Source: Crambe crambe
Taxonomy: Eukaryota; Porifera; Demospongiae; Poecilosclerida; Crambeidae
Direction: 5' to 3'
Assembly (NCBI GenBank): GCA_963924555.1
Contig: OZ004584.1
Location: 6,633,001-6,697,000, forward strand
DNA length: 64,000 bases
The position numbers and the translations under genes were made by a program. The notes beneath the pieces are model-generated. The model did not search any database. It saw only the letters and a list, made by a program, of their open reading frames with translations, and had not been told where the DNA came from. Position 1 is the stretch's first letter; each line of letters opens with the position of its first letter. This document shows positions 1 through 64,000 of the stretch, in pieces.

Positions 1-179
1 ATGTCTCAGAGCCTATGATTCAATTTCTGAAAGAAGCTACCTATTATTCAAAAAATTATTCCTGAATAATTAGCTCAGGCCTAATCATAGCATCAAGCCA
101 GATATCTGTACTGATTGGTTTAGAGAAATCTTCTGTTCCTGAAGTTTAGGAAAGAAGGAAGTTAAAGGATATTTGAATT

Positions 180-1556
180 ATAGCTAACCATATAGGGATG
201 GGAACTCGTATAGCTCATTCGGCACTCCATTGGGACACTCTGAAAGGCGATTTTTACGAATCAAGTGTGAATTCCAGGTTTCAATAAATTCAGCTAGATC
301 CTTTTTCAATGGTACAAGTACAACATATGCCAGGCAACTCCTATTACAACAGCAATATAATAATTTCTGACATAATATATATATATATATATATATATTA
401 TATACCTGTGAAAGTCATTAGTTGAAACAAAGTCTCCACAGTGGGCTAGGGTCTGAAAATTTTATTATTGGTAGCAATTATCTTAGCAACAATTTATACC
501 TTAAAAAAAATCAATCCACCAGTGTGTTTTGTGCCTTCTAAGCTGAGACCACCATGCCTCGATTCTCTGTAAATGGGTTATAGTAGTAGTTCAAATGAAA
601 TAGTTTCATGTACTTTTTGAACACCTACAATATTTGATTTGGATGGTCCATAGATAAAGCTTTTTTCATTAGCCATCCCATCGGTATGATAAAAACGAAA
701 GGCAATTTGTATAGCTGCAATTGTTGGATTTTCTGTGCCATAATCGCCTCTTATAACTGATGGACATCCTATATGATGCACACCGTAAACTGGCTAGCTA
801 GCATGCTGCAACAGTTACCTCCCACTTGCTCCACATTTTCCAAGTAATATCTAGCTATTACTCTTGGATTACTATTAGATGGGGCTAGCTTCAGCCAAAT
901 GATTTTCCTAGAAAAACTGAAGGAACATTATGATAATTTGCCTTGCACACAAATTTGCATACCCATCAATACAGCCATGAAGAGTGAAGCCAAATGGGGT
1001 CATTTTGTCATATCCATCGATATGCCAGATAAAATTTGGTCCCTATAATAATATTATGATAATAGCTATAGCTATTCCTAGTTTTAACACCGTTTGTACC
1101 TTATTTCTGTAAATTCTTCTCTTTTAGTGTCTTTTTTCGCCTTCGTTCGGAACCACAGGGATCTTCCTCTTTCATGATTTTCATCACAGTATCTCTGTTA
1201 TTGTTGAAATAGCATTCCATCTTTAAGTGAAATTTAATTACCTTCTGACCAGGAGATGATACTTGAGTCTGAGAATCTGCCACAAGGCTCGATAGCCTCT
1301 AAGCTGGTTAGATGAGGCCAATTCAACCTACAGTTTTAAGTCATAGCTACATGTAAAGACGCCAGTTTATGATCATGTAATTGTTCCTTACCCTGATGAT
1401 GGACATGACTTGGTGTTCAGGTGGATCAGGCCGACGCCTGGATAACCCAAGATGATTAAACTGGTTTTTCAGCCATCTCAAACTAGACACCAAACAGTCA
1501 TTGTCAATACACAATCTGTTAGCTAGCAGTTTAATAACTTGATACCTTCTCTTCAT
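180..1556 (-). pseudogene. DDE integrase-like transposase relic
   Basis: A decayed transposase is read in pieces on the minus strand. About 1347-1556 encodes an N-terminal helix-turn-helix region (R-W-L-K-N-Q-F-N-H-L-G-L-S-R). About 1110-1180 holds a K-E-E-D-P-C-G-S-E-R-R-R linker, and about 970-1050 the core start W-H-I-D-G-Y-D-K-M then H-G-C-I-D-G-Y. About 600-790 holds G-C-P-S-V-I-R-G-D-Y-G-T-E-N, the second acidic region, and about 190-305 a C-terminal E-T-W-N-S-H-L-I-R block. The order and motifs match the animal integrase-core family also seen at 32165-34279. Frame changes and stops separate the blocks, so it is dead. The family assignment rests on motif recognition only; terminal repeats were not identified. 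Confidence 0.7.
374..399. repeat. (AT)n microsatellite
   Basis: A run of alternating A and T lies within the decayed transposase region. Confidence 0.85.
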
Positions 1557-1782
1557 GTGATACTTCGTACAAAATGGCTAATAACCTCTTGTACGGTCTC
1601 CACGAATAGAATAACTCTATAAGTATGTCTAGAAAGATATCCAAATCACGGCTATCTTCAACCATAAATAAGACTTACCATCCATAGTTAGTTGTCTTAC
1701 ACACATACGCGCGCGCGTACATTATCGGTCGCACGCGCGGGAGATCCTTTACCAACTTTCAAAAAAATCATTTTGCAAGGCG

Positions 1783-1977
1783 GAAAAACTTGCGGAGACT
1801 TGCGGGCTCTTCCGGAGACTTGCGGATACTTGCGGATACTTGCGGAGCCTTGCGGAGACTTCGCGGAGCTTTGCGGAGACTTGCGGAGACTTTGCGGAGC
1901 CTTGCGGAGCTTTGCGGAGACTTCGCGGAGCCTTGCGGAGCTTTGCGGAGCCTTGCGGAGACTTGCGGAGACTTGCG
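1783..1977. repeat. GC-rich minisatellite, about 11-bp unit
   Basis: Repeated variants of CTTGCGGAGAC and CTTTGCGGAGC run head to tail for almost 200 bp. They keep several frames open on both strands, which explains the overlapping open frames here without invoking a gene. The composition is far more GC-rich than its surroundings. Confidence 0.9.
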
Positions 1978-2030
1978 CCAAAATTAATTTGCTTGCGGAT
2001 GATGTAAATTGCACTTCTCGGCTTCCATAG

Positions 2031-2508
2031 TCATAGACCCCCAGACTGTGCATGAGAATGCATAGCAGATTAGCACTGGAGTCATGCTAGCTATTATGGG
2101 AATCTTCTTGCATATTAAATCTCTTAGGCCTAAGACAATCATTATGACTGTGTGGGTGTAATATTAATGAAAAATAACATTGTGTCACTAATAACATATA
2201 GACTACAGCTAGCTACCTATATAGTGTGCAGAGCAGTATGCATTAATTATAAAAAAGGAAAAAAAAGTGATTATGAAAGGATGATGTGGGCATGTGCACC
2301 CATAGCTAATTCATGAATTCAGTCTTGCAATCAATTTCCTGCAGTAAAAAAAATTGTTCACTGATCAATTGAAGTTATTTAGGTGCTGGGAATTGGGGAA
2401 GAGGAGTGTCATAGAAAAAGCAAAAACTTACATATCAGGACACATTCTGTATCCTTGAAAGATGCCCATTAGCTAACTCCCACCAGTTAAAGATTCTCAC
2501 CATGTGTG
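2031..2508. other. 3' flank of R1, shared with R11
   Basis: No gene was seen. The stretch resembles 52930-53336, downstream of R11: both include a fragment around C-A-A-T-C-A-T-T-A-T-G and the same run-up to the receptor stop codon. R1 and R11 therefore arose by duplication of a unit that included its 3' flank. Confidence 0.6.
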
Positions 2509-4210
2509 TTATTGTTGAGCTCTCAATGCTTCCTCCTCTTTTCCCTCAAATGGAACCACATTTGGGTAAAATGTTGCATCAGGTCCAACTATTTTAACTC
2601 TCGGAGTTAAAGGAGGAATCTCAGCATAAACTGGCTATAATAGATACATGAGAGACAACGTTCTAAGAAAGTTCAGTTAGCTAATAGTCACCATCACCTC
2701 TGCTTTATCAACATCTTTAGTGACGGCATATGCACTATTTTCTTGAATGTGTATTTCTGGGTCATTTAGTCTGTCTTTGGCAGTGGTTATCACTTCAGAA
2801 GATCTTTTAGGCTATTAAGGATAATGAATTCATCATGAAGTATGACACACTATTTAAAATGAACTTTTTTCTGGAATAGACCAAAAAGGAAGACAGTGAT
2901 TGTTACTCTGAGGCTATACAGTTTCAATGTTCTTCATCAATAGTATAGCCATACCTCTTCTCTTTGAGCATCCTTAAGCTTGATAACTGTGTACGCACTG
3001 TTTTCATGAGTTCGTATCTCAAGGTTTATTACTTCATCAGATGATTTCTGGCCATGGTTCCTGCCTACATGTTATAGAATTAATGTGAGAGTGTTATAAC
3101 AGAATCCTCATGATAGTTATTATGAGAGAAACTATCAATTTATGGCAATCACTAACTGTCTAAAGAAGTATTATAATATGTAGTTACCACTTTTCACATG
3201 ATGTAACCAATAGCAACAGCAAAATGTTGATAGCAGTAGAATGATACTCATCACTGCATGGAGAGGTGACAAATTAATAACAGTGAGCAACAAGATTAAG
3301 TAATAATATTTACCAACACCCACAGATACTGCAATTACCACCTTGAAAGAAGAAGAGTCTACACATTATAGTGGTAAGTAAGTTGCAATAACTATATCAT
3401 AGCATCATGGTATAACAGCTGCTTAGCTACCAACTGTTGAAAAGCTTTTTTGTGTTATCATATAATTAGTTGGGTTGCTTTCACTTGGAAAGTACATCAC
3501 AAGAATAACATTAGATGAACTTCCACCATCAGTTTCCACATAAACAGTTAAGTGTAGTTGTTCACAGATGCATTGAAACATCTGCTACAGTTATTCTCAT
3601 CATTGTTCAGAATGAGGTACTGTAACTGATTTAAGCCAACTGAGCAGTTGCAATGAGTGCTATTGTCATAGCTAATGTGAACAGTTAATTCTTGGAAGCA
3701 TGCAGACGTCACCTGCAAGAGAATGAGTAGCTAGCATTTTAACTCTTTAGTTTTTAAACATATACCAAAGATATATTCAGCTCCAATTCTGAATTAAATT
3801 GTTGTTGTATTTGACCCGCACTAAGGAATATCCCTGAATAAAATTATAACAGTTAGTCACCTACATAATTATGTAGTACCCATTAGTTTCATTACCATCA
3901 TAAAATTCTACATTCCTTGGATCACTAGGAGCCCCTTGACCTACTACATTCACTGCTGTGACTATGAACTGATAGTGAAGCATCAGTCCAGAGTTGTTGG
4001 TAGGTATTGTGTAGTGAAGAGTCACAATGGAGCATCGTCCAAGGTGGTGAAGTGGAGTCCTCTCTTTCTCAGATACATTGTACACCTCCATACAGAATGT
4101 CATGTCTGGGTCAGTGTTAGGGAGGTCCAGGGAGAAGGGAGGTTGCCAAGTCAGGGTGATGGAGGAACAATTAGTGGAGATGTTGACTTCCTTAACTGCA
4201 TCTGATATCC
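2509..4210 (-). pseudogene. R1: class A receptor pseudogene lacking Ig exon
   Basis: Exons in coding order: FN3 3896-4210, linker 3766-3833, D3 3431-3712, transmembrane 3314-3358 and 3188-3253, tyrosine exons 2955-3064 and 2698-2811, last exon 2509-2634 (stop 2509-2511). The FN3 domain has the family core W-Q-P-P-F-S-L-D and N-T-D-P-D-M-T-F-C. The D3 exon carries a 5-bp insertion near 3550 relative to R2-R5, giving a frameshift and stop. No Ig or signal exon lies upstream, where the foldback element sits. The tail keeps S-A-Y-T-V-I, which fits the ITIM consensus, then S-A-Y-A-V-T and P-V-Y-A-E-I. With a broken D3 and no leader it is very probably a pseudogene. Confidence 0.8.
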
Positions 4211-4511
4211 CTATTAGAACAAGTGAATGCAAAAAATTTCTTCGAAATAAAAATGCGAAGTAGGGATGACCACAAATTTAGCACATAATAATTATTATAG
4301 CTATCATAACTGCAGCTTCATTATGAAAACCAAGTACTGCAGCATCGAAGCAGTATGGCCCAAAAATCTAGCTGGAATATGTATTATAACTGCATGCAAG
4401 AGAGTGAACTTAGTGAAGTGACCCTTACCCATCATCAAGTACAAGATACTATTCCTACTTCACTCCCATGATCAAGGGCCAAGGGAGTTGTAAAAGTATG
4501 AAGGAATGGAG

Positions 4512-6572
4512 TTACTCTTGATGAGCAAGTCTGGTTTGGGATCTTGTCATGATCCTTCGAGGTGGTTCCTCAGGTAACTGCGTAGGAGGATTTGGTGGCA
4601 ATAGGTTGTGTGAAAATTTTCCCAACTGATTTACCATTCCCATAAATCGACGGAGATCGGTGATGTTGTTTGGAGGTTTCATTTGAAGAACTGCTGTAGT
4701 TTTGGCGGGGTCTGCTTGTATACCACATTGGTCGATTAAATGACCCAAGAATTTGACTCTTGTTTCATTAAATTTGCATTTCTCTGCGTTGAGTGTGACA
4801 CCCGCTGCTTCTAGGCGTTTCAACACTGCAATTAGCCTCTTATCATGCTCAGTCTGGTTTGATCCAAATATTAAAATATCATCCATCAAGCAGACAACTC
4901 CTGTTAGCCCCTCCAAAATTCTTTTCATTCGTTTCTGGAAAAGCTCAGGGGCACTTGATATTCCGAAGGGAAGTTTGTTGAAGCAATATCGACCTGCTGG
5001 TGTTATGAATGTGGTGAGTAGTCGCGATTCTTCTGCCAATGGTATTTGCCAGAAGCCACTATTGGCATCCAACTTGCTGAATATTTTGGCCCCGGCTAAA
5101 AGAGCTAATGTCTCATCCACCTTAGGAATAGGATGGACTTCTCTCAGCACACTCTCGTTGAGGGGTTTTAAGTCCACACAGATACGAGCTCCATTGGGTT
5201 TGGGGACAACCACCATCCCTGCACACCATGGAGTGGGTTCATCCACCTTTGAGATGACACCCAGTTTCTCCATTTTGTCTAATTCTTCTTGGACTTTCTG
5301 ACGTAATGGAATAGGAACTCTTCTTGGTGTGTAAAGAGCATGTGGGGTCGCATTATCTTTCAATTTGATTGTGTAATCTTCACCAATTTTTCCAAGACCC
5401 TGGAATAGCTTCCCAAATCTTCCTCGTACATCTACTCCATTGCAATAATTGGCCTCCATTATGTTCACAAGTTTTAGGGCAGTGATGGCCGGCAATCCCA
5501 GTAAGTTATTCCTTAAACCTCGGACAACAAAGATTATTTGATGGGAAGAGGAATCTTTGTGAGTGAGTAGGGCTGAGAATTGGCCTATAACTTCCAGTGA
5601 TTCTCGTGTTGGTCCACTAAGAACTTTGGTTGTTTCTTGCAGGGTTATTTCAGGGAGAGTCTTGTAGGTTTCCTCCATAATTGCTGTAACCTCTGCCCCA
5701 GTATCCAGTTTGAAGTCTACAGCTGTATTCTTCATTTGGATCTTGCAGTGCCACGAGAACTTGTTTTCTGTGACAGCATCAACAATGTCAAGGTAAGCAG
5801 TGTCCATATTCATATTAGTGGCTGCTGCTTGTGTTTTTGAGAAACATCTGGCTCCAAAGTGACCTTTACGATTGCACTTATAGCAGGTTGCATTCATGGC
5901 AGGACATTTGTCTCCAGGCACATGTTTATCATGACCACATCTTGTACATTTTGATGTTCTAGCACGGGCTCCACCACCTCGGCCACTTTGACCTTTGTTG
6001 ACCTCATCAATAGTGATTGGGTCTTTCTTGCTGCCTTCTTGTAGAAAGGCCTGTTGTTCTGTTACCGCTTCCTTCTGTCTTATGGCTTTCTTGGCTTTTT
6101 CTAGAGTTAGAGTGGCATCCATTTGTAGTTTTTCAGAGAGTGCCACATCTCTAATGCCTACCACTAAGCGGTCTCGCAACATTTCTTGTTTAAGGGTTCC
6201 ATACTCGCAATTCTCAATTAGTTCATAGAGTGTTGTAATGTATTGCTCAGAAGATTCACCCTCTCTCTGATCTCTGCAGTTGAATTTTGCCCTCTCATAT
6301 ATAGTATTTTTCCTAACTTGGAAATAATCATCAAATTTCTCCATGACTGTATCATACATTTTCCGTCCCTCTGCTGTGATGTTTGTAGAGCTGAGGACAG
6401 CATCAGCTTCCTCTCCCATACAGTATAGCAATGTACTGACTTGTCTGAGGTTGTCTTGGCTGGCTAAATTGGAGGCTTGTCGGTATTGTTCAAATCGCCT
6501 CTTCCATTTCGCCCAGTTGTCAGAATTTTTGAAGTCAAAGGGTTCTGGAGCAGGTAAGCGAAGTTCAGCCAT
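4512..6572 (-). CDS. Gag-protease-reverse transcriptase polyprotein, truncated (Ty3/gypsy)
   Basis: An uninterrupted 686-residue frame. Residues 1-190 resemble a gag capsid region. About residues 209-245 hold a Cys/His stretch and then a classic zinc knuckle (C-Y-K-C-N-R-K-G-H-F-G-A-R-C). The aspartic protease motif L-D-T-G-A-E lies near residue 293. From about 390 to 640 comes a reverse transcriptase palm with C-V-D-L-K-P-L-N, F-S-K-L-D-A-N-S-G-F, L-P-F-G-I-S-S-A-P and the catalytic L-M-D-D-I-L. Just after F-M-G-M-V-N-Q-L the protein jumps to a Pro/Arg-rich tail (residues about 658-686) of the kind that normally ends pol. RNase H and integrase have thus been removed in frame. The start ATG is 21 bases after the 5' LTR. 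The intact frame suggests a young copy. Confidence 0.9.
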   Translation of the reverse strand: MAELRLPAPEPFDFKNSDNWAKWKRRFEQYRQASNLASQDNLRQVSTLLYCMGEEADAVLSSTNITAEGRKMYDTVMEKFDDYFQVRKNTIYERAKFNCRDQREGESSEQYITTLYELIENCEYGTLKQEMLRDRLVVGIRDVALSEKLQMDATLTLEKAKKAIRQKEAVTEQQAFLQEGSKKDPITIDEVNKGQSGRGGGARARTSKCTRCGHDKHVPGDKCPAMNATCYKCNRKGHFGARCFSKTQAAATNMNMDTAYLDIVDAVTENKFSWHCKIQMKNTAVDFKLDTGAEVTAIMEETYKTLPEITLQETTKVLSGPTRESLEVIGQFSALLTHKDSSSHQIIFVVRGLRNNLLGLPAITALKLVNIMEANYCNGVDVRGRFGKLFQGLGKIGEDYTIKLKDNATPHALYTPRRVPIPLRQKVQEELDKMEKLGVISKVDEPTPWCAGMVVVPKPNGARICVDLKPLNESVLREVHPIPKVDETLALLAGAKIFSKLDANSGFWQIPLAEESRLLTTFITPAGRYCFNKLPFGISSAPELFQKRMKRILEGLTGVVCLMDDILIFGSNQTEHDKRLIAVLKRLEAAGVTLNAEKCKFNETRVKFLGHLIDQCGIQADPAKTTAVLQMKPPNNITDLRRFMGMVNQLGKFSHNLLPPNPPTQLPEEPPRRIMTRSQTRLAHQE

Positions 6573-6574
6573 CT

Positions 6575-6592
6575 ATCCCACTTCTGACACCA
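6575..6592 (-). other. Candidate tRNA primer-binding site
   Basis: The 18 bases after the 5' LTR read TGGTGTCAGAAGTGGGAT on the minus strand. The TGG pairs with the CCA end of a tRNA, and the position directly abutting the LTR is the standard one. The exact tRNA was not determined. Confidence 0.8.
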
Positions 6593-6751
6593 TGTAAAAG
6601 TATGAAATACTAATGGACAAATCAGTTAACTCTCATCTATGAGCAGCTGCTCAATCACGAGACTCACATACAAAATGACATAACTATAGGATGATACAAT
6701 GTCATGTATAATAACTAATGGAAATACACAACTAAACATAATACTGTCACA
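6593..6751 (-). repeat. 5' LTR of the gypsy-like element
   Basis: A 159-bp LTR begins TGTGACAGTATT and ends CATACTTTTACA on the minus strand. It has the TG...CA ends typical of LTRs and abuts both the GGAGT duplication and the primer-binding site. Its last 14 bases recur at 4489-4502. Confidence 0.85.
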
Positions 6752-6994
6752 GGAGTGAAGTAGGAATAGTATCTCGTACTTGATGATGGGTAAGGGTCAC
6801 TTCACTAAGTTTACTCTCTTGCATGCAGTTATAATACATATTCCAGCTAGATTTTTGGGCCATACTGCTTCGATGCTGCAGTACTTGGTTTTCATAATGA
6901 AGCTGCAGTTATAATAGCTATAATAATTATTATGTGCTAAATTTGTGGTCATCCCTACTTCACATTTTTATTTCGAAGAAATTTTTTGCATTCA

Positions 6995-7514
6995 TAAAGA
7001 AAAAGAACAAAAGTCAATTTTAGAACTTGTTTTTTTCTTATGTTAGCGAATGAATTTTTGGCTTTTGAACATTCTCCTCTCTTCTTTGTAGATATAATAA
7101 TTCATTGTAGCTTCTGAGAACCTGTAGAGTAAGGGTAGAAGAGAAAGAAGAGTTTTTACTTATACAGTCCTATGACCTTTGACCCGCCATCCCTATTTAG
7201 AGAGTGCTAGCGCACTCTCTGATATGTAATGATAGCACAGATGATTTTGGGGAAAAAGCTAATTGATAAGCATACACTGATGATGGCTCTGAGTAGCAGC
7301 TAATTTCCTGATTTAATAATTATGAGTGTGAGAGTTATGTATTGATATTGAAATTTAATGACTGATTAGAACTTTTAGTGTGATGATTAACTTTATGATA
7401 CAATGTGTTATGATGGGAATAAAAAACAAGCAATGATTATAGCAACTACAATGTGTATTGGGCTACAGGAGGTTACGAAGCTGAATTGGGAGTGACCATC
7501 AGTGTTCGTAGGTG

Positions 7515-7557
<43 letters not shown>

Positions 7558-7961
7558 GGGGGGGGGGGGGGGGAGGGGGGTGGGAAGGAAGAGAGTGTCA
7601 ATAAAGAAATGTCAATAAGTCAATAAAGAAACTCTTGAAATGTAAAAACCATTAGCTATAGAGGAACCTCCAAAAATGGACACACTTGGGGACCCAGCCT
7701 TTTGTTGATCCTTGTAGAGAGGTTGTGGTCAGTTCGTACATGTATAACAAGATTGTTTTTGTTGAGAGGTATGTCCTTTTTTGTTCCCAGGCCGATTTTT
7801 TTGTGGGGAACAAGGCATATAATTGGGAGATATTATTGCATTTTTTAAAGAGGACACTGAGGCTCCACTGTAACTTGCCAAAAAGGGTCATAAATTGTCA
7901 CACTTCTTGTCTCCTTCTTTTATACCAACCTGTTTTAAAGATTCTCACCATGGTTGAGCCC
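6995..7961. other. Spacer: R2 3' flank, no gene
   Basis: Between the foldback element and R2 no gene is visible. A perfect palindrome around GAGAGTGCTAGCGCACTCTC lies near 7201-7220. From about 7230 the sequence matches 16130-16850 downstream of R5, including the simple-repeat block, so R2 and R5 share a duplicated 3' flank. Confidence 0.6.
7518..7580. repeat. (GT)n and poly-G tract
   Basis: Alternating G and T is followed by a long G run with a few interruptions. A shorter homologous tract lies at about 16408-16457 downstream of R5. Confidence 0.9.
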
Positions 7962-10256
7962 TCAATGCTTCCTCCTCTCTTCTCCCAATGGAACCACATT
8001 GGAGTAAATTGTTGCATCAGGTCCAACTATTTCAAGTCTCGGAGTTAAAGGAGGAATCTCAGCATAAACTGGCTATTGAAACATAAAGAGAATGATAAAT
8101 TCAATTATCATAGCTGTGTAGGTATTAGTCTATCATCACCTCTACTTTACCAACATCTTTAGTAATGGCATATGCACTGTTTTCCTGAATGTGTATTTCT
8201 GGGTGATTTTGTCTATCTTGAGCGGTGGCCACCATTTCAGAAGATCTCTATAATGAATCATCAGAAAGTATGACTAACTTTGGCTTAAGATGATGTTATT
8301 TTTGTTAAGAAAGTATGCATGCATCCTTTCATCATGCCAATGGCAGCCATTTTGGTACACAATCCCCATAGAGCATAATACAAATTGTGCACCAAAATGG
8401 CCTCTGTTGGGATGCATAGTAAAAGGATACATTGTAAACACTCAGATCAACTGTAACTAGCTCCATTTGGGGCTAAATGGAAAGAAAGTAAAAATTGCTT
8501 TGAGTTCATCAGTAATTATAGCTAGCTAGTTCTTCTTGTAGCTATGGATACCTCTTCTCTTTGAGGATCCTTAAGCTTGATAACTGTGTACGCACTGTTT
8601 TCATGAGTTCGTATCTCAAGGTTTATTACTTCACCAGATGATTTTTGGCTATGGTTCCTGCCTGTGGGAGTGTTGTAACATAGCATAAGTGAATCATCAT
8701 GAATTAGAAAGTGCTATGTAGCTGTCATATTGATCAACTGTCTAAGCTGTAGTGATATAAATGTAGCTACCATTTTTCATGTGATGTAACCAATAGCAAC
8801 AGGAAAATGTTGATAGCAGTAGAATGAATGCTAATATGGTCACCACTGCATGGAAATATGATATTCATGATAACAATAACAGTGACACGATTCTACCATA
8901 ATATTTACCAATACCCACAGCAATTATCACATTCAAATACTCAAAGGAGGAGGAATCTATAGAATAGTATATGACATACATTAGTATATGACATACATTA
9001 GTCTATGGTAAGTTAATTATGATGACTAGTTATCAGAGCTACAGTTGCTTACTGATTATAGTCGAAATGATCTTTTGTGTTGTCATATTAGTTGGGTTGC
9101 TTTCACTTGGGAAGTACATCACAAGGATAACATTAGATAAACTTCCACCATCAGTTTCCACATAAACAGTATAGTTGTTCACAGATGTATTGAAACATCT
9201 GCTACAGTTATTCTCATCAATGTTCAGAATGAGGTACTGCAACTGATTCAAACCAACTGAGCAGATGCAATGAGTGCTATTGTCATGGTTAATGTGAACA
9301 GTTAATTCTTGGAAGCATACAGATGTCACCTGCAAGAGAATGAGTAGCTAGCATTTTAACTCTTTAGATTAAAAACATACCAAAGATATATTCAGCTCCA
9401 ATTCCGAATTAAATTGTTGTTGTATTTGACCTGCACTAAGGAATATCCCTGAATAAAATTATAACAGTTAGTCACCTACATAATTATGTAGTACCCATTA
9501 GCTTCATTACCATCATAAAATTCTACATTCCTTGGATCACTAGGAGTCCCTCGACCTACTACATTCACTGCTGTGACTATGAACTGATAGTGAAGCATCA
9601 GTCCAGAGTTGTTGGTAGGTATTGTGTAGTGAGGAGTCACAATGGAGCATCGTCCAAGGTGGTGCATTGGAGTCCTCTCTCCCTCAGATACATTGTACAC
9701 TTCCACACAGAATGTCATGTCTGGGTCAGTGTTAGGGATGTCCAGGGAGAAGGGAGGCTGCCAAGTCAGAGTGATCGAGGAACAGTTGATTGAAGTATCC
9801 ACTTCTCTCACTTCATCAAGCAATCCTAAAATATTATTATAAAAATAAACATTGGCAAAATAATTATAACTTTCCTTGTATCTGAAGATTATATATATCA
9901 CCAAGAAGACGTTGACTGGAGTCAAAATAGTTTACTCTTTCACATTGAACTCTGGAGTCATTATACATTTCTGAACAGTTTATATAAATTACTCTATTTT
10001 CTGTCACAACTCCTTCAAAGGTATCTGAGGATGAGTTGTTGATTTTCCATCGAATGACTAACCCACTTACTGGATCTGGGTCTAAACTACAGTTGAGTAC
10101 AATCATTTCATATAGGCCACAAATAACTCGTGATCCTGCGATGATAGTAAAAATAATTATGCTTGATGAATTCAGCTCACAGAAAATACCTTCAATTGCA
10201 CCTAAATTGACTAGAAGAAGTAGCATAAAGGCATATCCACTCATTTTAAGTAGCAA
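7962..10256 (-). CDS. R2: class A Ig-FN3 receptor with tyrosine-motif tail
   Basis: Exons: signal 10190-10256, Ig 9875-10135, FN3 9511-9825, linker 9381-9448, D3 9053-9329, membrane 8909-8956 and 8771-8845, tyrosine exons 8552-8661 and 8140-8247, last exon 7962-8072. They total 1440 nt, 479 residues, in frame. The leader M-L-L-L-L-V-N-L is hydrophobic. The Ig has Cys-Gly, a W-K-I-N core and paired cysteines, and ends L-Q-I-Q-G. D3 is rich in Cys and N-glycosylation sites. The tail has S-A-Y-T-V-I (ITIM consensus), S-A-Y-A-I-T and V-Y-A-E-I. The Ig exon must end CAAG before GAAAGT, a GA donor; the GT four bases on would shift the frame. It is a single-pass surface receptor by structure. Ligand and signalling partner are unknown; SH2-phosphatase binding is inferred from the motif. 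Confidence 0.8.
8320..8428. mobile_element. Small MITE in R2 intron
   Basis: Inverted ends TGCATCC...CCATTTTGGT and the complementary ACCAAAATGG...GGGATGCA enclose a short loop. The same element occupies the equivalent R5 intron at 17184-17280, so it predates their duplication. Confidence 0.7.
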
Positions 10257-11310
10257 TAAAAAGTTAATTATGCATCCACTCTATACAACATTATGGCTCT
10301 AAGCTAAGTACCTAGCTAGCTATAGTCGAGAGTTGAGATTATAATGTTTATTCCTTTTATCATAGCTATGCATGATTACCGAATCCAGCTGTTATTGTTT
10401 TTTTTGGTTTGTTTTTTGTTGTTGTTGTTGTTGTTTATCTTATAATACAGCTATAATAATATTTATAGCTAACAGTCAGAAGAGGTTTCTCATAATAATA
10501 CCTGTATGGTCATTCACTATCTCCTTGAGGCACTGATGGTAATTATACATTTGTACCTGTAAATTGTCCCTTGAGGCTTTCAAAAGCTTCTGTAGAAATT
10601 TCTGAGTTCTACAGGTTGTTAAACAGCTATCCAAATCAACAGAACCATACCAGCTGCTGTAATGCATGCATCAAATTTCATGTAATGAACAAAACGACTC
10701 TGCCTTGGGAATGGTTACTGTTTTGTAATAATACTGCAAAATGAAAGTTATGTCCAGCTATGACATAATGTATGGAAGTATAACTATAGGTCATGAAATT
10801 CTTCTTCTTGGATGATTGGCCAATTCAGTAACTGTATAACTAATTAAGTATATATAGTTAGTACTGTATTATTGCTGGTGGTTCCCTGCCCCCCAGCTTC
10901 AGATCATACATGCACTCTATATAGCTACTGCTCTTGCATCCCATATGTGGTCACATTCCACCAATGAGTAGTCGCATTCCTCATCAAATACCCAAAACAG
11001 TGTACTCATGTGCAGTCACATTTGTAGCTAAATCTCTCAATTATTGTGTATGTAAGAGAATAGTGATAGGTAAAATTTATGACTGAAAAGAAAGGATGAA
11101 GTTAAATGTGGGGATGAAAGCACTAACATTCTCATGAATTATTCTTGCAATCAATATCCTGCAGTACGAAATCATATTTAGAGGGAGGGGAGATTGATTA
11201 TGGTGTCACACAAAATGTAAATTTTTTTAGCTAATCAGGAACCCTTTGAAAGAGGCCCATGATCGAATGCCTCCCACCCCCTTCTTCAGCACCTGTGTTA
11301 AAGATTCTCA
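10257..11310. other. Spacer between R2 and R3
   Basis: About 1 kb with no convincing gene. It has a (TTG)n run near 10418-10436. A 63-codon minus frame at 10476-10667 has no recognisable feature. From about 11090 the sequence resembles the 3' flank of R4 (about 13620-13860), including a poly-purine stretch and the C-C-C-A-C-C-C run before the stop codons. Confidence 0.5.
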
Positions 11311-13417
11311 CTAGTCACCACGTGCTTTTGTTGTTGAGCCCTCAAAATGTTTCCTCCTCTCTTCAACTCTCGGAATTAAAGGAGGAATCTCGGCATAAAC
11401 TGGCTATATGTAGAAATATGAGAGAAAATATTCAAGAAAAGAATTTGCTAATAGCAAGTCATCACCTCTACTTTACTGGCATCTTTAGTGACGGCATATG
11501 CACTGTTTTCTTGAATGTGTATTTCTGGGTTGTTGTGTCTAGAAGACATCTGTTATGATGAGAGGATAATGAATTCATCATTCCTTATGAAGTTGTTATG
11601 ATGTATTTTTTTTATGTGAATGTGATTTTTTTTCTGGAAAAGCATTGTTACATTCACATAACCATTTGGACATAAAAGAAAAAGTATTGATGTTTGTACG
11701 GAATTTCACTCCAAGGCTACAATTTCATAGACTATTGTATAGCTCAGCTTACCTCTTCTCTTTGAAGCTTGATAACTGTATATGCACTGTTTTCATGAGT
11801 TCGTATCTCAAGGTCTATTACTTCACCTGATGACTTTTGGCCATGGTTCCTGCCTGTGAAAGTGTTATAACATAGCACAAGTGAGAAACTGTTCAGTATA
11901 ATTATTATGAATACCACTTTTCATGTGATGTAACCAATAAAATGTTGATAGCAGTAGAAAGAACACTAACATTATGGTCATCACTACATGGAAATATTTA
12001 CAATGGCAACAATATCAGTGACACAATTCTATCATAACATTTACCAGATGCTGCAATTACCACATTCAAATGCTCAGAGTCTACAATAGTGAATGATACA
12101 AGTCAAGTTACAATAGCCAACTATCATACGTAGCAACAGATGCTTACTGATTGTTGAAAAGCTTTTTAGTGAAACTGTTGTCATATTAGTTGGGTTGTTC
12201 TCACTTGGGAAGTACATCACAAGGATAACATTAGATAAACTTCCACCATCAGTTTCCATGTAAACAGTATAGTTGTTTACAGATGCATTGAAACATCTGC
12301 TACAGTTATTCTCACTATTCAGAATAAGGTACTGTAAGCCAATAGCAACTTGTAATTGTACTGAGCAGTTGCAATGAGTGCTATTTTCATGGTTTATAAT
12401 GTGAACAGTTAATTCTTGGAAGCATACAGAAGTCACCTGAAAGAGAATGAATAGCTAGCATTTTAACCCTTTAGTCTTTTAAAAACATACCAAAGATATA
12501 TTCAGTTCCAATTCAGAATTAAATCGTTGCTGTATTTGATCCGCACTAAGGAATATCCCTGAATAAATTAATGATCATAATAACAGTTAGTCACCTACAT
12601 ACATACGTATGTAGTACCCATTAGTTTCATTACCATCATAAAATTCTACATTCCTTGGATCACTAGGAGCCCCTCGACCTACTACATTCACTGCTGTGAC
12701 TATGAACTGATAGTGAAGCATCAGTCCAGAGTTGTTGGTAGGTATTGTGTAGTGAGGAGTCACAATGGAGCATCGTCCAAGGTGGTGAAGTGGAGTCCTC
12801 TCTCCCTCTGATACGTTGTACACCTCCACACAGAATGTCATGTCTGGGTCAGTGTTAGTGATGTCCAGGGAGAAGGGAGGTTGCCAAGTCAAGGTGATGG
12901 AGGAACAGTTAATGGATACATTCACTTCTCTCACTTGATCTAATAGCCCTGTTAATAGTGATAGGTAGCCAAGACAACAATAACAAATAAACAAGAACTA
13001 CAACCACAACAACAACAACTAAGAACAATAGCTATATAATACAGCTGCTTTCCTTGTATTTGAACATAGAAAGCATCACCAGGAACATTAGGTACACTTG
13101 GATCAGTAACATGAACTTCTTCACACTGAACTGTGGAGTTATCTAATTCTTCAGTACAGTTTAGAGAGAATTTGGGTGTCTCGTGTTGCAGCAATTCCTT
13201 CATAAATCTCATTATTGATTGTCCATGTTATGACAGTTCCTGTGAGTGGCATGAAGTCCAAGGTACATTCAAATTCAGCTCGTTGATGTAGGCCACAAAT
13301 TATCACTGATACACCCTGCACTGTTTCATCACTAAAAAGGACCAGAAGATAGATCATTATATATATAGCTCTAGTATATCTCATCCTCCTTGTGATCAGC
13401 ACAGAAGAGCCCAGCAT
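11311..13417 (-). pseudogene. R3: class A receptor with frameshifted Ig exon
   Basis: Exons: leader plus Ig 13053-13417, FN3 12634-12948, linker 12491-12558, D3 12148-12436, membrane 12045-12080 and 11915-11983, tyrosine exons 11753-11853 and 11466-11549, last exon 11311-11403. The Ig exon is open in one frame up to A-A-T-R-D-T-Q and continues in another from F-S-L-N-C-T-E, so a one-base frameshift lies near 13168-13174. All later exons are intact. The second membrane exon lacks 9 bp relative to its sisters, in frame. The last exon has lost about 60 bp, ending V-Y-A-E-I-P-P-L-I-P-R then a new tail. The Ig-to-FN3 junction is CAAG before GAAAGC. One base error would explain the break, so it is either a recent pseudogene or a sequence error. 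Confidence 0.75.
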
Positions 13418-13909
13418 AACTCAATCAATCAAGATTTAACCATACTGTGTTTTAATTAATTTGTGAAATTGGTGGATCACCTGACCAGATCATGCACATG
13501 TATAGCTGAGTCATGTTCCTATAGAAATCTTCTTGCATGAATACTAGCTAAATCTCTTTAGGAAGATAATCATCATGCATAATACATGCTATAAAATGAT
13601 AGCTATGAGAAAGCTATAAAAACAAAGAATGAAAAGAAGAAAATCTGGGAATGAAAGTACCCCCATTCATGAATTTGAAACGTCAATGCAATCTTGCAAT
13701 CAATTTCCTGCAGTATAAAGTCGTATTACGTAGATCATGAAATAATTATATAGTGTTTTCAGGTGCTAAATATTTGGGGAGGAGAGATTGATCACAGTGT
13801 TACACATAATGAGAAAGAGAAAAAGAGGCCCATTAATAGCATGCCTCCCGGCCACCCCCTTCTTCAGCACCTGTGTTAAAGATTCTCATCATGTGCTTTT
13901 GTTGAGTCC
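13418..13909. other. Spacer between R3 and R4
   Basis: No gene was seen. It contains the AAAAGAGGCCCAT...CACCTGTGTTAAAG 3'-flank block also present downstream of R3, so it probably holds the R4 polyadenylation region and the R3 promoter. Neither can be placed exactly. Confidence 0.5.
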
Positions 13910-16015
13910 TCAATGCTTCCTCCTCTCTTCCCTCAATGGAACCACATTTGAGTAAAATGTTGCATCAGGTCCAACTATTTCAACTCTCGGAGTTAAAGGA
14001 GGAATCTCAGCATAAACTGGCTATGTGGAAACATGAACATTCAAAGAAATTCATTTAGCTAATAGTCACCATCACCTCTACTTTATCATCTTTAGTGACA
14101 GCATATGCACTGTTTTCTTGAATATGTATTTCTGGGTCATTTTGTCCATCTCGGGTAGTGGTTATCATTTCAGAAGATGTCTGCATGAAGATAATGAATT
14201 CATCATGAAGTATGAATTAAGATATGGTGGTCACTATTAGCTATAACTTTATTTCCTGAAATAGACCTTTGGATAAAAAATAAAGTAAGAAATTATAGTG
14301 ATTGTCGCTTTGAGGCTCCAATTTCAATGTTCTTCATCAATAGTTATAAACATGCACATGTACCTCTTCTCTTTGAGCATCCTTAAGCTTGATAACTGCA
14401 TACGCACTGTTTTCAAGAGTTTGTATTTCAGGGTTTATTACTTCATCAGATGATTTCTGGCCATGGTTCCTGCCTATATATATGTGATATATAGAATCAT
14501 GAGAATGTTATACGTAGATACATATGAGAGAAACTATAAATTTATGGCAATCACTAACCGTTACCACTTTTCACATGATGTAACCAATAGCAACAGCAAA
14601 ATATTGATAACAGTAGAATGAATACAAGCATGCTCATCACTGCATGGAAAGGTAGCAAATTAATAACAGTGAGCGACAAGATTTCACATAGTAATAATAT
14701 TTACCAACACCCACAGATACTGCAATTATCACATTCAAATGCTCGAAAGAAGAAGAGTCTACACATGATTGGTAAGTTTAACTGTCTTAACATCATAGCA
14801 CAACAGCTGCTTACCAACTGTTGAAAACCTTTTTTGTGTTATCTTATTAGTTGGGTTGTTTTCACTTGGGAAGTACATCACAAGGATAAAATTAGATAAA
14901 ATTCCACCATCAGTTTCCACATAAATAGTATAGTTGTTCACAGATGCATTGAAACATCTGCTACAGTTATCCTCATCAATGTTCAGAATGAGGTACTGCA
15001 ACCGATTCAAGTTAGTGGTTACTTGTGCTGGGCAGCTGCAGTATGTGCTATCATCATTGTAGTCAAAGTGAATAGTAAATTCTTGAAAGCATACAGATGT
15101 TACCTGAAATAATAATGAATACCATTTAAAATTACCATTAATATTATCACGATCACATACCAAAGATATATTCAGCTCCAATTCAGAATTAAACAGTTGT
15201 TGTATTTCTCCCTCAAAAATGAGTATCCCTGAATTAATTCAGCAATCATAATACGTACCGGCTAGCAGCTATTGTAGGTACCCATTAGTTTCATTACCAT
15301 CATAAAATGTTATATTCCTTGGATCACTAGGAGCTCCTCGACCTACTACATTCACTGCTGTGACTATGAACTGATAGTGAAGCATCAGTCCAGAGTTGTT
15401 GGTAGGTATTGTGTAATGAGGAGTCACAATGGAGCATCGTCCAAGGTGGTGAAATGGAGTCCTCTCTCCTTCAGATACATTGTACACCTCCACACAGAAT
15501 GTCATGTCTGGGTCAGTGTTAGTGATGTCCAGGGAGAAGGGAGGCTGCCAAGTCAGGATGATGGAAGAACAGTTAGTGGAGACTCTCAGATCACTAACTC
15601 TCTCTAAGTATCCTGAATAAAGCAGCTAATTCACAATAAAAATATAGCTACGTATATGCTTTCCTTGTATGTGAAGAATAAAGGGATTTCCATATAAACG
15701 AGTTGAGTTTGGCATTACAACACCAAAAGAAACACACTGGACTAATGAATTGTTTCGTCCAGCACTGCAGTATAGATGAAGAACACTTCCTGCAGATCTA
15801 TTTATCACATCTCCATCCACTCCATCTTTAATAGTGGCATTGTTGAGATGCCAATCAGTAAAAGCTTGCATAGGTATAATGGTACATCTGAACTCAGCTG
15901 TTTCATTTAGACCACATACCACCTCTGAGGTAACTTGTCCTGAGATGAATACAAACTGCAGTAGAGAAATAGAGGCAATGATAACTACTCTACTTCTTGA
16001 CATAGCTAGCAGCAA
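13910..16015 (-). CDS. R4: class A Ig-FN3 receptor with tyrosine-motif tail
   Basis: Exons: leader plus Ig 15664-16015, FN3 15298-15612, linker 15161-15228, D3 14815-15103, membrane 14705-14758 and 14565-14639, tyrosine exons 14364-14473 and 14076-14180, last exon 13910-14020. They total 1479 nt, 492 residues, in frame. The leader is V-V-I-I-A-S-I-S-L-L-Q-F-V-F-I and shares an exon with the Ig, unlike R2. The Ig (E-V-V-C-G-L-N-E-T-A-E-F-R-C) is closer to the class B Ig of R7-R9 than to its neighbours, suggesting exon shuffling. The tail has S-A-Y-A-V-I (ITIM consensus), S-A-Y-A-V-T and V-Y-A-E-I. The Ig exon ends CAAG before GAAAGC. Start ATG may be 16015 or 16003. Confidence 0.8.
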
Positions 16016-16852
16016 GTATATTAGCTATCTAGCTAAGTTATAGTTTGGACAACATTATGTGCACTGTTTACATTGTGAAATTAGTCCATGCACCACACTA
16101 TGAATTATATAGTTATGTAATTATAGCAGAGAAGATTTTGGGAAAAGCTAATTGATAATCATACACTGATGATGGCTCTGAGTAGCAGCTAATTGTCTGA
16201 TTTAATAATTATGAGTGTGAGAATTTGATATTGAAATTTAATGACATGATTAGAACTTTAGTGTGACTGATTAACTTTATGATCACAATGTGTTATGATG
16301 GGAATAAAAAACAAGCAATGATTATAGTAATTACAATGTGTATTAGACTACAAGAGGTTATGAAGCTGAATTGGGAGTGACCACCAGTGTTCTTAGGTAC
16401 TGGATATTGTGTGGGTGTGTGTGTGGGGGGGGGGGTGGGGGGGTGGGGGGTGGGAAGGATGATAGTATCAATAAAGTAATATCAATAAGTCAATGAAGAA
16501 ACTCTTGAAATGTAAAAAACCATTAGCTATAGAGGAACTTCTAATAAATGGACGGACTTGGGACCAGGCCTTTTGTTGATCCTTTGTAGAGAGGTTGTCC
16601 TCTTCAGAGGTTAGTTCGTATAACAAGGTTGTTTTTTATTGAGAGGTATGTCCTTTTTTGGAGGTTCCACTGCTCGGTGTATAGCTAATTGGGAGACATT
16701 GTTGTATTCTTAAAAGAGGACACTTCAGGAGATTTCAAAAGTGTTCCTATACTGGCAGCTATGGTGAGAGGCTACATTATAACTTGCCATCAATTTCTTG
16801 TCCCCTTCTTTTACACCAACCTGTGTTAAAGATTCTCACCATAATTGACCCC
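16016..16852. other. Spacer between R4 and R5, duplicate of 7230-7961
   Basis: No gene was seen. It is homologous along its length to the R2 3' flank, including a GT/poly-G tract (16408-16457). Confidence 0.65.
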
Positions 16853-19577
16853 TCAATGCTTCCTCCTCTCTTCTCCCAGTGGAACCACATTGGAGTAAAA
16901 TGTTGCATCAGATGCAACTACTTCAACTCTCGGAGTTAAAGGAGGAATCTCAGCATAAACTGGCTATCGAAATATAGAGAACTTAATTCAATTATCGTAG
17001 CTATGTAGTATTAGTCTATCATCACCTCTACTTTACCAACATCTTTAGTAATGGCATATGCACTGTTTTCCTGAGCGTGTATTTCTGGGTGATTCTGTCT
17101 ATCTTGAGCAGTGGCTACCACTTCAGAAGATCTCTATAATGAAAGATCAATCATCAGAAAGCATGACTACACTTGTATAATTATACATCCATTCACCATG
17201 CCAATGGCAGCCATTTTAGTACACAATCTTCATAGAGCATAATACAAATTGTGCACCAAAATGGCCGCCATTGGGATGCAATACATTGTAAACACTCAGA
17301 TTAACTGTAACTAGCTCCATTTGGAGCTAAAAATTGCTTTGAGTTCATCAGTAATTATAGCTAGCTAGCTCCTTGCATAGATACCTCTTCTCTTTGAACA
17401 TCCTTAAGCTTGATAAATGTGTATGCACTGTTTTCATGAGTTTGTATCTCAAGGTTTATTATTTTACCAGATGACTTTTGGCCATGGTTCCTTCCTGTAG
17501 GATTGTTATATATAACATAGTATATTAAGTGAATCATCATGAATTTAACTGTCATATTGATCAATTGTCTAAGCTGCAGTGCAAGTTATAAATTATAAAT
17601 ACCTTTTTTCTCATGATGTAACCAATAGCAACAGCAAAATGTTGATAGCAGTAGAATGAATGCTAATATGGACACCACTAAATGGAGTATATGATAATGG
17701 TAACAATATCAGTGACATGATTCTACATTTACCAATACCAACAGCAATTATTACATTCAAATGTTCAAAGGAGTCTACAATAGAATAGTATATGACATAC
17801 ATGAGTCCATGGTAATTATAGCTACAGCTGCTTACTAATTATTGTTGAACTGTTTCTTTGTGTTGTCATATTAGTTGGGTTGCTTTCACTCGGGACGTAC
17901 ATCACAAGGATAACATTGGATAAACTTCCATCATCAGTTTCCACATAAACAGTATAGTTGTTTACAGATGCATTGAAACATCTGCTACAGTTATTCTCAT
18001 TGTTCAGAATGAGGTACTGTAACTGATTTAAACCAACTGAGCAGTTGCAATGAATGCTATTGTCATGGTTAATGTGAACAGTTAATTCTTGGAAGCAGAC
18101 AGACGTCACCTGCAAGAGACTGAATAGCTAGCATTTTTACCCTTTTGATAAGTTTTTACCAAAGATATATTCAGCTCCAATTCTGAATTAAATCGTTGTT
18201 GTATTTGACCCGCACTAAGGAATATCCCTGAATAAAGATAATGATCACTATGTATAGTCACCTACATACATTTATATACGTATGTAGTACCCATTAGTTT
18301 CATTACCATCATAAAATGTTACATTCCTTGGATCACTAGGAGCCCCTCGACCTACTACATTCACTGCTGTGACTATGAACTGATAGTGAAGCATCAGTCC
18401 AGAGTTGTTGGTAGGTATTGTGTAGTGAGGAGTCACAATGGAGCATTGTCCAAGGTGGTGAAGTGGAGTCCTCTCTCCCTCAGATACATTGTACACCTCC
18501 ACACAGAAGGTCATGTCTGGGTCAGTGTTAGGGATGTCCAGGGAGAAGGGAGGCTGCCAAGTCAGGGTGATGGAGGAACAGTTAATAGAAACATTCACTT
18601 CTCTCACTTTAGCAAGTAGTCCTGGAGGAATAAATCCACTATTAACAGTTTAATAATTATATGATAGCTAAATGAGTTAGCTTTCCTTGAATGTGGAGTG
18701 TAATTAAGTCACCATAAATGATACCAGAGCTTAAATTTCCTATATCACGTGCCATACACTGAACTGTAACATTTTCATTCTCTTCTGTACAGTTTATCTG
18801 AAATTCTTTAAATGATGTTTGCTGTCCAGTTCTTATTAGTGAGGTATTCATAATATTGGTGACAGTCCATAGAATAGAAGGTTGAATTAGAGATGCCGTA
18901 TTCAAGTTGCAATGAAATGCAGCTATTTGATATAAATCACACACCACTTCTACATAAGCATAGCATATTTCATCCAAAGCGCTACTGTATCATCGCCAAT
19001 ACCTTTTCCTTCCACTAACTTAATAAATACTAGCATACGTAAGAGCAAAGAAGTATCTTCCTGCCATAACTAACTATCGAAGCTCAAAGATAGATGTAGT
19101 TTAGAAAATAAAATGTGAATGATGTAACCAAAAATTAATTATTATTATACACCTTGTATTTGGATGTTGTATACATCTCCAAGAACATCTGGGTCACTTC
19201 GATTGAAGATATTTCGTTTCCTGCACAGAATTGTAGAGCCTTCAAATGTCTGAGTACAGTTCAGAATAAGCATTTGATTTCCAATTGTTGTATCAACTCC
19301 TTCAATTTGAGATGCTGAGACATCGTTGATCGTCCATTCTATTGCATGTAGACCCAGTGGGATGAAGTCCAAGGTACAGTTTAATACAACTTGTTGATGC
19401 AGACCACAAATTACCAATGATGCTATCACCATAATAAGACCAGTAATTTTAGCTAATAGCTAGCAGCTAATTTCATATAGGTAGCTAGCTACTTGAACTA
19501 TAAGCCATACCTTTACTGATGTCCACCACATTAATCAACATTAAAATGATTGCCGATGTGGTAGGACAGTCATCCAT
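16853..19577 (-). CDS. R5: class A receptor with two Ig domains
   Basis: Exons: signal 19511-19577, Ig1 19153-19422, Ig2 18686-18949, FN3 18307-18621, linker 18160-18227, D3 17836-18109, membrane 17733-17774 and 17603-17677, tyrosine exons 17385-17494 and 17026-17133, last exon 16853-16963. They total 1704 nt, 567 residues, in frame. The two Ig exons differ strongly in sequence. Ig1 ends I-Q-I-Q-G with a canonical CAAG|GTGTAT donor, while Ig2 ends at the homologous point with CAAG|GAAAGC. The tail has S-A-Y-T-F-I (ITIM consensus), S-A-Y-A-I-T and V-Y-A-E-I. The signal exon (I-I-L-M-L-I-N-V-V) is the least certain part. The 3' half and flank are nearest to R2. Confidence 0.75.
17184..17280. 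mobile_element. Small MITE in R5 intron
   Basis: Same inverted-repeat element as 8320-8428, in the equivalent intron. The arms are CCAATGGCAGCCATTTT and AAAATGGCCGCCATTGG. Confidence 0.7.
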
Positions 19578-19784
19578 TAATAATAATATCATTAGCTAGT
19601 AGTTAATGATAGCTAGTATACATCATGAAACTGTTTAGCTGGTAGCTAGTAATGTATTTATCATAGCAAAACTATAGTGTGCTATATTTGGAGTTGCCAC
19701 AACTGTTTGTATAAAATACATGACTTGTCATCAAAACAAAATTTAATTTTAATAATAGACACAACTGACAAATGTCCTAGCTAG

Positions 19785-22700
19785 CTACATCAATTCTGAA
19801 TATTTTTTTGATAAAGTACATGCCAACTCATGCTCCTCTATATGACATAAAGCAGCAGTGATTTCTTTGAAGGGAGCTCTTCTCTTGAAGAAGTACTCCA
19901 AGGTATCCTTCAAACATGCCTCATCGGTTTCATTGTTAGTGTAAATTTCATCCTCAAGATCCTCATCAATTCCTATCTTTAGTGCGAATTCACTCCACTT
20001 TCCAGCAATGGAATATAGATCATGAAATAAATCTTCTGCAGTCACGGGTGGCTTTACTAAAGGTGTGAAGAAAGTTAACAGATATACCTAATATTAGTTT
20101 TCAGCCACTCCCTACTGAATCCAGTAACCTTGTAGCTAAATTTTGGTGCTAAGATAGTTAAATCATTGAACACATGACTGAATTCTCTGTTATTCACTGT
20201 AATGAAAACATGGGATTCTACTGCTTTGCAATCTTGGTACGTAGCTATAATAAGGAGTGCTTGGGAAAAGGTATATACAAGTTATTAAAATCCTGCTAAA
20301 GTTTATAAATAGCTAGGTATTCTTAATAATCATGAAACCTAAAACTTTGAAACTGAAACTATTGATTTTAGTTCTACTTGAAGCAAAAATAATAGCTAAT
20401 TGGATACCAATAATTACATCTCTAAAACTTATTTTTGCTCCCAATTGTATATACAGTAGTTATAAGGTCCTATAACACACCTGCTGGTTTTGGTTGTGCT
20501 TTCATCTCCTCTTTTTCCTTTGGTATTAATTTTCCTGTGAATGGGACTATGTCTGAATAAATGACATCGTTCACTATTATGACACCAGCACTTGAATTAG
20601 GATCACTGGTATCTAACTGAGCATACTTGACCTGCAAAATTTAAAAGGATAGAGAGGTAGTTAATTTTAGCTAATAAGGACTTAAGGACACTTTATTTGT
20701 GGGTACTAGATTCGTATGGCAGTTTATGGTTTTTGTTTGTTGTCGTTTTATTGTTGTTGTTATTTTTTGTAAATTATATTATTGTGAAATTTTTGACTTG
20801 CAAGGTACTAAAGTTGATGCCTCTCAAAATCCCTAGATATTAAGTACCTCTCTTTCATCTGACATTGGTTTCTTATTTGGTAATAGTGCACTAGAAAATC
20901 TGACGTTCCCTACTTCATTATCAGCAGTTGAAGTTGATTCAGGATCATCAACTGGAGTGGATAAATCCTGCAAAGAAGAAAATTATCTAATAGCTACTCC
21001 CATAATTTTTTATGATATCATACCTCATTACTGCGGACTTTGATGAATTGTTCTTGAACAGAAGAATCAGGACTATAACATGACGTTGTAGAACTTCTTT
21101 TCAAAGTGAGCACTGACTCTTCTAGAGCCTGGTAAGGTGAAAATAATGTGCAGTCAAAAACTGAAGAGGGCTAGGGCTAGGGCTGTATATATGTATAAGA
21201 TAAGTCTTGCACCTTTCCCTTGCAATCCAGTGGAGGGTGCACTGGTTTTAGCAATGAGTATGTACCATCAATTGCCGCTGTGGGAAAATCTTGTGAGTGG
21301 TGCTGAAAATGACCATAATTAGATATTAAAATAATTATCATCAAAATACTTAGTTACTTCGATGGTTGAATATGCTATATTTGGGGAAGAAGTAGGTCCC
21401 ACTAAAGAGTATTGTGTTGGCTCGCTCAGTCTAGGATTACTGCACAAATTCTACAAGGAAAAAAAAAAGAAATAAGCAATCAATCATCAAACAAAATACA
21501 ACATGAATTACCGCTTTTTTCATTTCTTTCCTGTGATGTGAGTAGTAGTAGTAAAGTATGAATACCAACATCACTATCACAATACTCATTACAACAGCTA
21601 TAATGAATAGAAAAAAAAACATCTTCATCTATGCTAGCTAGCTAGCTAATGATTGCTACTGTTTATCTGTAAGCCATACTTATTCCAACAGGAACTGCAA
21701 TTGCTACCACATCAAGAGAGTTGGTATACTCAGTACTGCTTGTTCCTACCATTACTGTATAATAGAATGTGTTATTAATACCATTATAGCTGTAGGAATA
21801 AACCTGCATGAAGTTAACATGTACAAAGTACAGTGCAGTAAAACAATAACAATGCAGACATTGCAATGCTTGCCCCATCAAATTGTTTACATCACTAGCT
21901 ATGAGTTGCACTTTCACTAGCAATTAAGTCCCTACTCACTTTCAGTTGTGTATGTTTTCATTATTGGGAGATACACCACTGTAAAATTACTTGAAAAGTT
22001 TTTGTACTTCGTTTCAACATGAAGAACATAGTTTACAAATAAGTATGAAATGTTGGGACAATTGCCTGAACTCATGGTAGGAATCTCATTATTGAGAACG
22101 AGATGTTCAATCCTGTTCAATGCATCAGTGAGATGTGCAGGAGAGCTGCAATGTGTACTACCATCTTCATACTGTATATGAACAGTCTGATTTTCAAAGC
22201 AGCTTGAAATCTGTGAGAGAAATCACACACACATTCATTTTGGCCACTTTATATCTTTTAGCTCCCCACAAAAATGAGTGGTCCAAACGTTATTGTTTTA
22301 ATTTAATCTATAATGGTCGCTTTACACATTAGTTGAAAACATGATTATTGAAATGGTGATCAATTTATACTAGTTACATAACATACAGCCATCATCAATC
22401 CAGAATCAGATAAGTGTACATCTGGATCATGAAGTCCAATGAAATGATCTACATCGATAGTTGTGATGAAATTTATTGCTAACTTAGTTACAAACTAACC
22501 ATCATGAAACATTACATCTATTGGATCACTGGGAGCTCCTCGACCAACTACATTGATTGCTGTGATTATGAACTGATACTCCAGCACTGATTCAAGGACT
22601 GAGTTGCTGGTCAATAAAGTGTATTGAGGAGCTACAATGGAGCATCGTCCAAGGTGGTGAAGTGGAGTCCTCTCTCCCTCGGATACATTGTACACCTCCA

Positions 22701-23202
22701 CACAGAATGTCATGTCTGGGTCAGTGTTAGTGATGTCCAGGGAGAAGGGAGGTTGCCAAGTCAGGGTGATAGAGGAACAGTTAATGGAAACATTCACTTC
22801 TTTCACTTCATCAAGCAGTCCTATAAGTATCAAAAGTTTAATAATGACTAAGTAATGAGATAATAATTGCTACTTTCCTTGTATCTGGACAAAGAACACT
22901 TCACCATAAAGTGTGGGAGGACTGAAATTAACAAAATTATATATTCCACATTGAACTACCGAGTTATGAAATGTTTCAGAACAGTTCAGATGTAGCATTT
23001 GATTTTCAAGTGTTGTGGTAATTCCAGATTTGCCATCATTAATGCCTGTTGAGACGTTGTTAATTGTCCATGTAATTGTGTAATCACCTATAGGTTTAAA
23101 CTGACAATTGAATTCAGCCACTTGATGTAGACCACAAATCACTTGTGATGACATGGAATCTTCTGTAGCTAACAATAATAATATCACTACCTTTATTATC
23201 AT
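19785..23202 (-). CDS. R6: Ig-FN3 receptor with multi-ITIM tail and Death domain
   Basis: Exons: leader plus Ig 22878-23202, FN3 22500-22820, linker 22387-22448, D3 21940-22210, membrane about 21680-21754 and 21512-21628, tail 21358-21450, 21213-21302, 21024-21128, 20848-20967, 20481-20631, Death 19785-20056. The leader is M-I-I-K-V-V-I-L-L-L-L-A. The tail carries T-Q-Y-S-L-V, I-A-Y-S-T-I, G-T-Y-S-L-L, V-K-Y-A-Q-L and V-I-Y-S-D-I; the second, fourth and fifth fit the ITIM consensus. The last about 85 residues match a Death domain (K-W-S-E-F-A-L-K-I-G-I near its start). The FN3 belongs to the R1-R5 type, while D3 is diverged. The phase between the two membrane exons does not fit, so a small exon is missed or that junction is damaged. 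The Ig donor is CAAG|GAAAGT. Confidence 0.72.
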
Positions 23203-23949
23203 AGTGAATTAGTTACTGTAGGCAATTTGCTTTTTACCGAATTAGTGCTTTAATAGACTCTGGGCAATCTATTTTTGTTCACGCCCGGCGCGTGCAATAA
23301 CATTTAATTCTAAATAGAGAGCATGCATAGCTAGCTAGCTGCTCGCGCTCATGCCATAGATAGTATATTACCGCCCCGGGATTGGAAACGGTAGCATAGG
23401 CTAATTGAAAATTCCGCGGGCACTCCGTGTTATGGTTTGCGACCAAGAAACTTACCTAGTTACGTGGGTAGCAACGGGCTGCAGCAGTCCGCTAGGAGGC
23501 GTGTGGCTGCTCTTTCACAGGGAAACTGCAAGCGGCGGTTAGTATTTATAATTTGCATCCACAATTTCAATTATTCCTACTAGTATAATGGCTAAATTCC
23601 ACACTTTAGCGATATAGAAAACTAGAAGAAAATTTGTCGGGGGAATGGTAGTCTTCATAACTTAGGTTTGTGCTTATTATCTAGTTTTGTGAGTAGAGTC
23701 ATCCTTCTTTTATAGAATGAGTGGCATTAGATGCATGTTACTGCATTAATGGTGAAAATATAAACCAATTACTTAGAGCACTCATGGGAGGAAGGAAGCA
23801 TCGGCTATGTACAAGAAAGTAATGGTCATGTAACCTCCACTGCTGCACTCCATTCCAGATATCCTGGTCACTCCACAGTTCATGCCAGTATTAAATGATC
23901 AATAGTGTCAATATCATTTATAGATTGCAACATGACCCTAAAAATTGTT

Positions 23950-25651
23950 CCGGTGTCGCAGTGAATTTTGTCCCCCCTTAATAGTGTCCCCCCGGACAAT
24001 ATTCACTAGCGAATAATGTCCCCCCGGACAATTTTCACCAGTGAATAATGTCCCCTTCGGTGAATAATGTCCCCCTGTCTCACGGAAGATCGATAACGAC
24101 GATAGTCTTGCATGTGCACGCGTGCAACACTCTTCGGTCGAGATGGAGGACTATGAATTTATATAGAGTCTACATTTGGTCCGGAAAGCTTGAAATTATA
24201 TATGGAAGTGAAGAAGAAAGTTGAATGTTATTGTTAACACATAATTATGGTGTGTAGTTGGTAGCTATGCATTATATCCAAATTCAGGGGGGGGGGGGGG
24301 GGGGAAGTCACTGAAGTGCAAAAAGTAAAACATATTCGTAGACTCACAATGAAGCCAAAACCAGTATACTATGCATAATACCAATGATGTTATTTTCCCC
24401 CCTCTCCAGATGAAACCAAATCATTAAAATGTCTCTAGCTGCTTGAGATGCTAGGAGGTGGACACAAGATTGGCATGCAAAAGCTACGGGGGAAACAAGG
24501 TAATAATCATCTTGGGGTATAAAATATATCTTTACATGCATTCTCATATTGACCTGACATAAGAAGATGAACAGAAGTGCCAAGGAGTACAGAGAACACA
24601 ACGACACTGGATAAAAGAGTTTAGTTTATATGCATCTGATCATTTTATTTGCTGGAGAATGGCTAACAGATGCTGTCATTAACTGTGCCCAAATTCTAGT
24701 ACCCTCATATTGGTGGATTTCAGGAGACATCTCTTGGTGAAGTACTAAATTGAAAGGGGAGAATTCATACAGATTTTGAATGTATCCGAAAATCATTGGA
24801 TCACTATTTCAAACATTGGTTGCACACTTAATCACATCAATGTGTTTAATAGTATCCCTCATTTGCATGTATCATCAAGAGCTAAGGAACAAATTTGTGC
24901 TCTGATGCTTGGGAGCTCACTCTGAACTTTCCTAATGTTCAATTTCAGAAAGGAGGTAGTGATTGTTATTTATTCCATTTGCAGCCATCTCTTTGCACTG
25001 GATTCCGATTTGATCAAGCTGACCTACAGTACAATCAAACTCTTCACATTAATTGCATTGAAAAGAAATATAGCTAGCACTCAATTTCCCTGCATATTTT
25101 TTAAAAAGTCAAAAGTCAAATTACCAGCAGAAAATTTCACTTAATTGTCTCTGCAGACAGCCAGAAGGAGGAAGTATGGTACAATGTGATAAGTGTGATG
25201 AATGGTTTCACAATCAATGAATGAATGTGTCAAACTATATACCAATAGTGTGAAGTGGCTCTGCCCAAAATGCAAGTAACAATCACAGCTGTCATGGATA
25301 CTCTATATAATGTTCCAATTATCATGAATCAATCAGCTTATACTTATAGTTGAGCGCTTATGGTAGTGCATTATAGCATGAAGGGACCCAACCATACTTA
25401 GCTACAATCCTTAGAAAAAATAGCTGAACTATGGGATCCAGGAACTAATTTTTTTGAGGGGAGACAAAATATACTGAGTTGGAAAATGTCCCAGGAGGAC
25501 ATTATTCACTGAGGGGGGACATTATTCACCGGTGAAAATTGTCCAGGGGGACATTATTCACTAGTGAATATTGTCCGGGGGGACATTATTCACCGGTGAT
25601 TTTTGTCCGGGGGACATTTCATAGGGGGGACTAAATACACTATGACACCGG
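23950..25651. mobile_element. Nested transposon with repetitive inverted termini
   Basis: Inverted termini of about 150 bp start CCGGTGTC and contain several copies of a motif alternating GTCCCCC, GGACAAT and TTCAC(T/C)AGTGAATA. The left arm is 23950-24085 and the right arm 25485-25651. Between them lie a dead Ulp1/PHD gene, a poly-G run (24287-24304) and unassigned AT-rich sequence. Confidence 0.8.
24660..25285 (+). pseudogene. Ulp1-like (C48) cysteine protease and PHD-finger gene, dead
   Basis: Blocks in changing forward frames give W-L-T-D-A-V-I-N-C-A-Q (about 24660), N-H-W-I-T-I-S-N-I-G with the expected catalytic His (about 24794), and Q-K-G-G-S-D-C with the catalytic Cys (about 24950). 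A PHD-like Cys/His run follows: M-V-Q-C-D-K-C-D-E-W-F-H-N (about 25177). This order is known from Ulp1-plus-PHD proteins carried by animal transposons. Frameshifts and stops, including one right after the W-F-H-N-Q of the PHD, make it a pseudogene. It lies inside the GTCCCCC-ended element and was probably its cargo or a former element protein. Confidence 0.65.
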
Positions 25652-26159
25652 CATTCCAGCTCCTGTGTCTCTCTAGTAACTGTGCCGGATTGATTCCAGC
25701 AAAATTGTGTTGGTAACTCTGATGACTGCATCTTGGCATTGAAGTTCATTGACAATTTTGATGGTATAATATTATATTATTAGCAACTCTGCATCAATTT
25801 TTGTGATCACTTACTTGTGCATGCAAATCTATCTGAGCCAGAAAGTATAATTATTATATTGTGTAGTATAATTATTGTGTAGTAGCCTCCTCGACTGATG
25901 AATAAGGAGAGGAAGAAGAGTCCATCACATCACTAGTAGCATGCACTGTATGTATTGCACATTATCACTGCATGTTCTGTAATAATGATTAGATTTAAGC
26001 GCGCGCGCGTTGACTTCATAACACGGATTGCCCGTGGAATTGGTTCCGTTTCCAATCCCGGGGCGGTAATATACTATCTATGCTCATGCGTAGTTAGTCT
26101 CGTCCCCAGACCCCGCCCTCTAAGGAGCGGGGTAGTTGGCATTGACTTTCTCTTGATCC

Positions 26160-27100
26160 TGTTTCCAGGACGTTTGAAGTAATGATGGCTTCAAGATATA
26201 ACATTATAAGTTTCATCTTCAAAGTCTCTAACTGATTTGTTTGCAAATTCACTCCATTGGGAACAAGATCTTCAGTAACATTTGCAGCAGTGAAAGGCTG
26301 GTTTTATCACTATATTCAAACCCCTTCCCCTTCATTAAGAGTATCCCTTCTTAACCACAATTAAATCTTACTTCTTTTGTTTCTATAGCAATGTACTAGC
26401 TAGCTACAATTGCTCTGTGGTGGCATATCAAGTTTAAAATTTGAGGGAACTAGCTCAGTAAGTTATGTCTGTGTATCACCTTTTCAATCCCAAAAACGAT
26501 TGGAGATGAACACGAGAGGTTTCTCTATAGATGAATCAATCATCATGAGTAGGAGCTATACCTCACTACTCAAAGAATATTGCTGGGTGAATTAAGCTTG
26601 TGGTTACAGGTACGGGGTCATCTTGAGTATGCATGCACACTCTGCAAGCTAAATAAAAGCATATTATCCATTCCCAAAATAGCTAGCTATATAAAAAAGC
26701 AACCATGAATGTACACAATAATAATTGTTTCAACAAGATATTTCATGAAGCTTATTCAATCTCCAAGTCAAAACTCTTTCAGTATTGTAACAGTAACAAA
26801 AACATGTTTCACCAACACATTTTGGAAAAATAGTTAGCTCCAAGTTACTTGTCACTGGGTCAGGTGGATCATGGGACTATTTTGACTTTAATATGCTCCC
26901 TATGCAAGGTGTAGAGAAATTGACGATATCTCATGAAGAATAGCTATGACTCAGATCTTAGAGCTACAGTGACTAGGGCCTATAGATCACCAGTTCACCA
27001 CCAACAACAATAGCAGCACACAGCAACAACAATAACAAATGAAAGATAAAGGCCATCTTTACAGTTACAGTATGCAGATTATTTGATACTAGTTTATTTT
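26160..27100 (-). pseudogene. Class B receptor debris (Death and tail exons)
   Basis: About 26165-26310 matches, with deletions, the Death exon of R8 (35750-35930). About 26420-26640 matches the R8 tail exons (36190-36470), with frames lost. About 26745-26950 resembles 34995-35100. Related debris lies at 50570-51330 and 56325-56830. No open product remains. Confidence 0.65.
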
Positions 27101-27531
27101 TCAGTATATGTAGCTATGCCACTGCAAAGAAAATAATTATCGTAGAGCATAATCATGCATGTTTTATGCATGTGTGGCTATTATTTCAGGACTTGATCAA
27201 AATGATCATTTGGGTTCCCAGAAAATAGCCATGCATGCATGCATATATAACCAACTCTGTATTTATGATCAATAATTGTCCCAAATAGTAGCTATTGCTA
27301 GATAATATTAGCTACTGCAAGCATTGGTGTTGACTGAGTGCTGTTTGTATAGCTCTTTCTCCCATCCTGAAAGCAAATCATAGCAGTTACGTACATAGTT
27401 TATCTAAGGATATTTCAAAGTGCAGTGAAAGCATCTACATTCAATTTTTCCACACAGCCATTAAATTTTAGTTTTGATTATAAATAACAGTATATCAGTC
27501 AGCTTTTGTATGCATGTAAGCAGTGTCATTG

Positions 27532-30500
27532 TTAATCACATGAAAAATATTTTCTTGATAAATAATTAGCCACTTCGTATTCTTCCATGTTTTTCAATGC
27601 ATCAGTGATATCAGCCAAATTATGAGAGTTAATGGTGAAAAATAATTCGACTGTGGCTTCCAAGCATGCTTCATTAGTGTCATCTTTGGAGAATTTAGGA
27701 ATATTACCTGCAACAATTCCTAATTTAGTGGCAAACTCCCTCCACTTGCGAGCAATTGGTGAAAGATCATTCAACAGGTTAACAACAGAAATTCTTGCAC
27801 TTTTTTGATCCATTTCTGTGAAAATCAATAGCTAGTTACACTCTAGCTTCATTCAGCACAGCCATTATAACCAACCTGGTTTTAGTTGAATAATTGATGT
27901 TGTGTTCTCCTCCAATGGAATCATGAATACATCATTGGGTGTGGTTATTTCAATTGGAGTTGAAAGAGTGATCTCCCCAATGTCTTCATAGGGATGATCA
28001 GGCTAGAAGTACAGAGAATAATAATTAGCCAGCTCTCTAGCTTGTAGCTACCTCATCATTTTTGATCACAGCATATGCACTATTCTGATGTGTATTTATC
28101 TCAGTAGCTGCTGGTGCAGGTAGATCATGCTGACTGGCTGGAAATTCAGTAGACCTCTGTTATAGGAGTATCAGGCAACAACATTAATGACAACAAAAAC
28201 TGCATAGATTCAACCCATTAGCTACCTTTCCTTTCCTCTTGTAATGGAACCAAAGGCAGAAACATAATGATGCACTTGATAGCAGCAGAATAACAACTGT
28301 GATGCTCAATACTGCAACATTCATTATTAAGATAATACTTAAAGTGTAGCTCCAACTGTGTATGTTACCTATCATTGTTGTAATTATAGCATCTGTATTA
28401 GAAGGAATACTAGTAGAAGAGTCTATAATAATAATAAAAAATTTATAGTTATATAGCTAACTTGTTTGTGAGATCACCATATGAGTAGATCTGTAACTAT
28501 TTACAATCTGTCACAATAAGATACAGTTCCACTTTCAGTTTTCATATAAATAGTGTAATTGTTTACAGATGCATCAAGACATCTGCTGCAGTTTTAGATA
28601 CTCGTGCCATTTAAAATGAGGAAAATGTTGCTGATTCAAATCAGGGGATAGCTACTTGTACTGCACTGAGCAGCTGCATGCCTAGCCCTATAGCTATAGG
28701 TGCCATGCATCATTATGATGGGCTGAGACACCACCACAATTTGGGGGGATGGGAGCTGACAATTACAACACATTGATTTTATCCATGGTCTTAATTGGGA
28801 GCTAGCTAGTTAATATTTCCTAAATTTCATAGCTATAGCACACAATATGAGGACTAGCAGAAAGATTAGGGATTTTACCTGAAGTTGAAGTTGATGTAAT
28901 GATTGCAGAGCTAATGCTAATGCTAGTTGGTTCAAGTTGAGTCATATTTTCACATTTTTCAGTTGGGATAATGAAGAGGTGATTGGACACAACCTCATTA
29001 TCCATATATTCGATGTATATGGTATAATTTGTGGATGAAAAAAGACAACCACAGTTGTCACTGTGGAACTCAAATCCAGTGACATTCATGTCATTTAGTG
29101 AGCAGCAGCAGCAATTTGTTTCATTGTGATGTGCTTTGATATGTACAGTGACTCCTGAGGCCAGTGAGTAGGGAGAGATCTCCTGTGCATGCATTGATCA
29201 GAAAATAATAGGGTTATAGCTATCTATTACTAGGGCAATGATCAACATTCAGTTGACAGCAAGCGAGCAAGCAAACGATTTTCATTTGCTGTTGAGTATC
29301 TGTAGCAATGTGCAGCATTTGACAGTGAGCAATTAAAGTAGCTGATAGGCTTCAGTGCTTGATATTGCTAAGAGTCATGTAGCTATGTGGTGGCAGGCAG
29401 CTGCATACATGCTTCCTCAAAGCACTTAGATAAGCCTAGTGCCTACAAGCCGCTTAGATAAGCCTCTTGTGCCTGCTGCCCAAAAGGCTGTAGAAATGTT
29501 GAGCTGATAGTTCATTTGTGCTTTGCTGTTGTGTTATGTAGCTAAGTGGCAGGCAGCTGCATGCATAGAAAGCTAAATACTTACCACAAAGCACTTAGAT
29601 ATGTTTAGCGCCTACAATCCACTTAGATAAGCCTAGCCCTACTATCCACCATGCTATAATTATACAAAGCGATGTAGAAATCAATCAAGCAAATACAACT
29701 GGAGCATGCGCATAAATGCACGCGCAGGGGCGCTACTATTGCACGACACGTACGTACGTACGTACGTACGTACGCCTGGGGCATTTTGGAGTGTAGACAT
29801 AGATCTAGATATATATATATTTAAAATTTCAATGAGTCATGACCTGAGAGTCAGCTCACTCGCTTCGCTCGCTCGCTGCAATTATTAGCTATAGCTCAGT
29901 TAATTGTAATTGCGTAAAGGGATGCAAAATTATAGCAACTAGCTATAAGTTGCTTTCAGTTGGCTATAGCTACAAAGTAGGACTATTTTTAAATAACATG
30001 GCCTCTGTATAGCTACATACGATTCATTATGCTGCAAAAAAAAAAAAAGAACCAATTTCATCTGAGTTACAGTTTGCAACAACTGTGACTGCATGTTATT
30101 CTAAATTCTCTTCTATAATAATAATATAGCAATACCTTACAATAGGAACACAGTTCCCCCCCCCCCCCCCCCCCCCCCCCCCCCAGTAATAGCTACTAGA
30201 ACATCAATAGCTACTTCCAGCTAAATGGAATCAATATACTATTATTAAACAGCTGATTATTATTGCATGGTTATGTTAATTTTGACATTATATGTACAAT
30301 GTATTAGAGATTTTGTTTAAAACTTACTGGTAATAGATTTACTTCAATATGAGACTTGCAAATCTTGACTGTTGCATTGAGAAGAAAACCTTAATACATG
30401 TAGCACATATACATATAGACATAGCTAATATAAAATACACCAGTGGTTCACATTGGCCTATTATTGCATGCAATGCGCTACCTTGCCCCTTAAAAATAAC

Positions 30501-31274
30501 TTACAAGGAAGAAGTGTTGCATTTATGGGTGCACTAGGAGCTCCTAGACCAACTACATTCATTGCTGTAACAATGAACTGATACTGATTGAGGTCACTGA
30601 TAATCATGGAGTATATGTACTCAGGATTGATATTCATAGTGTACTGATGTGCATCAGTGCTATGATCAGCAGAATCATTAAGTTGAATAGTTCTTCCCCC
30701 TGTGATTTCATATACATCCACACAGAATGTCATGTCTGGGTCAGTGTTAGTGATATCCAGGGAGAAAGGAGGTTGCCAAGTCAGGGTGATGGACCAGGGG
30801 GTACAGTTGATGGAGACCTCTAGGTCTTTAACACTCTCTAGTAATCCTGCATGGGATGATCCTATAATAACATGATTTACTAGCTAAACTTGTATACTTT
30901 CCTTGTATGCGAAGAGTATGTAGATTACCGAAAGCAGGAGGTTCAGTCAAGGAGAGAAGACTAACTCTAACACACTGAACTAGTGAGTTATTCAGTGAAG
31001 TACTGCAGTCTAGGAATAGCAAAGGAAGTCTTGATGATAAATTTGACCTGGCTCCTTCAACACTGATAGAGGAGACATTGTTGATTTTCCATTCAAAGCC
31101 ATAAAGTCCTCTAGGGTTCCCTGGTGGTGTTGGTGCTAAGAGACATCTGAATTCAATTGTTTGATTCAGGCCACAGACAACCTCATCACTCGAGAATGAG
31201 GTAGTTCGTCCTACGAGCTGAATAACTGCTGTAGCTAAAATGATGCTAAACTTCTTGCTGCTACTTATTGACAT
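27532..31274 (-). CDS. R7: Ig-FN3 receptor with ITIM and Death domain
   Basis: Exons: leader plus Ig 30902-31274, FN3 30505-30846, linker 30328-30389, D3 28879-29182, membrane 28369-28422 and 28226-28311, tyrosine exon 28052-28156, tail 27876-28002, Death 27532-27815. They total 1737 nt, 578 residues, in frame. The leader is F-S-I-I-L-A-T-A-V-I-Q-L and the ATG at 31274 is preferred to 31304. The Ig is E-V-V-C-G-L-N-Q-T-I-E-F-R-C. D3 has a C-C-C-C-S run. The membrane helix is V-L-S-I-T-V-V-I-L-L-L-S-S-A. The tail has S-A-Y-A-V-I (ITIM consensus) and H-P-Y-E-D-I. The C-terminal about 80 residues are Death-like (K-W-R-E-F-A-T-K-L-G-I). The Ig donor is CAAG|GAAAGT. Almost identical to R12. Confidence 0.82.
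28505..28690 (-). pseudogene. Relic of a class A-type D3 exon inside R7
   Basis: Between the R7 membrane exons and its working D3 exon lies a decayed D3 of the R1-R5 type, with traces of V-N-N-Y-T-I-Y and the C-S-R-C region but stops and lost splice sites. The same relic sits in R12 at about 58275-58455. It suggests D3 was replaced, with the older exon left behind. Confidence 0.65.
29370..29645. repeat. Interspersed repeat in R7 intron
   Basis: Two tandem-like copies of a block with GGCAGGCAGCTGCAT, AAGCACTTAGATAAGCC and GTAGAAATGTTGAGCTGATAG. The R12 intron has the same (59135-59402), and a reverse-oriented single copy lies at 54505-54650. No coding content was seen, so it is a small non-autonomous repeat. 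Confidence 0.6.
29747..29775. repeat. (ACGT)n microsatellite
   Basis: A run of CGTA repeats in the R7 intron. The R12 copy near 59510-59532 is shorter by one unit or so. Confidence 0.85.
30156..30184. repeat. Poly-C tract
   Basis: A pure C run of about 29 bases. The duplicate at about 59926-59935 is much shorter and interrupted by T, making this a good length marker between the copies. Confidence 0.9.
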
Positions 31275-31594
31275 TGTTAAAAATGAACCATAGCTACTGC
31301 GCATGTGCTAAGAGTATTATTTCTCTGATGATCTGTAGCTAGAGTCTGAGTTTCTTTGCCCACAACCGAACTTTTTTGGTACTTGTTCTTGAATGATTAA
31401 GTTCTATTCATCTGTATCTAATCATGGCATGCAGTATCAATAACCAGTTGACTTACTGTCATTTTGGATAACTTCCCTTGCAGAGCAAATTAATATAAAC
31501 ATTATTTATTCAAGTTCAAATAATTATGGAAATAACTGAGTCAGGATATTGTACACACAAGTTTTAATAATTTAATTATTGTGCTGATGGTTTA

Positions 31595-31700
31595 TGTTTC
31601 ACAGTACTTTCTATCTAAATAGCTAATTTGCCACCCCAAATTCTTCCACACTATGTCAGCCAAGCTCCGAGAACGAAGTAAAATTCATAAGAATAGCTAA
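31595..31700 (-). pseudogene. Death-exon fragment upstream of R7
   Basis: Resembles the 3' end of the R9 Death exon (39785-39890), including F-T-V-L-S-like bases and the C-C-A-A-G-C-T-C-(C/T)-G-A-G stretch, but is not open. A copy lies at 61335-61435. It marks a lost class B gene between R7 and R8. Confidence 0.55.
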
Positions 31701-32164
31701 TTTCTGTCATACCTGTAATGAACCGTGGATGAACTGCATGGGCTATATGATAACATGCACTCTATTATGTATCCATGATAGTGTTTATAAAAAAGGGAAT
31801 TTTGAATACTTGAACGTGAAAGTTACTACAGGAGGTAAGCAAGTCCTTTACCTCTTCAAAGAGGGGGTAAAGTCACATACAATTTAATATGGCAATTCGT
31901 TCAAGACAATATTATCAAAGAAATATATGGGCATATGATCCTATATTTGTATGCATGTAGCTACATTTTATATATGCTCAAAATTTCAACATATATATGT
32001 TCCTCAAAAGACAAGAAATATATATGGGCAAAATTTCAACATACTCAACAGACAAGAAATATAATGGGCAAATTTTATATTATTACTCAAAAGAATATAA
32101 TATTATGGGCAAATTTCAATATATATTCATTACTCAAAAATATTATATGTATGATAATTATTTG

Positions 32165-34279
32165 TCAACCAGGGAGGTCAAAGTTCAAACTTGTCCAGTA
32201 AGCCACATGCAAGTTCTCTAATCCATAATCACTCCGCACTCGAGAAGGGAACCCATACTGATGTCCACCACAAAGAAAACACTCTAGCACTGTTTCAGCT
32301 GAATTGTTATCTGAGCAGTTAATGTAGGTAATGAGCTGTGAGTAGCCATCAATTCCTAACAACACAACAGACAAAGATCAGTCTTATTGACCACTATAAA
32401 CTAACAGCAGGCACTGTAAGAGTGTACTAAGTTGTACACCAATCCCTATTACTAACTTAAAGGTAATGTTTATTGACAGGTACAAGTTTACTATAATATA
32501 TATTATACTTTTGGATTTTTTAGCAACCTTAGCAGTGAAAATTTTCATATCTCTAGGCTCAGTCCTCTCCACTCAAGTATATAGCTATTCTTGAGCTGTA
32601 GTCACATTCTTATATCAATTTGAACTTTGAACTAACTAAATAAGTACCCTCTAATAAAGTGACCTTAAGGGTGCAGGCACACTCCGCCCACGCATGGATG
32701 CTAGGGAAAATTAACTTAAAAACTATTCATGATAGAAATTTCTAACTTGCACCACGTTATTAAGTATCAGAATAGTACCACATACACAAAAAAATAAAGG
32801 AGAACCAATCAAAATGACTGATGTTATGACTGATTTCATTCTCAAAGTAAACTGCGTTACATCTCAATGACCACTTGGAATCAATGGCTGATTTTTGATA
32901 TACAGCTTCTTATACTTATTGCCATAAAAATTACATTTAGTTTTTATCAATTCACATTCTACTTTTTAATTTATCCATATAGGATCTAGTGTCCTGCACA
33001 TTCTGTACTAGCTATAAACTAAAGCAAAATGTAACTTTTTAGACCTTATCAAGTAGTTGCTATATGCAAAATATTGGCTCATTCCCATGCATAGTTCCTG
33101 AGTTCCAATGACTTGTTCATTATTCATGCTAGCATGGATTTTATATGTGCCAAAGCAGCAGCTGCTATTGTGTTTACTATCTGTTATTTTAGCGCGGTAG
33201 TGTTTGTGGTTAATTAGTGCTAGTACTAGCGCATGCCTTGGTTACTATGTGCCTGCACCCTTAAGGTAATTCTACAATCCAAATCTCCATAACCTGCCGT
33301 CTCACTACCCACTACTCCCACTGTTCTACATTACATTATATACCTCCATGTATGACCAATTTCCACCTAATCAGTTTGTGCAGCCCATCGATATGCCTTC
33401 ATTAAAATATCGACCAATTATTCATAATACCTATTAATTAGATTTGCATACCATAAACTGTTGGGCGTAGGAACAGAATATCGTCTCCGGTATGTAGTTA
33501 TTCTGCGTCAGATTATTTGGCTTAAAGGATCGACTCTGTGTAGAGAATCTGCTACCCTTCTACACTGGACAATAATTCCCCTCGCTTGAAGTCCACCTCG
33601 GATCATAGACAACCCTGAATTCACGGACTCCTGTGACAGAAAAAATGCATTAAAAATATTCCCCTTGGTTTTATAGAATCTTACCTGTACTAGTGAGCGT
33701 ACAACAGTGTCTAGGTCATCGTCAGATATGTCGCTATAGTGACGCCCAGTCTGAAGTCCTAACTCAGTCCTCCTTCGGAATAAAGTTCTCTCTGATACTC
33801 CAAACATTGCAGCCATAGAAGTATAGTTGAAACCCAAGTCTAGTAGTGTTGTGATCTGCTGTTCAGATATCACTACTGAGGGCCTTCCAGGTCTACCATC
33901 TCCTACTACTGGGCAGGCAATAGTCAATGACATCCATGGATTACAATACAAATCCTCCAATTCCATTGTTCGATCAGAAAACAAAGTTGCAAAATGTTGC
34001 AGTATTGAAGAGAGGGCAATATAATCCTGCAGGTTTCTTGCAGCCTGCTGGGAAGAACTGTGTAACTCCTCTAAACGACCTGCAATGTAATCAATTACAT
34101 TCTTATTGAGCTAGCTTTATGAGTGCCTCACCTGAAAGAACACGAAGCAGTTCTACAAACTCTTCGGCCCTGCGAGTCAATGACTCAGCCAAATTGATAT
34201 CGGTAGTATCGGTACTGCTTTCAAGCTGACGTACACAGGCTGGCACTGAGGCTATACACTGGCTTAACTCTGGATCCAT
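32165..34279 (-). pseudogene. Integrase-like DDE transposase, inactivated
   Basis: Exons: 34132-34279 (ATG 34277-34279), 33685-34079, 33452-33630, 33354-33396 and 32165-32355. The second and third encode G-R-P-G-R-P-S, a helix-turn-helix (T-S-M-A-A-M-F-G-V-S-E-R-T) and Y-S-D-I-S-D-D-D-L-D. The fourth gives H-I-D-G-L-H-K-L-I-R-W, completing a Trp codon across the intron. The last gives G-I-D-G-Y-S-Q-L-I and S-R-V-R-S-D-Y-G-L-E-N of the catalytic core. An in-frame TGA at 33508-33510 and loss of everything after the second acidic region make it inactive. The TTAA element sits in its last intron. It is the same broad family as 180-1556; the IS3EU-like label is tentative. Confidence 0.82.
32665..33264. 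mobile_element. MITE with TTAA target duplication
   Basis: Terminal repeats GGGTGCAGGCACA and TGTGCCTGCACCC (32669-33260) are flanked by TTAA on both sides. TTAA targets are typical of piggyBac and Kolobok elements. It has no open frame and is nested in the transposase intron, so it is the younger insertion. Confidence 0.8.
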
Positions 34280-34723
34280 TGCAATGTCTGAAGAAAGGTA
34301 AAAGGTCGACGCAGCACAGGCGTGCCGGCGCCGCCGCGCGCGCCGGGGGAAGGTAACCTTTAACCTGATTAAACTTTGACCTCACTTGAAAAATATATAT
34401 GTTGAAATTAGATCATGCAATGTCGAATGCAAATTGAACTTTTGATCATATATAATCATGAAGTTACATGCACACAAATATAGGATCATATGCCCATGGA
34501 TTTTTGTCTTTTGAGTGCTATGTTGAAATTTTGCCACAATTTGAGTAATAGCTATTATTATATATGTTGAATTTTGCCCATATATATTTCTTGTCTTTTG
34601 AGGAACATATATATGTTGAAATTTTGAGCATATATAAAATGTAGTTACATGCACACAAATATAGGATCATATGCCCATATATTTCTTTGATAATATTGTC
34701 TTGAACGGATTGCCATAATTTAA

Positions 34724-35210
34724 AGCACAAGGTTTCTTTCCATACACATGGATCCATGAAATCAATGTTTATTATACAGTTGTATTTTAACAAGTGAGCG
34801 CAAAAAATAAATAAAAATTGAAAAAATTTAGCTGCATTCCTATCACTCCTAGCCCTCCTAATTTCAATAACCACGCCTATATGTATATATATATCACCCA
34901 ACTTAAAATCCCTACTCTTCGCTCCCCCTTCAGCAAACTCAAGAATCATAGCAATGATAATATTATTATTACAAAACTATTATTCCTACTTCACTCCTAG
35001 GCCTCCCTATGGATCAGTGAGTGTAACTTGCATGGGTGATGGGATTTAATATGCTCCCCATGCAAGGTGCAGAGAAATTGACAATATTAACACAACTCCA
35101 GTTCACCACCAACAACACAGCAACAACGATAATAACTAAAATGGCAGAAAACTAAAGGCCATCTACAATAATTATACAGATTAGTTTATTTTTCAGCTTA
35201 AGAATTGCTA
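34724..35210. other. Spacer, no gene
   Basis: AT-rich. Continues the segmental duplication (compare 61630-62150). Small open frames overlap the transposon arm and are not convincing genes. Confidence 0.5.
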
Positions 35211-35212
35211 CT

Positions 35213-35456
35213 TTCCTTGTATCTGGACAAAGAACACATCACCAAAGATTGTGGGATCATTACTGAAATTAAAAAGATTACGTCTTTCACATCAGATTTC
35301 TGAAATGTTTCAGTACAGTTCATACATGTAGCATTCAATTTTCAAGTGTAGTGGTAATTCCAGATTCGGTGATATGATGAGATGCTATTAACTGTCCATG
35401 CAATGGAATAATCACCTATTGGTTTAAACTGACGATTGAATTCAGCCATCACAAAT
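35213..35456 (-). pseudogene. Ig exon relic, R6 type
   Basis: Decayed copy of the R6 Ig exon (22878-23160). It keeps the CAAG/GAAAGTAGC end, F-F-V-Q-I-Q-like codons and the V-I-C-type start region, but has small deletions and a stop. No FN3 or tail follows. A second copy is at 62157-62400. Confidence 0.7.
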
Positions 35457-35666
35457 CACTTGTAATAACATGTAATTTTCTGTAACTAGTAACTATCATA
35501 GTTCTAGCTACAGTAAGCAATTTATTAGCAAAGACAATAATACACCATGCATTTTTTTGTAGAATACTGTGTTTGAAATCATAACTTACAATAAGCGTAG
35601 ACTATGGCAAATTGCTAGCTATAACTAACTGACTGTGCTGATGCAGAGTATTGTATTTATTATTGG

Positions 35667-38600
35667 TCAGCTTATTGAGTACTTTGATTTCAAATTATCA
35701 GCCACTTTCATTTCACTGATGTTCTCTAGAGCTTCAATGATACCCTCCAGTTTGTTTCCAGGACGTTCAAAGTAAAACTCCAATGTGACTTCAAGGCATG
35801 TGACATTGCTTTCATTGTTGGTATAAATTTCATCTTCAAGGTCTTCATCGATTCCAATTTGTTTTGCAAACTCACTCCATTTGTCAGCGATGGGAATGAG
35901 ATCTTCAATAACATCTGCAGCAGTTGAAGGCTTTGGTACAATTACTGTAATATAAATAACAATAATGAGCATATGTACATATAGCTAAGTTTCATAAACA
36001 TCTGCAGGGTATTCTAAACACCCCCCTCTCCTCTTTGTAGCTCATAAACAAAGAGTATAGCTACCCCATTTTAATTAATAATCATGCAAGACTGCAAGGC
36101 TCAACTTGTAGCCTTATTTTCTTTTCTTCATTATGGTAGCAATGTATACTTGGCTAGCTACTAGCCATTACTTTTAGCTTGCTTTGTTGGAATCTGTGGT
36201 GGCACATCAAGTTTCAACTTTGAAGGAACTACATCTGAGTAGATCACTTTTTCTGGTGCTATGATCCCAACAACCGGAGATGAACGCAAGAGGTTTAGTT
36301 GAGCATATGTTGCACTCTATAGTATGAATCATTGAATCATGCATCACCATTAGTCAATATTGCTAGCTCTACCTCACTGCTCAAAGAATCTTTGGTTGTA
36401 TGACACACTTTTTCATTGCTAGGTGAAGCATGTGGTACAGGGTCATCGTGGGTATGCACATTCTGCAAATAAAGTAAAAACCGTAACTAACAATTCAGTC
36501 CCAAAGAGCCACTATGTATGTAGCTATAGCTAAATAAGCCAAATATTATTAATTGTAATGACAACAAATACATAGCTATTATATTTGATGAAAAACACTT
36601 TGCTTCAACCTCCAAGTTAGGAACTCTTTTGGTAGCATAATTTAGTGGATCAGTGGGTAACTGGGTGAGGGGAATATGTTGACATCTGCAGTCACTAGCA
36701 CCTTCTGCTTCATGAACTGGAGTTTGTAGCTGTGGCAGGGTGGGGGGAGAAGAATGTTATTGATGGCTCACATGTGTTAGTTGAAATCATCCACTCACGG
36801 CAATTGGATATACGTACTTTGCCTGTTGCCATTGATCAAAAATAAGTAATTTGCAAGTAGCTAGTTCACATGCACAAATGCACAGTTGTTTGTATTCACT
36901 ATCACTAGCTAAATATCAGTAATGAAGGAGTATGAAAAGCTTTCTTTGTATGTTGAACTTTACATATAGGTACATGTAGCTATATACCTCATTCCCAGTA
37001 TTTTCAGTGAGTACATCTGAGCTTGGAGCACTGAGTCCTCTTGGTAAGATATCATCATACACAAGCTCGTCTGAGGTCATACCACTTGATGCCTCCTCTT
37101 CAGGTGGATTCTATATAAATTAGCTATACCTTTCACCATCTGGTTTTAGTCACAACAGACTCATACCATGAAATCTGAGTATATATTGTCCTGTAAAAAG
37201 AACAATACTTTCGTGACTATACATGACTGAGATTACTTTGTACGTACCTCATGAAATTGTACTTCAAATTCACCTACAGCATAAGGACTTAGTGCATATA
37301 ATATATATAAGTAGTTGGCTATGTAATTTTACCATTATGTTCTCTTCGTCTCTTTCTGTAGTGGCAGCAGAAACCACAGCAAGATAGGATGATGATTGTG
37401 AAGAGCATGCATACTGGTTGAGTGTAGCTATAGTAAAATGTAATTACAGCCATTCTGATCTTTCTTACCAACAGCTAATGCTGCAATAACTGCTGTAACT
37501 TTGAGGTTCAGATGTACTCCATTGTCTGTTCACAGACTCAGAATAATGAGTATACGTAGCTAGCTAGCTAGCTAGCCATAGGTGCCATACATGTAAGTAA
37601 TATCATGGACTGAGACATCACAAAAAAATGGGGGGTGGGGGGGGGGGGGGGAGGGGGAGGGGGAGGGGGGTCATACCTGAAGTTGATGTAATGATTTCAG
37701 AAATAATTCTAGTTGGTTCAGGTTGAGTCATGCTAGTTGGTTCAGGTTGAGTCATATTTTCACATTTTTCAGTTGGGATAATGAAGAGGTGATTGGACAC
37801 AACCTCATTATCCATATATTCGATGTATATGGTATAATTTGTGGATGAAAAAAGACAACCACAGTTGTCACTGTGGAACTCAAATCCAGTGACATTCATG
37901 TCATTTAGTGAGCAGCAGCAGCAATTTGTTTCATTGTGATGTGCTTTGATATGTACAGTAACTCCTGAGGCCAGTGAGTAGGGAGAGATCTCCTGTGCAT
38001 GCATTGATCAGAAAATAATAGGGTTATAGCTATCTATTATTATTAGCTATAGCTCAGTTAATTGTAATTGCATAAAGGGATGCAAAATTATAGCAACTAG
38101 CTATAAGTGCTTTCAGTTGGCTATAGCTACAAAGCAGGACTATTTTTAAATAACATATGGCCTCTGTATAGCTACATACGATTCATTATGCTGCAAAAAA
38201 AAAGAACCAATTTCATCTGAGTTACAGTTTGCAACAACTGTGACTGCATGTTATTCTAAATTCTCTTCTATAATAATAATATAGCAATACCTTACAATAG
38301 GCACACAGTTCCCTCCCCCCCTAGCAATAGCTATTATAACATCAATAGCTACTTCTAGCTAAATGGAATCAATATACTATTATTAAACAGCTGATTATTA
38401 TTGCATGGTTATGTTAATTTTGACATTATATGTACAATGTATTAGAGACTTTGTTTAAAACTTACTGGTAATAGATTTACTTCAATATGAGACTTGCAAA
38501 TCTTGACTGTTGCATTGAGAAGAAAACCTTAATACATGTAACACATACATATAGACATAGCTAATATAAAATACACCAGTGGTTCACATTGGCCTATTAT

Positions 38601-39407
38601 TGCATGCAATGCGCTACCTTGCCCCTTAAAAATAACTTACAAGGAAGAAGTGTTGCATTTATGGGTGCACTAGGAGCTCCTAGACCAACTACATTCATTG
38701 CTGTAACAATGAACTGATACTGATTGAGGTCACTGATAATCATGGAGTATATGTACTCAGGATTGATATTCATAGTGTACTGATGTGCATCAGTGCAATA
38801 ATCAGCAGAATCATTAAGTTGAATAGTTCTTCCCCCTGTGATTTCATATACATCCACACAGAATGTCATGTCTGGGTCAGTGTTAGTGATATCCAGGGAG
38901 AAAGGAGGTTGCCAAGTCAGGGTGATGGACCAGGGGGTACAGTTGATGGAGACCTCTAGGTCTTTAACACTCTCTAGTAATCCTGCATGGGATGATCCTA
39001 TAATAACATGATTTACTAGCTAAACTTGTATACTTTCCTTGTATGCGAAGAGTATGCAGATTACCGAAAGCAGGAGGTTCAGTCAAGGAGAGAAGACTAA
39101 CTCTAACACACTGAACTAGTGAGTTATTCAGTGAAGTACTGCAGTCTAGGAATAGCAAAGGAAGTCTTGATGATAAATTTGACCTGGCTCCTTCAACACT
39201 GATAGAGGAGACATTGTTAATTTTCCATTCAAAGCCATAAAGCCCTCTAGGGTTCCCTGGTGGTGTTGGTGCTAAGAGACATCTGAATTCAATTGTTTGA
39301 TTCAGGCCACAGACAACCTCATCACTTGAGAATGAGGTGATTCGTCCTAAGAGCTGAATCACTGCAGCTATAATGATATTAAACTTCTTGTTACTACTTC
39401 TTGACAT
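35667..39407 (-). CDS. R8: Ig-FN3 receptor, long tyrosine-rich tail, Death domain
   Basis: Exons: leader plus Ig 39038-39407, FN3 38641-38982, linker 38466-38527, D3 37677-37992, membrane 37469-37525 and 37333-37413, tail 37248-37273, 37167-37190, 36988-37110, 36610-36729, 36373-36462, 36172-36316, Death 35667-35944. They total 2034 nt, 677 residues, in frame. The ectodomain is almost the same as R7. The membrane segment V-C-M-L-F-T-I-I-I-L-S-C-C precedes K-R-R-R. Tail motifs: N-I-Y-S-D-F, L-V-Y-D-D-I (ITIM), L-N-Y-A-T-K, A-T-Y-A-Q-L and V-I-Y-S-D-V (ITIM). Two exons are only 26 and 24 nt. The Death domain (K-W-S-E-F-A-K-Q-I-G-I-D-E-D) closely resembles that of R6. The Ig donor is CAAG|GAAAGT. 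Confidence 0.82.
37629..37670. repeat. Poly-G tract beside the R8 D3 exon
   Basis: A G-rich run with single A or T interruptions lies just downstream of the D3 donor site (37676). It is absent from the equivalent R7 and R12 introns. Confidence 0.9.
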
Positions 39408-39778
39408 GACAGGTAAACTTAGCTACAAGCAAAAAATATGACCGTAAGACTGTACTACTATACTGCGCATGTGATGCATGTCATTCTTCTCTGTTGATCT
39501 TTACCAGCTGTAGCGAGTTTTTTTGCCCACAGCCTAACCATTTTTTGGTACTTGTTCTTGAATGATAAAGCAGATTTTTGTTTTTCAGTAGTTAATTTAT
39601 TGATATCATAACTATCTATTATAATATATGACTGTATTACTTAAACAGAATTATAGTTGATTTACAAAGTCTTTGGATAATTTCCCTTGCAGAATAAATT
39701 TATGTAAATATTAAGTCAAATGAAATGACTGAGTCAGGATATTGTACACACTGAAATTGAAAGTTATTGTGTTGATGG

Positions 39779-42700
39779 CTATGTTTCACAGTACTTTCTA
39801 TACAAGTAATTTGCCACCTCCAATTCTTCCATGCTTTTCAGAGCGTTGATAATATCAGCCAAGCTCTGAGAGTGAAGTAATTCAATGGTGACCTTTAGGC
39901 ATGCTTTATTTATATTGGTAGGCTCTCCAGTGAATTCAAGGGCACTTTCCGTATCAATTCCCATTTTTCCAGCAAATTCCCTCCACTTGCAAGCAATAGG
40001 GGAAAGATCATGGAAGAGATCAGCCACATTTAGAGTTGCAGCATTCTGAAGACTTTCTGATAACAATATCATAATGATTATTATTGTTATAGCTGTAGCT
40101 AGCTTGGAATTCAGTTGGCATACCATCCCACCCATAGACAGCTGTATGGGCCAGGTATAAATTTGAAATAGAGACAAAAGCTTATCATTGCTTCAGGATT
40201 TAGCTAACTCTGATAAGCTGTGATGGCAGTCAGCTGATAGGCAAGTACTATAAAGCTGCAGATTATCTTTTTTTTACCTTGTTTCCATTGGGACTCTTTA
40301 GGGATGATATTTAAGTAAATTGGCTCATTAGCTGATGGCTTCCTAATGTTTGGTGGAATCTCAGCATAGGAAGGCTATTCAGTATAAAGAATATAGAATG
40401 CACAATAAGAAATGCAGTACCTTAGCTAATTGCTTCAAAGTTACATGCATGGCAATCTAAAAAAAAACCACCAATGATTAGCTATAGCTAGCTTCTTCAA
40501 TCCTAAGAGTTGTTTTCTTTCTACATATACAGCTTATGAATAATATTATCTACACCTCAATGTCATTTGTGACAACAGCATACGCAGTGTTTTCATAGGT
40601 GCATAAGCTTTTATCATGATGACTGGCAACAGTTGGTAGATGACTGCACTTTCCTCCTGTTGGCAATGATTCAAGCTATAATTATGAGTTATAATAATTA
40701 TTATGGCTATTACTGTACAGCTACATTATAATTGGGGTTCAGGACCAGAATACATGTCAGCAGAGCCTATATAGATAGCAACCCCAGGGGAGCATTTTAG
40801 CCTATATGGTCTCCCTACAGCATGGTCAACATGCATGACTGTAGTCAATCCCGTGACTAGTTTGATAAGTGACGTACCACTGGTCTTCTTCTTTTTGTAA
40901 ATGCTGGCTCCAACGAGTGAGAGAATGAGTACCATAATACTCAAAACTGTATAAGGCATTATATACTTGTGAATAATCATATTGCTAGCTACAGCTAGTA
41001 GTTATAAATTTAATATTAAAGCAAGCTGCATGCTGCCATGATACTGGTAAATACTTGAGGAGATAGCTACTGAACAACTCTTCAAGTGGCTCTATTAACA
41101 GGGAATGAGGAGGGGATCAAGGGAAGGGGGGGGGAACGTTCCATGCTGATGTATCTTTACCAGCTATGGCAGATGTTACACTTGAGCCTATGATAATATT
41201 AATATCAGCTCCTTCATCTGAATAATTATAGGATAATAATAAACATACAGGTAATTCATGCTATCAAATTGTTTACTTGTATTGAATCTGTTCAGTGTTG
41301 ATGCATTTACATCAAGATCAATGTTAGTAGTTCCAAGTTGAGTTAAGTTTTCACAACTTTCAGTTGTGATGATGAAAAGACGATTAGATACAAGTTGGCA
41401 TTCCATAATTTTTATGAATATGGTATAATTTGCTGAAGGAATAATGCAGCCACATTTTCCACTATTCAGAGAAATGTTTGTGTTCTTGATTCTGCAGATG
41501 CATTCTGTGTCACTTTCATAGGCTATGATATGTATATAAACTCTTAATTCTGAAAGTAGCAAGTTAGGAGAAGTCACCTAAACATCATAATTATAATTAT
41601 GTAGCTACTGTCATCAATCGAGTTATTAAAATTAAGTCATATGATGAACTACGTAGTGAAATAAACTATGCTTTCATGCAGCAGGCTTTATATAACATTT
41701 AATGGAGCAACAATCAACTTAACTGATTATGTTTTTACTGGCTATAAATAGGAAGGTCAAAGTCAAAATTAATACAGAATCATAGGAAGGATGTTTCTTA
41801 TTAGCTACACACAAAATACACAGCTACACAGCACAATCAAACATCAAATCCACTTAATTAAGCAACTACAGTAACTTTCCATGGTACATAATTTTTGCAA
41901 TGATATAACTCTGATAGCTAAAGATTAACAAAAATTAGGCACTTACTAGTGATGCATTCACTTCCACCTGAGAGTTACATATCTCGGCTCTTGCATTGAG
42001 GAGACTTGGATTGAAACCTTCATTGTTATAAATTTAGGATTATAGCTATAAAGTTGGTTGGCCCCATGCTAATCTTACAAGGAAGAAGTGTTGCATTTAT
42101 GGGTGCACTAGGAGCTCCTAGACCAATTACATTCATTGCTGTAACAATGAACTGATACTGATTGAGGTCACTGATAATCATGGAGTACATGTCAGGATTG
42201 ATGTTCATAGTGTACTGATGTGCATCAGTGCAATGATCAGCAGAATCATTAAGTTGAATAGTTCTTCCCCCTGTGATTTCATATACATCCACACAGAATG
42301 TCATGTCTGGGTCAGTGTTAGTGATATCCAGGGAGAAAGGAGGTTGCCAAGTCAGGGTGATGGACCAGGGGGTACAGTTGATGGAGACCTCTAGGTCTTT
42401 AACACTCTCTAGTAATCCTGCATGGAATGATCCTATAATAATATGATTTAGCTACTAGCTAAACTTGTATACTTTCCTTGTATGCGAAGAGTATGCAGAT
42501 TACCGAAAGCAGGAGGTTCAGTCAAGGAGAGAAGACTAACTCTAACGCACTGAACTAGTGAGTTATTCAGTGAAGTACTGCAGTCTAGGAATAGCAAAGG
42601 AAGTCTTGATGATAAATTTGACCTGGCTCCTTCAACACTGATAGAGGAGACATTATTGATTTTCCATTCAAAGCCATAAAGCCCTCTAGGGTTCCCTGGT

Positions 42701-42867
42701 GGTGTTGGTGCTAAGAGACATCTGAATTCAATTGTTTGATTCAGGCCGCAGACAACCTCATCACTCGAGAATGAGGTAGTTCGTCCTACGAGCTGAATCA
42801 CCGCCGTAGCTAAAATGATCCTATATTCACTTCTTGGCATCATTTCCCTCTGAATATCTCTCAGCAT
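39779..42867 (-). CDS. R9: Ig-FN3 receptor with tyrosine motifs and Death domain
   Basis: Exons: leader plus Ig 42477-42867, FN3 42079-42417, linker 41947-42017, D3 41277-41577, membrane 41161-41187 and 40878-40946, tyrosine exon 40556-40675, tail 40278-40374, Death 39779-40056. Ig and FN3 are almost the same as R7 and R8, but D3 is a distinct version (E-L-R-V-Y-I-H-I-I-A-Y). The membrane segment is V-L-S-I-M-V-L-I-L-S-L-V-G-A followed by K-K-K-K. Motifs: T-A-Y-A-V-V, P-S-Y-A-E-I and P-I-Y-L-N-I. The phase between 40878 and 40675 does not fit directly. A small exon near 40790-40825 (containing P-Y-R-L-K-C-S) could restore it, otherwise that junction is broken. The Ig donor is CAAG|GAAAGT. Confidence 0.75.
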
Positions 42868-43002
42868 ACTGTCATGTTACAGCGGTTTTTAAGAAGGTTG
42901 TCCAACGTTAGCACGCATGCGCATAATATACGGGTACCGATGGGGCCGGGGGGGGGGCGTTATTTCGAAGTGCTGAATGCATGTAACTGTGCTCTTCTCA
43001 AT

Positions 43003-43998
43003 ATGTCTACTTATTCAACAGCGTCATTGGCAGTGGTTGGGGGGTTATTACTACACAGGCTGGTGGTGGTGGTGGTGCATACTGTTAGGCGAGTCCTCAT
43101 TACTCCGCTTGATCAGACTTCTAAAGTTACTCCAGCTCCACATGTACTAGGAAGAGTGCTCATGAAAGCTGTTACAAAGACCGGCAAAAAGAAAGATAAG
43201 ATCTTCACCCTTCGAAATATTGAGACAGTTAAGATATCTTCTTGTGAAAAGCTGAAAAGGCTGATCAAGCTGCAACTGCATAATGATGTCATTGATTGGG
43301 AGGAGTTTGATGTAGGATACATCAACAGCAAGCGAACTGAAAAGGTCATCAGTGTAAGAAGTAAAGAAGATCTTGCAGAGATGTGGAAAGAAGTAAGAGC
43401 ACATGGAGATAAGGTGCAGTTATGGTGTGATGGACTTAAAGTAGATTCCAGTACTGGAGGGCAGTCACAAGAAACGAAAGAGGACAGATTCAGAAAATGA
43501 AGATTCAGAAGATAACCATCCTAAGAAGAAGTCAGCTCGAGAGGAGAGAGAAGACAAGCTTAAACAGGCAGTGGATACCCTTACTAATAATTATACCCAA
43601 ATGCAGTATCAAATATGGTCAGAGGTGTATGCCAATGGTATGCACACAGATTTAGACAATCCACCAAACAGTTCAATGTTCAAGAGAGCAGGCTCAAGTA
43701 CACCCTCAAGTAAGACAAGCAAGGCAGTCCCGAAATGGCAGAAGCTCTTACAAAGGCAGCTACTGAAGTATCCTCTGCAATTGTTGCTGCATTTACACCC
43801 AAGTCTACTGCTCCTAATACATCTACTGGTTCTACTGGTTTCAGTCCTGCCAAAGTAATAGAAAACCGTTTCAAATGCTACAAGCAATTAAATGACCTTC
43901 ACCATCTCAAAATGCAAGATCTGCTCAGTGAGGATGATTATGTTCGTGAAAAAGATGCTATAGCTAATGGGATTATTAAAGAAGCTTGTGTGAAATGA
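43003..43998 (+). pseudogene. Intronless gene with two compensating frameshifts
   Basis: The function is not recognised. Forward coding runs in one frame to about 43460 (K-I-F-T-L-R-N-I-E-T-V-K; W-E-E-F-D-V-G-Y; V-Q-L-W-C-D-G-L-K-V). It then moves to another frame to about 43735 (K-K-R-K-R-T-D-S-E-N-E-D, then I-W-S-E-V-Y-A-N-G-M-H), and returns to the first frame to the stop at 43998 (V-I-E-N-R-F-K-C-Y-K-Q-L; L-S-E-D-D-Y-V). All three parts look protein-like: a globular N-terminus, a basic/acidic middle that could be a nuclear signal, and a helical C-terminus. The upstream part from 42874 overlaps the element end and is probably not coding. Possibly element cargo, or a retrocopy. Confidence 0.5.
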
Positions 43999-44010
43999 AA
44001 AGTTAGCTAG

Positions 44011-44966
44011 CTACATGTATCCACAACACTTGACATATTCTGCGCAGTCATTCTCAGTGATCATGTCAAATGCCATTGTAAGCAACAATCTTGGTTCACT
44101 GAATGCTTGAAATAATTGATCATTTTCCTTCATGATTGTTTTAACTTTGCTGAACACTTGTTCCGCTGGGTTCAAATCAGGTGAGTAGGGCGGTAAAAAT
44201 CGAAGCAAAGCCCTTGTCTGAATTATCAATTCGGCAATTTCATCCACATGATGTATGGACGCATTGTCCATAACAACAATGGAATTAGGATTGTAACCAT
44301 TGAATTGTAAAATGGGTACCAGTGAGTCTTTAACAAAGGTTGCAAATATTTCTCCATTAACAGAGCCTTCAATAAGAACAACATCCTGCACTCCTTTTAC
44401 TGTTACAGCAGTAATAGCTGAATATCTTTTTCCTCGAGTCAGTAGTCTACAATCAACAGGAGGCATTCCCCTGAGTGTGTAGGCAAAGTTTCGCATGCTA
44501 TTACGCCGATCACAGCTACTTTCATCAATCCAGATAATCATTGAGGGATCAAATACTGATATCTCAGCCATAAAATGTGCTCGCAGTTCATCTGACGAAT
44601 TGCCACATGTCGAATCACTCTTCTGCAACATCCCATGATCTTCAGTGTTCTACAAATTGTGGATGCACTTACAAAGATTCCAAACAGATCATATAGCTTG
44701 TCTTGTATTTCGTGTAGATAAATTCCAGTGTTCTCGAGTATAATCCTGAGCAAAATAAGCTGTTCGAATTCCCCTAGAAACAGTTGAGGCCCATGGCGTT
44801 GAGTTTTAAGTTTGACATCACCTACCCGGTGAAAGAGATTCAAATACCGCCTAACAGAGCGTTCTGAGACGCACATTTGCTCTGAGATAATTGATGGTGA
44901 CAGCTTGTGAACAATGCTAAGCCAAACGATTCTCCACCTTAAGTCGATAGAGTAAGGAACTGGCAT
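44011..44966 (-). pseudogene. Tc1/mariner-IS630-like transposase, one frameshift
   Basis: The N-terminal part (44966 to about 44590) has paired helix-turn-helix features (I-I-S-E-Q-M-C-V-S-E-R-S-V-R-R-Y). The C-terminal part (about 44590-44011) has the catalytic triad: I-D-E-S-S, V-V-M-D-N-A-S-I-H-H and L-P-P-Y-S-P-D-L-N-P-A-E, with 34 residues between the second Asp and the Glu. The two halves are in different frames, overlapping around 44588. One missing base explains it. Apart from that it is complete, so inactivation looks recent. Confidence 0.88.
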
Positions 44967-45628
44967 TGTCTCTTAGTCTGGCGTAGTCGACCCTTTACCT
45001 TCCTTTTCTTGGGGGCGGGGGGGAAGGAGAAAACGAGCTAGCGCATCCAGATCGCTTGGATCATCATGTGATATAGCCATAAACTTGGGTTCTAAAATCA
45101 TGCGCTTTTTGGAGCCTACCCCTAGCCCTTGCTTTTCTATGGGATCAAGATCGACTCGATAAGCCCTTGATGGGATCGATCGTGGCTGTAGCTAGCTGTT
45201 TCGAGTGAGATGAGAAGTTATCAGCAGGCGGATCAATCGACTTATACGGCATTACGAGGCTAGGGCTTCTGCAAGGGAGCGAGCAGTGTATAGGACGTAC
45301 CATAGATAATAGAGCACTCCGCAATGATTGTCCTGAGAAATATCCGTATACATCCGTATTCGCGGGCGTTTCATATCCACGGAGTGCTCTATTATCTATG
45401 GATGTACTGTTGTCACTTGATCCCCACCTCTTAGACTCTCCAAGAATTCCCCTTTCTCTAACTACTGCTGTTCGCGTAAATTACTTGCGCACGATTTATG
45501 ATTGCCATGATGTAATGTTCAAAAATGATGTAATGACACAAGTCGTGTATGCTAGAGTCACCAAACCCTTTCTCCTTCCCCCAAGAAAAGGAAGGTAAAG
45601 GGTCGGCTACGCCAGACTAATTGTCTCT
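44965..45628. mobile_element. MITE with 9-bp target duplication (Mutator-like)
   Basis: Inverted ends TAGTCTGGCGTAG...CGACCCTTTACCTTCC (44974 inward, 45619 inward) extend about 60 bp. ATTGTCTCT flanks both sides (44965-44973 and 45620-45628). A 9-bp duplication is typical of Mutator-like elements. The left duplication overlaps the transposase ATG at 44964-44966. No open frame was seen. Confidence 0.85.
45299..45403. repeat. Short inverted repeat inside the MITE
   Basis: CCATAGATAATAGAGCACTC and its complement bracket about 60 bp. Possibly a further nested tiny element. Confidence 0.7.
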
Positions 45629-45732
45629 CCGGCTCCCCTAGCTAGATTTTGAATTTTAGAGGGTGAAAATTGTGCATGCGTGCCATCTCATTGTGATGTT
45701 GCCGGCCAACCAACTTAAAAACCGCTGACCTA

Positions 45733-45984
45733 CAGAGGTTTTAGGGAATCTTGCAAAATGCTGAGTGTGCATTCTCGCGCATGCTCAATTTTTGAGCCTC
45801 GAAAATCTCACCGGAGATGGTAAATAGCATGCTAATAGGTTAGAACTATACTAGAACAGTCACTAGCTAGCTCTTCAAAGCTTACTTCTCTAAAGTCCTG
45901 AACAAATCTGAGCACAATTTCAAAAATTCAAGCAGTGCGCATGCGTAGTAGTCCGAGGCCTGACGACCAATTTTTAAACCTCTG
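45733..45984. mobile_element. Candidate small MITE with CAGAGGTTT ends
   Basis: CAGAGGTTTTAGGG at the left is matched by AATTTTTAAACCTCTG at the right. The CAG(A)GG ends suggest hAT affinity, but no 8-bp duplication was found. Confidence 0.5.
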
Positions 45985-46536
45985 TATATCTATTTTAGCT
46001 ACTGTACTGCGCTGCGCATGTGCACGGAGCTAGCGATATCACGCTTGACAATAATTATCAGTAATGTAACTCAACGACAAAAACTAATAAAATACAACTC
46101 AGCATTAGTATAGTAGAGTTAAGTTCATAACTACTGCAGTATCTTTGTTAGTGCATAGAACACCACCATCAAAAAATAATCACCTAAAGAAAAAGATTAA
46201 TACAATAGCTAATTATTATTATATATGCTTCCATTATAAATGTAGTTACAGTGAAACCTCTGAATAATGGACACACTTGCACCTTTCATCCTTTATAAAA
46301 AGGTTATCCTAGAGATTAGATTAGCTAGCTAATATTTTGAGTGTAGCTAGCTTACAAAGGTATAATCTCTTTAGCAGAGGTTCCACTGTATTATGAAGCA
46401 TGCATGATAAGTAGCTATATGCTATATCTAGCATTACTGACCCTCGGTGTGTGAAGAAGGAAGAGCAGCTAGCTACTATAGCTATGCACAACCAGATCCT
46501 CTATAGAGTCTACAAGTAGCTACGTATCTAAATTAC

Positions 46537-47251
46537 CAGCAAGTGATTCCACTTTGGAAGAAACTAGCCCTGGACCAGCTGTAGTCAAGTCAGACATTTT
46601 AGAGGTAATGGGAACATTACCTGGAAAGAAAATAATTGTACTGCATTGTACATATCACTAGTTATAGCTGCAATCATTAATATGTAACTATGAAGCAAAG
46701 TTGGTTGTTGCTGACTTAGCAACCATACCTTCTTTGATAGTTATTATAGCTCTTTCACTTGAAAATACTTCATCATTCCTTCTAGTGAAGCACTGAAACA
46801 CTGTTCCATTGACTTCATGTGCACAATACACATTAAGCTGGAAGAGATTTGGATCACCAGGACTGATGTGGCGTGGATAACTTGGTGCTCTTAATGGTTC
46901 ATCATTAATTAGCCATCCAATGATGGTTGTTCCATTTGGTCGACATGGAATGTGGACCGTGGTATTAACAGATACTGTCATATTTCGAGGGGTTTCGATG
47001 AAGATAGTTCCAGGTTTTCCTGTCACAGCTATCATAACAGTAAAAGGATAATGCATGACTGCCACCTATAGCTCCATATAGCTATAGCCAAATATTGGCT
47101 AAAGCCTGGCAGATATGTTGCTATATATGTACAATGTGTTTTTAATAATTATGGTAACTATTTTTAGCTAACCAGAATTATTGATGATGATGGTTAGTAG
47201 CACAATCGTACCAATACCAGTTTTTCTTAGCAACTTTCCAATCTGAGTCAT
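46537..47251 (-). CDS. 5' part of a different Ig-domain gene
   Basis: Exons: signal 47173-47251 (G-T-I-V-L-L-T-I-I-I), Ig 46729-47028, Ser/Thr-rich stalk 46537-46620, all phase 1 and in frame. The Ig domain (F-I-E-T-P-R-N-M-T-V-S-V-N; I-G-W-L-I-N-D; V-F-Q-C-F-T-R-R) is unlike the R-series Ig, with no Cys-Gly start and no I-Q-G end, and its donor is a canonical GAAG|GTATGG. No FN3, membrane or tail exons were found downstream to 45990, where transposons begin. Either a short secreted or partial gene, or the 3' end was lost to the insertions. The function is unknown. Confidence 0.6.
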
Positions 47252-49431
47252 TTTGCAAGATGAAACAGATGATGCTCATTGATAAAAGTGAACAGGATAA
47301 CAATAGCCGCAAAAAACTATGGAAAGAAAGGTAGAGAGGAAAAAAGTAATCATCGTCACAGAGGAGGAACCAGAAGAGGCTAGGGTAGCTAAGAGGGAAT
47401 AGTTAATTGTGATTAGCTTATGAGATTATATAGCTATAGCTAGTGTTTCATGGGTGAACCATATCGACAAAGTTCATCAGAGATCATAATTATTGCTGCT
47501 GCCACACATGCAGTACCAGAGGAGGTCACTATGGTATAGGATTCATTATTTATTATAGTTATTTGGACATTCATAGCATTATGAATAGCAGCTAAAGAGA
47601 GTCTTTGCTCTCCCCCACATCCTTGTCTCTAGCTATAGCTTACAGCTAAATCTCCATCAATAATCTTTCCTTGTAGTAATTTTGTGCAACTGTAAAGTGC
47701 TATAGTTATATGAGGATAAAAGAATCCTCAGGTCATGACTCATTGTTAAGTAATAAATGAAGGTGATGTATAGGGATAACTAGCTAAAGCTAGTGTCAAC
47801 TGGTTGGAAAAACAAAAACAAAGATGAAGTCACATAGTAACAGCACCCAAAATCTTGGTAACTTGACAGCTAGCTATACACAAGCATGATGAAATAACCA
47901 AATTTTGAGTGTGGAGAGTTAGCTCACTGAAATATGTTTCAATTAGCTACGAGTGAGTTAAAAGGTGATGACAAAACAACAACAACAAAACAAACAAACA
48001 AAACAAAACAAAACAAAAGCTGCATGGCTGTATTAATATGTACGTATGCATGCCTCATTTTATTATGAAAACAATGCTACTGCTGCACTAACTAGCTATA
48101 GGTGATATGAGGCTGTATTTTAGGCCATCCCTGTAGCTATATGTAGCTCTATGTAAAAAATTTTTTTTGCACTTATAGCTAATAGCTAATCCCTTTGTTG
48201 CATTAGCTATGATATAGCTATATATACCTGTTAAGCCTACGTATATAGAGTCAGAGAATGGGTTTAGGTTTTGGAATTTAGCAGACTTGAACTGTGTTTG
48301 AGCAGCAGCCTGGTAGAGGACAAAGTTTCTTACTGACAGAATGAACCAGCTATATCCAACTAGCTGTATAAGGGCATTGGCATGCAAATAATGACAGATT
48401 ATTATAGCTAGCTATGAATGTATTTTTATGAAAAAACAAACTGAAAAAATGACAAAATGCGTATATAGCTACATAGCCACTGCAGTGAGGTTGTTTCTAA
48501 AGATTAAAACACACTATGAATTATCTGCTAAGCTAAACTTTGGGTTGCTTTGAATAGCAGCCATGGAAGTATAGCTATATGTTTTACAATCTATTATTCA
48601 TAGTTAATGAATCAAAAAAAAAATGATGCAATAATAGAAGTATTAGCTATATCACTATGAATTAATCACTAGAAAGGTCATGCATCCACATAGCTAATTA
48701 TGCATGACTGTGAGTGTCTCTCTAATAACCGTTCCTCTATTACCCTGACATGGTAGCAATATCTATCTATCTAACTATCTACGTATCTATATACGTATAT
48801 AAACTGCATGATCTACTAGACATGACATGACATATAGTTCTGTGTGAAATGAACAGTGTATTACGAGGCATACGTTAGGTTCATAACTAGATCAGCTATA
48901 TATCAAAATGAGGTAGCTACCAAGCTATATAGATGGAACTATACCCTAACTCTGTCCATGCAGTGGCCCTATAGCTATAAAATGCTTGGATACATGCATG
49001 TACGTATACAAGCACAGAGCTTGGCTAGCTATAGCTATACACATCAAAAGGGTTAGCTAAAGGCTCGAGTACAGTTCAGATGATTGAATCATTCAGATCA
49101 AGCAAGTACATAGCTACATGATTTGGAAGCAAAAAAATATCTCAAAGCTGGAGTTATGCTGAGAAGTCTTGATTGGCTAGTGCAGCCTAGCTATTATGTT
49201 TTAGAGACATTGGGTATAGTTAGCTACTCCTTGGACTTCATTGTGTATGAACACCAATAGTGTCTCCTCAGATAGATTGAAAGGTAAATACGTATATATG
49301 CATGAACTTGATCCACTGAAAAATCACACTCTGAGCATTATGAACATCAAAATTCATTGTAAACTTGACAAGATTTAACGAGCTATTAGAAATAGTATTC
49401 ATAGGTTAAGTATATTCATGTTTACCTGTGT

Positions 49432-49455
49432 TGTACTGTGTATATACACAGTACA
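49432..49455. repeat. 24-bp perfect palindrome
   Basis: TGTACTGTGTAT is followed at once by its exact complement. Flanking TTTACCTG and GGTAAAC extend the hairpin after a small bulge. Confidence 0.85.
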
Positions 49456-49689
49456 GGTAAACTTAGGTAAACAGGTACATAGAGGTAAATATAGGTAGCT
49501 ACATGAACATGAGTACACACAAGATAATTTAATGTGGTAAACATAGTCTGGGTTTATCGTGTGTCTCATCTGTCTCTAGCTAAATACTTAATACTATACT
49601 GAGCATGTGTAGACTATACTGACACAGATGTTATTTGGTATACAGTATGGCCACCTATTCTTATAAACATCTTCCTACACCCATGTTTA

Positions 49690-49880
49690 TTGGTCCCATG
49701 ACTGTTCTGCTTGTTGGTTCCATGGGTTCCATAGGTACATGGGTTCCATTAGTTGCACCCCACTGGTTCTGTAGGTTCAATGGATTGGTTCCAGTGATTT
49801 CACGGATTTGACAAATTACGTATGCCATTGCATGGCTCTATGGGTTCCACATGGTTCTGTGGGATTGTAGGTTTCATGAG
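49690..49880. repeat. Degenerate GGTTCC(A/T) repeat
   Basis: Many irregularly spaced copies of GGTTCCATGGGT and variants, forming an old minisatellite. Confidence 0.7.
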
Positions 49881-50197
49881 GTGTTTTTTGTATGGTTCCA
49901 TGGCATGACATACATGCACATAATTTACCCAAGCTGCAGAAATAGAAATATAGAATTGGGCAATAATCATAATTATTATGCAGGCTAATTGGTATTATGA
50001 ATAACATAATAATATTGTTAGTTAATCTCATTATCATTAATTTATATGTGTCATTTTCTCTTTGACTGGTAGTATGCTGCAATTGGTGCATGGTTGAAGG
50101 TACACTTGGTTCTCCTGATAGATTCACAATATCATGCTGAAAAGTGATATTTTATTATTATAGCTACTATATACTTTTCTGAGATTATAGCAAATCT

Positions 50198-50329
50198 TAG
50201 CCTCATTCCCAGGCTTTCCTCTCTCACTCATCGAAGAAAAAGGTAAAGTATACCACGTGAAGTACTGCGTGGTACTTTAATGAGTCTCAGAGACTGCCAT
50301 TGAGAGTGGAAGGCCTGGGAACGAGGCTA
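50198..50329. mobile_element. GCCTCG foldback MITE, copy 1
   Basis: Inverted ends GCCTC(A/G)TTCCCAGGC(C)TT and AAGGCCTGGGAACGAGGC, flanked by TA on both sides. Same family as 54777-54884. TA targets suggest mobilisation by a Tc1/mariner-type transposase. Confidence 0.8.
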
Positions 50330-50334
50330 AGCAC

Positions 50335-50455
50335 ATCTAACACACTGGACCATTGAATCATTGCATCCAGCACTGCAGTATAGATGAAGAACAACTCTAT
50401 CTATCATATTTCCATCCACTCCATCTCTTAAAGTGGCATTTTAGTGAATTAACTA
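50335..50455 (-). pseudogene. Ig exon relic, R4 type
   Basis: Matches the R4 Ig exon (about 15730-15840) including the G-C-A-C-T-G-C-A-G-T-A-T-A-G region, then joins sequence like the R6 promoter region (23205-23250). A chimeric remnant with no open product. Confidence 0.6.
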
Positions 50456-50569
50456 CAGTAGGCAACTTGCTTTTACCGAAATTAGTTAGTAGAAGAGCAA
50501 TTCGTTTAGAGTTTAGCTAGTTCATACCCTGCACGTGCGCGTGCAACATTAACTGCTTACTCACATGCG

Positions 50570-51330
50570 CAGTTGACAGTCCGTTTGAAGTGAAACTCAA
50601 GACTTCAAGACATGTGACATTGCTTTCAATTTCATTTTCAAGATTTGTTTGCAAACTCACTCCAATGGGAACAATCTTATATCATGTAAAAATAATCAGA
50701 ACTGGTGGTAGCTACAGGGTGTATTCAAACATCTCCCTCCTTCATAGCTATAATTAGCTATAGATTGCTCTGTGTTGGCATAGTTTAAACTTTGAGGGAA
50801 CTACGTCATATAGCTCAGTATGATATCACTGTGAGAGGAACGTGAGAGGGTTTCTCTATAGATTAATCAATCATCATGAGTAATAAGAGCTATACCTCAC
50901 TACTCAAAATATATAGCTGGGTGAAGCTTGTGGTACGGGGTCATCTTGAGTATATGCATGCAAGCTATGCAAGTAGCTAGATCCATTCCCCAAATAGCTA
51001 GCTATAAAAGCAACCATGAGTGTATACATACCTAATAATAACGACAACACGTTTCAACAAGACATTTCATGAAGCTTATTCAATCTCAAAGTCAAAACTC
51101 TTTCAGTATGTACAAAAACATGTTTCACCAATAGTTGATGAAAAAATAATAGCTAGCTACTTTGCTTCAATCTCCAAGTTATCCATCACTGGGTTAGGTG
51201 GGTCATCAGTGGGTATCTTATCTTGCATGGGTTATGGGACAAGGTGTAGAGAAAAAATTGACAATATCTCATGAATCAGATCTTAGAGCTACACAGCAAC
51301 AACAATAACAAGCAGAAAGATAAAGGCCAT
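50570..51330 (-). pseudogene. Class B receptor debris, second copy
   Basis: About 50575-50690 is a Death-exon relic and about 50770-50960 a tail-exon relic, in the same order as 26160-26640. No frame stays open. Confidence 0.6.
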
Positions 51331-51874
51331 CTTTATAATTTTATACCTACAGTATACAGATTATTATGATACTATACGTAGCTAGCACTACAAAGAAAAT
51401 ATTGTAATAGCTAATTATTAGTATAACAAAGTTATGCATGTTCCATGTATTTCAGGTGACTTGATCAAATGATCATTCAGGTTCCCAGAACATAGATAAC
51501 AGTCATTGGAAAGCCATGCATGCATGACTAACTCAGTTTGTTTTGTATTTCATGGTTTAGTTTTCTATACCAATAATCATCCCAAATAGTAGGTATTGCT
51601 AGATAATAATAGCTACCGCAAACATTGATGTTGACTGAGTGCTATTTGTGAATTTATAGCTCTTTCTCCAATCCCTAAAGCAAAAATCATGGCAGCTAGC
51701 TATAAAGTTATCTAAGGATATTTCAAAGTGCAGTCTACACATTCAATTTCATATTTCTGCACAAACATTTTGCTACGCTAATTTGATTACAAACCAAAAT
51801 TAATTATATACAGTATATATATATAACAGTCAGCTTTGTATAATTTTGTATATAGCTATGTAAACAGGTCATTG

Positions 51875-52622
51875 TTAGTCACATGAAAAATATTTTCTGG
51901 ATAAATAATTAGCCACTTCGTATTCTTCCATATTTTTCAAGGCATCGGTAATATCAGCCAGATTATGAGAGTTAATGGTGAAAAATAATTCAACTGTGGC
52001 TTCCAAGCATGCTTCATTAGTGTCATCTTTGGAGAATTTAGGAATATTATCTGCAACAATTCCTAATTTAGTGGCAAACTCCCTCCACTTGCGAGCAATT
52101 GGTGAAAGATCATTCAACAGGTTAACAACAGAAATTCTTGCACTATTTTGATCCATTTCTAGTTAGCTACACTATAATTTCAAACCTGGTTTCAGTTGAA
52201 TAATTGATGTTGTGTTCTCCTCCAATGGAATCATGAATACATCATTGGGTGTGGTTATTTCAGTTGGTGTTGAAAGAGTGATCTCCCCAATGTCTTCATA
52301 GGGATGATCAGGCTAGAAGTACAGAGAATAATAATTAGCCAGCTCTCTAGCTTGTAGCTACCTCATCATTTTTGATCACAGCATATGCACTATTCTGATG
52401 TGTATTTATCTCAGTAGCTGATGGTGCAGGTAAATCATGCTGACTGGCTGGAAATTCAGTAGACCTCTGTATAGGAGTATTAGCAACAACATTATTAACG
52501 ACAACAAAAACTGCATAGATTCAACCCATTAACTACCTTTCCTTTCCTTTTGTAATGGAACCAAAGGCAGAGACATAATGATGCACTTGATAGCAGCAGA
52601 ATAACCACTGTGATGCTCCATA
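51875..52622 (-). pseudogene. R10: truncated class B receptor (tail and Death only)
   Basis: Exons: second membrane exon 52537 to about 52622, tyrosine exon 52362-52466, tail 52186-52312, Death 51875-52158. All are close to R7/R12 and in frame: S-A-Y-A-V-I, H-P-Y-E-D-I and the full Death domain. Homology stops inside the membrane exon (about 52622) and no ectodomain exons follow, so the gene has lost its 5' half. It could still be transcribed as a cytosolic Death protein if a new start exists; none is evident. Confidence 0.75.
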
Positions 52623-53336
52623 TTATTATGAGTAGATCTGTAGCTGCATCCATAACTGTTTTCATTCATTTAACAATTGGCGGGAAGTCGATCAGCCAAT
52701 TCTCTATAATTAGCTGAACTTGAAAAGGTTTGGTAATACACTACAGGAGCTACTCCCCCAAAGCAGCATATACGTCCTCCATTAGCTACTGCACTATAAT
52801 CTGAAGCTGTAGGGATTCAATTTGTTGGCTGGATATAGCTAACAATAGATTGATCCCATTTCCACCCTTCATCTCTACCCTTGTTTCCTTACTTTTTTGA
52901 GCAATTAATGGTCATCCCTAATCTGGAAACCTTCTTGCATATAAGGAAGACAATCATTTATGTGTGGGTGCAACATTAATGAAAGATAACATTGTGTCAC
53001 TGATATACGTACTAGATAGCCTTATAGTGTGCAGAACAGTATAATTAAAAAGGTTTTAGGGACTGAAAGTGAAAGGATGACATTAAAATAATGTGGGCAC
53101 CCACAATTTATGAATTCGAAATGTCCAGTTTTGCAATCTATTTCCTGCAGTAAAAAATCATTAACTGACCAATTGAAGTTATAGTGATACTGTTTTCAGG
53201 TGCTGGGAATTGGGGGGAGGGGAGTGTCATAGAGAATGCAAAAACTGCTTATTATTATAATATCAGGATAGATTTTGTATCCGTGAAAGATATCCACTAG
53301 CTAACTCCCACCCATTAAAGATTCTCACCATGTGTG
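52623..53336. other. Spacer between R10 and R11
   Basis: No gene was seen. From about 52930 it matches the R1 3' flank (2090-2508). Confidence 0.5.
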
Positions 53337-54489
53337 TTATTGTTGAGCTCTCAATGCTTCCTCTTCTCTTCCCTCAAATGGAACTACATTTGAGTAAAAT
53401 GTTGCATCAGGTCCAACTCTCGGAGTTAAAGGAGGAATCTCAGCATAAACTGGCTATAATAGATATATGAGAGACAAAGTTCTAAAAAAGTTCAGTTAGC
53501 TAATAGTCACCATCACCTCTACTTTACCAACATCTTTATGGACAGCATATGCACTGTTTTCTTGAATGTGTATTTCTGGGTCGTTTTGTCTGTCTTTGGC
53601 AGTGGTTATCACTTCTGAAGATCTCTTAGGCTATTAAGGATAAATGCTTAAAATGAACTTTCTTCTGAAATAGACCTTTGGATCAAAAAGGAAGACAATA
53701 AAAATCAGTGATTGTCGCTATGAGGCTACAATTTCAATGTTCTTCATCAATAGTATAGCCATGTACCTCTTCTCTTTGAGCATCCTTAAGCTTGATAACT
53801 GTGTATGCACTGTTTTCGTGAGTTCATATCTCAAGGTTTATTACTTCATCAGATGATTTTTGGCCATGTATAGAATTAAAGTGAGAGTGTTAGAATCCTC
53901 ATGATAGCTATTATGAGAGCAACTATCAATTTATGGCAATCACTAACTGTCTAAGGAAGTATTATAATAGTTACCACTCTTCACATGATGTAACCAATAT
54001 CAACAGCAAAATGTTGATAGCAGTAGAATGAATACAAGCATGCTCATCACTGTATGTAATAAATTAATAACAGTGAGAGACAAGATTTTGTATGTAATAA
54101 TATTTACCAACACCCACAGATACTGCAATTACCACATTCAAATACTCGAAAGAAGAAGAATCTACACATTAATGGTAAGTAAGTTACAATAGCACAACAG
54201 CTGCTTACCAACTGTTGAGAATTCTATTTGTGTTATCTTATTAGTTGGGTTACTTTCACTTGAGAAGTACATCACAAGAATAACATTAGATAAACTTCCA
54301 CCATCAGTTTCCACATAAACAGTGTAGTTGCTCACAGATACATTGAAACATCTGCTGCAATTATTCTCATCACTATTCAGAATGAGGTACTGCAACCGAT
54401 TCAAGTCAGTGGTAACTTGTGCTGGGAAGCTGCAGTGAGTGTTGTCATCATCGTAGTCAAAGTGAATAGTAAATTCATAAAGATGTTAC
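53337..54489 (-). pseudogene. R11: truncated class A receptor
   Basis: Exons: D3 54209-54489, membrane 54108-54161 and 53975-54049, tyrosine exons 53767 to about 53868 and 53517-53630, last exon 53337-53453. The D3 start lacks 8 bp relative to R4 (near 54476), shifting the frame after V-T-S. The first tyrosine exon has lost its 5' end with the splice acceptor. Linker, FN3 and Ig exons are absent, replaced by the 54505-54650 repeat. The tail still shows S-A-Y-T-V-I, S-A-Y-A-V-x and V-Y-A-E-I. Nearest relative is R1. Confidence 0.75.
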
Positions 54490-54504
54490 CTGAAATAATA
54501 ATAA

Positions 54505-54650
54505 CTCAACAGCAAAGCACAAATGAACTATCAGCTCAACATTTCTACAGCCTTTTGGGCAATAGGCTCAAGGCTTATCTAAGCACTAGGTGCTTTGAGG
54601 TAAGCCATACAGTTTTCTATGTATGCAGCTGCCTACCACTTGCACATAAA
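54505..54650. repeat. Interspersed repeat, reverse copy
   Basis: Reverse-complement match to the R7/R12 intron repeat (29400-29540). It abuts the break point of R11 and may have been involved in the truncation. Confidence 0.6.
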
Positions 54651-54776
54651 ACTCACATCAAAATCTTCTAAGGAATTGAAAGCACAAATGAATAGCTATC
54701 AGCATAGATATTAGACACGGAACAGGATTGGAAACTGCCTACGTCATGTGACGTCACTCCCATTAAGCTAATACAT

Positions 54777-54884
54777 TAGCCTCGTTCCCAGGCCTTCCTC
54801 TCCACCTCGCAAAATTATTTTTCTCGTTTTTCTTTCGCGTGTTTAATTTTGCGAGGTGGAGAGGAAGGCCTGGGAACGAGGCTA
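54777..54884. mobile_element. GCCTCG foldback MITE, copy 2
   Basis: A 104-bp almost perfect palindrome, GCCTCGTTCCCAGGCCTTCC to its complement, between TA dinucleotides, with a short AT-rich loop. Same ends as 50198-50329 with a different centre. Confidence 0.9.
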
Positions 54885-54964
54885 CAGTACAGCTAGCATG
54901 CACGTGCCAGATTATAATCATATGCGCGTACAATTATTTAGGGGCGGGGCTAGCAGTTGGCTAG

Positions 54965-55265
54965 TGATGTTCACTACCAATGCAGTGATGTTCACTGCAT
55001 AATTGATTCACTACCATGTAGTGAACTGAAAAATTAGTGACGATCACTACTAATGCAGTGAGCATGTAGTGAAGCAAGATTGTAGTGATCACTACTAATG
55101 CAGTGGTGTTCACTGCCACTGAAATGTAGTGAAATGTGCATGTAGTGATGCTCACTGCCACTGAAGTGTAGTTAGTGATCTTCACTGACACTGCAATGTA
55201 GTGAAGAATTAGTGATGATCACTTCTAGTCATGTAGTGAAGTTAGGTTGTAATGACAATCACTTC
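54965..55265. repeat. Degenerate tandem repeat of GTGA/TCAC words
   Basis: About ten irregular copies of a 25-40-bp unit built from TAGTGATGTTCACTGCC and ATGCAGTGA. Each unit is itself partly palindromic. The minus open frame here (repeated V-V-I-T) is a by-product. Confidence 0.8.
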
Positions 55266-55752
55266 CTCATGCAGTACTATGCAACTTTGTTCAGACAATG
55301 AACATAATTTCAAACAACATGGTACTTCAAACAAACAAATTTGGCCTGGTTAGTGCCATAAGACTTACAAACATGTAATGGGTGATGATCGCTAAATTGA
55401 TGATACTTGTACACTGCAATATTTGAACTATGAACCACTTCAAAAGCGTACTGTAGTCAACATACACATAACAAACAAACATTCAGCTGATGGTGTCTCA
55501 TAAATTTTCTTATCTCTTCCATATCTCCAAGTAGGCTAGATACCATGATTAAAGTGTCCATAAGTTCTTGATCACCGTCTTCTAGCAGTGTACGTTTAAT
55601 TGCATATAATACATGAATATTGCTGTTTATGCTCACGAGCACAGACTCTGCCATATTGGAGGTAGCTTCTGCTTCTCTTTCACCGATATTTAGCATGAAG
55701 ATAGCAAGATTATGAAAAAAAACTATCCCACTCCATCATATCATGTCATTGC

Positions 55753-55822
55753 ATCTGGCATAAACGACCCTTTACCTCCCATGGGGGGTACCATGTTGGT
55801 AAGGGGTCCCTAGCCAGACTAG
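55753..55822. repeat. Short foldback, relative of the 44974-45619 MITE
   Basis: TCTGGCATAAACGACCCTTTACC faces GGTAAGGGGTCCCTAGCCAGA, like the ends of the Mutator-like MITE. Probably a miniature or internally deleted relative. Confidence 0.55.
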
Positions 55823-55839
55823 CGCGTGCGAGCCTTTTC

Positions 55840-56005
55840 ATAAAATATGCATCGACATTTCACATCAGCAGAAAACATCCATCGACACAGAAAACATCCA
55901 TCGAATTCGCGAACGACAGAAAAATTTATTGAGAATACGGAGAAAACATTCATCGATATTTCACATCGACAGAAAATATCTATCGATCGTTTTGAGAATA
56001 CGGAT
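55840..56005. repeat. Tandem AACATCCATCGA repeat
   Basis: Several copies of a unit with AAAACATCCATCGACA and TTTCACATC(A/G), ending at GAGAATACGGA. No gene here. Beyond it, GGCGGGTCGATACGCCCTTG occurs twice (about 56075 and 56277). Confidence 0.7.
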
Positions 56006-56324
56006 AGTGGATGTAGCTACTGAGTTTCTGGATTATTTTTCGCCCATAATTTGCGCCATACTATCCCCGCCTTTGGCGGGTCGATACGCCCTTGATGGTG
56101 CTAGCTAGCTAGCTAGTGTAGCTACGTCATGATAATGGTCAGCTGATTTCATAAGCTCACCACGCGTCATCGCATGCACGCGCATGGCGCACTGAAATCT
56201 ATTTTTAGTAACCTGCAGCATTTCGGTGGCTATACCTACAGCCTGTACGGGAGTTTCATGCCCTCTCCCTGCCTTCGGCGGGTCGATACGCCCTTGATAG
56301 AGCTCTGACATAATATTATCCGGT

Positions 56325-57304
56325 GAATTAAGCTTGTGGTTACAGGTACAGGGTCATCTTGAGTATGCATGCACACTCTGCAAGCTAAATAAAAACTATT
56401 CCCAAAAAAGCAAGCTATGTACAAAAACAACCACAAATGTAGTATAGAAGCTTATTCAATCCCCAAGTCAACACTCTTTCAGTATTGTAACAATAACAAA
56501 AACATGTTTCACCAATAGATTTTGGAAAAATAGTTAGCTCCAAGTTACTGATCACTGGGTCAGGTGGATCATGGGACTAGCTATTTTGACTTTAATATGC
56601 TCCCTATGCAAGGTGTAGAGAAATTGACGATATCTCATGAAGAATAGCTATATATGACTCAGATCTTAGAGCTACAGTGACTAGGACGTATATATAGATC
56701 ACCAGTTCACCACCAATAACTATAGCAGCACACAGCAACAACAATAACAAATGAAAGATAAAGGCCATCTTTATAATTGTATGCAGATTATCTGATACTA
56801 GTTTATTTTTCAGTATACTACTGCAAAGAAAATATCGTAGAGCATAATTATGCATGTTTTATTTGTGGCTATTAGCTATTTCAGGACTTGATCAAAATGA
56901 TCATTCAGGTTCCCAGAAAATAGATAACAGTTATTGCTATGCATGCATGCATAACCAACTCTGCTTGTTTTGTATTTCATGATTTAGTTTTCTATATCAA
57001 TAATCATCCCAAATAGCTATATAGCTATTGGTACGTAGATAATAATAGCTACTGCAAACATTGATGTTGACTGAGTGCTATCTGTGTAGCTCTTTCTCCC
57101 ATCCCTAAAGCAAATCATGGCAGCTACATGCACTGTTATCTAAGGAAATTTTCAAAGTGCAGTGAAAGCATGCATCCACGTTCAATTTCATTTTCCACAC
57201 ACAACCATTAAATTTTAGCTACACTAATTTGATTACGAACAAAATTATTTACAGCATAACAGTCAGCTTTAGTATAATTTGTATGTATGTAAACAGTGTC
57301 ATTG
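56325..57304 (-). pseudogene. Class B receptor debris, third copy, and R12 3' flank
   Basis: Starts abruptly at TGAATTAAGCTTGTGG, equivalent to 26587, and follows 26590-27530 in order. It holds a tail-exon trace and no open product. The sharp left edge is the left boundary of the right-hand segmental duplication. Confidence 0.65.
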
Positions 57305-60300
57305 TTAGTCGCATGAAAGATATTTTCTCGATAAATAATTAGCCACTTCGTATTCTTCCATGTTTTTCAATGCATCAGTGATATCAGCCAAATTATGAGA
57401 GTTAATGGTGAAAAATAATTCGACTGTGGCTTCCAAGCATGCTTCATTAGTGTCATCTTTGGAAAATTTAGGAATATTATCTACAACAATTCCTAATTTA
57501 GTGGCAAACTCCCTCCACTTGCGAGCAATTGGTGAAAGATCATTCAACAGGTTAACAACAGAAATTCTTGCACTTTTGTGATCTATTTCTGTAAAAATCA
57601 ATAGATATATAGCTCCAAACAGCATAGCCATTATAGCCCACCTGGTTTTGGTTGAATAATTGATGTTGTGTTCTCCTCCAATGGAATCATGAGTACATTA
57701 TTGGGTGTGGTTATTTCAGTTGGAGTTGAAAGAGTAATCTCCCCAATATCTTCATAGGGATGATCAGGCTAGAAGTACAGAGAATAATAATTAGCCAGCT
57801 CTCTAGCTTGTAGCTACCTCATCATCTTTGATCACAGCATATGCACTATTCTGATGTGTATTTATCTCAGTAGCTGATGGTGCAGGTAGATCATGCTGAC
57901 TGGCTGGAAATTCAGTAGACCTCTGTTATAGGAGTATCAGGCAACAACATTAATGACAACAAAAACTGCATAGATTCAACCCATTAGCTACCTTTCCTTT
58001 CCTCTTGTAATGGAACCAAAGGCAGAAACATAATGATGCACTTGATAGCAGCAGAATAACAACTGTGATGCTCAATACTGCAACATTCATTATTAAGATA
58101 ATACTTAAAGTGTAGCTCCAACTGTGTATGTTACCTATCATTGTTGTAATTATAGCATCTGTATTAGAAGGAATACTAGTAGAAGAGTCTATAATAATAA
58201 TAAAAAATTTATAGTTATATAGCTAACTTGTTTGTGAGATCACCATATGAGTAGATCTGTAACTATTTACAATCTGTCACAATAAGATACAGTTCCACTT
58301 TCAGTTTTCATATAAATAGTGTAATTGTTTACAGATGCATCAAGACATCTGCTGCAGTTTTAGATACTCGTGCCATTTAAAATGAGGAAAATGTTGCTGA
58401 TTCAAATCAGGGGATACTTGTACTGCACTGAGCAGCTGCATGCCTAGCCCTATAGCTATAGGTGCCATGCATCATTATGATGGGCTGAGACACCACCACA
58501 ATTTGGGGGGATGGGAGCTGACAATTACAACACATTGATTTTATCCATGGTCTTAATTGGGAGCTAGCTAGTTAATATTTCCTAAATTTCATAGCTATAG
58601 CACACAATATGAGGACTAGCAGAAAGATTAGGGATTTTACCTGAAGTTGAAGTTGATGTAATGATTGCAGAGCTAATGCTAATGCTAGTTGGTTCAAGTT
58701 GAGTCATATTTTCACATTTTTCAGTTGGGATAATGAAGAGGTGATTGGACACAACCTCATTATCCATATATTCGATGTATATGGTATAATTTGTGGATGA
58801 AAAAAGACAACCACAGTTGTCACTGTGGAACTCAAATCCAGTGACATTCATGTCATTTAGTGAGCAGCAGCAGCAATTTGTTTCATTGTGATGTGCTTTG
58901 ATATGTACAGTGACTCCTGAGGCCAGTGAGTAGGGAGAGATCTCCTGTGCATGCATTGATCAGAAAATAATAGGGTTATAGCTATCTATTAGCTACTAGG
59001 GCAATGATCAACATTCAGTTGACAGCAAGCGAGCAAGCAAACGATTTTCATTTGCTGTTGAGTATCTGTAGCAATGTGCAGCATTTGACAGTGAGCAATT
59101 AAAGTAGCTGATAGGCTTCAGTGCTTGATATTGCTAAGAGTCATGTAGCTATGTGGTGGCAGGCAGCTGCATACATGCTTCCTCAAAGCACTTAGATAAG
59201 CCTAGTGCCTACAAGCCGCTTAGATAAGCCTCTTGTGCCTGCTGCCCAAAAGGCTGTAGAAATGTTGAGCTGATAGTTCATTTGTGCTTTGCTGTTGTGT
59301 TATGTAGCTAAGTGGCAGGCAGCTGCATGCATAGAAAGCTAAATACTTACCACAAAGCACTTAGATATGTTTAGCGCCTACAATCCACTTAGATAAGCCT
59401 AGCCCTACTATCCACCATGCTATATACAAAGCGATGTAGAAATCAATCAAGCAAATACAACTGGAGCATGCGCATAAATGCACGCGCAGGGGCGCTACTA
59501 TTGCACGACACGTACGTACGTACGTACGTACGCCTGGGGCATTTTGGAGTGTAGACATAGATCTAGATATATATATATTTAAAATTTCAATGAGTCATGA
59601 CCTGAGAGTCAGCTCACTCGCTTCGCTCGCTCGCTGCAATTATTAGCTATAGCTCAGTTAATTGTAATTGCGTAAAGGGATGCAAAATTATAGCAACTAG
59701 CTATAAGTTGCTTTCAGTTGGCTATAGCTACAAAGTAGGACTATTTTTAAATAACATGGCCTCTGTATAGCTACATACGATTCATTATGCTGCAAAAAAA
59801 AAAAAGAACCAATTTCATCTGAGTTACAGTTTGCAACAACTGTGACTGCATGTTATTCTAAATTCTCTTCTATAATAATAATATAGCAATACCTTACAAT
59901 AGGCACACAGTTCCCTCCCCCCCCCAGTAATAGCTACTATAACATCAATAGCTACTTCCAGCTAAATGGAATCAATATACTATTATTAAACAGCTGATTA
60001 TTATTGCATGGTTATGTTAATTTTGACATTATATGTACAATGTATTAGAGATTTTGTTTAAAACTTACTGGTAATAGATTTACTTCAATATGAGACTTGC
60101 AAATCTTGACTGTTGCATTGAGAAGAAAACCTTAATACATGTAGCACATATACATATAGACATAGCTAATATAAAATACACCAGTGGTTCACATTGGCCT
60201 ATTATTGCATGCAATGCGCTACCTTGCCCCTTAAAAATAACTTACAAGGAAGAAGTGTTGCATTTATGGGTGCACTAGGAGCTCCTAGACCAACTACATT

Positions 60301-61015
60301 CATTGCTGTAACAATGAACTGATACTGATTGAGGTCACTGATAATCATGGAGTATATGTACTCAGGATTGATATTCATAGTGTACTGATGTGCATCAGTG
60401 CAATGATCAGCAGAATCATTAAGTTGAATAGTTCTTCCCCCTGTGATTTCATATACATCCACACAGAATGTCATGTCTGGGTCAGTGTTAGTGATATCCA
60501 GGGAGAAAGGAGGTTGCCAAGTCAGGGTGATGGACCAGGGGGTACAGTTGATGGAGACCTCTAGGTCTTTAACACTCTCTAGTAATCCTGCATGGGATGA
60601 TCCTATAATAACATGATTTACTAGCTAAACTTGTATACTTTCCTTGTATGCGAAGAGTATGTAGATTACCGAAAGCAGGAGGTTCAGTCAAGGAGAGAAG
60701 ACTAACTCTAACACACTGAACTAGTGAGTTATTCAGTGAAGTACTGCAGTCTAGGAATAGCAAAGGAAGTCTTGATGATAAATTTGACCTGGCTCCTTCA
60801 ACACTGATAGAGGAGACATTGTTGATTTTCCATTCAAAGCCATAAAGTCCTCTAGGGTTCCCTGGTGGTGTTGGTGCTAAGAGACATCTGAATTCAATTG
60901 TTTGATTCAGGCCACAGACAACCTCATCACTCGAGAATGAGGTAGTTCGTCCTACGAGCTGAATCACTGCTGTAGCTAAAATGATGCTAAACTTCTTGCT
61001 GCTACTTATTGACAT
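57305..61015 (-). CDS. R12: Ig-FN3 receptor with ITIM and Death domain (R7 twin)
   Basis: Exons: leader plus Ig 60643-61015, FN3 60246-60587, linker 60069-60130, D3 58641-58944, membrane 58135-58188 and 57992-58077, tyrosine exon 57818-57922, tail 57642-57768, Death 57305-57588. They total 1737 nt, 578 residues, the same exon lengths as R7. D3 and the membrane exons read the same as R7 at the protein level. Differences are concentrated in the Death exon start (E-I-D-H-K-S for E-M-D-Q-K-S) and single residues elsewhere. Motifs: S-A-Y-A-V-I and H-P-Y-E-D-I. The Ig donor is again CAAG|GAAAGT. Open throughout. Either a recent duplicate or a second haplotype placed in tandem. Confidence 0.82.
58275..58455 (-). 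pseudogene. Relic class A D3 exon inside R12
   Basis: Counterpart of 28505-28690, with the same decay, so it predates the segmental duplication. Confidence 0.6.
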
Positions 61016-61334
61016 TGTTAAAAATGAACCATAGCTACTGCGCATGTGCTAAGAGTATTATTTCTCTGATGATCTGTAGCTAGAGTCTGAGTTTCTTTGC
61101 CCACAACCGAACTTTTTTGGTACTTGTTCTTGAATGATTAAGTTCTATTCATCTGTATCTAATCATGGCATGCAGTATCAATAACCAGTTGACTTACTGT
61201 CATTTTGGATAACTTCCCTTGCAGAGCAAATTTATATAAACATTATTTATTCAAGTTCAAATAATTATGGAAATAACTGAGTCAGGATATTGTACACACA
61301 AGTTTTAATAATTAATTATTGTGCTGGTGGTTGT

Positions 61335-61435
61335 TTCACAGTACTTTCTATCTAAATAGCTAATTTGCCACCCCAAATTCTTCCACACTATGTCAACCAA
61401 GTTCCGAGAACGAAGTAAAATTCATAAGAATAGCT
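61335..61435 (-). pseudogene. Death-exon fragment upstream of R12
   Basis: Counterpart of 31595-31700, not open. Confidence 0.5.
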
Positions 61436-61619
61436 AATTTCTGTCATACCTGTAATGAACCGTGGATGAACTGCATGGGCTATATGATAACATGCATTCT
61501 ATTATGTATCCATAATAGTGTTTATAAAAAAGGGAGTTTTGAATACTTGAACGTGAAAGTTACTACAGGAGGTAAGCAAGTCCTTTACTTCTTCAAAGAG
61601 GGGTACGTATATAAAATCA

Positions 61620-61640
61620 CATACAATTTAAAGCACAAGG
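61620..61640. other. Empty site of the 31.9-34.7 kb transposon
   Basis: Reads CACATACAATTTAAAGCACA without interruption, whereas the left copy has AATTTAA on each side of the element. Confidence 0.9.
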
Positions 61641-62156
61641 TTTCTTTCCATACACATGGATCCATGAAATCAATGTTTATTATACAGTTGTATTTTAACA
61701 AGTGAGCGCAAAAAATAGATAAAAAGTGAAAAAAATTTAGCTGCATTCCTACCACTTCTAGCCCTCCTAATTTCAATAACCACACTTATACATATCACCC
61801 AACTTAAATCCCTACTCTTCGCTCCCCCTTCAGCAATAAGTGAGTCAAGTAACCCCTTACCTGTACCCATCACCAAACTCAAGAATCACAGCAATAATAT
61901 TATTATTACAAAACTATTATTCCTACTTCACTCCTATAGGCCTCCCTATGGATCAGTGAGTGTAACTTGCATGGGTGATGGGATTTAATATGCTCCCCAT
62001 GCAAGGTGCAGAGGAATTGACAATATCTCATGAAGAACACAACTCCAGTTCACCACCAACAACACAGCAACGATGATAACAACTAAAATGGCAGAAAACT
62101 AAAGGCCATCTACAATAATTATACAGATTAGTTTATTTTTCAGCTTAAGAATTGCT

Positions 62157-62400
62157 ACTTTCCTTGTATCTGGACAAAGAACACATCACCAAAGATTGTG
62201 GGATCATTACTGAAATTAAAGAGATTACGTCTTTCACATCAGATTTCTGAAATGTTTTAGTACAGTTCATACATGTAGCATTCATTTTTAAAGTGTATAG
62301 TGATAATTCCAGATTCGGTGGTATGATGAGATGTTATTTACTGTCCATGCAATGGAATAATCACCTATTGGTTTAAACTGACGATTGAATTCAGCCACCA
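62157..62400 (-). pseudogene. Ig exon relic, R6 type, second copy
   Basis: Counterpart of 35213-35456 with the same lesions plus small differences. It keeps the CAAG/GAAAGTAGC end. Confidence 0.65.
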
Positions 62401-62635
62401 CAAATCACTTGTAATAACATGTAATTTTCTGTAACTAGTAACTATCATAGTTCTAGCTACAGTAAGCAATTTACTAATACATATATACTGTAGCAAAGAC
62501 AATAATACACCATGCATTTTTTTTGTAGAATACTGTGTTTGAAATCATAACTTACAATAAGCGTAGACTATGGCAAATTGCTAGCTATATTAACTAACTG
62601 ACTGTGCTGATGCAGAGTATTGTATTTATTATTGG

Positions 62636-64000
62636 TCAGCTTATTGAGTACTTTGATTTCAAATTATCGGCCACTTTCATTTCACTGATGTTCTCTAGAG
62701 CTTCAATGATACCCTCCAGTTTGTTTCCAGGACGTTCAAAGTAAAACTCCAATGTGACTTCAAGGCATGTGACATTGCTTTCATTGTTGGTATAAATTTC
62801 ATCTTCAAGGTCTTCATCGATTCCAATTTGTTTTGCAAACTCACTCCATTTGTCAGCGATGGGAATGAGATCTTCAATAACATCTGCAGCAGTTGAAGGC
62901 TTTGGTACAATTACTGTAATATAAATAACAATAATGAGCATATGTACATATAGCTAAGTTTTCATAAACATCTGCAAGGTATTCTAAACACCCCCCTCTC
63001 CTCTTTGTAGCTCATAAACAAAGAGTATAGCTACCCCATTTTAATTATTAATAATCATGCAAGACTGCAAGGCTCAACTTGTAGCCTTATTTTCTTTTCT
63101 TCATTGTGGTAGCAATGTATACTTGGCTAGCTACTAGCCATTACTTTTAGCTTGCTTTGTTGGAATCTGTGGTGGCACATCAAGTTTCAACTTTGAAGGA
63201 ACTACATCTGAGTAGACCACTTTTTCTGGTGCTATGATCCCAACAATCGGAGATGAACGCAAGAGGTTTAGTTGAGCATATGTTGCACTCTATAGTATGA
63301 ATCATTGAATCATGCATCACCATTAGTCAATATTGCTAGCTCTACCTCACTGATCAAAGAATCTTTGGTTGTATGACACACTTTTTCATTGCTAGGTGAA
63401 GCATGTGGTACAGGGTCATCGTGGGTATGCACATTCTGCAAAATGAAGTAAAACCATAACTAACAATTCAGTCCCAAAGAGCCACTATGTATGTAGCTAT
63501 AGCTACATAAGCCAAATATTATTAATTGTAATGACAACAAATACATAGCTATATATTTGATGAAAAACACTTTGCTTCAACCTCCAAGTTAGGAACTCTT
63601 TTGGTAGCATAATTTAGTGGATCAGTGGGTAACTGGATGAGGGGAATATGTTGACATCTGCAGTCACTAGCACCTTCTGCTTCATGAACTGGAGTTTGTA
63701 GCTGTGGCAGGGTGGGGGGAGAAGAATGTTATTGATGGCTCACATGTGTTAGTTGAAATCATCCACTCACGGCAATTGGATATACGTACTTTGCCTGTTG
63801 CCATTGATCGAAAATAAGTAATTTGTAAGTAGCTAGTTCACATGCACAAATGCACAGTTGTTTGTATTCACAATCACTAGCTAAATATCAGTAATGAAGG
63901 AGTATGAAAAGCTTTCTTTGTATGTTGAACTTTACATATAGGTACATGTAGCTATATACCTCATTCCCAGTATTTTCAGTGAGTACATCTGAGCTTGGAG
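62636..64000 (-). CDS. R13: 3' exons of an R8-like receptor, cut by the window edge
   Basis: Exons seen: Death 62636-62913, tail 63145-63289, 63346-63435, 63582-63701 and the start of the next (63960 on). The Death domain matches R8 residue for residue. The tail keeps A-T-Y-A-Q-L, V-I-Y-S-D-V (ITIM consensus) and L-N-Y-A-T-K. All visible junctions are canonical and in frame, so the gene may be intact beyond the edge. Confidence 0.75.

What the first reader, a model, noticed from the sequence alone, without database searches (positions are those of the whole stretch)
2509..64000. Tandem receptor cluster: Ig-FN3-D3-TM with ITIM-like and Death-domain tails
At least thirteen related minus-strand units in about 60 kb share a modular exon design. 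Combining an Ig ectodomain, several ITIM-consensus tyrosines and a C-terminal Death domain in one chain is not a design I recognise from known families. A cluster with pseudogenes, truncations and recent duplicates resembles the evolution of vertebrate KIR/LILR-type or invertebrate allorecognition loci. Function is inference.
Basis: partly seen in the sequence, partly recalled or inferred. Interest (0 to 1): 0.9.

Follow-up and report, generated by a model that had tools for sequence, protein, structure and literature searches.

The report
Sponge Ig–ITIM–Death receptor gene cluster
This stretch of what is probably a sponge chromosome holds part of a large family of cell-surface receptor genes that join antibody-like heads to tails carrying immune-type switch motifs and, in about half of them, a cell-death signalling domain; whether they sense self or microbes is not yet known.

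Summary
The window lies inside a cluster of about 0.55 Mb (outliers to 0.75 Mb) with 103 FN3 matches of this family. Eight of ten FN3-bearing window units give open spliced models: Ig (one or two), FN3, an unassigned domain "D3", one TM and a tyrosine-motif tail. Five of the eight end in a Death domain; three do not. Six tails hold 12 ITIM/ITSM matches against 1.7 expected (0 of 10,000 shuffles), while their ectodomains show no excess (10 against 9.3). Death rests on Pfam exon matches, Ig on weak profile matches only.

Beyond the finding: three receptors with 100% identical Ig and 96–99% identical FN3 carry very different tails (11–29% alike), while receptors with similar stalks carry Ig heads about 35% alike. 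Heads and tails have apparently recombined as modules. The genome also holds a SHP-type phosphatase gene and a FADD-like candidate. An immune or allorecognition role is inference: there were no expression, ligand or polymorphism data.

The parts
57305..61015 (-). U60, open gene model, 590 aa: Ig-FN3-D3-TM, SAYAVI + PYEDI tail, Death
   Evidence: spliced model, 8 exons, no internal stop
39779..42867 (-). U42, open gene model, 571 aa: same Ig/FN3 head as U60/U38, different D3/TM, TAYAVV/YAEI/YLNI tail, Death
   Evidence: spliced model, 9 exons; segment identities
35667..39407 (-). U38, open gene model, 670 aa: same head as U60, long tail with LVYDDI, ATYAQL, VIYSDV, Death
   Evidence: spliced model, 13 exons; segment identities
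27532..31274 (-). U30, open gene model, 590 aa, near copy of U60
   Evidence: spliced model; 94.6% DNA identity over 5.4 kb to the U60 region
19785..23202 (-). U22, open gene model, 656 aa: Ig-FN3-D3-TM, TQYSLV/IAYSTI/VKYAQL/VIYSDI tail, Death
   Evidence: spliced model, 12 exons; motifs; Death exon below Pfam cut-off (E 0.048)
16853..19432 (-). U18, open two-Ig gene model, tyrosine-motif tail (SAYTFI, TFYSNV), no Death; true start uncertain
   Evidence: spliced model, 548 aa; motifs
13910..16003 (-). U15, open gene model, 488 aa, one Ig, ITIM/ITSM tail, no Death
   Evidence: spliced model
7962..10244 (-). U9, open gene model, 475 aa, one Ig, ITIM/ITSM tail, no Death
   Evidence: spliced model
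11311..13309 (-). U12, ITIM-type unit with a frameshifted Ig exon (pseudogene or assembly indel); approximate ends
2500..4196 (-). U3, damaged ITIM-type unit: FN3, D3 with frameshift, TM and tail pieces, no Ig found (approximate ends)
51890..54476 (-). truncated unit: D3 (5' end altered), TM, tail exons, Death; no Ig or FN3 found
62639..62899 (-). Death exon, identical in protein to U38's, of the next gene upstream (mostly outside the window)
60246..60587 (-). FN3 exon of U60 (example module)
   Evidence: Pfam fn3 E 3.5e-6 on 60241-60573
58641..58944 (-). D3 exon of U60, unassigned cysteine-containing domain
   Evidence: no Pfam assignment of 58699-58941; no usable match for the D3 set
57305..57588 (-). 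Death exon of U60
   Evidence: Pfam Death E 3.7e-6 on 57320-57571
26152..26297 (-). relic Death exon
50339..50660 (-). relic Ig and Death pieces

Best explanation
A tandem-expanded family of single-pass surface receptors that works as a recognition array. The outer Ig head(s) bind ligands; FN3 and D3 form the stalk; tail tyrosines, once phosphorylated, recruit SH2 proteins such as the SHP-type phosphatase that this genome encodes; in about half of the copies a C-terminal Death domain can recruit a Death adaptor such as the FADD-like candidate. Heads and tails recombine as modules, so one head sits on three different Death tails, and diverse heads sit on one ITIM-only kind of tail. I take the most likely role to be immune-type recognition of self, non-self or microbes, with tyrosine signalling tuning or opposing Death-domain output. 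Shown: architecture and open frames (as DNA-based models), motif enrichment, discordant module similarity, cluster size, presence of candidate partners. Inferred: transcription, ligand binding, phosphorylation, recruitment, the inhibitory sign, and the immune role.
For: Open spliced models for 8 of 10 FN3-bearing units. 103 FN3 matches at C6:6.58-7.34 Mb, 47 with a Death match downstream within 8 kb and 56 without (from the rows). Death by Pfam: 2 of 4 exons above cut-off, 9 of 9 at E up to 1. Ig by profile: 11 of 11 PDB rows are Ig-superfamily proteins. ITIM+ITSM: 12 in six tails against a shuffle mean of 1.67, 0 of 10,000; control: ectodomains 10 against 9.33, Death parts 0 against 0.89. Head/tail exchange: U60, U38 and U42 have Ig 100% and FN3 96-99% identical in protein, tails 11-29% (U60-U38 and U38-U42 no better than shuffled), Death 36-55%. 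In 93 gene pairs with FN3 at least 85% identical (3 near-identical pairs dropped), 43 have Ig below 50%; in those the median dS is 0.13 in FN3 and 1.16 in Ig. SH2-SH2-phosphatase order at C18:6540942-6539084; partial DED then partial Death match at C1:54484-53929.
Against: No expression, polymorphism, ligand or biochemical data. The tails are related to each other in part, so the 12 motifs are not 12 independent events. Ig dN/dS is above 1 in only one of five head groups with comparable pairs (3 pairs, not independent); in two of five it is below that of FN3. YxxI/L/V tyrosines also fit endocytic sorting and activating SH2 docking, and several tail tyrosines fit no motif. The main TM of the six models tested carries no charged residue, so no classical activating partner chain is indicated. 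D3 fold unknown. Full-length Death scores are below Pfam's cut-off. No relatives among 5.8 billion proteins for the one query tried, so no comparative support.
Confidence: 0.55

Rival explanations
1. A non-immune adhesion, guidance or growth-factor-type receptor family (UNC5/p75NTR/DCC-like dependence receptors) that happened to expand in tandem.
For: Ig and FN3 ectodomains and Death tails occur in guidance and trophic receptors (recalled); the Death profile's best PDB rows are p75NTR, four of nine rows up to E=1, best E 0.074, the other five bacterial HipB proteins; the best Ig profile row is Contactin-2.
Against: About 100 copies with exchanged heads and tails and several damaged copies would be unusual for developmental receptors (my judgement); no TSP1 or ZU5 row in the three Death-bearing models scanned by Pfam; the PDB matches are weak.
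Confidence: 0.2
2. Receptors whose tail tyrosines are endocytic (YxxPhi) or activating SH2 docking sites, and whose Death domain is a scaffold for NF-kB-type signalling; no inhibitory logic. This rival concerns the signal, and can hold together with a recognition role.
For: Motifs such as YAEI, YEDI, YSNV and YLNI also fit Src- or Grb2-type SH2 sites or AP2 binding (motifs recalled; contexts).
Against: The strict ITIM pattern, which includes the residue two before the tyrosine, is itself enriched: 8 against 1.43 expected, 0 of 10,000 shuffles; a SHP-type gene is present.
Confidence: 0.35
3. Copy number and near-identity partly reflect assembly artefact (haplotypes laid in tandem) and the array is largely decaying repeat DNA.
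For: Near-identical stretches recur, for instance FN3 matches repeated at an offset near 100.9 kb (rows); U12 and U3 damaged, several relics.
Against: 8 of 10 window units are open across 8-13 exons; head and tail classes differ far beyond what I would expect of alleles.
Confidence: 0.1

Closest known systems
Botryllus schlosseri fester co-receptors (FcoR) in the fuhc locus (PMC12065747, abstract and passages seen)
   Same: Ig-superfamily, TM, long tail with ITIM, hemITAM or core YxxI/L/V motifs, several genes in one locus
   Different: V-Ig, sushi and two C2-Ig domains instead of Ig-FN3-D3; 'death domain' has 0 occurrences in that text; polymorphism described there, untested here
Hydractinia Alr family (mentioned in passages of PMC12065747; else recalled)
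   Same: invertebrate candidate allorecognition genes bearing ITIM/ITAM motifs
   Different: different ectodomain; no Death domain that I recall
Vertebrate KIR/LILR/FcR-like paired receptors (recalled; PMC2413239 seen as a search listing only)
   Same: tandem IgSF genes, related heads on different tails, ITIMs, pseudogenes
   Different: no FN3-D3 stalk and no Death that I recall; short activating forms with a charged TM residue were not seen here
Sponge Ig-TIR receptors and the Dysidea avara gene with Ig and CARD domains (PMC6208332 and PMC12909245, passages)
   Same: sponge Ig-bearing genes joined to an innate signalling domain
   Different: TIR or CARD instead of Death; few genes (6 Ig-TIR in D. 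avara per PMC12909245); 'itim' has 0 occurrences in PMC6208332
TNFR-type death receptors such as p75NTR, Fas and TRAIL-R
   Same: TM proteins with a Death domain in the tail; TRAIL-R associates with SHP-1 (PMC10967194, passages)
   Different: cysteine-rich repeats (recalled) instead of Ig/FN3; PMC10967194 says TRAIL-R contains no ITIMs and loses SHP-1 when its Death domain is removed

Membership tests
ITIM-bearing IgSF immunoreceptors (as a kind) | Ig-fold ectodomain | tested here: met
   by profile only: six heads hit only Ig-superfamily proteins, 11 of 11 rows, best E 0.022 (I did not check that each matched stretch is an Ig domain); Pfam gives no Ig hit for the main heads
ITIM-bearing IgSF immunoreceptors (as a kind) | cytoplasmic ITIM/ITSM tyrosines | tested here: met
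   motif level only: 12 in six tails, shuffle mean 1.67; ectodomain control 10 against 9.33
ITIM-bearing IgSF immunoreceptors (as a kind) | phosphatase recruitment and inhibition | not testable with these tools
   only the presence of an SH2-SH2-PTP gene was shown
KIR/LILR paired receptors | short-tailed activating partners with a charged TM residue | tested here: not met
   no charged residue in the main TM of any of six models; the other units of the cluster were not examined
KIR/LILR paired receptors | sequence kinship with vertebrate members | tested here: inconclusive
   U22 found no relative among 5.8 billion proteins (one query); PDB profile rows are weak
TNFR death receptors | C-terminal Death domain | tested here: met
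   2 of 4 exons above Pfam's cut-off, 9 of 9 at E up to 1; full-length U60 and U38 just below cut-off, U22 without a row
TNFR death receptors | TNFR cysteine-rich repeats | tested here: not met
   no such Pfam row in the four full-length models scanned
UNC5 receptors | TSP1 and ZU5 domains | tested here: not met
   no such Pfam row in the Death-bearing models U60, U38, U22
Sponge Ig-TIR receptors | TIR tail | tested here: not met
   no TIR row in the four full-length models scanned
Allorecognition receptors | high polymorphism and control of fusion or rejection | not tested
   one assembly only, no population data

The most novel reading that the evidence does not exclude
A sponge self/non-self recognition system built as a head-and-tail kit: blocks of neighbouring receptors share one Ig head but carry three different ITIM-plus-Death tails, while other receptors put diverse heads on one ITIM-only kind of tail, so that tyrosine signals gate a Death-domain effector in the same chain. 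This would give sponges candidate receptors for allorecognition or microbe sensing and an early fusion of inhibitory-receptor and death-receptor logic.
Probability: 0.25. Interest if true: 0.92.

Novelty: new variant of a known kind. Interest (0 to 1): 0.7.

Why it matters
Invertebrate Ig receptors with ITIM/ITAM motifs at recognition loci are described for an ascidian and a cnidarian (PMC12065747, passages). A family of about a hundred copies in a sponge, about half with a Death domain in the same tail, would extend that logic to another early animal branch and join two signalling systems that are normally on separate receptors. The same review says that the candidate allorecognition proteins of sponges, cnidarians and ascidians are not conserved; this family gives specific, testable candidates. 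The sets with one head and several tails allow a clean experiment, because ligand binding is held constant while the signalling part changes.

Tried and rejected
D3 fold: AlphaFold on an alignment of eight window D3 exons gave mean pLDDT 39, so no fold search was run; profile comparison with FN3 and Ig gave nothing, Pfam and PDB nothing usable. I considered a second FN3 or cytokine-receptor-like domain (IL3Ra_N, E 0.02, below cut-off); unproven. U22's D3 is not clearly alike to those of U60, U38 and U42 pairwise (4-10 of 100 shuffles score as well); it links to them through U9 and U15.

GA-AG intron idea: 28 of 28 intact FN3-proximal Ig exons in 262 kb read CAAG|GAAAG at the boundary where 7 of 7 other intact Ig exons read GT, which suggested a conserved non-canonical donor. 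I then found an in-frame GT-AG alternative for all 28, for 25 of them 27 bases upstream; the three U1 genes found all have a standard 5' end. Left open, for RNA-seq to settle. The eight gene models use the GA site; their other 63 of 71 introns are GT-AG, but I chose those sites to be so.

A first comparison of TM and motif regions of U60, U38, U42 and U22 at the DNA level took in introns for some genes; I do not use those two rows and replaced them by protein segments.

Relatives elsewhere: U22 against 5.8 billion proteins, none; FN3 against viral contigs, none. The collections may hold no sponges, so this says little about other sponges.

Selection: Ig dN/dS summed over pairs is 0.54, 0.39, 1.32, 0.36 and 0.34 in five head groups, against 0.24, 0.66, 0.41, 0.19 and 0.41 for FN3; no clear sign of positive selection, and pairs are not independent.

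Print: I found no paper that describes Ig, ITIM and Death in one receptor by the searches (open-access library only; most hits seen as listings, not opened).
Full report
What the window is. The window is G000:C6:6633001-6697000 of a 143.1 Mb genome in 119 contigs. The five contig lengths that I compared (C1 9,566,324; C6 9,083,326; C16 7,061,294; C18 6,567,827; C19 6,535,638) match chromosomes 1, 4, 13, 15 and 16 of the demosponge Crambe crambe to two decimals (9.57, 9.08, 7.06, 6.57, 6.54 Mb; PMC12166358, passages; that assembly has 143.20 Mb in 124 scaffolds, so it is not identical to the one held). Diacarnus erythraeanus shares a 9.08 Mb chromosome, but 7.06 does not occur in its paper. I take the organism to be C. 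crambe or very near kin; this is inference.

The observation. Translated searches with module peptides place 10 FN3 exons, 11 D3 exons, about a dozen Ig exons or pieces and 7 Death exons on the minus strand in the stated order, plus relics. Spliced models give open frames for eight genes: U60 (590 aa), U42 (571), U38 (670), U22 (656), U15 (488), U9 (475), U18 (548, two Ig) and U30 (590). Two of ten FN3 units are damaged: U12 in its Ig exon, and U3, where no Ig was found and D3 has a frameshift, and which lies beside a reverse-transcriptase ORF. One unit at 51.9-54.5 kb lacks Ig and FN3, and the Death exon at 62.6 kb ends a gene that lies mostly to the right of the window. The models rest on DNA alone.

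Domains. Pfam finds FN3 in the U60 exon (E 3.5e-6) and Death in four of four window exons at E up to 1, two of them above the cut-off; in a set of nine Death exons, three of them from neighbouring loci, nine of nine match Death at E up to 1 (best 2.7e-6). In full-length models scores fall under the cut-offs: Death 21.7 against 22.6 for U60 and U38, no Death row for U22, and FN3 below its cut-off in all four models. The genome-wide Death search scored 150 of 965 candidates and none of its rows lies in this cluster, so these are divergent Death domains. The six main Ig heads give no Pfam Ig hit, but their profile hits only Ig-superfamily proteins in the PDB (11 rows up to E=1, best 0.022); with the divergent window Ig at 46727-47011 added, 21 of 21 rows are Ig-superfamily and the best E is 7e-4. 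The Death profile's best PDB rows are the p75NTR Death domain (E 0.074; four of nine rows p75NTR, the other five bacterial HipB proteins). D3 could not be assigned: AlphaFold pLDDT 39, no profile match. Each of the six models tested has one strong hydrophobic segment before the tail with no charge in it; a hydrophobic N-terminal segment passed the same threshold in two of six.

Tails. In the six tails tested, 8 strict ITIM and 4 ITSM matches stand against a shuffle mean of 1.67 for both together; 0 of 10,000 shuffles reach 12; without U9, 10 against 1.46. As a control, the ectodomains with TM of the same six hold 10 matches against 9.33 expected and the four Death parts 0 against 0.89. Examples are VKYAQL, VIYSDI, IAYSTI and TQYSLV in U22. 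Some tyrosines do not fit (YENT in U42, YATK in U38, YSPD in U22, SAYAVT in U15). The tails are partly related, so the motifs are not independent events. By eye, the last exon of Death-less genes (PVYAEIPP...FYSNVVP, then stop) resembles U42's exon before Death (PSYAEIPP...IYLNIIP), so Death was perhaps lost from, or added to, one scaffold; I cannot tell which.

Scale. An own-genome search with the FN3 exon scored 150 places (184 candidates); 103 lie at C6:6.58-7.34 Mb, 99 of them between 6.586 and 7.137 Mb. The Death search gave 59 places, 54 of them there; the Ig head search 94, of which 89 there by my count of the rows; the D3b search 24, of which 22 there. Of the 103 FN3 matches, 47 have a Death match downstream on the same strand within 8 kb and before the next FN3, and 56 do not. 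These counts include partial and damaged copies, and a few of the 47 distances (356, 581, 7100 bases) are not convincing. The tool calls its counts of large families lower bounds.

Mosaic evolution. In protein, U60, U38 and U42 have identical Ig heads and FN3 96-99% identical; U60 and U38 also share D3 (90%) while U42's D3 is 38-42% like theirs; the TM regions are 19-28% alike, the tails 11-29% (U60-U38 and U38-U42 no better than shuffled sequence; U60-U42 weakly better) and the Death domains 36-55%. At the DNA level Ig is 98-99% and FN3 98-100% identical between the three. The same head, identical over 95 residues in six copies and 99% in two more, recurs in three places: the window (6.663-6.676 Mb), the window's right edge (6.693-6.703 Mb) and 7.111-7.115 Mb. 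By their D3 and Death matches the first two places hold all three tail types in the same order, the third holds two of the three. Conversely, the ITIM-only units U9, U12, U15 and U18 have FN3 at 90-95% but Ig at 57-62% DNA identity, with similar TM and tail exons except in U12's last two; U15 and U9 tails are 81% and their Ig heads 34% identical in protein. In 262 contiguous kb (about a third of the region), 26 gene sets with intact Ig, FN3 and D3 form 6 head groups; among 93 pairs with FN3 at least 85% identical (3 near-identical pairs dropped), 43 have Ig below 50% identity, and there the median dS is 0.13 for FN3 against 1.16 for Ig, saturated pairs left out of the latter. Exon exchange or gene conversion, not simple duplication of whole genes, best explains such discordance. 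Signs of positive selection are weak (see Tried and rejected).

Partners. The best phosphatase match in the genome (C18:6539084-6539980, E 5.4e-64) is preceded on the same strand by two SH2 matches; the translated pieces show an SH2 stretch GSYLVR and the phosphatase signature HCSAGIGRTG (motif knowledge recalled): an SHP-type gene. A partial DED match followed by a partial Death match lies at C1:54484-53929, a FADD-like candidate. Their presence makes the proposed mechanism possible, not proven.

How it most likely works. Ligand on the Ig head clusters receptors; kinases phosphorylate tail tyrosines; SHP-type phosphatases (or other SH2 proteins) bind; in Death-bearing forms a Death adaptor can join. 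Having both in one chain suggests that tyrosine signalling gates or tunes Death output; the sign is unknown. An immune or allorecognition role is favoured by expansion, module exchange and the ITIM theme seen in Botryllus and Hydractinia candidates (PMC12065747, passages), but nothing here tests it.

Novelty. Ig receptors with ITIM-type tails at recognition loci are known for other invertebrates, and Ig-TIR and Ig+CARD genes for sponges (PMC6208332, PMC12909245, passages). I found no description of Ig, ITIM and Death in one chain in the searches, which cover open-access papers only and were mostly seen as listings. PMC10967194 (passages) reports that TRAIL-R binds SHP-1 through its Death domain and contains no ITIM, a functional parallel. 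I file this as a new variant of ITIM-bearing Ig-superfamily receptors, not as a KIR/LILR, TNFR or UNC5 member.

Noticed in passing
window 60643/60587, 42477/42417, 39038/38982, 30902/30846, 22878/22820, 18686/18621, 15664/15612, 9875/9825: The short Ig-to-FN3 intron reads CAAG|GAAAG...AG| in all eight models; 28 of 28 such intact exons in 262 kb have GA there and 7 of 7 other intact Ig exons have GT. In-frame GT-AG alternatives exist for all 28, so a GA-AG intron is not proven.
   Followed up: partly
window 4512-6572 (-): Gag-pol-like ORF (Ty3-like by my reading) with reverse transcriptase (Pfam RVT_1 E 5.5e-29 on 4512-5600) just upstream of the damaged unit U3.
   Followed up: partly
window 44011-44972 (-) and 33508-34110 (-): Transposase ORFs (DDE_3 E 1.3e-28; winged HTH E 3.4e-8) and an unassigned ORF with a weak helix-turn-helix match.
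   Followed up: partly
window 46727-47011 (-): A divergent Ig exon (Pfam I-set E 0.035, below cut-off) followed by a GT, not linked to any FN3 unit.
   Followed up: no
G000 C16:1.25-1.47 Mb, C18:5.25-5.59 Mb, C15:1.39-1.69 Mb: Other dense groups of Death-domain matches, not examined.
   Followed up: no
G000 C12:0.07-0.38 and 2.5-3.2 Mb, C9:2.6-3.4 Mb, C13:3.6-3.9 Mb; C5:1.41-1.66 Mb: Dense groups of tyrosine-phosphatase matches and, on C5, of SH2 matches.
   Followed up: no
G000 C6:7.72-7.86 Mb and C13:1.63-1.90 Mb: More distant FN3 matches in further groups.
   Followed up: no
G000 C6:6.836-6.863 and 6.937-6.964 Mb: FN3 matches repeat at an offset near 100.9 kb (rows): a recent large duplication or a haplotype laid in tandem.
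   Followed up: no
window 1788-1977: Tandem array of a 10-base unit ACTTGCGGAG, about 19 copies.
   Followed up: no
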